Positions 1 to 64,000 of a DNA stretch of 64,000 bases are shown here, in pieces; the first letter of the stretch is position 1, and each line of letters opens with the position of its first letter. The stretch covers positions 70,231,731-70,295,730 of the forward strand of contig CM068583.1 in the NCBI GenBank assembly GCA_035048485.1. Reading direction: 5' to 3'. This stretch comes from Pteria penguin. Its lineage: Eukaryota > Mollusca > Bivalvia > Pterioida > Pteriidae. The notes under the pieces are model-generated. The model made no database searches. It saw only the letters and a list, made by a program, of their open reading frames with translations, and was not told the origin of the DNA. Position numbers and translations under genes: made by a program.

Positions 1-27
1 GCGTTTTCTATGTTAATTTTGACTGAC

Positions 28-79
28 GTGACGTCGCCGATGTTTAACATTGAGTCTATGGGAAACTTGGCGACGTCAC
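28..79. promoter_or_regulatory. Inverted pair of CRE-like sites
   Basis: GTGACGTCGCC at 28-38 and its exact reverse complement GGCGACGTCAC at 69-79 form an 11-bp perfect inverted repeat around a 30-bp spacer. Each arm contains a TGACGTCG/CGACGTCA core close to the CREB/ATF palindrome. A further half-site TGACGT begins at 24. They lie 40-90 bp upstream of a TATA box, a usual place for such sites. Function is inferred from position and motif only. Confidence 0.45.
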
Positions 80-121
80 ATCAAAATGAAAATCGCCCTA
101 TCTAAAATTGATTTTTTTTTC

Positions 122-158
122 TATAAAATATGAACGCTTCTTCATACATACATTCAGC
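122..158 (+). promoter_or_regulatory. TATA box and initiator, probable start of gene 1
   Basis: TATAAAAT at 122-129 is followed by TTCAGCAT, an initiator-like sequence with its A at 155, about 33 bp downstream, which is the normal TATA-to-start distance. The predicted leader contains two short upstream ORFs (ATG near 195 and 226) and ends at a GTAAGT donor at 279, suggesting a non-coding first exon. Confidence 0.4.
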
Positions 159-278
159 ATACACCAAAACTTACGACTAAACAAGATCTATCTAATGGTG
201 TTGCCTTTTTGAAATTATTCTGAAGATGAATAAGTGAAAATCCAGATTTTCCCGTTTCCAGAGTGAGTGGCGCGGACA

Positions 279-3200
279 GTAAGTACACATCTAGAGACTC
301 TCCTGTCAGAGGTAGATTAGATACACGGGTAAAGTGTCTCCTGTCAGCGGTAGATTAGATACACGGGTATAGTGTCTCCTGTCAGAGGTAGATTAGATAT
401 ACGGCTAGAGTGTCTCCTGTCAGAGGTAGATTAGATACACTGGTATAGTGTCTCCTGTCAGAGGTAGATTAGATACACGGGTATAGTGTCTCCTGTCAGC
501 GGTAGATTAGATACACGGGTATAGTGTCTCCTGTCAGAGGTAGACTAGGTACACGGGTAGAGTGTCTCCTGTCAGAGGTAGATTAGATACACGGGTAAAG
601 TGTCTCCTGTCAGAGGTAGATTAGATACACGGGTAGAGTGTCTCCTGTCAGAGGTAGATTAGATACACGGGTATAGTGTCTCCTGTCAGAGGTAGATTAG
701 ATACACGGGTAGAGTGTCTCCTGTCAGAGGTAGATTAGATACACGGGTATAGTGTCTCCTGTCAGAGGTAGATTAGATACACGGCTAGAGTGTCTCCTGT
801 CAGAGGTAGATTAGATACACGGGTATAGTGTCTCCTGTCAGAGGTAGATTAGATATACGGCTAGAGTGTCTCCTGTCAGAGGTAGATTAGATACACGGGT
901 ATAGTGTCTCCTGTCAGAGGTAGATTAGATACACTGGTATATTGTCTCCTGTCAGAGGTAGATTAGATACACGGGTAGAGTGTCTACTGTCAGAGGTAGA
1001 TTAGATACACGGGTAAAGTGTCTCCTGTCAGAGGTAGATTAGATATACGGGTATAGTGTCTCTTGTCAGAGGTAGACTAGATACACGGGTAGAGTGTCTC
1101 CTGTCAGAGGTAGACTAGATACACAAGTAAAGTGTTTCCTGTCAGAGATGACACTAGGTACACGGCTAGAGTGAATCCTGTCACAGGTGAGACTAGGTAC
1201 ATGGGTAGAGTGTCTCCTGTTACAGGTAGACTAGGTACACATGTATAGTTTCTCCCATTAGAGATGAGACTAGATACATTGGTAAAGTGTCTCCTGTCAG
1301 AGGTGCGACTAGAAACCGATTAAAGTGTCTCCTGTTAGAAGTGAGACTAGGTACACATGTAAAATGTCTCCTGTTAGAGCTGAGACTAGATACACGGGTA
1401 AAGTGTCTCCTGGTAGAGGTGAGACTATATAGACGGGTAAAGTGTTTCCTGGTAGAGGTGAGACTATATAGACGGGTAAAGTGTCTCCTGCCAGAGGTAA
1501 GACTATATAGACGGGTAAAGTGTCTCCTGGTAGAGGTGAGACTATATAGACGGGTAGAGTGTCTCCTGCCAGGGGTAAGACTATATAGACGGGTAGAGTG
1601 TCTCCTGCCAGGGGTAAGATTATATAGACGGGTAAAGTGTCTCCTGGTAGAGGTGAGACTATATAGACGGGTAGAGTGTCTCCTGCCAGGGGTAAGACTA
1701 TATAGACGGGTAGAGTGTCTCCTGCCAGGGGAAAGACTATATAGACGGGTAAAGTGTCTCCTGGTAGAGGTGAGACTATATAGACGGGTAAAGTGTCTCC
1801 TGGTAGAGGTGAGACTATATAGACGGGTAGAGTGTCTCCTGCCAGGGGTAAGACTATATAGACGGGTAGAGTGTCTCCTGCCAGGGGAAAGACTATATAG
1901 ACGGGTAAAGTGTCTCCTGGTAGAGGTGAGACTATATAGACGGGTAAAGTGTCTCCTGGTAGAGGTGAGACTATATAGACGGGTAGAGTGTCTCCTGCCA
2001 GGGGTAAGACTATATAGACGGGTAGAGTGTCTCCTGCCAGGGGTAAGACTATATAGACGGGTAAAGTGTCTCCTGGTAGAGGTGAGACTATATAGACGGG
2101 TAGAGTGTCTCCTGCCAGGGGTAAGACTATATAGACGGGTAAAGTGTCTCCTGGTATAGGTGAGACTATATAGACGGGTAAAGTGTCTCCTGCCAGAGGT
2201 AAGACTATATAGACGGGTAAAGTGTCTCCTGGTAGAGGTGAGACTATATAGACGGGTAAAGTGTCTCCTGGTAGAGGTGAGACTATATAGACGGGTAGAG
2301 TGTCACCTGGTAGAGGTGAGACTATATAGACGGGTAAAGTGTCTCCTGCTAGAGGTGAGACTATATAGACGGGTAGAGTGTCTCCTGGTAGAGGTGAGAC
2401 TATATAGACGGGTAAAGTGTCTCCTGGTAGAGGTGAGACTATATAGACGGGTAGAGTGTCTCCTGGTAGAGGTGAGACTATATAGACGGGTAAAGTGTCT
2501 CCTGCTAGAGGTGAGACTATATAGACGGGTAAAGTGCCTCCTGCTAGAGGTGAGACTATATAGACGGGTAGAGTGTCTCCTGGTAGAGGTGAGACTATAT
2601 AGACGGGTAAAGTGTCTCCTGCCAGGGGTAAGACTATATAGACGGGTAAAGTGTCTCCTGCCAGGGGTAAGACTAGATACACAGCTACAGTATCTCCTGT
2701 CAAAGCTGAGACGAGATACACAAACAAATACGTTAATGTCTCCTTTCAGTGTTGAGATAAAGTGCACGAATAAAGTGTATCCTGTCAGGTGTCAGACAAG
2801 ATGTCTACGGCTAGAGTCTCTCCGGTCAGAGGTGAGACTCTATACATGAATTAAATAAGTGTCATGTGTCAGAGGTGAGAATAGGTGCACCAGTAAAATG
2901 TCTCTTGTTAGAAGTGAGACGAGATGCACGGATAAAACAAGTGTTTCCTGTCAGAGAAGACACTAGGTACACCGTAAGATTGTCTCTTGTCAGAGGTAGC
3001 CTAGGTACACGTTTAGAGTGTCTCCTGTCACAGATGACACTAGGTACATGGCTAGTGTGTCTCCTGTGAGAGGTAGACTAGGTACACGGATAAAGTGTAT
3101 CCTGTCAGAGGTAGACTAGGTACACGGATAAAGTGTATCCTGTCAGAGGTAGACTAGGTACACGGCTAAAGTGTATCCTGTCAGAGGTAGACTAGGTATA

Positions 3201-4690
3201 CGGCTAGAGTCTCTCCTGTCAGAGATGACACTAGGTACACGGGTAGAGTGCCTCCAGTCAGGGATGACACTAGGTACACAGCTAGAGTGCCTCCAGTCAG
3301 AGATGACACTAGGTATACGTCTAGAGTGTCTCCTGTCAGAGGTGAGACTAGATACATGACTAGAGTGTCTCATGTCAAAGATGACACTAGGTACACGACT
3401 CGAGTGTATCTTGTCAGAGATGATACTAGGTACACGGCTAGAGTGTCTCATGTCAGAGAAGACACTAAGTACACCGCTGGAGTGTCTCCTGTCAGAGGTA
3501 GCCTAAGTACACGGCTAGATTGTCTCCTGTCAGAGGTAGATTAGATATACGGGTAGAGTGTCTCCTGTCAGAGGTAGATTAGATACACGGGTAAAGTGTC
3601 TCATGTCAGAGGTAGACTAGGTACACGGCTAAAGTGTCTCCTGTCAGAGGAAGACTAGGTACACGGCTAAAGTGTATCCTGTCAGAGGTAGACTAGGTAT
3701 ACGGCTAGAGTCTCTCATGTCAGAGATGACACTAGGTACACGGCTAGAGTGCCTCCTGTCAGGGATGACACTAGGTACACGGGTAGAGTGCCTCCAGTCA
3801 GAGATGACACTAGGTACACGGGTAGAGTGCCTCCAGTCAGAGATGACACTAGGTACACAGCTAGAGTGCCTCCAGTCAGAGATGACACTAGGTATACAGC
3901 TAGAGTGCCTCCTGTCAGAGATGACACTAGGTACATGGCTAGAGTGTCACCTGTCAGAGCTAGACTAGGTGCACGGTTAGAGTGCCTCCAGTCAGAGATG
4001 ACACTAGGTACACGGGTAGAGTGCCTCCAGTCAGAGATGACACTAGGTACACAGCTAGAGTGCCTCCAGTCAGAGATGACACTAGGTATACAGCTAGAGT
4101 GCCTCCTGTCAGAGATGACACTAGGTACATGGCTAGAGTGTCACCTGTCAGAGCTAGACTAGGTGCACGGTTAAAGTGTCTCTTGTAAGAGGTAGACTAG
4201 GGGTACACGGCTAAAGTGTATCCTGTCAGAGGTAGACTAGGTATACGGCTAGAGTCTCTCATGTCAGAGATGACACTAGGTACACGGCTAGAGTGCCTCC
4301 TGTCAAAGATGACACTAGGTACACGGCTAGAGTGCCTCCTGTCAGAGATGACACTAGGTACATGGCTAGAGTGCCTCCTGTCAGAGATCACACTAGGTAC
4401 ATGGCTAGAGTGTCACCTGTCAGAGCTAGACTAGGTGCACGGTTAGAGTGTCTCTTGTCAGAGGTGAACTAGGTACACGGGTAAAGTGTCTCCTTTCTGG
4501 GATGACACTAGGGGTACACGGTTAGAGTGTCTCCTGTCAGAAGTGGCACTAGGTACACCTCTAGATTGTCTCCTAAAAGAAGTGAGACTAGATACATGCC
4601 TGGAATGTCTCGTGTCGGAGGTGAGACTAGGTGCACGACTAGAGTGTCTTCTGATTTATAAAGATGGACTATAGGTGCATGGCTAGGGTA
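279..4690 (+). repeat. 38/39-bp minisatellite, about 115 units
   Basis: The array begins exactly at the GTAAGT candidate donor of exon 1, and the first unit (279 onward) aligns with all later ones: GTA/GTGAGACT, then TACACGG, then GTGTCTCCTGTCAGAG. Early units are 38 bp. From about 1400 to 2690 the unit is a homogeneous 39 bp, which is why long open frames appear on both strands there (a 13-residue periodic peptide). The tail from 2700 to 4690 is more diverged and contains local duplications, for example around 3750-3960 and 3970-4160. Every unit keeps an AGAG/GTGAGA-like or AGAG/GTAGA-like junction resembling a 5' splice site. Inferred to be intron 1 of gene 1. Confidence 0.9.
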
Positions 4691-4766
4691 AATCTCCTGT
4701 CAGGATTTGAAAATTGTTATAGTCGTTTATGTTTTGAACCCCCCCCCCGTTCCCCACTAATACCAG

Positions 4767-4905
4767 GGATTCGTTGTGGATCCATTTAAGGCGTAAACGA
4801 GACCACCATTCCAACTCTTAAACTCGATGGTCCAGTGCACACAGTGTAGTGTTCTGGCTACGCACCGGAAATGATTATACTGTTCGTGGTTTTGTGTTTA
4901 TTAAG
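4767..4905 (+). CDS. Candidate exon 2: 5' leader plus signal peptide start
   Basis: A C-rich tract and AATACCAG at 4766 make a convincing 3' splice site. Downstream, ATG at 4871 opens MIILFVVLCLL, a strongly hydrophobic run like the core of a signal peptide, and the frame stops soon after unless spliced at AAG/GTTAAT (4905/4906). Odd: this donor leaves in phase 2, whereas the lectin exon entered at the best acceptor (5021/5022) needs phase 1. Using the next in-frame acceptor (5037/5038) restores the frame but leaves a very short signal peptide. A base error, an alternative acceptor or a different start exon are all possible. The acceptor and hydrophobic start are seen; the assignment to gene 1 is inferred. 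Confidence 0.4.
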
Positions 4906-5021
4906 GTTAATCGTGTAACAGAACTTTTTTTTTTTATTTTGTTGGTTTTTGTTTACTGTGTGATATTTTTTCATCCTCTTAATTAGCATTAACTGTTTTG
5001 ATGTTTTGTCAATTTATTCAG

Positions 5022-5306
5022 GTGTGTCAGGGTACAGTTTCACGATATGCGAACATTCGTCCGGGAAAAGCTTCAGCTGCCCAGGTGGTTATTACATATA
5101 CATAACGTATGCCATGTACGGTCGCCTAAGCTATAGCACGTGCGGAAACAATGGAAACACAAACTGCAGGTCCGGTTCCTCAATGTCTCAAACACAGAGT
5201 CGGTGTCACGGCAAGGGCAGCTGCTACATAGAGGCTTCTAACGGAATCTACGGAGACCCGTGTCATGGAGTACAAAAATATCTCACCGTCCACTACAACT
5301 GTGCAA
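5022..5306 (+). CDS. Exon: SUEL-type (rhamnose/galactose-binding) lectin domain
   Basis: A 95-codon exon between TTTATTCAG and GTAAGTG, entering and leaving in phase 1. It encodes one complete SUEL/RBL carbohydrate-recognition domain: start VSGYSFTICEHSSG, the AMYGR motif (YGR is the family's sugar-contacting signature), and the closing GDPCHGVQKYLTVHYNC that matches the conserved DPC motif. Eight cysteines are present, the usual number for four disulfides. Family knowledge: such domains bind L-rhamnose or D-galactose and occur in egg lectins, in latrophilins and in many mollusc and fish defence lectins. As the N-terminal module of gene 1 it probably provides ligand recognition. The last roughly 30 nt of this exon and its donor are tandemly multiplied just downstream. 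Strong call. Confidence 0.92.
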
Positions 5307-5975
5307 GTAAGTGTTTGAACACTGAGGTTTTACGAAAATATCTCACCGTCCACTGCAATGTGCAAGTAAGTGTAAAGACACGAGAGTTTGACGAAAATAT
5401 CTCACCGTCCGCTATAACTGTGCAAGTAAGTGTATAGACACGGAAGTCTGACGAAAATATCTCACCGTCCACTATAACTGTGGAAGTGAGTGTTCAGAGA
5501 AGGAAAATATCTCACTGTCCAATATAACTGTCAAAGCAAGTGTATAGAGGCGGAAAATATCTCACCGTCCACCATAACTGTGCAAGTAAGTGTATAGAGG
5601 CAGAAAATATATCACTGTGCAAGTAAGTATGAAGACACAGAAATATCTCACCGTCCACCATAACTGCATAACGTATGTGTACAGAGGCGGAAAATATCTC
5701 ATTGTCCACTATAACTGTCCAAGTAAGTGTATAGAGGCGGAAAATATCTCACTGTCCAAAATAACTGTCCAAGCAAGTGTATAGAGGCGGAAAATATCTC
5801 ATTGTCCACTATAACTGTCCAAGCAAGTGTATAGAGGCGGAAAATATCTCATTGTCTACTATAACTGTCCAAGTAAGTGTATAGAGGCGGAAAATATCTC
5901 ACTGTCCAATATAACTGTCCAAGCAAGTGTATAGAGGCGGAACATATCTCATTATCCACTATAACTGTTCAAGTA
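5307..5975 (+). repeat. Minisatellite made from the lectin exon end plus its splice donor
   Basis: About twelve units, first about 60 bp and then about 50 bp long. Each contains AAAATATCTCACCGTCC, then TATAACTGTGCAA and then GTAAGTG, that is, the last codons of the lectin exon (KYLTVHYNCA) followed by its own donor and the first intron bases. Several units keep an intact GTAAGT; others have GCAAGT. Short open frames in this stretch are read-throughs of these copied exon ends, not genes. Confidence 0.9.
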
Positions 5976-6694
5976 AGAAAGCTCATATATCAATATAGTC
6001 CTAAAGCCTAAAATTTAATCGTGGATAGTTAATTTAAAACATACACAACAGCTATGATACATAAATATAATAAAGTAAATAAAACGAGAAGTCATAAATA
6101 TAAATTTAATATCAATTAGGTAAATGATCCTTTTTCCTAAGGTGACAAAACAAAACAAACAGTTTTCGTGTATCCACATTCTTTTACACTAGTGCAGTTT
6201 TACTGTTTGAATTTACGGACGATTCCGCGTCGCTGTAAAGACTGACAACGTGAATGTTTCTACGATGTGCAAAGTAGTTCTAAAATAGAGAGAAAGTTTC
6301 AACTCATAAATGGATGTGTAGTAGTGTTATATTACATATTCAATTATCTGGTTTTAGAATTTATTTTATAAAGCATTATAGTCAAGGTCGACAAAGTGAA
6401 AAATGAAAAGCGTCGGAATTCTACAAGTTGGTCGGATGAATATAAAGAACTGTATATTGTGACTATATACGGCCGAACGTTTCCGTTTCAGCCAATAAAA
6501 ATAAACGTAACAACAGAAGTGTATTAGAGTAAGCTAATATACTAGATGCATTTACTTAAAGGTAATTGTAGAGGACGCAAAATGTCCGTTAATTCCAAGT
6601 ACATGTGTAATTTAAATTCCTACTATTGTAATTATAAGGTAATGGTATGTGTCTTTAATAAAACTATCAGAATAATAGTTTGTTCGAATTTCAG
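5976..6694. other. AT-rich unique intron sequence
   Basis: No domain-encoding frame, repeat or RNA structure recognised. It ends in the acceptor GAATTTCAG of the first TSP1 exon. Confidence 0.6.
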
Positions 6695-6865
6695 GAAATG
6701 GTAACTGGGGCGGATGGGGCGGATGGGGATCTTGTTCTAGAAACTGTGGAGGTGGATCCAGGTCTCGCTCTCGTTCCTGTAACAACCCATCGCCCTCTGG
6801 TGGCGGATCCTCTTGTTCAGGAAGTTCTTCTCAGTCGTCCAGCTGTAACACCCACTCCTGTGCAG
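6695..6865 (+). CDS. Exon: thrombospondin type-1 repeat 1
   Basis: A 171-nt phase 1-1 exon. It encodes NWGGWGGWGSC (the three-tryptophan ladder W-x-x-W-x-x-W and Cys1), CSRNCGGG, RSRSCNNPSP and CNTHSCA, with six cysteines in the TSP1 pattern. The W-x-x-W motifs are the usual C-mannosylation sites. Odd: the second motif is C-S-R-N-C, so it lacks the Ser/Thr of the O-fucose consensus C-x-x-S/T-C that later repeats keep. The donor is GCAG/GTAAAACT. Its last bases seed the 21-bp array immediately downstream. Confidence 0.92.
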
Positions 6866-7390
6866 GTAAAACTCAGTCATGTACAGATAACACTCAATCA
6901 TGTACAGGTAACTCTCACTTCATTGCAGGTAATACTCGATCATGTACAAGTAACACTCAATCATGTACAGGTAACACTCAATTATGTACAATTAACACTT
7001 ACTTCATTGCAGGTAACACTCAATCATGTACAGGTAACACTCATTCACGTACAGGTAACACCCACTCTTGTGCAGGTAACACTCATATATGTACAGGTAA
7101 CACTCCTGTGCAGGTTATACCCGTTGATCTTGTAAAGGTAACAATTACACTTATCCTTATGAAGTTATCTATAAACTCCATCGCTGTAAAGATAACTCAT
7201 TCCTGTAAAGATAACTCATTCCTGTAAAGATAACTCATCCCTATAAAGATAACTCATTCCTGTAAAGATAACTCATTCTTGTAAAGATAACTCATCCCTG
7301 TAAATATAACTCATTCCCTGTAAAGATAACTCATTCCTGTAAAGATAACTCATCCCTGTAAAGGTAACTCATTCCAGTAAAGGTGTTTAA
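6850..7390 (+). repeat. Two short minisatellites (about 21 bp, then 19 bp) copied from the TSP1-1 exon end
   Basis: From 6850 to about 7130 the unit is TGTACAGGTAACACTCA plus about four bases, a copy of the exon end and donor ACTCCTGTGCAG/GTAAAACTC. From about 7150 to 7390 the unit becomes TGTAAAGATAACTCATTCC (19 bp), a further derivative. The 21-bp period is a multiple of three, so an open frame (a 7-residue repeat) appears across the exon and array; it is not a separate gene. Confidence 0.85.
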
Positions 7391-7534
7391 TCATTGTAGA
7401 GATATATTTCATTCTCGTACAGGTATTTTTTTCCTGTAAGAGATTCATTCCTATACAGGTATTTTCTTCCTGTTGAGGTAACTCATTCCTATAAAGATAC
7501 CTCACATTCCTGTGCAAATGAAGGATAATGTTCA

Positions 7535-8810
7535 TGTTCATGTGATACATATTGTGACTAAGTATAAGTGGGTATGAAGGATGATGGTCACGTGATACAT
7601 ATTGTGACTAAATATAAGTGGCTATAAAGGATGTTGTTCACGTGATACATATTGTGACTAAATATAACTGGGTAATAAGGATGATGTTCACGTGATACGT
7701 ATGGTGACTAAATATAAGTGGGTTTAAAGGATGATCTTCACGTGATACATGTTGTGAATAAGTATAAGTTGGTATGAAGGATGATGTTCACGTGATACAT
7801 ATTGTGACTAAGTATAAGCGGGTATGAAGAATGATGTTCACGTGATACATATTGTGACTAAATATAAGTGGGTATAAAGGATGTTGTTCACGTGATACAT
7901 ATTGTGACTAAGTATAAGTGGGTATGAAGGATGATGTTCACGTGATACATATTGTGACTAAGTATAAGCGGGTATGAAGAATGATGTTCACGTGATACAT
8001 ATTGTGAATAAAAATAAGTGGGTATGAAGGATGATGTTGACGTGATACATGTTGTGACTAAATATAAGTGGGTATGAAGGATGATGTTCACGTGATACAT
8101 ATTGTGACTAAGTTAAAGCGGGTATGAAGGATGATGTTCACGTGATACATATTGTAATTAGGTATAACTGGGTATGAAGAATGATCTTCACGTGATACAT
8201 ATTGTGACTAAATATAAGTGGGTATGAAGGACGATGTTCACGTGATATATGTTGTGACTAAGTATAAGTGGATATGAAGGATTTTGTTCACGTGATACAT
8301 ATTGTGACTAAATATAAGTGGTTATGAAGGATGTTGGTCACGTGATACATATTGTGACTAAGTATAAGTGGGAATGAAGGATGATGTTCACGTGATACAT
8401 ATTGTGACTAAGTTAAAGTGGGTATGAAGGATGTTGTTCACGTGATACATATTGTGACTAAGTTAAAGTGGGTATGAAAGATGATGTTCACGTGATACAT
8501 ATTGTGACTAAGTATAAGTGGGTATGAAGGATGATGTTCACGTGATACATATTGTGACTAAGTTAAAGCGGGTATGAAGGATGATGTTCACGTGATACAT
8601 ATTGTGACTAAGTATAACTGGATATGAAGGACGATGTTCACGTGATATATATTGTGACTAAGTATAAGTGGGTATGAAGGATGTTGTTCACGTGATACAT
8701 ATTGTGACTTAGTATAAGTGGGTATGAAAGATGATGTTCACGTGATACATATTGTGACTAAAATAAGTGGGTATGAAGGATGATGTTCACGTGATATATA
8801 TTGTGACTTG
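7535..8810. repeat. 50-bp minisatellite, about 25 units, each with a CACGTG E-box
   Basis: A uniform array with TTCACGTGATACATATTG in nearly every unit, followed by TGACTAAGTATAAGTGG and GTATGAAGGATGATG. The palindrome CACGTG is a canonical bHLH E-box and recurs every 50 bp across 1.25 kb of the intron between TSP1 repeats 1 and 2. One unit near 8038 has GACGTG instead. Confidence 0.92.
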
Positions 8811-9529
8811 AAATTCCAGTCGGAATGAGAAATATTAGGATATACATTGTGACCCATTTTAAGTTTCTATTAATATCTAAAAAATGAAATAAAATCTGTG
8901 ATAATTGTTGCATTCAAATTCTTTACATATTATTTGGAAAATCTATGAAAAAAATAACCAGAAATTATTCAAAACAAACCCAAAGTCCAAAAAACAAACA
9001 TGCAAAAAGGTGTCAAGAATGAATTTTTGACTGGAAATCAGAGCAGCAACACTTCTTAACACATTCCTTCTATATCACTCTGTTGCATTTAGATTATCAA
9101 TTTTTTCAGTCGGTCTGAAACAGTTTCTCGAATCCTGTGGGATAAATGTCTCTCTGTTTTGGATCTACCGTTTGACGAGCCTGGTCAAAAAATAGTAACA
9201 CTTGTAGGAAAATTAGAGTACATCATCTATACCAAGGCTGATCAAAATCCCTGTGCAGCTCTGAATAATTCGAACCTATAAAGATGGTATGTCACATGGA
9301 CAGTGATGGACGTCGTTGTAATCAAAATATCTCATTTGAACTTTCGACTCAGCTCATAAGTACGAATGAGAGATGGTTTAGAACTGGCTATATTGCATCG
9401 TCTTAAATCATTTACATATTTCCCTAAATTTTGAATATCCATTTTTCCTTAATAAGATAGCTAATCACTTTAAAGTTTAATCTAGGTCCCTTTCAAAGAA
9501 TACTTTTTCCCTGATAATTTCCAGATCTA
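8811..9529. other. Unique intron sequence
   Basis: AT-rich, with no convincing coding exon, structured RNA or repeat. Confidence 0.55.
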
Positions 9530-9634
9530 ATTCTCACTGCGATACACTTTTTCACTAATAATGTCTAATCCTACTACTCACTGTGGTACACATTTTTACT
9601 GATAATGTCTACCCTAATTCTCACTGCGGTACCC

Positions 9635-9665
<31 letters not shown>

Positions 9666-11400
9666 AAGCTATTGTGATCAATCGCCGTTCGTCGTCTGTC
9701 GTCCGTCGTCCGTCCGTCGTTAGCTTTTCTACATTTCGACTTCTTCTCCAGAACCGCTGCACAGAATTTCACCAAACTTCATAGGAAGTAAGTACTCAAG
9801 ACCTTTTACCAAGTTTGTGTTTTTCGTGGCCATCCGTAATCCAAGATGGCTGCCATTGGCTCTGATTGGTTGACACATTTTCGACTTCTTCTCCACAACG
9901 GCTGCACAGAATTCCACCACACCTCATAGGAAGTAAGTACTCAAGGTCCTCTACCAAATTTTTTGTTTTTCGTGCCCATCTGTAATCCAAGATGGCCGCC
10001 ATTGAGTCTGATTGGTTGACACATTTTGGACTTCTCCAGAAGCGCTGCACAGAATTTCACCAAACCTCATAGGAAGTAACTACTCGAGGTCTTCTACAAA
10101 GTTTGTGTTTTTCGTGCCGATCCGTTATCCAAGATGGCCGCCATTGGCTCTGATTGATTGACACATTTTGGACGACTTCTCCAGAAGCGCTGCACAGAAT
10201 TTCATCAAACCTCATAGGAAGTAAGTACTGAAGGTCCTCTACAAATTTTGTGTTTTTCGTGCAGATCCGTTATCCAAGATGGCCGCCATTGGCTCTGATT
10301 GGTTGACGCATTTTCGACTTCTTCTCCAGAAGCGCTGCACAGAATTTCACCAAACGTCATAGGAAGTAAGTACTCAAGGTCTTCTACCAAGTTTGTGTTT
10401 TTCGTGCCGATCTGTAATCCAAGATGGCCGCCATTGGCTCTGGTTGGTTGACACATTTTGCACTTCTCCAGAGCCGCTACACAGAATTTCACCAAACCTC
10501 ATAGGAAGTAAGTACGCAAGGTCCTCTACTAAGTTTGTGTTTTTCGTGCCGATCCGTTATCCGAGATGGCCACCATTGGCTCAGATTGGTTGACACATGG
10601 ACGACTTCTTCTCCAGAAGCGCTGCACAGAATTTCACCAAACCTCATAGGAAGTAAGTACTCGAGGTCCTCTACCAAGTTTGTGTTTTTCGTACTGATCC
10701 GTAATCCAAAATGGTCGCCATTGGCTCTGATTGGTTGACACATTTTGGACACTTCAAAACCACTGCACAAAATATCACCAAACCTTATAGAAAGTCTTGT
10801 GGAAAAAAGCAAAATTTTCTACTGAAATGAGCTGTCATTTTATTGTAAATAAGCAATTTGTGCTCAGGTGAGCGATATAGGCCCATTTGGGCCTATTGTT
10901 TACAGATAATGTCTACCCTAACTCTCACTGCGGTACACTTTCGGTATAATTCTCACTGCGGTACACATTTTCATTGATAATGTCTAACACTAATTCTCAC
11001 TTCGGTAAACTTTTTCACTGATAATGTTTAGCCCTAATTCTCACTGCGGTACACTTTTTCACTGATAATGTCTAGCTCTAATTCTCACTGTGGTACACTT
11101 TTGTACTGATAATGTCTAACTCTAATTCTCACTGCGGTACACATTTTCATTGATAATGTCCAGCCCTAATTCTTACTGCGGTACACATTTTCATTGATAA
11201 GGTCTAACACTAATTCTCACTGCGGTACACTTTTTCATTGATAATGTTTAGCTCTGATTCTCACTGCGGTACACTTTTTCATTGATAAGGTCTAATACTA
11301 ATTCTCACTGCGGTACACTTTTTCACTGATAATGTTTAGCTCTGATTCTCACTTCGGTACACGTTTTACTGATAATGTATAACCCTAATCCTCACTTCGT
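9530..11400. repeat. 44-bp minisatellite, interrupted by an inserted element
   Basis: Units carry CTAATTCTCACTGCGGTAC, then TTTTTCACTGATAATGTCT. About three units lie at 9530-9640 and about eleven at 10905-11400. The two parts are one array split by the insertion at 9641-10900. Confidence 0.85.
9641..10900. mobile_element. Non-autonomous repeat element with short terminal inverted repeats and an internal ~145-bp tandem array
   Basis: The ends are GCTCACCTGAGC (9641) and its reverse complement GCTCAGGTGAGC (10862-10873), the latter followed by GATATAGGCCCATTTGGGCC. I recall similar end sequences as dispersed repeats in bivalve genomes; I have not verified this. Inside are about seven copies of a roughly 145-bp unit with CCAAGATGGCCGCCATTGGC, GAATTTCACCAAACCTCATA and TTTGTGTTTTTCGTGC. 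Open frames on both strands here are repeat frames. It sits inside the 44-bp array. Confidence 0.75.
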
Positions 11401-11451
11401 TACGAAGTAATAATTTCTTTGACTACTCATATTTGTCTGGTTTCTCAACAG

Positions 11452-11622
11452 TTCATGGAAACTGGGGTAGCTGGGGCTCTTACGGAAGCTGTACCAAGTC
11501 CTGTGGAAGTGGAACCAAAACGAGGTCCAGGTCCTGCAATAATCCTGCTCCTAGCAATGGCGGAAATAACTGCGCAGGCTCGGGTTCTTCATCTACTTCC
11601 TGCAACACTCATAACTGTCCAA
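11452..11622 (+). CDS. Exon: thrombospondin type-1 repeat 2
   Basis: A 171-nt phase 1-1 exon between TCTCAACAG and GTGAGTAA. It encodes HGNWGSWGSYGSC, CTKSCGSG, RSRSCNNPAP, NNCAGSG and CNTHNCPS, with all six cysteines. The third tryptophan of the ladder is replaced by Tyr. The C-x-x-S-C-G motif fits O-fucosylation by POFUT2-type enzymes. No array follows this donor, unlike TSP1-1 and TSP1-3. Confidence 0.93.
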
Positions 11623-12246
11623 GTGAGTAATAAGTGAGATTAAGGCAAAGCATTCTATCTGAGGCATGTTCAAATCCAGTTTAAGCACCTGCCTTCATTG
11701 TGACCTCACAATACACGATCCATTTTTTTATTTTTTATTTTTCACCAAGAAAGTGACATCAGGCGGACTATCAGTTGTTATGCCTGTAACCTCATCATCA
11801 AATGTTTGACTTGTCCGACCTAACATGACGTCATAACAACGCTAATAAACCTTTTCACGATAGATGCGGGCTTACAACTCGTATATGCGCAAATGCGTTT
11901 CCGGTACAAATCCGGAACGTAATGAATATTGCTCAGCAATTATAAGAGTTCCCTTTTCTTACAGGTTTGAAGCTAGCCCTTCAGAAGGGCTATTGGGCAT
12001 ACAAGTTGTAAGACCGCAGCTATCGTGCCATTAATGACGAATGGATGGATATTTAATTATTTATTTGTGACGCTACAACAAGAACAGGTTCTACTCCATG
12101 GATTTCAAACGTTTTGTGATCTCTCAAACTGATTGGTACAAGTTGTCTTCCGCTGCTGTTCAAAATTTAGGGAGAGTTGAGTAAATTATGTGATGCTTCA
12201 TTGATTATTCTACGTAATGATATTGATTAAGAGTTTCCTGTTTTAG
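11623..12246. other. Short unique intron
   Basis: Between TSP1 repeats 2 and 3. No repeat array or coding sequence seen. It ends in CTGTTTTAG. Confidence 0.6.
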
Positions 12247-12417
12247 TTCACGGTGCGTGGGGAGGCTGGGCAGCGTGGGGAAGTTGTACCGTTACATGCG
12301 GAGGAGGGACCAAAGGCCGAACACGTTCCTGTAATAATCCAGCCCCTCAATATGGCGGAGCAACGTGTCCCAACTCTGGAAGTTCATCGACATCGTGTAA
12401 CACACATAACTGTCCAA
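12247..12417 (+). CDS. Exon: thrombospondin type-1 repeat 3
   Basis: A 171-nt phase 1-1 exon. It encodes HGAWGGWAAWGSC, CTVTCGGG (O-fucose consensus kept), RTRSCNNPAPQYGG and CNTHNCPS. It is very close in sequence to TSP1-4 (both contain GGGTKGRTR and CPNS), so these two are a recent module duplication. The last 22 nt plus the first 13 intronic nt (12396-12430) are the unit of the following 35-bp array. Confidence 0.94.
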
Positions 12418-13336
12418 GTGAGTAATATCGTGTAACACACATCACTGTCCAAGTGAGTTATATAGTGTAAAACACATTACAATCCAAGTGAGTTATATGG
12501 TGTAACACCCTTTAATGTCCATGTCAGTTATTTCGTGTAACACACATCACTGTCCAGGTGAGGTATATCTTGTAACACACATCACTAAGTGAGGCATATC
12601 GTGTAACACACATCACTGTTCAGTTAAGGCATATCGTGAAAAACACACGTCAATGTCCATGTGAGTTTTATCATGAAACACATATCACCGTCGAAGTGAG
12701 GTTTATCGTGTTACGCACATCACTGTCCAAGTGAGTTATATGGTGTAACACATATCACTGTCCAAGTGAGGTATATTTTGTAATAGACATATCACTGTCC
12801 AAGTGAGGTATATTTTGTAATGCACATCACTGTCCAAGTGAGTTACATGTATATCAGGTAACATACATCACTTAGTGAGATATGTCGTGTAACACAAATC
12901 AATGTCCAAGTGAGTTACATCGTGTAACACATCTCACTGTTCAAGTGAGGTTTCTTTTGTAACACACATCACTGTCCAAGTGATATACATGTATATCGTG
13001 TAACACACACCACTTAGTGAGGTATATCGTGTAACACACTTCAATGTCCAAGTAAGCTATATCGTTTAACACACATCAATGTCCAAGTGAGTTACACTGT
13101 GGAACACACCTCACTGTTCAAGTGAGGTTTCTCTTGTAAAACACATCACTGTCCAAGTGAGGTATATCTTGTTACACGTCTCACTGGCTAAGTGAGGTAT
13201 ATCGTGTAACACACGTCACTATCCAAGTGAGTTATATCGTGTAACACATCTCATTGTCCAAGTGGGGTATATTGTGTAACACTTCACTGTCCAAGTGAGT
13301 TATATCGTCGTGTAACATACATCACTATCTAAGTTA
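12418..13336 (+). repeat. 35-bp minisatellite = TSP1-3 exon end plus donor (first segment)
   Basis: About 26 units of TGTAACACACATCACTGTCC, then AAGTGAGTTATATCG. The founding unit is the exon end itself (TGTAACACACATAACTGTCC) with GTGAGTAATATCG. Most units keep GTGAG after the exon-derived part. The array is cut at 13336 by a TIR element and resumes at 17818 and 22201. Confidence 0.92.
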
Positions 13337-13779
13337 GCCGCAAGTAGTGGTCCTATATGAATGATAGGGCCACAATTCCTTACGTTGCTTTAACTTGCAA
13401 TTTTGATAAACGGAATGGCCGGTGTTATATAGTAGTTTTCCCCCATAGTAGTTTTTCCCCCCGGAAACATGGCTATATAGTAGTTTTTCCCCATAGAAGT
13501 TTTCCCCCTTTACGTAACGGTTTGGAAATTATACGCGCTCGTTATTTTTGAATACATAAGATATAACATTAGAAATACAAATGTAGTACCGTGATAGCCA
13601 GTGGATCAAACCGATGGTGTTATGGTTAAGGGGTTTCTATATACTGTCAAGTGTTTAGTTGTAAATATGTACAAGTCTTTCTCTTTACATATTAACCATA
13701 TTATGGTATTTTCTCCTATTATTTCATTGTCGTTTATTTGTGTGTACGTCATGTCATTCATTCTACCAGATTGTAATTT

Positions 13780-14260
13780 TCTATCCGATCCCTCAACGAA
13801 TATGACCGCCAAGGACTTGGTTGATGCATTTTCAACTTCTCTCTTGAATCCGCTGCATGTAATCAGTGGCGTCAAGTCTGGACTGTATGGTGGCCAAGCA
13901 AGAAGTGGAGCGTTGTTGCGAGTCAGAAAGTCACGACAAATCCTAGCAACATCGGGCCTCGCGTTGTCCTGTTACATTTATGGATAAGAGGTAGGACGTG
14001 TGGTCTCAAGACCTGATCCCGATATCTTATTGCTGTAAGATTGCCATGGATAACCACGAGATGCTTCCACGCCGTGAGATATCCCCGCCCAAACCATAAA
14101 GACCCGCTCCCCCGAATATGTCGCTGTCCACTAAGCAAGGGTCAGAATATCGCTCACCGCGACGTCGATAGACAAGTTGTCCATCTGACCGTGCGTGAAG
14201 CGAGACTCGTCAGTGAACAACACGTCTCCAATGGGCCAAACAAAACCGATTAGGCGCATC
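13780..14260 (-). pseudogene. Decayed Tc1/mariner-type transposase fragment
   Basis: Reading the minus strand from about 14255 downward, fragments in shifting frames match a Tc1 DDE domain: VLFTDESRF (first catalytic Asp), WAGIS-like text, HGNLTAIRYRDQVLRPHVLP, then NNAPLLAWPPYSPDL (third catalytic region). The segment that should carry the second Asp (the DNARPH region) is deleted. Frameshifts and the missing N-terminal DNA-binding part show it is dead. A related element at 25.4-27.1 kb lacks it, so it is probably a nested insertion. Confidence 0.75.
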
Positions 14261-14439
14261 GTAAGGAGTACGCATGTGGAATATGAATCTGTAACGTTGG
14301 AAAGTTATGACCAATATTAAAGTTTCCAGAAAGGTTGGCCAAAAGTCGTGTTGGACGTCAAAAATGTTGGTATCACCTGAAAGGGCTCATCTTAAGGAAT
14401 ATATAAGTGAAATACGAAAGCCCCTCCTGTAACGGTTGC

Positions 14440-16995
14440 AAATGTTAAGGTATAGTGTCAAAGCCCTACACCTTGTAGTACAAAAGATATAAGGTATAGT
14501 GTCAAAGCCCTACACCTTGTAGTACAAAAGATATAAGGTATAGTGTCAAAGCCCTACACCTTGTAGTACAAAAGATATAAGGTATAGTGTCAAAGCCCTA
14601 CACCTTGTAGTACAAAAGATATAAGGTATAGTGTCAAAGCCCTACACCTTGTAGTACAAAAGATATAAGGTATAGTGTCAAAGCCCTACACCTTGTAGTA
14701 CAAAAGATATAAGGTATAGTGTCAAAGCCGTACACCTTGTAGTACAAAAGATATAAGGTACAGTGTCAAAGCCCTACACCTTGTAGTACAAAAGATATAA
14801 GGTATAGTGTCAAAGCCCTACACCTTGTAGTACAAAAGATATAAGGTATAGTGTCAAAGCGCTACACCTTGTAGTACAAAAGATATCCCTACACCTTGTA
14901 GTACAAAAGATATAAGGTATAGTGTCGAAGCCCTACACCTTGTAGTACAAAAGATATAAGGTATAGTGTCAAAGCCCTACACCTTGTAGTACAAAAGATA
15001 TAAGGTATCGTGTCAAAGCCCTACACCTTGTAGTACAAAAGATATAAGGTATAGTGTCAAAGCCCTACACCTTGTAGTACAAAAGATATAAGGTATAGTG
15101 TCAAAGCCCTACACCGTGTCAAAGCCCTACACCTTGTAGTACAAAAGATATAAGGTATAGTGTCAAAGCCCTACACCTTGTAGTACAAAAGATATAAGGT
15201 ATCGTGTTAAAGCCCTACACCTTGTAGTACAAAAGATATAAGGTATAGTGTCAAAGCCCTACATCTTGTAGTACAAAAGATATAAGGTATAGCGTCAAAG
15301 CCCTACACCTTGTAGTACAAAAGATATAAGGTATAGCGTCAAAGTCCTACACCTTGTAGTACAAAAGATATAAGGTATAGTGTCAAAGTCCTACACCTTG
15401 TAGTACAAAAGATATAAGGTATAGTGTCAAAGCCCTACACCTTGTAGTACAAAAGATATAAGGTATAGTGTCAAAGCCCTACACCTTGTAGTACAAAAGA
15501 TATAAGGTATAGTGTCAAAGTCCTACACCTTGTAGTACAAAAGATGTAAGGTATAGTGTCAAAGCCCTACACCTTGTAGTACAAAAGATATAAGGTATAG
15601 TGTCAAAGCGCTACACCTTGTAGTACAAAAGATATCCCTACACCTTGTAGTACAAAAGATATAAGGTATAGTGTCGAAGCCCTACACCTTGTAGTACAAA
15701 AGATATAAGGTATAGTGTCAAAGCCCTACACCTTGTAGTACAAAAGATATAAGGTATCGTGTCAAAGCCCTACACCTTGTAGTACAAAAGATATAAGGTA
15801 TAGTGTCAAAGCCCTACACCTTGTAGTACAAAAGATATAAGGTATAGTGTCAAAGCCCTACACCGTGTCAAAGCCCTACACCTTGTAGTACAAAAGATAT
15901 AAGGTATAGTGTCAAAGCCCTACACCTTGTAGTACAAAAGATATAAGGTATCGTGTTAAAGCCCTACACCTTGTAGTACAAAAGATATAAGGTATAGTGT
16001 CAAAGCCCTACATCTTGTAGTACAAAAGATATAAGGTATAGCGTCAAAGCCCTACACCTTGTAGTACAAAAGATATAAGGTATAGCGTCAAAGTCCTACA
16101 CCTTGTAGTACAAAAGATATAAGGTATAGTGTCAAAGTCCTACACCTTGTAGTACAAAAGATATAAGGTATAGTGTCAAAGCCCTACACCTTGTAGTACA
16201 AAAGATATAAGGTATAGTGTCAAAGCCCTACACCTTGTAGTACAAAAGATATAAGGTATAGTGTCAAAGTCCTACACCTTGTAGTACAAAAGATGTAAGG
16301 TATCGTGTCAAAGCCCTACACCTTGTAGTACAAAAGATATAAGGTATAGTGTCAAAGCCCTACACCTTGTAGTACAAAAGATATAAGGTATAGTGTCAAA
16401 GCCCAACACCTTGTAGTACAAAAGATATAAGGTAGTGTCAAAGCCCTACACCTTGTAGTACAAAAGATATAAGGTATAGTGTCAAAGCGCTACACCTTGT
16501 AGTACAAAAGATATCCCTACACCTTGTAGTACAAAAGATATAAGGTATAGTGTCGAAGCCCTACACCTTGTAGTACAAAAGATATAAGGTATCGTGTCAA
16601 AGCCCTACACCTTGTAGTACAAAAGATATAAGGTATCGTGTCAAAGCCCTACACCTTGTAGTACAAAAGATATAAGGTATAGTGTCAAAGCCCTACACCG
16701 TGTCAAAGCCCTACACCTTGTAGTACAAAAGATATAAGGTATAGTGTCAAAGCCCTACACCTTGTAGTACAAAAGATATAAGGTATCGTGTCAAAGCCCT
16801 ACACCTTGTAGTACAAAAGATATAAGGTATAGTGTCAAAGCCCTACACCTTGTAGTACAAAAGATATAAGGTATAGTGTCAAAGCCCTACACCTTGTAGT
16901 ACAAAAGATATAAGGTAGTGTCAAAGCCCTACACCTTGTAGTACAAAAGATATAAGGTATAGTGTCAAAGCTCTACACCTTGTAGTACAAAAGAT
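14440..16995. repeat. 44-bp minisatellite, about 58 units, with higher-order repeats
   Basis: The unit contains AAGGTATAGTGTCAAAGCCC, then TACACCTTGTAGTACAAAAG, then ATAT. A deleted-unit junction (GATATCCCTACACC) recurs at about 14887, 15636 and 16515, giving higher-order periods of 749 and 879 bp. A single diverged unit precursor (TTTCAAAGCTCTACACC) is present in the related element near 26180, so the array is an internal amplification of element sequence. Confidence 0.93.
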
Positions 16996-17817
16996 ATTGC
17001 AAAGCTGATTGGCCTCATCACAAGTAAATTTCAAAGCTCTAAACCTTTTAGTACAAAAGTTTTTGAGGAATAATCAAGCTCAAAGGTCAAGATCACTAAG
17101 TCAAAATTCATGGTCCAAAATGAAAGGTCTCATCACAAAGAATCTATATGTGAAGTTTCAAACTCTTACATCTGTTTGCAAACGATATAGTCAATGTTTT
17201 CCCACTGAGTCAGAGTCACAGTCAGGTGAATTTGATTCCGGGGACATAAAACGAACTGCTGGGTTTTTTTTCCGTAAGTATATATGCAGAATTCTCGGAT
17301 TAGATAACGATATCTCGAAATTCTAGTAGATATATCTCTCTTCCAAATATATACATCTTTATTTGGAAAAGGGATTAAAACTGAAATCATTTCTATTTAA
17401 GAGATATTTCTAAATGCAACAGATATATACTTCTTATCAAAAATTTAAATATGTCCTTTTTAAATAGAAATCTCTTTTTATTGTTAACAATGTAACGAGC
17501 AGGATTTACTTACATGTATGTGTGAAAATAAAATCCGGAATTTCAAATTGGGGGGAAAATTCACTATATAGTAGTTTTTTCCCGGGGGGAAAATGGCTAT
17601 AAGAGGAGGGATGGCTATATAGCCAAATTTCCCCTGGGGAAAAACTACTATATAGCCATTTTTCCGGGGGAAAAACTACTATATAGCCATTTTTTTTCGG
17701 GAGGGGGGGGGGAAATGGCTAGGGGAAAACACCGGCCATTCCGTTTAACAAAATTGCAAATTTACGCATCGTAAGGAATTGTGGCCCTATCATTCATATA
17801 GGACCACTATCTGTGGC

Positions 17818-17860
17818 AATGTCTAAGTGAGTTATATCGTGTAACACACATCAATCTCGA
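17818..17860 (+). repeat. Remnant of the 35-bp donor array
   Basis: About one unit (GTCTAAGTGAGTTATATCGT, then GTAACACACATCA) between the TIR element and a SINE. It shows that both inserted into the same array. Confidence 0.8.
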
Positions 17861-18045
17861 ACCGGTGTGGTCTAGTGTATAAGGTGCTCGGCTCGTGATC
17901 GAGAGATCCCGGGTTCGACTTCCGCCCTGGGCACACCGGTGTTCTGTCTTTCGGATGAGACAGTAAAATCCGAGGTCCCGTGTCACGGTAGACGTGGCAC
18001 GTAAAAGATCCCTCACTGCTTCTGGTGGGTCCGTTGCAATTTACA
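17861..18045 (+). mobile_element. tRNA-derived SINE
   Basis: The head has pol III box-like sequences TGGTCTAGTGTATAAGG (A box) and GGTTCGACTTC (B box), a foldable anticodon arm (CTCGG CTCGTGA TCGAG), then a body with CTTTCGGATGAGAC and GATCCCTCACTGCTTC. ACCGGTG at the 5' end is complementary to CACCGGT just after the head. The body recurs on the minus strand near 25300-25396, confirming a dispersed family. Confidence 0.75.
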
Positions 18046-18239
18046 ATTTATTTATTCATACATTTTACAACACAGAGAAGATATGTACATAACACATACA
18101 ATAGAACATACATATTACACTATTACACATACACAAGAGCCTAAGTAAAACATCTATTTTAACCCGGAGGGAAAACTCTCTTATCAATTATTTTTTATAG
18201 ATTTACAAAGATTATTGATAATAGAGACTTGTTCACATA

Positions 18240-20900
18240 AAGAGAAGTTATAAGATTTAAAGGAATTTGGACGTGATATATATTTTGATGGTATATAGTC
18301 CCTGATCCAGAAACACTTTTGTCCCCTCCAGGGGGAATTTTGCAGACATACCTCATGTGAAAGAACATTCTCTGGGAAACATTTTAAGCGATGTTTGCAC
18401 TCTGGCTGTTGGGGCTTTACTGAGTTTTGGGGCAAAAACACAAGATTTTTATCAAGAATTGCTGAAAATTGGAAATTTTGAATAGAATGTAAAAAACTTG
18501 ATAAATTCATGAAAAAAAAAACATGTGATCTGATAGATCTTGATATGATCTATCAAATAAAAAAGGTTTCAGTACCATATCATGTATAAAAAATGTTATT
18601 TTTTTGGGTTAAATGTGCTATTTTTGCAAAATTAATAGATTTGTTTTTTCTTATTTTATTCCATTTCGCCTATCCTGCTTAGTGTAGGTCCAAATATTTG
18701 TTTTAATAGTTATGGAATGATAAAAGAATGTCTAATCTATCTAATGATATGCCATTTACCCTGTCATGAACCATCGAAAAGGGATATTTAAAAATATTTT
18801 CCATTAAAGTGATACCGATTATGAAATTCGCTGCATGAAAATTAGAAATTTTGAATAAAATGTAAACAACTCAATAAACTCATAAAAACATGCAATCTTA
18901 TAGATTTTTATATGATCTTTCCAATAAAAGAGGATTCAGTACCATATCATGTATCAAACATGTTATTTTTGGGGTTAAATGTGCTATTTTTGAAAAATTA
19001 ATAGATTTTTTCCTCATTTTATTCCATTTCGTTTATCCGGCTTAGTCCAAATATTTGATTTAATGGTTATGGAATGATAAAACAATGTCTAATCTATCTA
19101 ATGATATGCCATTTACCCATTCATAAATTATTGAAAAGGGATATTTAAAAATATTTTCAATTAAAATGATGCCAATTATGAAAATCACTGAAAATTGGAA
19201 ATTTTTATAAATGATTTATGCTTTATCATTTATGAGTTTTAAATGCATCATGTTATAGGAATTTCTGTGCACTTTGCAAATACAATGGACACCCCATCCA
19301 ACCTCCCGCCCCCCAAAAAACCATACAAATAAACAAAAAAACAAAAGAAAACATAGTAAAATGGAAAATAATCTGAGAAATGATCATGATATTTTAACAT
19401 AGGAGCTGGAATTCTGTTAATCTTTGTCCTTATATCCATTGTAGATAGGGTTATAAATGTACAAATTTTTAGAATTAATTGACACGATGGCGACATCTAT
19501 AGATAAAACTCAGACATTTCAGCACGCAGTCTGTTAAATGATCATTAAATGCAAAGTTCTTTAATCAATACAGAAGCAAGGAAATCTAACTATATTGATT
19601 ACATACCTATATTAGATCTTTTATACGACTTTTACCTAATCGTGTTCCCTTAGAATGGAACAACCAGTGAAATTAACACAAAAACGAAAATTCCGAAGTT
19701 CTTCTACCGATAAGTCAGGTATGATTTGGATGGTTCATTTTGATAATACATTGCATTAAGAGGTGGGTAGTCTTACAGAAGCTGGTTTTGAAAAGATAAA
19801 GGACGTGGCAAGTAAAAGACCGAAGTATGATTCCGTTAAAGATAGATAAGAGCATATTTCCTTAAATATTCTAGACACATTAGACCCTGCAAAACATGGT
19901 ACTCATAGGAAATGCTATCAAAACTTCACAAATATAAGCAGAATAGAAAAAGAAATCAACTTCTGCTTCATATGATGAGAGCACTCCTAGTACCTCAAAG
20001 AGACAAAGACCCGCATCTCCTGCCACTTTGTTATTTCCAGCTAACAAATGCCTCTTCTGTAACAAGGAAACAATAAATGTGAAGGTATTAAACAAAAACT
20101 TGCCAAATGTGTAACAAAATGCGGCTATCAAGGACACAGTTGCCAATAAATGTGCCGATCAGCTTTTGTGTATAGTCTTGAACTAAGATCTTATTGCAAG
20201 AGAAGCATGGTATCACAATGCTTGTCGACGAAAGTATACACGAAGTGATACTAGGCATGTGTCTCACACATGCTCCTTAATGTAATTACATATTAAACCA
20301 AATGCTTGTTTGTGGGCTGCATCAGACTTATATGCTTCAGAATCTGCGTGAGACAAATGTTTTGTAGGGTCTTATTTGTCTGAAATATTTAAGGAAATAT
20401 GTTCTGATCTATCATTAACGGAATCATACTTCAGTCTCTTGCTTGCCACGTCCTTTATCTTTTCAAAACCAGCTTCTGTAAGACTACCCGCCTCTGAATG
20501 CAATGTGTTATCAAAATGAACAATACTGGCTGTTCCATTCTAAGGGAACATTTTATTCAAAATTTCCAATTTTCAGCAATTTTTGATAAAAATCTTATGT
20601 TTTTGCCCCAAAACTCAGTAAAGCCCCAACGGCCAGAGTGCAAACATGGCTCATCTGTAGCATTTTTAGTAAGCTTTCAGAAAAAGATACTTTCGAAAAT
20701 TCCCCCTCGGGATGGGGGGATAGGGGTATATGGTAATTCAAGGTCTGATATACAATTTTCGACAATCATTAAATGCAGAGCATATCATAATATATGGTAT
20801 TCATCACCGATTTCATTCCCACATAAATGGCATATTCTTTGGTTTCTAGGGATATTAGCCCATCTGCCGGTTTCGATGGGTAGTTTGTGATTACTAGTCC
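18240..20900. mobile_element. Decayed palindromic transposon with two sets of inverted repeats
   Basis: Outer arms: 18310-18490 and 20550-20745 are reverse complements, sharing GGGGGAATTTT, GTTTGCACTCTGGC, GGGGCTTTACTGAGTTTTGG and GCTGAAAATTGGAAATTTTG. Inner arms: 19650-19870 and 20375-20550 are also inverted (CCTTAGAATGGAACA, GGGTAGTCTTACAGAAGC, AAAGGACGTGGCAAG). A ~340-bp direct duplication lies at about 18510-18840 and 18870-19190. The + strand from 19890 to 20260 holds broken coding text such as AKHGTHRKCYQNF, CLFCNKE and AWYHNACRRKYTRSD, a Cys/His-rich protein remnant of a kind I recall from mollusc repeats but cannot name. Confidence 0.65.
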
Positions 20901-21078
20901 TAAATCTGGCCAATGTAATGATATAATCCCGTTATATATTAGCTTCTAAATATTTTCTAAATGAAAAATTATAATTTGTGAATAAATTATAAAATATACC
21001 TTTATTGGATTCGTTACAATCAGAAACCCATTTTTGTTGAAATTGATTATGTGTTTAACATTCGCTATCAACAATTTT

Positions 21079-21965
21079 TCATTTTCTGCATTTTGTGATA
21101 ACCAGATCAGAGACATATATACAGTGTGTATATGTCTCTGACCAAATGTAATTCAAACCACAGGTTATTAAGATATTGTGTATACAGTGTATCCATTTAA
21201 ACTGCACACCAGCTTTATTACGTGTATCTAAAGTATATAGAAATTTGTATAGGATATAAGATAGTTTATTGTCTTTACCATTCAATAATTGAATCCAAAA
21301 TTTAATCATTCTCATTGTCACATTTATACTCAAAGGATATCTGGCTAGTTCACCACAGATCATAAAATGTGGAGTAGATATTTTAATATTAAGAACAATT
21401 CTACAAAACTTAAGATGAAGTTCTTCCAAGAAATCTAAATTTTCAAATCCCCATAACTCACAACCATAAAGAAGTATAGGAATAATCATTTTGTCAAACA
21501 TATCAAAATGACAATCTAGAAATAAATGTAATTCTCTGGATCTTTTTATAATTTCATATATAATTCTAGTTGCTCTTTGTACAACGTACCTTCTATTACT
21601 AAGAAAAGAACCAGTTCTCGAAAATAATATACCAAGATCTTTAAATTCTTTCACAATTTCAATTTCATTATTATTATATAAAAAAAAAATCTGAAGGTCG
21701 TACCACTTTACCAAAGATAATAATCTTAGTTTTATCAATATTCACATGTAATTTCCACTCATCACAATATCTTTCAAAACAATTCAATTGATGTTGCAGA
21801 TCATCCTTAGTTTCGGAAATAAGAACAGTATCATCAGCGTACAACATTACCATAATTTGTAAATATAAATTAACTTCATTTTCAAGTTCTTCCGACAACG
21901 TATTTAAACCAGTAACATTTTCCCCACGTCAAAAACTCTTCTAAATCAATCAAATAAATTGAAAT
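21079..21965 (-). pseudogene. 5'-truncated LINE reverse-transcriptase fragment
   Basis: Minus strand. DLEEFLT near 21930, then MLYADDTVLISET at about 21830-21865 (the YADD catalytic motif of non-LTR reverse transcriptases), then the C-terminal part with PILLYGCELWGFEN, LHLKFCR, GELARYPL and RMIKFWIQLL, ending at the stop at 21079. There are at least two frameshifts: one near 21927, and one at the A-run around 21681-21690, which splits it into two open frames. Thumb and connection text of this kind is typical of animal jockey/CR1-like LINEs. It is non-functional and inserted in the intron between TSP1 repeats 3 and 4, antisense to gene 1. Confidence 0.85.
21108..21140. other. Small perfect hairpin at the LINE 3' end
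   Basis: CAGAGACATATA (21108-21119) and TATATGTCTCTG (21129-21140) are perfect 12-bp inverted arms with a 9-nt loop, overlapping the end of the LINE frame. Confidence 0.6.
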
Positions 21966-22090
21966 AAATCGCAAACGGCTAAATTTGTATGCAATGAATC
22001 AGACAGATGCAGTCACCATATATGTGAAATAGTCGTGGAGTGACGTAAAACAAAATTCAATCGATCAATCAATCACATCACTCTCTCAGT

Positions 22091-22201
22091 CAATCTGATC
22101 AGAACCATATCTTTATTCCGCTTCTCTGTTTGTCCCATTGCGCTTTATCCGCAATAGGACAAATAGAGAAGCGGAATAAAGATATGGTTCTGATCAGATT
22201 G
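22091..22201. other. Near-perfect 52-bp-arm hairpin
   Basis: The left arm 22091-22142 and right arm 22150-22201 are reverse complements at 50 of 52 positions, with a 7-nt loop CTTTATC. The arms start and end with CAATCTGATCAGAACC and GGTTCTGATCAGATTG. The hairpin sits immediately before the resumed 35-bp array. It could be a foldback MITE or a precursor-like RNA hairpin. Confidence 0.9.
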
Positions 22202-22495
22202 TCTCTATGTGAGTTATATCGTGTAACACACATCACTGTCCATGTGAGTTATATCGTGTAACACACATCACTGTCCATGTGAGTTATATCGTGTAACACA
22301 CATCACTGTCTATGTGAGTTATATCGTGTAACACACATCACTGTCCATGTGAGTTATATCGTGTAACACACATCACTGTCCATGTGAGTTATATCGTGTA
22401 ACACATCACTGTCTATGTGAGTTATATCGTGTAACACACATCACTGTCCATGTGAGTTATATCGTGTAACACATCACTGTCTATGTTAGTTAAGT
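22201..22495 (+). repeat. 35-bp donor array, last segment
   Basis: About eight highly similar units (GTGAGTTATATCGTGTAACA, CACATCACTGTC). Same family as 12418-13336; here the donor-derived part usually reads CATGTGAG. Confidence 0.93.
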
Positions 22496-22616
22496 ATTGA
22501 AATAGAAATCATAACATAATGAATGGTCTTATAATAAAGGTTAGGAAATATATATCAAGTATATTTTTACAATATTATTACACTATAGAATAAAAAGATA
22601 TTATACAATTCTATAG

Positions 22617-22787
22617 TTGATGGTGCGTGGGGAAGTTGGGCAGCTTGGGGAAGTTGTACAGTAACATGTGGAGGAGGGACCAAAGGCCGCACTCGAACAT
22701 GTACCAATCCAGCCCCTCAATATGGCGGAGCATCGTGTCCCAACTCGGCATCTTCATCCACGTCTTGTAACACACATCACTGTCCAA
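22617..22787 (+). CDS. Exon: thrombospondin type-1 repeat 4
   Basis: A 171-nt phase 1-1 exon (acceptor TTCTATAG, donor GTGAGTCA). It encodes DGAWGSWAAWGSC, CTVTCGGG, RTRTCTNPAPQYGG and CNTHHCPS, with a full W ladder, six cysteines and the O-fucose consensus. It is the closest relative of TSP1-3. Its end reads ACACATCACTGTCC, the version found in the 35-bp array units. Introns 4 and 5 are only 127 and 153 bp, so repeats 4-6 form a compact block. Confidence 0.94.
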
Positions 22788-22914
22788 GTGAGTCATATTC
22801 TTTATTAATCTCGTGGAAAATCATAAAATACAGACATGCTTCAGTATGTACTGATTGTTATTCTAGTAATTATACTATATATAGCTATAGTAATCATCTT
22901 ATTTCTTCCTTCAG

Positions 22915-23085
22915 TTGACGGCGACTGGGCGGGATGGGCGGCATGGGGAAGCTGTACAGTAACATGTGGTGGTGGTATCAAATCCAGGTCTAGAACTTGT
23001 ACTAATCCTGCCCCTCAATATGGTGGCGCTGCTTGTACTGGGTTCTCAGGCTCATCGACAACTTGTAACACACATAACTGCCCGA
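22915..23085 (+). CDS. Exon: thrombospondin type-1 repeat 5
   Basis: A 171-nt phase 1-1 exon (acceptor CTTCAG, donor GTAAGTCT). It encodes DGDWAGWAAWGSC, CTVTCGGG, RSRTCTNPAPQYGG, CTGFSGSS and CNTHNCPS. All TSP1 hallmark residues are present. Confidence 0.94.
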
Positions 23086-23238
23086 GTAAGTCTTCGGTCC
23101 ATTATTGGCATGTCTGAGTTTGAATTTATGTGCTCGGTTTTAGTTAGAATCTATAACATTAAAAGGAAAAGAGACCATGTTTTTATGGAACCATCAATGC
23201 ACACCCTTTATGTGATACTGAACATTATGTTCTTATAG

Positions 23239-23409
23239 TTGATGGTAACTGGGGAAGCTGGGCAGCATGGGGAAGTTGTTCTGTCACGTGCGGCGGAGGG
23301 ACACAGAGTAGAAGTCGCACGTGCACCAACCCAGCTCCGCAGTATGGAGGTGCAGCATGTGCGTCCAGCGCCACGTCATCACAGGCTTGCAACACTCAAC
23401 ATTGTCCAA
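23239..23409 (+). CDS. Exon: thrombospondin type-1 repeat 6
   Basis: A 171-nt phase 1-1 exon (acceptor CTTATAG, donor GTAAGTTA). It encodes DGNWGSWAAWGSC, CSVTCGGG (the textbook TSP1 CSVTCG motif), RSRTCTNPAPQYGG, CASSATSS and CNTQHCPS. Complete module. Confidence 0.94.
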
Positions 23410-25285
23410 GTAAGTTAATGTCATTCATATTTCAGTTCAATATATTACAAAACTTTTCTCATCACTATAGTTAAAATTTCTCATTAGAATATTAAAGAGA
23501 GTCCATATGGAGTTTGCTTGCGAGAAACAGTCAATCTGAAAATTTGTTAAGTGCATATAAAAAGTAAGCATCGAGCTTCAGCTTCTAGACCAATCTCCAA
23601 AGCAGAGTTACGGTCCTTGCACTCCAATCTCCAAAGCAGAGTTACGGTCCTTGCACTCATATTAATCTTTGCTAACTACTGAAAGTAGTCCTTAGTCAGA
23701 AGACAAAAAATATAGATTGTTCTGCGTGTTTCGGGGAAAATGTCATTGTATTCAAGTTATTTGGGCGAAAATTAGACAATGAGGGATTCATTCAGAAATT
23801 ACAAGACGTGTTAGGTGCAAATGATTGCAATCGGCCTCGGCCGATTGTATATTAAGATAGTAAATTCGCTTTGAGAGCGCATGTGCAAACTCCATTAGCG
23901 TGGCATGTTGGGTAGTAATCTAGTACTAAGAAACAATATTAGCACACAATTTTGCTGCAAATATTGAGATTTCTAGAAATAAAACTTATAAAATGTTCAC
24001 AATTTAAAATAAAAAAGATTTGCTCACTACAAAAACCAACTTATTACCGAATATTAACGAAACATCCGAGATACTTTCCTAAAAAGGAAAAAAGGCGCGG
24101 CTACTTTCGCGAGGCGTGACCAACAGCTTGAAGATTTAATGCTATTCCGATTGCAACCTAAGCTTTTTAAAAAGCTACGCTTGTAATAAGTTATTGACAA
24201 ACTGTACGCTGATTTGTACGCTAAGAAAAAATAGTGCGGTATAAATTCAGGGTTGATTTCATTTAGAAGCCCGACTAAAACGTAATGTAACATGGTAAAT
24301 GCTTTAAATTTAACTAATAAAGCCACTGAAGACCAAGTCATATCGTCTAGAGGCAAAAATCTGATTTTACAAGGATCTTGTAAAACCTGAGACGTTGGCA
24401 GAGGTGTGTATGGATAGTAAAGGAACGACAATTCTGCTTTGGAAATTGCTTCTAGACTAAAAATGAATGCCCCGATATTATTGTGAAGTGGGGACCGTCC
24501 CAAAATTAACTTGCATATTACATTGAGAGTAATGGGAAAACCCAGAAATACGTATTACATTTGATTACAAAAGTTTTGTTATTCAGATTTTGACATCAAC
24601 TGGCACTTATACGGATTAAAGATACTCAAAGTTATAATTTAAATTGATGTTTCCATGGACATATGTACAAGGGGTAATATCAAAATAAATTTTGGCATAC
24701 GGAGAAATAAGGCCACTATAGTAATTTGCATGTGTATGACGTCACATCTTTCAGGCGACATCTATTTCACCAAAAAGATATGTAACAATAAAAATAGCTT
24801 CTATTAAAAAATACTCCGTTTTTCCTTTCTTGAATACAGGATTTTTTCCCCGTAACTGTTACACCGGTTCTAATTTACGGAACAACATTCGATCAAATAA
24901 TTTACAAAACTGGCAGTTAACGAGCGAAGAAAACATTCGGGGAGACGCATTGCATTGTATTTAAGAGCAGTTTGAAAATGACTGAAAAGCCCATGTTAAT
25001 TGGCTGACTTCTTGCGACGTTTTCACATCTTATTTTAATGACCTTCACCTTTCCGAGGCTTCTATACGATTGACACTGAGAATACTGCTGAAATGTGGAT
25101 AAAATGTGCACTGCTTTTACTCTGGGGTTCCCACTCAATTTCAGAGTGGCCAACATTGTTGCAAGTTACACTAACCTTCGTAAGTAAGTACTCACCCCAG
25201 GAATTTTCTATAATTGATTTTTTTTACGTCACACCACGAATATTTCACGTATATGGTGACGGCATCTGCCTGATGCGGGTCATAC
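23410..25285. other. Intron without recognised genes
   Basis: Contains a 34-bp direct duplication (23590-23657, CCAATCTCCAAAGCAGAG in each copy) and a small palindrome CAATCGGCC-TC-GGCCGATTG at 23828-23847. The 149-codon minus-strand frame at 24054-24503 shows no family features. I see nothing else. Confidence 0.5.
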
Positions 25286-25291
25286 AAATTT

Positions 25292-25396
25292 TGACCTTTG
25301 CAACGGACCCACCCGAAGCAGTGAGGGATCTTTAACGTGCCATGCATACCACGACACGGGGCCTCGGATTTTACTGTCTCATCCGAAAGACATGAC
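25292..25396 (-). mobile_element. SINE body fragment
   Basis: The reverse complement matches the body of the SINE at 17861: CTTTCGGATGAGAC, AGTAAAATCCGAGG, AAGATCCCTCACTGCTTC and GGTGGGTCCGTTGCAA. It abuts the related TIR-type element at ACACCGGTGT. Confidence 0.75.
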
Positions 25397-27113
25397 ACCG
25401 GTGTTATACAGTAGTTTTTCCCCCATAGTAGTTTTCCCCCGGAAAAATGGCTATATAGTAGTTTTTCCCCCATGGCGGAAAAACTACTATATAGTAGTCT
25501 TTCCCCCATAGTAGTTTTTCCCCCTTGCGTAACGGTTTGGATATTATACACGTTCGTTCTGTAACAGAAAGATAACATTTGAAATACATATGTACTATAG
25601 TAATAGCCTGTGGATCAAACCGATGGTGTTATGGTTAATGTGTTTCTAAATACTGTTAATTGTTTTGTTTGTGTGTGTATGTGTGTGTATTTATTTTTTG
25701 TTTTAAGTATTTATTTACAAGTCTTTCTTTTTATATATTTACCATAGTATGCTATTTTCTTCTATTATTCCACCGTTTACTTGCGTATAGATGTCAATCA
25801 TGACGTCAGGCTGTGACTCAAGAGTAGATCCCAGGTAACTTTTCGTAATACAACATAAGTAAAATAGGAATTTATCAATCAAAATGTTCCAATGACAAAT
25901 ATAAGAATTGAACGTGCAAGAATTCCTTGAACATTCAATTCCTAAATAAATTAAGACCGATGCATTTTATATATCACAATATCGCTCATCATGTACAGAG
26001 TACATGATGAACATGAAAATAACAGAAGGGAATTCCACCCAGTGTCCACGATTTGCAATTTACAACAAGGCTTGTCTAGTCGCAGATGTTGTAAATCATG
26101 ATCACAAGAATGCGATTTCCTTGTCCCTTGCGCAAAGTATGAAAGGTTTCATCTAAAAGTATCTATATGCTAAGTTTCAAAGCTCTACACCCTTTTGTGT
26201 AGAAGATAGAGTCAAGGTTAAAGTTTTTGAAAAGTAGGTCACACTTCAAGGTCAAGGTTATTAGGTCAAAAGTCATGGTCCCAAATTAAAGATCTTATCA
26301 CAAGTAATCTAAATATGAAGTTCAAAACCCTTTCTCCTTTTGTTACAAAAGATACAGCCAAAGTTTAAGTTTTTGAAAACGTAGAGCACCAAGGTCAAAG
26401 TCACTAGTTAAAAAAATCATGGTCCCAAATAAAAGGCCATCACAAGAAAACTATATGTGGAGTTTCAAAGCCTTGTACCTCTTGGTATAAACCATATAGT
26501 CAAGGTTTTTGCCACAGGCTAAGAGTCACAGAAAGGCCAAAAACTAGATGCCCCCGAATTTCATTCCAGGGGCATAAAAACGAACTTGTTTTTCTTTTTT
26601 CCATTTGTATATATAGAGATTTCTCGGATTAAATACAGATATCTCGAATGAAATTCTAGTATATAAACCTCTGTTCTAAATATATGCATTTGTATTTGGA
26701 AAAGATATTAAAATTGAAGACATTTCTACTTAAGAAAATGAGATATCTCTAAATTAATTGGATATATCTCCGTATAAAAAATTGAGATATCTCTATTTTA
26801 AATAGAAATCTATTTATTTTTAACAAGGTAACAAGCTGGATTTACTTACATGTATGTGTAAAAAGAAAATCCGGAATTTCACATTAGGGGGAAAATAAAC
26901 TATATAGTAGTTTTTCCCAGGGGGAAAAATGGCTATAAGAGGGGGGGAGGAATGGCTATATAGCTAAATTTCCCCCGGGGGAAAAACTACTATATAGCCA
27001 TTTTTCCGGGGGGAAAAACTACTATATAGCCATTTTTGCGGGGGAAAAACTACTATATAGTCATTTTTCCGGGGGGAAAAATGGCTAGGGGGAAAACTAC
27101 TATATACACTGGA
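25397..27113. mobile_element. 1.7-kb relative of the 13.3-17.8 kb element
   Basis: Shares subterminal inverted TATAGTAGTTTTTCCCCC blocks (25405-25520 and 26900-27105), the internal stretch GTGGATCAAACCGATGGTGT (25610) and the TTTCAAAGCTCTACACCC segment (26165). It lacks both the Tc1 remnant and the expanded 44-bp array. It lies between a SINE body and a tRNA-like sequence, both on the minus strand. Confidence 0.7.
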
Positions 27114-27114
27114 A

Positions 27115-27187
27115 TGACCAGATCGGGACTCGAACCCCGGCCTCCTGATCAGGAGTCCGACGCGATACCACTAGGCCACGCCGGCTT
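27115..27187 (-). other. tRNA-like sequence (SINE head or tRNA pseudogene)
   Basis: The minus strand reads GCCGGCGTGGCCTAGTGG (A-box-like) and GGGGTTCGAGTCCC (B box and T loop). The acceptor ends do not pair and the T stem has two mismatches, so it is not a functional tRNA by eye. If an anticodon is assigned by alignment it is CCT (Arg), at low certainty. Confidence 0.5.
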
Positions 27188-27729
27188 GAATTTTCTACAA
27201 AGACAACAAATATAAATAAGTCAATATTTTAGGTTGTTGGATTTTAAATTATTAGAATGTTGGGACAATTTGTCTGCTAGGAGATGTAGAACACTTGTTA
27301 AAAGCATGCCTAAACGTATTCAAGCTGTGATAAGGGCAAGAGAAGGGTACACGAAATATTACACTGAAATGTGCATTATAGATTAGTATTGCATTTGTAT
27401 ATGAATTTTAAAAATATTTTGTTAAACTTCACTTTTTTCATTATAAAACATGTTCTTTCATTGCAAAATACCTAAATTATCTCTATTTCTTTTTTTTTCT
27501 GTCAAATTAATTCCAAACATATGAAAAATATGAGTGTATACTTATTTATGGAGGGTAGTGTATTTTTGATCGTTGAAAGTTATGTTTTGTAAACTAGATC
27601 CAAGGTGAGGAGACTCGTCACGTGCTTATCAAAATATTATACATAAATGTTTCACTTATATTTAAGTATAGACATGCAATGAGGGTTAATATAATGCTTA
27701 AAAACTCCAATAAGAGGTAAACAGGAAGA

Positions 27730-27795
27730 CACACACACACACACATTCACACACACACACACCTACACACACACACACACACATTCACACACACT
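27730..27795. repeat. (AC)n microsatellite
   Basis: Interrupted AC/CA dinucleotide run with ATTC and CT interruptions. Confidence 0.95.
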
Positions 27796-28023
27796 TATTA
27801 TTTCTAAAATCGATGTATCACTTTCGTGTTTTCATATCAGCCGTATAATCAACTTCGGTCACGTGACAGCGGCTAGCGACTTATGAATATACATTAAGCC
27901 GAGCGGCCTCATTTCTCCGCATGGGTTAAATTAGCAGAGACAGATGGAAAAAATAGATATAGAATTATAAGTTTGTTTGTCTAATCATCCAGTCATACAT
28001 ACATATCTCATTTTCTTCCGCAG

Positions 28024-28194
28024 TTGATGGAGCATGGAGCGGATGGGGCGCTTGGGGATCATGTACTGTGACATGCGGTGGTGGCAAGCAAACCAAGACT
28101 CGCACGTGCACGAATCCTGCTCCACAGTATGGTGGAGCGTCGTGTGGTAACGTCAATTCTGCTGAACAAGACTGCAACACTCAAGTCTGCATCA
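28024..28194 (+). CDS. Exon: thrombospondin type-1 repeat 7
   Basis: A 171-nt phase 1-1 exon (acceptor CTTCCGCAG, donor GTATGTAT). It encodes DGAWSGWGAWGSC, CTVTCGGG, KTRTCTNPAPQYGG, CGNVNSAE and CNTQVCIS. Complete TSP1 module with the O-fucose consensus. Confidence 0.94.
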
Positions 28195-28229
28195 GTATGT
28201 ATTAAATGTATTGTCCAAATTTTAAAGTG

Positions 28230-29045
28230 TTTGGCTACAATCCGTTCAACTATTTGGCTATGATCCGTTTAAAGTATCTAGCTATAATCTGACTAAGATG
28301 TCTGGCTATAACCCGGTCAAAGTATCTGGCTATATTCTAACTACGATATCTGACTGTAATTCGGTTAAATTGCATAGCTATAATCCGGTCAGAATATCTG
28401 ATTGTAATCCACTTAATGTGTCTGGCTATAACCCGGACAAAGTATCTGGCTATAATCCCTTAAGGTATCTAGCTATAATCCAGTTAAAGTATCTGACTAT
28501 AATCTGACTAAGCTATCTGAATGTAATTAGGTTAAGGTATCTGGCTGTACTCCCCTTAAGATATCTGGCTATAATCTGCTTATGGTATCTGGCCATAATC
28601 TGGGTAAGGTATCTGGCTGTAATCTGGATATGGTATCTGGCTGTAATCCGGTTAAGGTATCTGCCTGTAATCTAATTAAAGTATCTGCCTTTAATCCGGT
28701 TAAGGTATCTGACTGTAATCCGGTTAAGGTATCTGACTGTAATCTGGCTAATGTATCCGCTTGTAATCTGGTTATGACATCTGGTTGTAATCTGGTTAAG
28801 TTTTCTGACTGTAATCCGATTAATATATTTGCCTATAATCCGATTAAGGCATGTGGTTGTAATTCAGTTAAGGTATCTGGCTGTAATCCGATTATGGCAT
28901 CTGCTTGTAATCCGGTAAAGGTATCTGCCTGTAATCCAGTTAAGGTAACTGGTTTTAATCCGGTTAAGATATCTGCCTGTAATTGGGTTAAGGTATCTGG
29001 TTGTAATCCGGTTAAGGTATCTGGTTACAATCCGGTTAAGGTGAT
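28230..29045. repeat. 24-bp minisatellite, about 34 units
   Basis: The unit is TCTGGCTGTAATCCGGTTAA plus GGTA. It starts about 40 nt after the TSP1-7 donor. The 24-bp period is a multiple of three, so open frames on both strands (8-residue repeat) are artefacts. I could not align the unit convincingly to the exon end. Confidence 0.92.
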
Positions 29046-29623
29046 GAGACACGCCATTTTTTAACATATAGTTACAAAAGATGAGCAGATCAGTCACATT
29101 ATTGTGAATCAAGGTATGAACAAAGCGAGCAAGGTCGCAGGAGAAGGGAGGGAGGAAAGGTCGTGGAGTGACCTCAACAATAATCAGTTAATCCATCCAC
29201 CAGTCTCTTTGGTAGTTTAACCTTACAGCATCTCTATTTTTATGATAATTTGTTCGTTTTAATTGGAAATTTTAAACGAAGACTCTCTAGAGTTAGCTCT
29301 GTAATGGTGTGCTTAAAGTGATTTATATACATCGCTATACCACTTTTGTATAAATTTTATATACATTATTTTGAAACCTATTCCACTGTGGAATGTATGA
29401 GACAACCACATATATGACAGTCCACATTGACATTCTGTCTGGAAGACTTTTGTACACTTGCACCATAGTGTGTAGGTTTCTGAATGTGGTTTAACCGAAT
29501 GCGATTTTATAAACATCATGGCGTTTAGCCATTTGAACGAATCGTTAAATCTATTTTATCTTCTTGCCACCTTTTCATTAAATATATTATAATGGATGTC
29601 ACAAAACTGACTTGCTATTGCAG
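29046..29623. other. Unique intron sequence before TSP1-8
   Basis: Nothing recognisable. It ends in GCTATTGCAG, the acceptor of TSP1-8. Confidence 0.55.
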
Positions 29624-29820
29624 TTGACGGCGCTTGGGGACAATGGAGCGCATGGGGATCGTGTACCGTGACGTGTGGAGGGGGTCAACATTCCAGGAAC
29701 AGACTATGTGATTCTCCTAAGCCGGCAAACGGAGGAAAATCTTGTTTTGGTGATAGCGCCACGTATGATGATTGTAACACACAATCGTGTCCCACTGTAC
29801 CCGCAGGAACGTACCAACAG
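29624..29820 (+). CDS. Exon: thrombospondin type-1 repeat 8 with C-terminal linker
   Basis: A 197-nt exon, entering in phase 1 and leaving in phase 0. It encodes DGAWGQWSAWGSC, CTVTCGGG, RNRLCDSPKPANGG, CFGDSAT and CNTQSCPT, followed by the linker VPAGTYQQ. This is the most diverged repeat (no NPAPQYGG). The donor CAACAG/GTAATA at 29820 is chosen because the next exon must be entered in phase 0; the LDLa exon does exactly that. The exon end is multiplied in the following 52-bp array. Confidence 0.92.
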
Positions 29821-30600
29821 GTAATAAATGTCACAATCCTGTCCCACTGTACCCACAGAAACATACCAATAGGTAATGTCACAATCCTGTACCACTGTAC
29901 CCAAAGGGACGTACCAACAGATAATAAATGTCACAATCCTGTCCCACTGTACCCACAGAAACATACCATTAGGTACTGAATGTCGCAATCTTGTCCCACT
30001 GTACCCGCAGGATCGTACCAACAGGTAATAAATGTCACAATCCTGTCCCACTGTACCCACACGGACGTACCAACAGGTAATAAATGTCACAATCCTGTCC
30101 CACTGTACCCACAGGAACGTACCAACAGGTAATAAATGTCACAATCCTGTCCCACTGTACCGGCAGGAACATAAAAACAGTTCATAAATGTCACAATCCT
30201 GTCCCACTGTACCCACAGAAACATACCAACAGGTAATAAATGTCACAATCCTGTCCCACTGTACCCGCAGGAACATATAAACAGGGTAATAAATGTCACA
30301 ATCCTGTCCCACTGTACCCACACGGACGTACCAACAGGGTAATAAATGTCACAATCCTGTCCCACTGTACCCACAGGGACATACCAACAGGTAATAAATG
30401 TCACAATCCTGTCCCACTGTACTGGCAGGAACATACAAACAGGTAATAAATGTCACAATCCTGTCCCACTGTACTGGCAGGAACATACAAACAGGTAATA
30501 AATGTCACAATCTTGTCCCACTGTACCCACAGGAACATACCAACAGGTGATAAATGTCACAATCCTGTCACACTGTACCCGCAGGAACGTACCGATAGAC
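29821..30600 (+). repeat. 52-bp minisatellite made of exon end, acceptor-like and donor sequence
   Basis: About fifteen units of ACAATCCTGTCCCACTGTAC, then CCACAG, then GAACATACCAACAG, then GTAATAAATGTC. The founding copy is the end of the TSP1-8 exon (CAATCGTGTCCCACTGTACC) with its donor. Each unit ends in CAG/GTAATA, and most also carry a C/T-containing stretch ending in CAG 14 nt earlier. A few units have GGGTAATA. Confidence 0.92.
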
Positions 30601-30722
30601 AATATATACAGCACACAACTGTATTCCACAGTGACCACAGTAATTATTCAACAAATTCAAGTTAATTTATATATATAATACACATTACTATTGATAATGT
30701 TGTTGTTGTTTGTATTATTTTA

Positions 30723-30754
30723 GTAGTAGTAGTAGTAGTAGTGATAGTAATAGT

Positions 30755-30803
<49 letters not shown>
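30723..30803. repeat. (TAG)n and (CAT)n microsatellites
   Basis: TAG repeats at about 30723-30742 are followed by a pure TCA/CAT run to about 30803, just before the LDLa acceptor. Confidence 0.95.
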
Positions 30804-30804
<1 letters not shown>

Positions 30805-30829
30805 TTTAATCATTTATTTATCATTTTAG

Positions 30830-30992
30830 CTATGTCCAGTCGGATGGTTTACATGTGAAAAAGGGGGTATCACATGTATTTCTGATTCCTTCAAGTGCGA
30901 CTGCGCTAAAGATTGCGATGACGGAAGTGACGAGACGGAGGGATATGCATCATGTAGCCCACAGTTAGCACTGGTCTGTGGGTCATCTGCTG
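30830..30992 (+). CDS. Exon: LDL-receptor class A module
   Basis: A 163-nt exon (acceptor CATTTTAG, donor GTCAGTAT), entering in phase 0 and leaving in phase 1. It encodes LCPVGWFTCEKGGITC, ISDSFKCDCAKDC, DDGSDETEGYASC and a tail ending VCGSSAG. The D-C-x-D-G-S-D-E motif is the calcium-binding signature of LDLa modules. The region between Cys4 and Cys5 is unusual (CDCAKDC, an extra Cys), and a further Cys follows in VCGS. These small exposed residues (GSSAG) are a plausible GPI attachment site. Confidence 0.9.
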
Positions 30993-31084
30993 GTCAGTAT
31001 ACCAACTTTTAGGTTCATTTCTTTCATCATACAGTAATGATGTATTAAATAATCATATATTTCCTAGAGAACACAAAATCCTTT

Positions 31085-31445
31085 ACATAGACCTGATATA
31101 TTATAAACATACATATGACTGTACACGTATGGTGAGTGAGACATACGTATGACAGTACATGTATGGTGAGTGAGACATACCTAAGACACTACATGTATGG
31201 TGAATGAGACATACATATGACAGTACACAAATGGTGAATGAGACATACATATGACACTACATGTATGGTGAGTGAAACATATGTATGACAGTACACGTAT
31301 GGTGAATGATACATACATATGACAGTACATGTATGGTGAAGAAGACCTTCATATGACAGTATATTTATGGTGAATGAGGCATACATATGACAGTACATGT
31401 ATGGCGAATTACACATACAAATGACAATACATGTATGGTGAGTTA
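31085..31445. repeat. About 34-bp minisatellite
   Basis: Units of ACATACATATGACAGTACAT, then GTATGGTGAATGAG, about ten copies, in the last intron of gene 1. Confidence 0.88.
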
Positions 31446-31529
31446 GACACAATTGAATTGTCAATTCAGCACGAGATATTCCTTATAGTATTTTTTCTCA
31501 TTACATTATTATCCATTTACTTCCTTCTG

Positions 31530-31890
31530 TCGTCCTGGACTATCGACACTGTAGTAACTTCCTGGATTATCGGCACTGTTGTAACTTTCTTAAATATCGG
31601 CACTGTAGTTACTTCCTGGACTATCGACATTGTAGTAACTTTCTTGACTATCGGCACTGTAATAACTTTCTTGACTATCGGCACTGTAGTAATTTCCTTG
31701 ATTATAGACACTGTAGCAAATTCCTGGACTATCGCCACTGTAGTAACTTCCTTGACTATAGACCCTGTAGTAACTTCCTGGACTATCGCCACTGTAGTAA
31801 CTTCCTTGACTATAGACCCTGTAGTAACTTCCTGGACTATCGGCACTGTAGTAACTTCCTGGACTATCGCCACTGTAGTAACTTCCTTGT
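31530..31890. repeat. About 30-bp minisatellite
   Basis: Units of CTGTAGTAACTTCCTGGAC, then TATCGGCA, about twelve copies. The 30-bp period is a multiple of three, so open frames on both strands are artefacts. Confidence 0.9.
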
Positions 31891-32111
31891 TGTTGTTTTA
31901 AGTATCACTACCGTTCAGTCTACTTCCTAATGATCAGCAGGTCGAATTCGTATTGTTGATAACATTGTCTTTATAGGACACATATAAAAAAGCTCCTCAT
32001 ATTTTATAAGTATTTCTATGTTAAATTAAAGTAAGACTGTATCCAGTTAATTTTTATCTGTTTATCTGTTAAACCAAACGCCAATATCTGATAAATTTTT
32101 ATCTTTTTCAG

Positions 32112-32176
32112 ATCACCCTACAATAACGCTATGGATCTTGCTGTTGTCGCTGCTCCTACTTGTACTTTTTCGATGA
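32112..32176 (+). CDS. Terminal exon: C-terminal hydrophobic tail (GPI signal or TM)
   Basis: Acceptor TCTTTTTCAG. The exon completes an Asp codon with the previous exon, then encodes HPTIT and LWILLLSLLLLVLFR followed by TGA at 32174-32176. A fourteen-residue hydrophobic run ending one residue before the stop, preceded by a short polar spacer and small residues (GSSAG from the LDLa exon), is the standard layout of a GPI-attachment signal. A single-pass anchor with a one-residue tail is the alternative. Either way the product is membrane-attached with the lectin domain distal. Confidence 0.88.
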
Positions 32177-32410
32177 TTGAAAGTCAACAGTTTTTAACTG
32201 TGCACATTTGACAAGTTTAATATTATGTATCCTGATTGTTTAAATTCTTGACTTTATGTTTTAACATTGTAACATTGTTAAAAGCTTATTTTTACACCAT
32301 GCCTATTTTACTTCAGTTTCAGTTCATATGTAATTACACTAGTCAGAAATGTCCCACCCAAATATAAGACTCAATTCCTCACGTAGAGAAAATCCATGGA
32401 AATTAGAAAA

Positions 32411-32416
32411 AATAAA
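32411..32416 (+). terminator. Candidate polyadenylation signal of gene 1
   Basis: AATAAA 235 nt after the stop codon, followed by a T-rich stretch. It is the only canonical hexamer I saw in the near 3' flank. Confidence 0.45.
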
Positions 32417-33044
32417 AACTTTTTTACTCACAATTTGCTTCGCCATTCACTTATTTACTTTCAAATAATAATGTATTCATATCAGAAAATTCGATATATG
32501 TCTTGTGTCAGGTGATTTCCCTTGAATATTCTATCACCGAACTTCCTCCAAGTTCATTCAAATTGGAATTTACTGTGATTTAAAAACAGAAATCATAGAT
32601 AAATCGGCCAAAACTGTTTAAGGCTTGCAAACAGTCTTGTCGAATTTCCTGATACAGAATGAATGTGATTTGGATGTGGACAAGTGAATGACAAAGTGAA
32701 TTGTAAGTTACTACTTACTAATTTTTCGATTTTTTGATTCCCGTCGATTCTCAGTAAGTCTTCTGCTTGGGTCTGGCATTTCGGACTAGAATTACTCTAC
32801 ATTAATTTTGTTTGCAGAATTGTTGTTCATGTAGTAGTGTGTGTTGTATAAATATATGGTGAATGTCTCCGTAAGATGAATATATATTGTATACAGTGTT
32901 TCTTTAACACAGGTACATAATACGAACATTGAATACCCTTGGCAGTCTTAAGGTATCTGTGTCCCAAGCAAACTTAACAGTGCGATATGTACCATGGTGT
33001 ATCCAATTTCCATGTGAATACATTACCATACATGTACCTGGTCC

Positions 33045-36000
33045 TTTGTCACTGATGGCACTAGCATTTTCATCGCTGTCACTGATGACATTAGCATTCC
33101 TTACGTTGTCATTTATCACACTAGCATTTTCTTTGCTGTCACTGACGACACTACCATATTCCCTGCTCTCACTAACACTAGCATTCTCCCTACTGTCAGT
33201 GATGAAATTCGCATTCCCTATGCTGTCACTTGTGACACTAAAATTCTCTCCGCTATCACTGACGAAAATGACATTATCTCCGCTGTTATTGTTGAGGCTA
33301 GCATTTTCGCATCTGTCATTGACGACATTAGCATTCTTTCCACTGTCACTGACGACATTAACATTGCCTCTGCTGTCATTGTTGACGCCAGCATTTTAAC
33401 CTCCATCACTGACGACACTAGCATTGTTTTCACTATAACTGACGACACTAGGATTCTCTCCGCTGTCATTGTTGACGCTAGCATTCTCTCTGCTGTCACG
33501 GGCTACACTAGCATTCTCTTAGTTGTCACTGATGACACTACCACTGTCTCCGCTGTCAGTTATGACACTAACATTCTCGCCATTGTTTACCGATGACACT
33601 AGCATTCTCTCCGTTGTCACTGATGACATTAGCATTTGCACCACTGTCACTAATGACACTCCCATTTGCACTACTGTCACTGATGACACTCGCATTCTCG
33701 CCGTTGTCACTGTTGACGCTAGCATTCTCTCACCTGTCACTGACGACACTGGCATTTACGCCGTTGCCACTGATGACATTAACATCATCCACGCTGTCAC
33801 TGATGACACTAGCATTCTCTCCGCTGTCACTGACGACACTAGTACTAGCATTCTTGCCACTGTCACTGATGACATTAGCATTTTCGCCGCTATCAATGAC
33901 GACACTAACATACTCGCCGCTGTCACCGATGACACCAACATTCTCTTCTCTGCCACTGACGACTCTGGCATTCTCTCCGCTGTTTCTCACGACAGTACCA
34001 TTCTTTCCGCTTGTCACTGATGACACTACCACTATCTCCGCTGTCACTGACGACACTTGCATTCTTTCCATTGTCACTGACGACATTAACATTCTCTCCG
34101 CTGTCATTGTTGAGACTAGCATTTTTCTCTATTACTGACCTCACTAGCATTGTTTACACTATTACTGACGACATTAACACGCTCTCCGCTGTCTTTGTTG
34201 ATGCTAGCTATTTCGCATCTGTCACTGACGACACTTACATTCTTTCCACTGTCACTGACGACATTAACGCGCTCTCCGCTGTCACTGTTGATGCTAGCAA
34301 TTTCGCATCTGTCACTGACGACACTTGCATTGTTTTCACTATAACTGACGATACTAGGATTCTCTGTCATTGTTGACGCTAGCATTCTTACCGCTGTCAC
34401 GTGCTACACTAGCATTCTCGAGGTTGTCACTACCGCTGTCACTGATGACACTACCACTGTTTCCGCTGTCAGTGATGACACTAACATTCTCGCCATTGTC
34501 ACCGATTACACAAGCATTCTCTCCGTTGTCCCTGATGACACTTGCATTTGCACCAAAGCCACTAATGACACTCGCATTTGCTCCACTGTCATTGATGACA
34601 CTCACATTCTCGCCATTGTCACTGTTGACGCTAGCATTCTTTCAGCTGTCACTGACGACACTCGCATTTTCGCCGTTGCCACTGACGACATTAACGTTAT
34701 CCAAGCTGCCACTGATGACACTAGCATTCTCTCCGCTGTCACTGATGTCATTGACGACACTAACATACTCGCCGCTGTCACCAATGACACCAACGTTCTC
34801 TCTGCTGTTTCTGACGACAGTACCATTCTTTCCGCTTTTCACCTATGACACTACCATTATCTCTGTTATCACTGATGACGCTAGCATTCTCTCTGCTTTC
34901 ACTGATGACACCAACATTCTCTCCGCTGTCACCGGCGACAAGCATTCTCTCCGTTGACACTGAAGACTATAGAATTCTCTCTACTGTCACGGATGACACT
35001 AGCATTCTCTCCGTTGTCACTTCTCTATGTTGTAACAGATGACACAAGTGTTTTCTCTGCTGTCACTGATAACACTAGCACTCTTAACGCGGTCACTGAT
35101 GGCACTAGCATTCTCTCCGCTGTCACCGATGAATCTAGCATTCTCTCTGCTGTCACTGCTGACACTAGCATACTCTCCGCTGTCACAAGTATTTTCCCCG
35201 TTGTCATTGATGACTATATCATTCTCTCTAATGTCACTGATGACACTAGCATTCTTTCTGCTGCCACTGATGACACTTGCATTTTGTCCGTTGTCACTGT
35301 TAATAATACCATTGTCTCCGCTGTCACTGATCACACTACCACTGTCAGTGATGACACTAACATTCTCGCTATTGTCACCGATGACACTAGCATTCTCTCG
35401 GTTGTCACTGATGTCATTTGCATTTGCTCCACTGTCGCTAATGGCACTCTCACTGACGACGCTCGCATTATCGCCGTTGCCACTGACGACATCAACATCA
35501 TCCACGCTGCCACTGATGGCACTAGCATTCTTGCCACTGTCACTGATGACATTAGCATTCTCGCCGCTATCAATGACGACACTAACATACTCGCCGCTAT
35601 CACCGATGACACCAACATTACTCCTCAATGACGACTCTGGCATTCTCATCGCTCTTTCTGACGACAGTACCATTCTTTCCGCTTTTCACTTATGACACTG
35701 CCATTGTCTTTGCTGTCACTGATGACGCTAACATTCTCTCTGCTTTCACTGATGACACTTACCTTCTCTCCGTTGACACTGATGACTCTAGTATTGTGTC
35801 TGCTGTCACTGATGAAACTTGCATTCTCTCTACTGTCACTGACGACACTGGCATTTTCGCCGTTGCCACTGATGACATTAACATCATCCACGCTGTCACT
35901 GATGACACCAGCATTCTCTCCGCTGTCACTGACGACACTAGCATTCTTGCCACTGTCACTGATGACATTAGCATTTTCGCCGCTATCAATGACGACACTA

Positions 36001-38630
36001 ACATACTCGCCGCTCTCACCGATGACACCAACATTCTCTTCTCTGCCACTGACGACTCTGGCATTCTCTCCGCTGTTTCTCACGACAGTACCATTCTTTC
36101 CGCTTGTCACTTATGACACTACCACTATCTCCGCTGTCACTGACGACACTTGCATTCTTTCCATTGTCACTGACGACATTAACATTCTCTCCGCTGTCAT
36201 TGTTGAGACTAGCATTTTTAAAACCTCTATCACTGACCTCACTAGCATTGTTTATTCTATTACTGACGACATTAACACGCTCTCCGCTGTCTTTGTTGAT
36301 GCTAGCTATTTCGCATCTGTCACTGACGACACTTACATTCTTTCCACTGTCACTGACGACATTAACGCGCTCTCCGCTGTCACTGCTGATGCTAGCAATT
36401 TCGCATTTGTCACTAACGACACTTGCATTGTTTTCACTATAACTGACGATAGTAGGATTCTCTCCGCTGTCATTGTTGACGCTAGCATTCTTACCGCTGT
36501 CACGTGCTACACTAGCATTCTCGAGGTTGTCACTACCGCTGTCACTGATGACACTACCACTTGTCCGCTGTCAGTGATGACACTAACATTCTCGCCATTG
36601 TCACCGATGACACAAGCATTCTCTCCGTTGTCCCTGATGACACTTGCATTTGCACCACAGTCACTAATGACACTCGCATTTGCACCACTGTCATTGATGA
36701 CACTCACATTCTCGCCATTGTCACTGTTGACGCTAGCATTCTTTCAGCTGTCACTGACGACACTCGCATTTTCGCCGTTGCCACTGACGACATTAACGTT
36801 ATCCAAGCTGCCACTGATGACACTAGCATTCTCTCCGCTGTCACTGATGTCATTGACGACACTAACATACTCGCCGCTGTCACCAATGACACCAACGTTA
36901 TCTCTGCTGTTTCTTTCCGCTTTTCACCTATGACACTACCATTATCTCTGTTGTCACTGATGACGCTAGCATTCTCTCTGCTTTCACTGATGAAACCAAT
37001 ATTCTCTCCGCTGTCAGAGATGACACTAGCATTCTCTCCGTTGTCACTAATAACACTAGCATCCTCTCTGCTGTCACTGAAGACTATAGAATTCTCTCTA
37101 CTGTTACTGATGACGCTAGCATTCTTTCCGTGTCACTGATGACACTAGCATTCTCTCCATTGTCACAGATGACAGTGTTTTCTCGGCTGTCACTGATAAC
37201 ACTAGCATTCTCTCTGCTGTCACTGTTGACGTTAACATATTCTCCGCTGTCACCGGCGACAAGCATTCTCTCCGTTGACACTGAAGACTATAGAATTCTC
37301 TCTACTGTCACGGATGACACTAACATTCTCTCCGTTGTCACTTCTCTATGTTGTAACAGATGACACAAGTGTTTTCTCTGCTGTCACTGATAACACTAGC
37401 ACTCTTAACGCTGTCACTGATGGCACTAGCATTCTCTCCGCTGTCACCGATGAATCTAGCATTCTCTCTGTTTTTTCTCCGTTGTCACAGATGACACTAG
37501 TATTCTCTCTGCTGTCGCTGATGACACTAGCATTCTCTCTGCTGTCACTGACGACATTAGCATTCTCTCCTCTGTCACAAATGACACTAGCACTCTCTCT
37601 GCTGTCATAATGACACTAGCATTCTCTCTGCTGTCATTGATGATACTTGCATTCTCTCTGCTGTCGCTGATGACACTAGCATTCTCTCTGCTGTCACTGA
37701 CGACACTAGCATTCTCTCCTCTGTCACAAATGACACTAGCACTCTCTCTGCTGTCATAATGACACTAGCATTCTCTCTGCTGTCATTGATGATACTTGCA
37801 TTTTCTCCGTTGTCACTGATGGCACTAGCATTCTCTCCGCTGTCACTGATGACACTAGCATTATCTCTGCTAACACTAGCATACTCTATGCTGTCACCGG
37901 AGACACAGGCATTCTCTCCGTTGTCACTGACGGCACTAGCATTCTCTCTACTGTCACTGATGACAATTACATTTTATCTGTTGTCACTAATAACACTAGC
38001 ATTCTTGCCGCTATCACTGATGACAATAGCATTCCCGCTGCTGTCATTAGTAATACTTGCATTTTCTCTGTTGTCACTGATGACGATAGCATTCTCGACG
38101 CTGGCACTGTTGACACTTGTATACTCTCCGCTGTCACCGGCGACACAAGCATTCTCTCCGTTGTCACTGATGACTATAGCATTCTCTCTACTGTCACTGA
38201 TGACACTAGCATTCTCTCCGCTGTAACAGATGACACTATCACTCTCTCCGCTGTCACTAATGACACTAGCATTCTCTCTGCTGTTACTAATGATACTTGC
38301 ATTTTCTCTATTTTCACTGATGGCACTAGCATTTTCTCCTTTGTCACTGATCACACTAGCATTCTCTCTGCTGTCACTGCTGACACTAGCATACTCTCCG
38401 CTGTCACCGGCGACACAAGCATTCTCTCCGTTGTCACTGACGACACTAGCATTCTCTCTACTGTCATAAATGACACTAGCATTCTTTCTGCTGTCACTTA
38501 GTAATACTTGCATTTACCCCTTTGTCGCTGATGACACTAGCATTCTCTCTGCTGTCACTGATGACACTTACATTTTCTCCGTTGTCACTGATGGCACTAG
38601 CATTCTCTCTGCTGTCACCCATATTATATT
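33045..38630. repeat. 33-bp minisatellite, about 165 units
   Basis: The unit contains CTGTCACTGATGACACTAGC and ATTCTCTCCG. Blocks are duplicated at offsets of about 2.1 kb (for example 33980 with 36074, and 34401 with 36504) and 2.3 kb (35021 with 37342). Because 33 is a multiple of three, overlapping frames of up to 413 codons are open on both strands (an 11-residue repeat). They lack domains, and frame interruptions occur throughout. Treated as non-coding. Confidence 0.93.
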
Positions 38631-38769
38631 GTATCTACTACACTGTTCCTCTAATAACCTGGTTCACTGTCACTATACTGTGAGGAACCTTGTACACTGT
38701 CACTCCGCTAGAAACCCTTGTTCACTGTCACTCTGCTGCTATGAACCTTGTTCGTTATCATTGATAACA

Positions 38770-39840
38770 TGTGGTATTGATACTGATATAAAACAGTATT
38801 GGACATACTTTATACTACTTAAGAAACTGATTGACTGTCCCAGATTTAATATAGTATTGGACATACTGTATACTAGGAATCTGGTTAACTGTTCGTGATG
38901 TAATGTAGTACCGGACATACTGTATACAAGGAATCTGATTGGTTGTCCCAGATTTAATATAGTACCAGACATACTGTATACTAGGAATCTGATTGGTTGT
39001 CCCAGATTTAATATAGTATTGGACATACTGTATACTAGGAATGTGATTGGTTGTCCCAGATTTAATATAGTATCGGACACACTGTATACCAGAAATCTGG
39101 TTGACTGTTCCTGATATAACATCGGGCACACTGTATACTAGGAATCTGATTGGTTGTCCCAGATTTAATATAGTACCGGACACACTGTATACTAGGAATC
39201 TGATTGGTTGTCCCAGATTTAATATAGTATCGGACACACTGTATACCAGAAATCTGGTTGACTGTTCCTGATATAACATCGGGCACACTGTATACCAGGA
39301 ATCTGATTGGTTGTCCCAGATTTAATATAGTATCGGACACACTGTATACCAGAAATCCGGTTGACTGTTCCTGGTGTAACATCGGGCACACTGTATACTA
39401 GGAATCTGATTGGTTGTCCCAGATTTAATATAGTATCGGACACACCTTATACCAGAAATCTGGTTGGCTGTTCCTGATATAACATCGGGCACACTGTATA
39501 CTAGGAATCTGATTGGTTGTCCCAGATTTAATAGAGTATCGGACACACCTTATACCAGAAATCTGGTTGGCTGTTCCTGATATAATATCGGGCACACTGT
39601 ATACTAGGAATCTGATTGGTTGTCCCAGATTTAATATAGTATCGGACACACCTTATACCAGAAATCTGGTTGGCTGTTCTTGATATAACATCAGGCACAC
39701 TGTATACTAGGAATCTGATTGGTTGTCCCAGATTTAATATAGTATCGGACACACCTTATACCAGAAATCTGGTTGGCTGTTCCTGATATAATATCGGGCA
39801 CACTGTATACTAGGAATCTGATTAAGTGTCCCTGATATTG
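38770..39840. repeat. 103-bp minisatellite made of two diverged ~51-bp halves
   Basis: Each unit contains GGAATCTGATTGGTTGTCCC, AGATTTAATATAGTATCGGA and CACACTGTATACCAG, then a related half with GAAATCTGG and CTGTTCCTGATATAACATCG. About ten units. The exact 103-bp spacing is seen in repeated minus-strand frames. Confidence 0.92.
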
Positions 39841-39899
39841 TATAGCATAGGACATACTATTTACTCGTAACCTGGATCGTTCTCACTGCTATAATAAGG

Positions 39900-42800
39900 T
39901 ACTGGACTTACTAAAGACCTTATTCCCTTGTCACTAATACTATATATTATTGGACTCGCTGTACTACTAAGAATATGGTTTGCTATCGTTTATATTCAGC
40001 AGTATCAGACACACTAAGAGGTTAGGAAACTTGTTCTCCGTCTCCGACACTATTTGGTATCCCACTCGTACTCCTGTGAGTTCCGTTCTTCCGTTACTTT
40101 TGTGAAATTGGACTCGCTGCACTTCTAAGAGCCTGGTTCGCTGTCACTAACGCTGTGCAATATCAGTTTCACAGTTCTACCAGGGTAAAATTGTTTTGCT
40201 TTTATTAATGTTATGTAGTATATGACCAACTGTGCTGCTAAAACCCTAGTTCCCTGTCACTGACACTGTGAAGCAACAGACTCTCTGCACTGCTATGAAC
40301 CGTGTTCACTGTCACTGATACTATTTGGTATCAGACTCGCTGCACTGCTATGAACCGTGTTACCTGTCAATGACACCATCTGGTATCAGACTCGCTGCAC
40401 TGTTATGAACTGTGTTACCTGTCACTGATACTATTTGGTATCAAACTCGCTGCACTGCTATGAACCGTGTTACCTGTCACTGACACCGTCTGGTATCAGA
40501 CTCGCTGCACTGCTATGAACCGTGTTACCTGTCACTGACACCATCTGGTATCAGACATGCTGCACTGCTATGAACCGTGTTATCTGTCACTGACACCATC
40601 TGGTATCAGACTCGCTGCAATGCCATGAACCGTGTTACCTGTCACTGACACCATCTGGTATCAGACTCGCTGCACTGCTATGAACCGTGTTACCTGTCAC
40701 TGACACCATCTGGTATCAGACTCGCTGCACTGCCATGAACCGTGTTACCTGTCACTGATACCATCTGGTATCAGACTCGCTGCAATGCCATGAACCGTGT
40801 TATCTGTCACTGACACCATCTGGTATCAGACATGCTGCACTTTTATGAATCATGTTATCTGTCACTGACATCATCTGGTATCAGACTCGCTGCAATGCCG
40901 TAAACCGTGTTAACTGTCACTGACACCATCTACTATCAGACTCGCTGCATTGACACCACCTGCTATCAGACTCGCTGCACTGCTATGAACCGTATTACCT
41001 GTCACTGACACCATCTGGTATCAGACTCGCTGCACTGACAACATCTGGTATCAGACTCGCTGCACTGACACTACCTGGTATCAGACTCGCTGCACTGCTA
41101 TGAACCGCGTTACCTGTCACTGACACCATCTGGTATCAGACTCGCTGCACTGCTATGAACCGTGTTACCTGTCACTGACACCATCTGGTATCAGACTCGC
41201 TGCACTGCTATGAACCGTGTTACCTGTCACTGACACCATCTGGTATCAGACATGCTGCACTGTTATGAACCGTGTTACCTGTCACTGACATCATCTGGTA
41301 TCAGACTCGCTGCACTGCTATGAACCGTGTTACCTGTCACTGACACCATCTGGTATCAGACATGCTGCACTGCTATGAACCGTGTTACCTGTCACTGACA
41401 TCATCTGGTATCAGACTCGCTGCACTGTTATGAACCGTGTTACCTGTCACTGACACCATCTGGTATCAGACTCGCTGCACTGCTATAAACCGTGTTACCT
41501 GTCACTGACACCATCTGGTATCAGACTCGCTGCACTGTTATGAACCGTGTTATCTGTCACTGGCACCATCTGGTATCAGACATGCTGCACTGTTATGAAC
41601 CGTGTTATCTGTCACTGGCACCATCTGGTATCAGACTCGCTGCACTGCTATGAACCGTGTTACCTGTCACTGACACCATCTGGTATCAGACATGCTGCAC
41701 TGTTATGAACCGTGTTATCTGTCACTGACACCATCTGGTATCAGACTCGCTGCAATGCGATGAACCGTGTTACCTGTCACTGACACCATCTGGTATCAGA
41801 CTCGCTGCACTGCTATGAACCGTGTTACCTGTCACTGACACCATCTGGTATCAGACTCGCTGCACTGCCATGAACCGTGTTACCTGTCACTGATACCATC
41901 TGGTATCAGACTCGCTGCAATGCCATGAACCGTGTTATCTGTCACTGACACCATCTGGTATCAGACTCGCTCCACTGCTATGAACCGCGTTACCTGTCAC
42001 TGACACCATCTGGTATCAGACATGCTGCACTTTTATGAATCGTGTTATCTGTCACTGACATCATCTGGTATCAGACTCGCTGCAATGCCGTGAACCGTGT
42101 TAACTGTCACTGACACCATCTACTATCAGACTCGCTGCACTGACACCACCTGCTATCACACTCGCTGCTCTGCTATGAACCGTATTACCTGTCACTGACA
42201 CCATCTGGTATCAGACTCGCTGCACTGACACCATCTGGTATCAGACTCGCTGCACTGACACCACCTGGTATCAGACTCGCTGCACTGCTATGAACCGCGT
42301 TACCTGTCACTGACACCATCTACTATCAGACTCGCTGCACTGACACCACCTGGTATCAGACTCGCTGCACTGCTATGAACCGTGTTACCTGTCACTGACA
42401 CCATCTGGTATCAGACTCGCTGCACTGTTATGAACCGTGTTACCTGTCACTGACATCATCTGGTATCAGACTCGCTGCACTGCTATGAACCGTGTTACCT
42501 GTCACTGACACCATCTGGTATCAGACATGCTGCACTGCTATGAACCGTGTTACCTGTCACTGACATCATCTGGTATCAGACTCGCTGCACTGCTATGAAC
42601 CGTGTTACCTGTCACTGACACCATCTGGTATCAGACTCGCTGCACTGCTATGAACCGTGTTACCTGTCACTGACACCATCTGGTATCAGACTCGCTGCAC
42701 TGTTATGAACCGTGTTATCTGTCACTGGCACCATCTGGTATCAGACATGCTGCACTGTTATGAACCGTGTTATCTGTCACTGGCACCATCTGGTATCAGA

Positions 42801-43700
42801 CTCGCTGCACTTTTATGAACCGTGTTACCTGTCAATGACACCATCTGGTATCAGACTCGCTGCAATGCCGTGAACCGTGTTAACTGTCACTGACACCATC
42901 TACTATCAGACTCGCTGCACTGACACCACCTGGTATCAGACTCGCTGCACTGCTATGAACCGCGTTACCTGTCACTGACACCATCTGGTATCAGACTCGC
43001 TGCACTGACACCACCTGGTATCAGACTCGCTGCACTGCTATGAACCGCGTTACCTGTCACTGACACCATCTGGTATCAGACTCGCTGCACTGCTATGAAC
43101 CGTGTTACCTGTCACTGACACCATCTGGTATCAGACTCGCTGCACTGCTATGAACCGTGTTACCTGTCACTGACACCATCTGGTATCAGACTTGCTGCAC
43201 TGTTATGAACCGTGTTACCTGTCACTGACATCATCTGGTATCAGACTCGCTGCACTGCTATGAACCGTGTTACCTGTCACTGACACCATCTGGTATCAGA
43301 CATGCTGCACTGCTATGAACCGTGTTACCTGTCACTGACATCATCTGGTATCAGACTCGCTGCACTGTTATGAACCGTGTTACCTGTCACTGACACCATC
43401 TGGTATCAGACTCGCTGCACTGCTATGAACCGTGTTACCTGTCACTGACACCATCTGGTATCAGACTCGCTGCACTGTTATGAACCGTGTTATCTGTCAC
43501 TGGCACCATCTGGTATCAGACATGCTGCACTGTTATGAACCGTGTTATCTGTCACTGGCACCATCTGGTATCAGACTCGCTGCACTGGTATGAACCGTGT
43601 TATCTTTCACTGACACCATCTTGACTCGCTGCAATGCTATGAACCGTGTTACCTGTCACTGACATCATCTGGTATCAGGCATGCTGCACTGCTATGAACC
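39900..43700. repeat. 55-bp minisatellite, about 65 units
   Basis: The unit is GTGTTACCTGTCACTGACAC, CATCTGGTATCAGACTCGCT, GCACTGCTATGAACC. Partial units (TGCACTGACACCACCTGG) mark junctions that recur. Higher-order offsets of about 1190 bp (40831 with 42021) and 1940 bp (41361 with 43301) are visible. The left edge from 39900 to 40260 is diverged. Confidence 0.93.
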
Positions 43701-43704
43701 GTGT

Positions 43705-44890
43705 CCAGTCTGAACTCCTTTATCGGTCACTGGTCGTACATGTATAAGGAAACCCAGTGGGTCCAGTCTGAACTCCTATACCGGCCACTGGCCGTATAAG
43801 AAAATAAAGTGAGTCTAATCTGAACTACTATACCGACCACTGGCCGTATAACGAAACACAGTGAATCCAATCTGAACTCTTATAACGGTCACTGGCCGTA
43901 TCAGGAAATATAGTAAGTCCAATCCGAACTGATGACGCTAGCATTCTATCCGTTGTCACTGATGACACTAGCACTCTTAACGCTGTCACTGATGACACTA
44001 GCATTCTCTCTGTTGTCATTGATGTTACTTGCATTTTCTCCGTTGTCACTGATGACACTGTATGAGGAAACACAGAGAGTCCCATCTGAACTCCTATACC
44101 GGCCACTGGCCGTATAAAGAAACATAACATGCCCAATCTGAACTCCTATACCGGCCACTGGCCGTATAAAGAAACATAACATGCCCAATCTGAACTCCTA
44201 TACTGGCCACTGGCCGTATAAAGAAACATAACATGCTCAATCTGAACTCCTATAACGGCCACTGGCCGTATAAAGAAACATAACATGCCCAATCTGAACT
44301 CCTATACCGGCCACTGGCCGTATAAAGAAACATAACATGCCAAATCTGAACTCCTATACCGGCCACTGGCCGTATAAAGAAACATAACATGCTCAATCTA
44401 AACTCCTATACCGGCCACTGGCCGTATAAAGAAACATAACATGCCCAATCTGAACTCCTATACCGGCCACTGGCCGTATAAAGAAACATAACATGCCCAA
44501 TCTGAACTCCTATACCGGCCACTGGCCGTATAAAGAAACATAACATGCTCAATCTGAACTCCTATACCGGCCACTGGCCGTATAAAGAAACATAACATGC
44601 TCAATCTGAACTCCTATACCGGCCACTGGCCGTATAAAGAAACATAACATGCCCAATCTGAACTCCTATACCGGCCACTGGCCGTATAAAGAAACATAAC
44701 ATGCCCAATCTGAACTCCTATACCGGCCACTGGCCGTATAAAGAAACATAACATGCTCAATCTGAACTCCTATACTGGCCACTGGCCGTATAAAGAAACA
44801 TAACATGCTCAATCTGAACTCCTATTCTGGCCACTGGCCGTATAAAGAAACATAACATGCTCAATCTGAACTCCTATACCGGCCACTGGA
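43705..44890. repeat. 52-bp minisatellite with an internal palindrome
   Basis: The unit is AACATAACATGCCCAATCTG, AACTCCTATA, CCGGCCACTGGCCG, TATAAAGA. CGGCCA-C-TGGCCG is a perfect 6-bp-arm inverted repeat in almost every unit. About twenty units, interrupted at 43930-44060 by four units of the 33-bp family. Confidence 0.93.
43930..44060. repeat. Island of the 33-bp family inside the 52-bp array
   Basis: TGATGACGCTAGCATTC and TGATGACACTAGCATTC units identical in type to the 33045-38630 array, more than 5 kb away, flanked on both sides by 52-bp family sequence. Confidence 0.9.
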
Positions 44891-46790
44891 CGTTATAAAG
44901 GGAAAAAGGAAACACAGTGACTGCAGTCTTGACTCACAAACATTTACTGGACCTATCTTTATTATGTGTGTAAAATGATATTTGAATTTTAGTATTAACA
45001 AAATGCTCCCAGCGTGGCAGATTTATGTTATGAAATACCATTTTTTATCAATAGCAAAACACAAACGATATGACTTTCCAGTCAAGCAATGTCCAGGTAA
45101 AACTGAAGAGTTGTCCCGTCCTGAAAATCACTATCACGTAATCTATCTTACTTGACGATCAATCATATACTCACGAATATAGATCACTAGAACCTATATG
45201 TATGACTGAGATACTCAGTCCAAATAGAGGCTTGATTAGACATGGACAAGTTAACACGAGGGTTTTTGAATTACTCAGTCATTACCAGACAATAGAAATT
45301 GATTATTTTTCTCCCATATGTACTCTTACCAACAAGGTTTATTTGTAAATATTAACATGAGTTTACACGCACATATATATAGTATTATTCTACGCCGCCC
45401 AGAACTAACAACGATATTTTATTAAATTTGAAACGATAAGCTTTGAGGAATATTATTTGAAACACAATAGGCAAATCAATTAATAGCTTTTAAAATATTC
45501 ATAGTTACTGTCATCATCCTTTAACTAGAGTATGGGGAAAATTCTAAACTTGTGAAAAAAGCGATAGTACATCATGTTACAGAGGAGACTCAGTGAGATT
45601 ACTTTGTCCCTCCAATACCATGCTGTTTCACCCTATTAATCAATTTGCACATATTATAAGGACATCTTAGTATATATGGGAGAAAATAGTGGCATCTATG
45701 TTTTAGCAGTGATTCGTAAACCTTCCCTGTTCTACAAACTCGTTAGCTTTGTGAAAATTATTCGTCTACACCAGATCTAAGACTGAAAATAGTGTTAAAT
45801 TTTCTGTAGAGGACAATGCAATACAAGCAAAGGCATAGGAAAAGGACAAGGGATGATCAGAGTACTTAGGAATACTTCTTGCCAAGCTAGATTCAGACGT
45901 GGGGAGTGTTCTGAGTGACATATCTACTATGAACATGACCGTAAAATATTTCAATCAGCTAAAAACCTTCATTAGAATCTAGCAGATATGCACAAGAAAT
46001 TCCTTCCAGATATAAAAGAAGATATCACAGATGAGAAGATATAAAATTAAATCATAAATAATCTTTTGCCCACAGATTAAAAAGGAGTACTTTTTGTCAA
46101 TGATATCATCAGTAATGACAGAGTTTTTATACATCTCCTACACACAAAATGATTGAAAATGTAATTCCTCATCCATAGCATAAAATGGCTGCATCAGTAA
46201 TATCATAAAAAAGTCAGCATTCTCGGTAAAAGATAAGTCAGAAACAACCAAACAAATTTAGACAACATTTCAGCAATATTTCGGAAATAGATAGGGAAAG
46301 TCTTCCATCAAAGAGCACATATCTTCAGTTATAGCTCAAAACGACAAATATACAATTAGCAATGAGATTATTGAATAGGCCAGATCTCCCATAATAGATA
46401 AATAAAATAATAATCAAAAATGGGTTGCATCTTCAGTTGTAGCTCAGAAATAATCAAGAAATAATCAGATACAAACTATGATATGTAATGTGGTTGAATG
46501 AGACTCGCACTATATATTATCCATTTCAACACTGTAATTTTTAGGTCACTTTTTTATAGTGGACAAAGCTCTATAAAAGCGAAATTCTTTGACCTGAATA
46601 CAGACTTGTTTATATAAATCTTATGCCACCAACCTTCAAGACATTCCAAAGTAACAATAGATGTATTGTGAAAGCTATAATAAGGCATTTATAGGCATTA
46701 ATCCGAGTTATAAAACCTTTATTACGAGCACCGATTGGCATCAGAAAAACCTCTGAATACAGACATTGAATATAAGAAAGTGGTAGATTG
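44891..46790. other. AT-rich unique intergenic DNA
   Basis: No supported gene. A + strand stretch around 45870-45970 reads LAKLDSDVGSVLSD and MNMTVKYFNQLKTFI between stops. This may be a remnant of a coding sequence, but I cannot assign a family. The minus-strand frame over it (45766-45954) is probably a shadow. Confidence 0.45.
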
Positions 46791-49700
46791 TAGGAGGTCC
46801 TAGGCCCTAAGGAAAAAGATTATAGGATGTCCTAGACCTTAAAGAGAGTGATAGACTGTAGAAAGTCCCTAAACTCCTAAGAGAGGCATATATTGTAGGA
46901 GAGATTAATTGTGCGAGGTCTTATGATCCTTAATAGGGAAATAAGCGTAGGTGTTCTCCAGACTCTAGAGAAAGGGGTAAATCAGAGATAGAGATACATT
47001 GTAGTAGGCCGGTAAGAGAGGGATAAAACATAGGTGTTCTCCAGACTCTAGAGAAAGGGGTAAATTAGAGAAAGAGATACATTGTAGTAGGCCGGTAAGA
47101 GGCGGATAAAACATAGGTGTTCTCCAGACTCTAGAGAAAGGGGTAAATTAGAGAAAGAAATACATTGTAGTAGGCCGGTAAGAGAGGGATAAAACATAGG
47201 TGTTCTCCAGACTCTAGAGAAAGGGGTAAATTAGAGAAAGAAATACATTGTAGTAGGCCGGTAAGAGAGGGATAAAACATAGGTGTTCTCCAGACTCTAG
47301 AGAAAGGGGTAAATTAGAGAAAGAAATACATTGTAGCAGGCCGGCAAGAGAGGGATAAAACATAGGTGTTCTCCAGACTCTAGAGAAAGGGGTAAATTAG
47401 AGAAAGAGATTCATTGTAGTAGGCCGGTAAGAGAGGGATAAAGCGTAGGTGTTCTCCAGACTCTAGAGAAAGGGGTAAATCAGAGAAAGAGATACATTGT
47501 AGTAGGCCGGTAAGAGGGGGATAAAGCATAGGTGTTCTCCAGACTCTAGAGAAAGGGGTAAATTAGAGAAAGAGATACATTGTAGTAGGCCTGTAAGAGG
47601 GGGATAAAACGTAGGTGTTCTCCAGACTCTAGAGAAAGGGGTAAATTAGAGAAAGAAATACATTGTAGTAGGCCGGTAAGAGGGGGATAAAACGTAGGTG
47701 TTCTCCAGACTCTAGAGAAAGGGGTAAATTAGAGAAAGAGATACATTGTAGTAGGCCGGTAAGAGAGGGATAAAACATAGGTGTTCTCCAGACTCTAGAG
47801 AAAGGGGTAAATCAGAGAAAGAGATACATTGTAGTAGGCCGGTAAGAGGGGGATAAAGCATAGGTGTTCTCCAGGCTCTAGAGAAAGGGGTAAATTAGAG
47901 AAAGAGATACATTGTAGTAGGCCGGTAAGAGGGGGATAAAACGTAGGTGTTCTCCAGACTCTAGAGAAAGGGGTAAATTAGAGAAAGAAATACATTGTAG
48001 TAGGCCGGTAAGAGAGGGATAAAACATAGGTGTTCTCCAGACTCTAGAGAAAGGGGTAAATTAGAGAAAGAAATACATTGTAGCAGGCCGGCAAGAGAGG
48101 GATAAAACGTAGGTGTTCTCCAGACTCTAGAGAAAGGGGTAAATCAGAGAAAGAGATACATTGTAGTAGGCCGGTAAGAGAGGGATAAAACATAGGTGTT
48201 CTCCAGACTCTAGAGAAAGGGGTAAATTAGAGAAAGAGATACATTGTAGTAGGCCGGTAAGAGGGGGATAAAACATAGGTGTTCTCCAGACTCTAGAGAA
48301 AGGGGTAAATTAGAGAAAGAAATACATTGTAGTAGGCCGGTAAGAGAGGGATAAAACGTAGGTGTTCTCCAGACTCTAGAGAAAGGGGTAAATCAGAGAA
48401 AGAGATACATTGTAGTAGGCCGGTAAGAGAGGGATAAAACATAGGTGTTCTCCAGACTCTAGAGAAAGGGGTAAATTAGAGAAAGAAATACATTGTAGCA
48501 GGCCGGCAAGAGAGGGATAAAACATAGGTGTTCTCCAGACTCTAGAGAAAGGGGTAAATTAGAGAAAGAGATACATTGTAGTAGGCCGGTAAGAAAGGGA
48601 TAAAACGTAGGTGTTCTCCAGACTCTAGAGAAAGGGGTAAATCAGAGAAAGAGATACATTGTAGTAGGCCGGTAAGAGAGGGATAAAACATAGGTGTTCT
48701 CCAGACTCTAGAGAAAGGGGTAAATTAGAGAAAGAAATACATTGTAGTAGGCCGGTAAGAGAGGGATAAAACATAGGTGTTCTCCAGACTCTAGAGAAAG
48801 GGGTAAATTAGAGAAAGAAATACATTGTAGCAGGCCGGCAAGAGAGGGATAAAACATAGGTGTTCTCCAGACTCTAGAGAAAGGGGTAAATTAGAGAAAG
48901 AGATTCATTGTAGTAGGCCGGTAAGAGAGGGATAAAGCGTAGGTGTTCTCCAGACTCTAGAGAAAGGGGTAAATCAGAGAAAGAGATACATTGTAGTAGG
49001 CCGGTAAGAGGGGGATAAAGCATAGGTGTTCTCCAGACTCTAGAGAAAGGGGTAAATTAGAGAAAGAGATACATTGTAGTAGGCCTGTAAGAGGGGGATA
49101 AAACGTAGGTGTTCTCCAGACTCTAGAGAAAGGGGTAAATTAGAGAAAGAAATACATTGTAGTAGGCCGGTAAGAGGGGGATAAAACGTAGGTGTTCTCC
49201 AGACTCTAGAGAAAGGGGTAAATTAGAGAAAGAGATACATTGTAGTAGGCCGGTAAGAGAGGGATAAAACATAGGTGTTCTCCAGACTCTAGAGAAAGGG
49301 GTAAATCAGAGAAAGAGATACATTGTAGTAGGCCGGTAAGAGGGGGATAAAGCATAGGTGTTCTCCAGGCTCTAGAGAAAGGGGTAAATTAGAGAAAGAG
49401 ATACATTGTAGTAGGCCGGTAAGAGGGGGATAAAACGTAGGTGTTCTCCAGACTCTAGAGAAAGGGGTAAATTAGAGAAAGAAATACATTGTAGTAGGCC
49501 GGTAAGAGAGGGATAAAACATAGGTGTTCTCCAGACTCTAGAGAAAGGGGTAAATTAGAGAAAGAAATACATTGTAGCAGGCCGGCAAGAGAGGGATAAA
49601 ACGTAGGTGTTCTCCAGACTCTAGAGAAAGGGGTAAATCAGAGAAAGAGATACATTGTAGTAGGCCGGTAAGAGAGGGATAAAACATAGGTGTTCTCCAG

Positions 49701-50990
49701 ACTCTAGAGAAAGGGGTAAATTAGAGAAAGAGATACATTGTAGTAGGCCGGTAAGAGGGGGATAAAACATAGGTGTTCTCCAGACTCTAGAGAAAGGGGT
49801 AAATTAGAGAAAGAAATACATTGTAGTAGGCCGGTAAGAGAGGGATAAAACGTAGGTGTTCTCCAGACTCTAGAGAAAGGGGTAAATCAGAGAAAGAGAT
49901 ACATTGTAGTAGGCCGGTAAGAGAGGGATAAAACATAGGTGTTCTCCAGACTCTAGAGAAAGGGGTAAATTAGAGAAAGAAATACATTGTAGCAGGCCGG
50001 CAAGAGAGGGATAAAACATAAGTGTTCTCCAGACTCTAGAGAAAGGGGTAAATTAGAGAAAGAGATACATTGTAGTAGGCCGGTAAGAAAGGGATAAAAC
50101 GTAGGTGTTCTCCAGACTCTAGAGAAAGGGGTAAATCAGAGAAAGAGATACATTGTAGTAGGCCGGTAAGAGAGGGATAAAACATAGGTGTTCTCCAGAC
50201 TCTAGAGAAAGGGGTAAATTAGAGAAAGAGATACATTGTAGTAGGCCGGTAAGAGGGGGATAAAACATAGGTGTTCTCCAGACTCTAGAGAAAGGGGTAA
50301 ATTAGAGAAAGAAATACATTGTAGCAGGCCGGTAAGAGAGGGATAAAACATAGGTGTTCTCCAGACTCTAGAGAAAGGGGTAAATTAGAGAAAGAAATAC
50401 ATTGTAGCAGGCCGGTAAGAGAGGGATAAAACATATGTGTTCTCCAGACTCTAGAGAAAGCGGTAAATTAGAGAAAGAAATACATTGTAGTGGGCCGGTA
50501 AGAGAGGGATAAAGCGTAGGTGTTCTCCAGACTCTAGAGAAAGGGGTAAATTAGAGAAAGAAATACATTGTAGCAGGCCGGTAAGGGATGGATAAAACAT
50601 AGGTGTTCTCCAGACTCTAGAGAAAGGGGTAAATTAGAGAAAAAGATACATTGTAGTAGGCCGGTAAGAGAGGGATAAAGCGTGGGTGTTCTCCAGACCC
50701 TAGATAGAGGGTTAGATTGTAGTAGGTCTTTAGATCCTTAAGAGAGGGATAACGCGTAAGTCTTCTCCAGACCCTAGATAGAGGGATAGATTGTAGTAGG
50801 TCTTTAGATCCGTATGAGAGGGATAAAGCGTAGGTGTTCCCCAGACCCTAGGGAGAGGGTTAGATTGTAGTAGGTCTTTAGATCCGTATGAGAGGGATAA
50901 AGCGTAGGTGTTCTCCAGACCCTAGATAGAGATAGATTGTAGGAGGTCTTTAGACTCTTGAGAGACGGATACATCATAAGATGTACCAAC
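46790..50990. repeat. 83-bp minisatellite, about 45 units, with an 18-unit higher-order repeat
   Basis: The unit contains GGTGTTCTCCAGACTCTAGA, GAAAGGGGTAAATTAGAG, ATACATTGTAGTAGGCCGG and TAAGAGAGGGATAAAACAT. The homogeneous core is about 46930-50690, with diverged edges. A private variant (GAGATTCATTG) recurs at 47407 and 48901, exactly 1494 bp = 18 x 83 apart, and the units between match in order. Confidence 0.95.
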
Positions 50991-50999
50991 CACTTAAAA

Positions 51000-52680
51000 G
51001 GAAAAATAGATAGTAGTATATCCCTAGACCCTTAATAGATAGATGAATTCTATGATGTGCCTAAGCCATAGAGGGAAGATTTTATGAATCTATAGACCCT
51101 TAAGTGAGGGATACCTCGTAAGCTAAGGTTCCTAAGCCTTGAGGGATACATTGAAACAGGTCCCTAAGCCCTTCAGAAAGGATAGCTCGTTAGATGTCCC
51201 TAAACCCTAACTATTGATGTCCTAACGGGACAAATACCCCCGCAGCAACGAAGTTGAAACATGCAATAATTCAAGATCCAAGATACATCACTGGAATAAG
51301 TGTAATACATAATGGATGTCCCATTTGTACATTTTGAGAAGCTTACTTTGTTAAAGTTCGTAATATGACAAACGGACGAATAGGGTGATTCCTATATCCC
51401 CCTCCAAAAGGTTTCTGGTATCCACCTGAGCTGTGACTTGTCCGTATCCTGTCTTTATGATGAGCACAGGGACAAAGGTTGCTTGAACCCGGGATCGGTT
51501 TCGTATGTTATATGGAGAAGGGATTGAACTCTCTCGATGGTAAAAATCCACCCAAGTTCGATCGACAGTCGTTTAACACTATATTCAGTTGATGCCCAAC
51601 TTTTGACGTATATGCCTCAATAGATAAATCAATTTCCTAGAATATCAGCAAGTTTCAAATCTGTATCTCGGAGATACACCACCTCAAATATGGCCATGTT
51701 CTCGTAAATTCACTGGTCGGACAAAATCCCATCCATGGGTCGACGGCGTGACTTACAGGACAATAGCATACGAACTACAACATCAGGCAAGTATTTCTTC
51801 CTAAATCTATCCCAAGCATGTAAAAGTGTATGCACTTACTCCATTCAGAGTCGAAATAAATCCCTATTTCCTTCTTTTAACGATAATTCTCCGGCGGTAT
51901 TTTTAATCCGCCTCTCGGGCGGACGCATAGACGGACGATGAACAAGATAACCTTCGCCCCGTATTTCGTTGCGGAGGAATCTAAAACGGAGGATACTTCG
52001 TAGAAGGTCTCTATGCCCCAAAGAGAAGGACAGAAAGAGGAAGAACGTAGGTCCCCATACCATTAAGAAAAGGATAGACCGTAAGATGTCCCTAGACCTT
52101 ATAAAGTGGATATATTATAAAAGGCCCATAGACCCTAAAAAGGAATGGATCGGATGTTCCTGTGTTCTTAAGAGAAGAATAAATTATACATACATACATA
52201 CATACATACATACTCTTTCGATATTTGTTTTATACTAATGGATTTCCGTATATGGAAGTAATTCAAAGTCGATTAACTATTGTTGGGGATGGCAATGCAG
52301 CCCAAGGAATCCTCAGAATAGAGGGATTAACCTACAAACAACTGATCTTAATATTCGATTGTTTAGGAATTACCTTATATATTCTTTAAGTAGTATTACA
52401 TGGATTTAATTCCCGTGTAGGTGAAGGCGAACATAAAACATTTATAACAATAAGTAAATTACAAAGGATATGGTGACCACATGCCATAAGTTTAGAATGC
52501 AAGCATCGTAGAACGATGAACGTATTTTAGAAGGAGGCGTTTAAAAACATTTGATTGACATTTACTAAAAGCAACAAAGTTGATCCCCAGTTGATGAAAA
52601 AAATAAGATGAAAGAATATTCCAATTAAATTATCCCTCTATATCATTTTAAATAGATGTTAAATACCAGCAATTGTCAAT
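51000..52680. other. Intergenic DNA, no gene seen
   Basis: Diverged copies of the preceding repeat fade out by about 51220. A short (ACAT)n run lies at about 52185-52211. The remainder shows no domain or splice pattern. Confidence 0.5.
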
Positions 52681-52684
52681 AGGA

Positions 52685-53450
52685 TGTGAAGATTCCAAGT
52701 GTTAGAGCCCGCGGCGGTTCTAGAAGGGGATGAAGATTCCAAGTGTTGGAGCCAGCGGCGGTTCTAGTAGGGGATCAAGATTCCGAGTGTTGGGCCCGCG
52801 GCGGTTCTAGAATGGAATGAAGATTCCAAGTGTTAGAGCCCGCGGCGGTTCTAGAAGGGGATGAAGATTCCAAGTGTTGGAGCCTGCGGCAGTTCTAGAA
52901 GGGAATGAAGATTCCAAGTGTTGGAGCCCGCGGCGGTTTTAGAAGGGAATGAAGATTCCAAGTGTTGGAGCCAGCGGCGGTTCCAGAAGAGAATGAAGAT
53001 TTCAAGTGTTAGAGCCCGCGGCGGTTCTAGAAGGGAATGAAGATTCCAAGTGTTAAAGCCCGCAGCGGTTCTAAAAGAAGATGAAGATTCCTAGTGTTGG
53101 AGCCCGCGGCGGCTCTAGAAGGGATGAAGATTCCGAGTGTTGAAACAAGCAGCGAATCCAGGAGAGGATAAAGATTCCGAGTGTTGGAACCAGCAGCGGT
53201 CCCAAGAAAGAATGAAGATTCCAAATGTTGGGACCAGTGGTGGATCCAGGAGGTGGTGAAGAATCCAAGTGTTTGAACAAGCGGTGGATCCAAGACAGGT
53301 AAAGGGGATGAAGATTCCGAGTGTTGGAATCACCGACGGTTCTAGAATAAGATGAATATTTCAAGTGTTGGAACCAGCGGTGAATCCAGGCAGTGATGAA
53401 GATTTCGAGTTTAGGAACCAACGGCGGCTCCAGGACAGGATGAAGAATCC
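52685..53450. repeat. 44-bp minisatellite, about 17 units
   Basis: The unit is GAAGATTCCAAGTGTTGGAG, CCCGCGGCGGTTCTAGAAGG, GAAT. Spacing of the first two copies is 44 bp (52688, 52732). It is GC-richer than its surroundings. Minus-strand frames are repeat artefacts. Confidence 0.92.
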
Positions 53451-53759
53451 AAAATTTTTTTATTATATTCTTTTTTTTGGGGGGGGGGGAGTTATTTTGT
53501 GTTGTATGTGTATCCGTTTCATTCCTCTAGACCTGCTGATAGATTGTAAGGTTAAATAACGAAAACTGACAGTAAATGGGGAGTTATTTAAAGTATTATA
53601 AATAAATGTTGTTTTACAGATTTTGCGTGTGTCTAAGCATAAAAACGAATATTGATATAGCCTATGGTGTGTCTGTAATCTTATTCATATTCAGTAAGAA
53701 AGGTTCAGGTATATTTCTCAAAACTACCAACAGTAATTTGACTCTGGAAGGATCGCACC

Positions 53760-53805
53760 ATGATCGCCTATGTACTCTGGGCATTCTGCCTTTTCATAAG
53801 TGCAG
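53760..53805 (+). CDS. Signal-peptide exon of a second secreted-protein gene
   Basis: ATG at 53760 encodes MIAYVLWAFCLFISAG, a short N-region, a hydrophobic core and a small-residue cleavage region, ending at GTGCAG/GTTAGTG in phase 1. An acceptor TTGTTTTACAG at 53619 could begin this exon, which would then carry about 140 nt of leader, the same layout as exon 2 of gene 1. The phase-1 exit fits the phase 1-1 modules (SUEL, TSP1) of gene 1, so a tandem relative is plausible, but the rest of the gene lies beyond the window. The following intron would hold the 15-bp array. Confidence 0.6.
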
Positions 53806-54014
53806 GTTAGTGAAAGAAACTTTGAAAAATTTTTATCAAAAAAATAAATTGTCCAAAGGATATTCCAGAACATTTCTTTCTCCCCCTTTTTATTTATTTA
53901 TTTATCTTATTTATTTATTTCTTTATTTTTTTTTCATTTTTTATTATTATCATTATTTTTGTAAAATACAGCATGAAGATTTTGAATATTCAAAAGAATC
54001 CAAAAATTGACTTA

Positions 54015-54066
54015 TAGATAATTGAGAAAGTATTATTCGTTTTTATTATTATTATTATTATTATTA

Positions 54067-54104
<38 letters not shown>

Positions 54105-54105
54105 T
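54015..54105. repeat. (ATT)n microsatellite
   Basis: Nearly pure TTA/ATT trinucleotide run of about 75 bp in the putative first intron of the second gene. Confidence 0.92.
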
Positions 54106-54339
54106 ACCTTTGCGTATTTATTTATTCATTAATTTCTTAATCTATTTCGCGGAAGGGTAGCTTTCTCTATTTTTCATACTTTCAGTTAAGGTAACTTCTT
54201 TAACTTAACATTTGCAAATGAATTAAATATGATATACTAATATACACTTCAGTGGTAAAACTGCTACAAATTGAAGTTAGAATCTAACAATCAGTAAAAA
54301 GCATTTGTCTGTCAGTGGTAAAGTGTTACAAGCATTACG

Positions 54340-54690
54340 AGGACGCTTGTGATATGCATCAGTAAAACTATACTGTCCATAGCCTACGGAAAATATCGAG
54401 AGGGTACGGTATTTACCATATAGCGTCAGTAACACTATATTCAAAGAAAGCAAATATACGGAACGCCCAGTATATAGCGTCAGTAATACTATAGACAAAG
54501 GAGAATGCAAATATACAGAGCGTCCGGTATATAGCATCAGTAACACTATAGACAAATAAGAATGCAAATATACAGAGCGTCCAGTATATAGCATCAGTAA
54601 CACCATAGGCAAATAAGAATGCAAATATACAGAGCGTCCGGTATATAGCATCAGTAACACTATAGACAAAGGAGAATGTAGATATACCAA
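54340..54690. repeat. About 60-bp minisatellite
   Basis: About six units with TATAGCATCAGTAACACTAT, AGACAAATAAGAATGCAAAT and ATACAGAGCGTCCGG. The minus-strand frame across it is a repeat frame. Confidence 0.88.
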
Positions 54691-54714
54691 ACTACTGCTG
54701 CAAAACTGTCACTA

Positions 54715-57700
54715 CCCATACAGTTACTACACAGATAGATGCTACACGGACAGTTACTACACAAACTGTTACTACACTGACAGTTACGACACGGACAGTT
54801 ACTACATAGACAGTTACTACATAGACAGTTACTACACAGACAGTTACTACACAGACAGTTCCTACACAGACAGTTACTACATGGACACTTACTACACAGA
54901 CACTTACTACACACACAGTTACTACATAGACAGTTACTACACTGACAGTTACTACATAGACAGTTACTAGACGGACAGTTACTACATAGACAGTTACTAC
55001 ACAGACAATTACTACATAGACAGTTACTACATGGACAGTTATTAGACGGACAGTTACTACATAGACAGTTACTACACAGACAGTTACTACATAGACAGTT
55101 ACTTCATAGACAGTTACTACACAGACAGTTACTACACAGACAGTTACTACACTGACAGTTACTACATAGACAGTTACTAGACGTACAGTTACTACACAGA
55201 CAGTTACTACACAGACAGTTACTACACAGACAGTTACTACATAGACAGTTACTACACAGACAGTTACTACATAGACAGTTACTACACAGACAGTTACTAC
55301 ATAGACAGTTACTACACAGACAGTTACTACACAGACAGTTACTAAACAGAGATTTACTACACGGACAGTTACTACACAGACAGTTACTTATCAGACAGTT
55401 ACTACACAGACAGTTACTACATGGACAGTTACTACACAGACAGTTACTACATAGACAGTTACTACAAAGATAGATGCTACACGGACAGTTACTACACAAA
55501 CTGTCACTAAACTGACAGTTACGACACGGAAAGTTACCACATAGACAGTTTCTACATAGACATTTACTACCGACAGTTACTATACTGACAGTTACTACAC
55601 AAACTGTCACTAAACAGACAGTTACTACACGGACAGTTACTAAACAGACAGTTACTACATAGACAGTTACTACACAGACAGTTACTACACAGACAGTTAC
55701 TACATAGACAGTTACTACACAGACAGTTACTACATGGACAGTTACTACACAGACAGTTACTACATAGACAGTTACTACACAGACATTTACTACACAGACA
55801 GTTACTACATAAACAGTTACTGCACAGACAGTTACCACACAGACAGTTACTACACAGACAGTTACTACATAGACAGTTACTACATAGACAGTTACTACAT
55901 GGACAGTTACTAAACAGACAGTTACTACACAGACAGTTACTACATAGACAGTTACTACATAGACAGTTACTACACAGACAGTTACTACATGGACAGTTAC
56001 TACAAAGACAGTTACTATATAGACAGTTACTACACAGATAGATACTACACGAACAGTTACTACACAAACTGTCACTAAACTGACAGTTACGACACGGACA
56101 GTTACTACATAGACAGTTTCTACATAGACATTTACTAAAGACAGTTACTACATAAACTGTCACTAAACAGACAGTTACTACACGGACAGTTACTACACAG
56201 ACAGTTACTACATAGACAGTTACTACACAGACAGTTACTACACAGATAGTTACTACATACACAGTTACTACACAGAGAGTTACTACACAGACAGTTACTA
56301 CATGGACAGTTACTACACAGACAGTTACTACATAGACAGTTACTAGACGGACAGTTACAACACAGACAGTTACTACACAGACGGTTACTACATAGACAGT
56401 TACTACATAGACAGTTACTACACAGACAGTTACTACACAGACAGTTACTACACTGACAGTTACTACATAGACAGTTACTACATAGACATTTACTACATAG
56501 ACAGTTACTACATATACAGTTACTACACAGACAGTTACTACACAGACAGTTACTACACAGACAGTTACTACATAGACAGTTACTACACAGACAGTTGCTA
56601 CATAGACAGTTACTACACAGACAGTTACTACACAGACAGTTACTACACAGACAGTTACTACACGGACAGTTACTACACAGACAGTTACTACTCAGACAGT
56701 TACTACATAGACAGTTACTACACAGACAGTTACTACATGAACAGTTACTACACAGACAGTTACTACATAGACAGTTACTACACAGATAGATGGTACACGG
56801 ACAGTTACTACACAAACTGTCATTAAACTGACAGTTACGACACGGACAGTTACTACATAGACAGTTTCTACATAGACATTTACTACAGACAGTTACTATA
56901 CTGACAGTTACTACACAAACTGTCACTAAACAGACAGTTACTACACGGACAGTTACTAAACAGACAGTTACTACATAGACAGTTACTACACAGACAGTTA
57001 CTACACAGACAGTTACTACACAGACGGTTACTAAACAGACAGTTACTACACGGACAGTTACTACACAGAGAGTTACTACACAGACAGTTACTACACAGAC
57101 AGTTACTAAACAGATGGATGCTACACGGACAGTTAATACACAAACTGTCACTAAACTGACAGTTACGACACGGAAAGTTACTACATAGACAGTTTCTACA
57201 TAGACATTTACTACAGACAGTTACTATACTGACAGTTACTACACAAACTGTCACTAAACAGACAGTTACTACACGGACAGTTACTAAACAGACAGTTACT
57301 ACATAGACAGTTACTACACAGACAGTTACTACATAGACAGTTACTACATAGACAGTTACTACATAGACAGTTACTACACAGACAGTTACTACATGGACAG
57401 TTACTACACAGACAGTTACTACATAGGCAGTTACTACACAGACAGTTACTACATAAACAGTTACTAGACGGACAGTTACTACACAGACAGTTACTACACA
57501 GACAGTTACTACATAGACAGTTACTACATAGACAGTTATTAGACGGACAGTTACTACACAGACAGTTACTACATAGACAGTTACTACACAGACAGTTACT
57601 ACACAGACAGTTATTACATAGACAGTTACTACATAGACAGTTACTACACAGACAGTTACTACATGGACAGTTACTACACAGACAGTTACTACATAAGCAG

Positions 57701-60700
57701 TTACTACACAGACAGTTACTACATAAACAGTTACTAGACGGACAGTTACTACACAGACAGTTACTACACAGACAGTTACTACATAGACAGTTACTACATA
57801 AACAGTTATTAGACGGACAGTTACTACACAGACAGTTACTACATAGACAGTTACTACATAGACAGTTACTACACAGACAGTTACTACACAGACAGTTACT
57901 ACACTGACAGTTACTACATAGACAGTTACTAGACGGACAGTTACAACACATACAGTTACTACACAGACGGTTACTACATAGACAGTTACTACAGTTACTA
58001 CACAGACAGTTACTATACAGACAGTTACTACACTGACAGTTACTACATAGACAGTTACTACATAGACAGTTACTACATAGACAGTTACTACATAAACAGT
58101 TACTACACAGACAGTTACTACACAGACAGTTACTACACAGACAGTTACTACATAGACAGTCACTACACAGACAGTTGCTACATAGACAGTTACTACACAG
58201 ACAGTTACTACACAGAAAGTTACTACACGGACAGTTACTACACAGACAGTTACTACTCAGACAGTTACTACATAGACAGTTACTACACAGACAGTTACTA
58301 CACCGACAGTTACTAAACAGACAGTTACTACACGGACAGTTACTACACAGACAGTTTCTTATCAGACAGTTACTACACAGACAGTTACTACATAGACAGT
58401 TACTACACAGACAGTTACTACATGAACAGTTACTACATAAACAGTTACTAGACGGACAGTTACTACACAGACAGTTACTACACAGACAGTTACTACATAG
58501 ACAGTTACTACATAGACAGTTATTAGACGGACAGTTACTACATAGACAGTTACTACACAGATAGATGCTACACGGACAGTTACTACACAAACTGTCATTA
58601 AACTGACAGTTACGACACGGACAGTTACTACATAGACAGTTTCTACATAGACATTTACTACAGACAGTTACTATACTGACAGTTACTACAAAAACTGTCA
58701 CTAAACAGACAGTTACTACACGGACAGTTACTACACAGACAGTTACTACATAGACAGTTACTACACAGACAGTTACTACACAGACAGTTACTACATAGAC
58801 AGTTACTACATAGACAGTTCCTACACAGACAGTTACCACATGGACAGTTACTACACAGACAGTTACTACATAGACAGTTACTACACAGACAGTTACTACA
58901 CAGACAGTTACTACATAAACAGTTACTACACAGACAGTTACTACACAGACAGTTACTACACAGACAGTTACTACATAGACAGTTACAACATAGACAGTTA
59001 CTACATAGACAGTTACTACAAAGACAGTTTCTATCCAGACAGATACTACACAGACAGTTACTACATAGACAGTTACTACATAGACAGTTACTACATAGAC
59101 AGTTACTACACAGACAGTTACTACATGGACAGTTACTACATGGACAGTTACTACACAGACAGTTACTACACAGACAGTTACTACATAGACAGTTACTACA
59201 TAGACAGTTACTACACAGACAGTTACTACATGGACAGTTACTATATAGACAGTTACTGCACAGATAGATACTACACGGACAGTTACTACACAAACTGTCA
59301 CTAAACTGACAGTTACGACACGGACAGTTACTACATAGACAGTTTCGACATAGACATTTACTACAGACAGTTACTATACTGACAGTTACTACAAAAACTG
59401 TCACTAAACAGACAGTTACTACACGGACAGTTACTACACAGACAGTTACTACATAGACAGTTACTACACAGACAGTTACTACATAGACAGTTACTACACA
59501 GACAGTTACTACACAGACAGTTACTACATGGACAGTTACTGCACAGACACTTACTACACAGACCGTTACTACATGGACAGTTACTACATGGACAGTTACT
59601 ACACAGTCAGTTACTACATAGACAGTTACTACATAGACAGTTACTACACAGACAGTTACTACACAGACAGCTCCTACACAGACAGTTACTACATAGACAG
59701 TTACTACACAGACAGTTACTACACAGACAGTTACTAAACAGACAGTTACTACACAGACAATTACTACACAGACAGTTACTACACAGACAGCTACTACATA
59801 GACAGTTACTACATAGACAGTTACTACATAGACAGTTACTACACAGACAGTTACTACACAGACAGTTACTAAACAGACAGTTACTACACGGACAGTTACT
59901 ACACAGACAGTTACTACACAGACCGTTACTACACAGACAGTTACTACATAGACAGTTACTACACAGACAGTTACTACACAGACAGTTACTACACTGACAG
60001 TTACTACACAGACAGTTACTACATCGACAGGTACTACATAGACAGTTACTACACAAACAGTTATTAGACGGACAGTTACTACACAAACAGTTACTACACA
60101 GACAGTTACTACATAGACAGTTACTACACAGACAGTTACTACATAGACAGTTACTACACAGACAGTTAATACATAGACAGTTACTACACGGACAGTTACT
60201 ACACGGACAGTTACTACACGGACAGTTACTACACAGACAGTTACTAGACGGACAGTTACTATACAGACAGTTACTAGACGGACAGTTACTACACAGACAG
60301 TTACTACATAGACAGTTACTACACAGACAGTAATAACATAGACAGTTACTACACGGACAGTTACTACACAGACAGTTACTACATAGACAGTTCCTACACA
60401 GACAGTTACTACACAGAAAGTTACTAAATAGACAGTTACTACACAGACAGTTACTACACGGACAGTTATTAGATAGACAGTTACTACACAGACAGTTACT
60501 ACACGGACAGTTACTATACGGAGAGTTACTACACAGACAGTTACTATACGGAGAGTTACTACACAGACAGTTACTACACAGACAGTTACTCCACAGACAG
60601 TTACTACACAGACAGTTACTACACTGACAGTTACTACATAGACAGTTACTACATAGACATTTACTACATAGACAGTTACTACATATACAGTTACTACACA

Positions 60701-63700
60701 GACAGTTACTACACAGACAGTTACTACACAGACAGTTACTACATAGACAGTTACTACACAGACAGTTGCTACATAGACAGTTACTACACAGACAGTTACT
60801 ACACAGACAGTTACTACACAGACAGTTACTACACGGACAGTTACTACACAGACAGTTACTACTCAGACAGTTACTACATAGACAGTTACTACACAGACAG
60901 TTACTACATGAACAGTTACTACACAGACAGTTACTACATAGACAGTTACTACACAGATAGATGGTACACGGACAGTTACTACACAAACTGTCATTAAACT
61001 GACAGTTACGACACGGACAGTTACTACATAGACAGTTTCTACATAGACATTTACTACAGACAGTTACTATACTGACAGTTACTACACAAACTGTCACTAA
61101 ACAGACAGTTACTACACGGACAGTTACTAAACAGACAGTTACTACATAGACAGTTACTACACAGACAGTTACTACACAGACAGTTACTACACAGACGGTT
61201 ACTAAACAGACAGTTACTACACGGACAGTTACTACACAGAGAGTTACTACACAGACAGTTACTACACAGACAGTTACTAAACAGATGGATGCTACACGGA
61301 CAGTTAATACACAAACTGTCACTAAACTGACAGTTACGACACGGAAAGTTACTACATAGACAGTTTCTACATAGACATTTACTACAGACAGTTACTATAC
61401 TGACAGTTACTACACAAACTGTCACTAAACAGACAGTTACTACACGGACAGTTACTAAACAGACAGTTACTACATAGACAGTTACTACACAGACAGTTAC
61501 TACATAGACAGTTACTACATAGACAGTTACTACATAGACAGTTACTACACAGACAGTTACTACATGGACAGTTACTACACAGACAGTTACTACATAGGCA
61601 GTTACTACACAGACAGTTACTACATAAACAGTTACTAGACGGACAGTTACTACACAGACAGTTACTACACAGACAGTTACTACATAGACAGTTACTACAT
61701 AGACAGTTATTAGACGGACAGTTACTACACAGACAGTTACTACATAGACAGTTACTACACAGACAGTTACTACACAGACAGTTATTACATAGACAGTTAC
61801 TACATAGACAGTTACTACACAGACAGTTACTACATGGACAGTTACTACACAGACAGTTACTACATAAGCAGTTACTACACAGACAGTTACTACATAAACA
61901 GTTACTAGACGGACAGTTACTACACAGACAGTTACTACACAGACAGTTACTACATAGACAGTTACTACATAAACAGTTATTAGACGGACAGTTACTACAC
62001 AGACAGTTACTACATAGACAGTTACTACATAGACAGTTACTACACAGACAGTTACTACACAGACAGTTACTACACTGACAGTTACTACATAGACAGTTAC
62101 TAGACGGACAGTTACAACACATACAGTTACTACACAGACGGTTACTACATAGACAGTTACTACAGTTACTACACAGACAGTTACTATACAGACAGTTACT
62201 ACACTGACAGTTACTACATAGACAGTTACTACATAGACAGTTACTACATAGACAGTTACTACATAAACAGTTACTACACAGACAGTTACTACACAGACAG
62301 TTACTACACAGACAGTTACTACATAGACAGTCACTACACAGACAGTTGCTACATAGACAGTTACTACACAGACAGTTACTACACAGAAAGTTACTACACG
62401 GACAGTTACTACACAGACAGTTACTACTCAGACAGTTACTACATAGACAGTTACTACACAGAGAGTTACTACACCGACAGTTACTAAACAGACAGTTACT
62501 ACACGGACAGTTACTACACAGACAGTTTCTTATCAGACAGTTACTACACAGACAGTTACTACATAGACAGTTACTACACAGACAGTTACTACATGAACAG
62601 TTACTACATAAACAGTTACTAGACGGACAGTTACTACACAGACAGTTACTACACAGACAGTTACTACATAGACAGTTACTACATAGACAGTTATTAGACG
62701 GACAGTTACTACATAGACAGTTACTACACAGATAGATGCTACACGGACAGTTACTACACAAACTGTCATTAAACTGACAGTTACGACACGGACAGTTACT
62801 ACATAGACAGTTTCTACATAGACATTTACTACAGACAGTTACTATACTGACAGTTACTACAAAAACTGTCACTAAACAGACAGTTACTACACGGACAGTT
62901 ACTACACAGACAGTTACTACATAGACAGTTACTACACAGACAGTTACTACACAGACAGTTACTACATAGACAGTTACTACATAGACAGTTCCTACACAGA
63001 CAGTTACCACATGGACAGTTACTACACAGACAGTTACTACACAGACAGTTACTACACAGACAGTTACTACATAAACAGTTACTACACAGACAGTTACTAC
63101 ACAGACAGTTACTACACAGACAGTTACTACATAGACAGTTACAACATAGACAGTTACTACATAGACAGTTACTACAAAGACAGTTTCTATCCAGACAGAT
63201 ACTACACAGACAGTTACTACATAGACAGTTACTACATAGACAGTTACTACATAGACAGTTACTACACAGACAGTTACTACATGGACAGTTACTACATGGA
63301 CAGTTACTACACAGACAGTTACTACACAGACAGTTACTACATAGACAGTTACTACATAGACAGTTACTACACAGACAGTTACTACATGGACAGTTACTAT
63401 ATAGACAGTTACTGCACAGATAGATACTACACGGACAGTTACTACACAAACTGTCACTAAACTGACAGTTACGACACGGACAGTTACTACATAGACAGTT
63501 TCGACATAGACATTTACTACAGACAGTTACTATACTGACAGTTACTACAAAAACTGTCACTAAACAGACAGTTACTACACGGACAGTTACTACACAGACA
63601 GTTACTACATAGACAGTTACTACACAGACAGTTACTACATAGACAGTTACTACACAGACAGTTACTACACAGACAGTTACTACATGGACAGTTACTGCAC

Positions 63701-64000
63701 AGACACTTACTACACAGACCGTTACTACATGGACAGTTACTACATGGACAGTTACTACACAGTCAGTTACTACATAGACAGTTACTACATAGACAGTTAC
63801 TACACAGACAGTTACTACACAGACAGCTCCTACACAGACAGTTACTACATAGACAGTTACTACACAGACAGTTACTACACAGACAGTTACTACACAGACA
63901 GTTACTAAACAGACAGTTACTACACAGACAATTACTACACAGACAGTTACTACACAGACAGCTACTACATAGACAGTTACTACATAGACAGTTACTACAT
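54715..64000. repeat. 15-bp minisatellite, more than 9.2 kb, running off the window
   Basis: More than 600 units of ACAGTTACTACATAG and its variants (ACACAG, ACACGG, ACATGG). Periodic blocks contain the odd sequence CACAAACTGTCACTAAACTG with a strand-reversed half unit, marking higher-order units. A 4.17-kb segment is duplicated (about 56430-59830 with 60600-64000). Long minus-strand frames (up to 696 codons; five-residue Cys-rich or Val-rich repeats) exist only because 15 is a multiple of three. They switch frame repeatedly and are not annotated as genes. Confidence 0.96.

Follow-up and report, generated by a model that had tools for sequence, protein, structure and literature searches.

The stretch of DNA analysed here (the window, 64,000 nt) raises the question of how introns of one gene, gene 1, came to contain minisatellites at the ends of the exons preceding them. 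A preliminary description had located five arrays at 279, 5307, 6850, 12418 and 29821, each beginning at a splice donor, and had derived the unit from that donor with 10-41 nt of preceding exon in four cases. These positions are those of donors. Four of the arrays begin 22-44 nt upstream within the exon and include this exon sequence in their units, so that the proposed derivation stood for these four, while the array at 292-4653 did not conform to it.

Gene 1 lies on the + strand, as do the five proposed arrays, and consists of 11 exons that join into a single open frame of 634 aa, with no start codon within the window. Pfam matches comprised a SUEL lectin domain (SUEL_Lectin, 3.7e-18), eight TSP1 stretches and one LDLa domain, giving the domain order SUEL lectin-TSP1×8-LDLa-TM. 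A C-terminal stretch was judged hydrophobic by eye, which suggests that the predicted product is membrane-anchored. The SUEL lectin exon (5022-5306, with a phase-1 donor after 5306), the TSP1-1 exon (6695-6865) and the TSP1-3 exon (12247-12417) were delimited by AG/GT boundaries and Pfam matches, and the third exon in order is 11452-11622 and the last two are 30830-30992 and 32112-32177. Between TSP1-3 and TSP1-8 lie the exons 22617-22787, 22915-23085, 23239-23409 and 28024-28194; the TSP1-8 exon (29624-29820) ends at a phase-0 donor, CAG/GTAATA. AG and GT were present at the exon boundaries tested, including the acceptor of the last exon. Because seven of the eight TSP1 exons are 171 nt long and identical in phase, the introns between these homologous exons look older than the arrays. 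The best-covering relatives were bivalve proteins among the best 120 of 2,595 homologs, including a Magallana gigas protein with 64% identity over 97% and a Crassostrea virginica protein with 58% identity over 99%; these matches point to a probable bivalve host. By eye, an ATG with a hydrophobic run (MIILFVVLCLL) was seen at 4871-4905 and is a possible signal-peptide exon, the donor and phase of which do not fit cleanly. Inspection by eye of the open reading frames listed for 32.2-54.7 kb, and of two non-array stretches, revealed no clear coding exon of a second gene to the right.

Wrap-around alignment showed that four arrays, named I2, I3, I5 and I10, start within a coding exon and cross its donor. 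Array I2 (5274-5984) has a unit of 50-60 nt consisting of the last 33 nt of the SUEL exon, the donor and the start of the intron; besides the exon copy, 13 more copies have a base at the donor position. The 21-nt unit of array I3 (6844-7136) derives from the final 21-22 nt of the TSP1-1 exon, at the donor; because this unit itself contains a GTAA, it can be read in a phase that consists of exon sequence alone. The first piece of I5 (12392-13334) repeats a 35-nt unit made up of the last 26 nt of the TSP1-3 exon and 9 nt of intron. The I5 family was found at the locus where it had been reported, but it extends further, as an isolated remnant (about 17817-17861, alignment score 65) and as a last piece of near-identical 35-nt units (22207-22492). 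Array I10 (29777-30606) has a 52-nt unit composed of the last 44 nt of the TSP1-8 exon and 8 nt of intron. From their starts at 5274, 6844, 12392 and 29777 to the matching donors after 5306, 6865, 12417 and 29820, the four arrays take in 33, 22, 26 and 44 nt of exon, respectively; TRF placed the same starts at 5275, 6845, 12392 and 29780.

When the refined consensus of each array was compared with 11 donors, I2, I3, I5 and I10 scored 65, 44, 72 and 97 with their own donor, and at best 34, 24, 62 and 17 with any other, so that the own exon end was the top match for all four. This is a strong control because paralogous TSP1 ends make up 8 of the 11 donors. The next-best score of I5 belongs to the paralogous TSP1-4 end, and exchange between the two may have taken place, as the I5 unit is almost equally close to TSP1-4. 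The families had been called unrelated in sequence; this applies to I10, but I2 and I5 had moderate scores, up to 34 and 62, with exon ends other than their own. The TRF consensus gave 65, 44, 67 and 97 with the own donor, values reached by none of 600 non-array 75-mers (the first 600 of 1,500 windows drawn). This comparison and the donor-motif tests covered 26 of 37 merged arrays; the 11 omitted had fewer than 3 copies, or a unit below 10 or above 200 nt. Comparing consensus with adjacent exon end, which had been proposed as a check, therefore placed four arrays above background and the fifth, 292-4653, at chance level.

The fifth array has a 39-nt unit and lies close to GTAAGT, a donor-like sequence at 279. 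It was rejected as a donor copy: 124 of 600 background windows did at least as well as its own-donor score of 13, and its best U1-like match of 6/9 was equalled by 114 of 500 shuffles. Each of the three reading frames across 200-278, just before the putative exon end at 278, contains a stop, and no Met follows the last stop in the frame needed for a phase-1 join. The sequence ending at 278 is possibly a 5'UTR exon.

Each following intron was then searched for another copy of the sequence around its donor (the 40 final exon nt with 12 intron nt). Scores of 71, 54, 61 and 94 were obtained for SUEL, TSP1-1, TSP1-3 and TSP1-8, while the other six introns yielded only 10-20, with shuffle maxima of 17-31 (100 shuffles each). 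The earlier statement that the introns after TSP1-2, 4, 5 and 6 have no exon-end array was borne out, and none was present after TSP1-7 or LDLa either. On the acceptor side, exon starts compared with the preceding intron scored 12-19 in all 10 introns, none above shuffles. Thus, the end of the preceding exon is copied in 4 of the 10 coding introns, and the start of the following exon in 0. The shuffles in these intron searches and in the donor-motif tests preserve single-base composition only. The array in the TSP1-7 intron (28251-29042) was tried as an exon copy and rejected, as no match was found. A 19-nt array at 7184-7382 resembles by eye a decayed I3 unit; its score of 17 with the TSP1-1 end was not significant (39/600).

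Because tandem repeats occupy so much of the sequence, some arrays might overlap exon ends by chance. The TRF rows merge to 37 arrays that occupy 41,674 of the 64,000 bases, so repeat birth is common in this window; a 15-nt array of about 621 copies (54711-63999) extends to the window end. The left edges of 4 arrays lie inside an exon, within 45 nt of its end, and these arrays cross the donor; the mirror case at an acceptor was found for 0. Rotating the 25 arrays of the gene region gave 0.34 such edges expected, with at least 4 in 24 of 32,176 rotations; free shuffles gave 0.33 (at least 4 in 1 of 20,000). Exon-respecting placements, which permit arrays across both boundary types and nowhere else in exons, gave 0.64 (at least 4 in 1 of 1,500). 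These odds are optimistic, the window and the 45-nt cut having been picked after the pattern was noticed, but all three nulls expect fewer than 0.7 edges, and a chance position of the four arrays is improbable. The view that the arrays originated independently at the same structural place is accordingly supported for four of them, each matching its own exon end best, and not for the fifth. A mechanism peculiar to gene 1, as had been suggested, gained no support, arrays being so abundant in the window anyway.

The copies could also be kept for a function: they might tune splicing, serving as alternative donors or as U1 decoys, or they might add peptide repeats. GT was indeed retained in 61 of 71 aligned copies, a count that includes the real donors and one exon-internal GT. 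The donor core was, however, not significantly more or less conserved than the rest of the unit in any of the four arrays (p 0.86, 0.14, 0.61 and 0.10), and column conservation gave no sign of selection on their donors. The introns do hold donor-like GT sites, as the preliminary description had stated, but the role in U1 binding or as alternative donors that it attached to them found no backing in these values. Donor-likeness of a consensus is not special by itself: the I5 TRF consensus (12392 piece) reached 6/9, as did 85 of 500 shuffles, and two arrays unconnected to any exon reached 7/9. A 145-nt array at 9734-10795, which sits within an apparent mobile element, has a unit that contains GAAGTAAGT (7/9 of the donor consensus, equalled by 37/500 shuffles). 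With regard to peptide repeats, the 21-nt unit of I3 is in frame and read-through from the exon meets no stop for about 120 codons; any stop-free 21-nt unit, however, remains open by itself, and the other three arrays hit a stop at about 43 (I2), 2 (I5) and 52 (I10) codons. No repeat-peptide pattern was present among the 120 homologs listed of 2,595, with 0 cases of a tandem NTxxCx pattern; these proteins are from other species and mostly predicted models, and thus bear on splicing in gene 1 only indirectly. In eight bivalve proteins checked by eye TSP1 joins TSP1 directly, without repeat peptides. A strict pattern for the TSP1-8-to-LDLa junction missed one of the eight (P0043), in which that junction was readable in the sequence. 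A functional role of the arrays is, in view of these results, very unlikely.

Similarity to the exon copy showed a hint of decay with distance in I2 (Spearman -0.55, p 0.05) and none in I3, I5 and I10. Inserted sequence interrupts the I5 family. It comprises an element bounded by inverted arms, each at least 84 bp long (13337-13420 and 17734-17817), and a second stretch; the I5 array would formerly have been continuous. Inside the element (13337-17817), a 44-nt unit is tandemly repeated about 58 times (14446-16997). The second stretch begins near a tRNA-Thr-like sequence (17861-17932), perhaps a SINE head. Tandem arrays are difficult to assemble, and copy numbers may be wrong in this assembly; repeats wrongly expanded or joined would nevertheless hardly explain copies that differ mutually and a family split by inserted sequence, and an artefact is very unlikely.

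We therefore favour, with a probability of about 75%, the reading that the four arrays are boundary-spanning intronic minisatellites of the 'mirage' type, i.e. duplications that were tolerated while the upstream donor was used and that were expanded later. The initial event in each of the four introns would have been a short tandem duplication that reached from 22-44 nt before the end of the coding exon to the donor, and in three cases 8-27 nt further into the intron. The duplicated unit would later have expanded through slippage or unequal exchange. If the spliceosome of this animal keeps using the first, upstream donor, the extra copies become intron sequence and do not alter the protein, and for this reason the duplication would be tolerated and presumably neutral. 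A duplication within an exon or over an acceptor would more often alter the mRNA. The units come from exon ends, they lie on the donor side and there are four of them, although the contrast between donors (4) and acceptors (0) is small. Most probably the arrays arose as a by-product of DNA duplication and are tolerated by splicing.

Tolerance alone under-predicts the excess, because the third null gives only 0.64, and a bias in the birth of repeats may be needed in addition. Short direct repeats common to exon end and donor might seed the duplications, which is compatible with tolerated duplication and which we regard as a tentative possibility. The TSP1 Cys-Asn-Thr codons often read TGTAACAC, which contains a donor-like GTAA, and the three TSP1 arrays (6844, 12392 and 29777) start within about 4 nt of such a block, as measured by hand. 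TGTAAC was found in five of the eight TSP1 exons, three of which have arrays, and none of the three TGCAAC exons has one; this difference is not significant (one-sided P about 0.18, calculated by hand). TSP1-4 and TSP1-5 have TGTAAC yet no array, and the SUEL array does not use the TGTAACAC block. Going beyond tolerated duplication, donor-side exon ends could be recurrent birthplaces of minisatellites in this lineage, where a local property of 5' splice sites multiplies them and introns grow from the donor end while splicing hides the growth. Such a property may consist in matching short repeats or in breaks linked to transcription or splicing; this wider idea is speculative and rather unlikely.

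Boundary-spanning minisatellites are already known. The amphioxus 'mirages' are described, in the excerpts of the reports used here, for Adh3, the globins BflGb6 and BflGb9, and PGBD5 (PMC3087553, PMC3902484; Canestro et al. 2002 via these), with units of 10-72 bp in Adh3 and about 150-160 bp in the globins; many copies retain splice signals, and regular splicing was reported to be undisturbed (PMC3087553, PMC3902484). The arrays of gene 1 are like them in that the unit spans an exon-intron boundary in four of the five proposed arrays (all but 292-4653), derives from the own adjacent boundary and keeps its splice signal in most copies. They differ from the excerpted mirages, in which 5' and 3' boundaries are duplicated, in being restricted to donors, in numbering four in one gene and in their apparently molluscan host. 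According to the excerpt of PMC2812944, human segmental duplications contain internal tandem repeats at exon-intron boundaries, formed by minisatellite expansion with an average unit of about 30 bp; there novel introns are reported to form and transcripts often to retain the repeats, whereas the introns of gene 1 lie between homologous exons. Tandem duplication carrying splice signals also recalls the model of Rogers (1989), as cited in PMC3087553, in which an intron is gained through duplication of an AG/GT site; in gene 1 no new intron was seen, and an existing one was lengthened from the donor side. In molluscs, intron 3 of an abalone TSSK1-like gene has a long minisatellite of a 27-bp unit that varies in copy number among individuals (PMC6905558), which is comparable as a long array in a molluscan intron, with no exon-end origin stated in the excerpt. 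No description of exon-derived arrays in molluscs or bivalves was found in the excerpted open-licence PMC literature, including PMC6905558, PMC3862624 and PMC4732748. Within that mollusc- and bivalve-directed literature, the host group, the occurrence of four arrays per gene and the donor-only bias were likewise not found described.

If the pattern were true genome-wide, 'mirages' would be more than a peculiarity of cephalochordates. With four of them in one gene, it becomes a countable question why exon-intron boundaries seed minisatellites, why donors do so over acceptors and how the spliceosome selects one of tens of near-identical donors.
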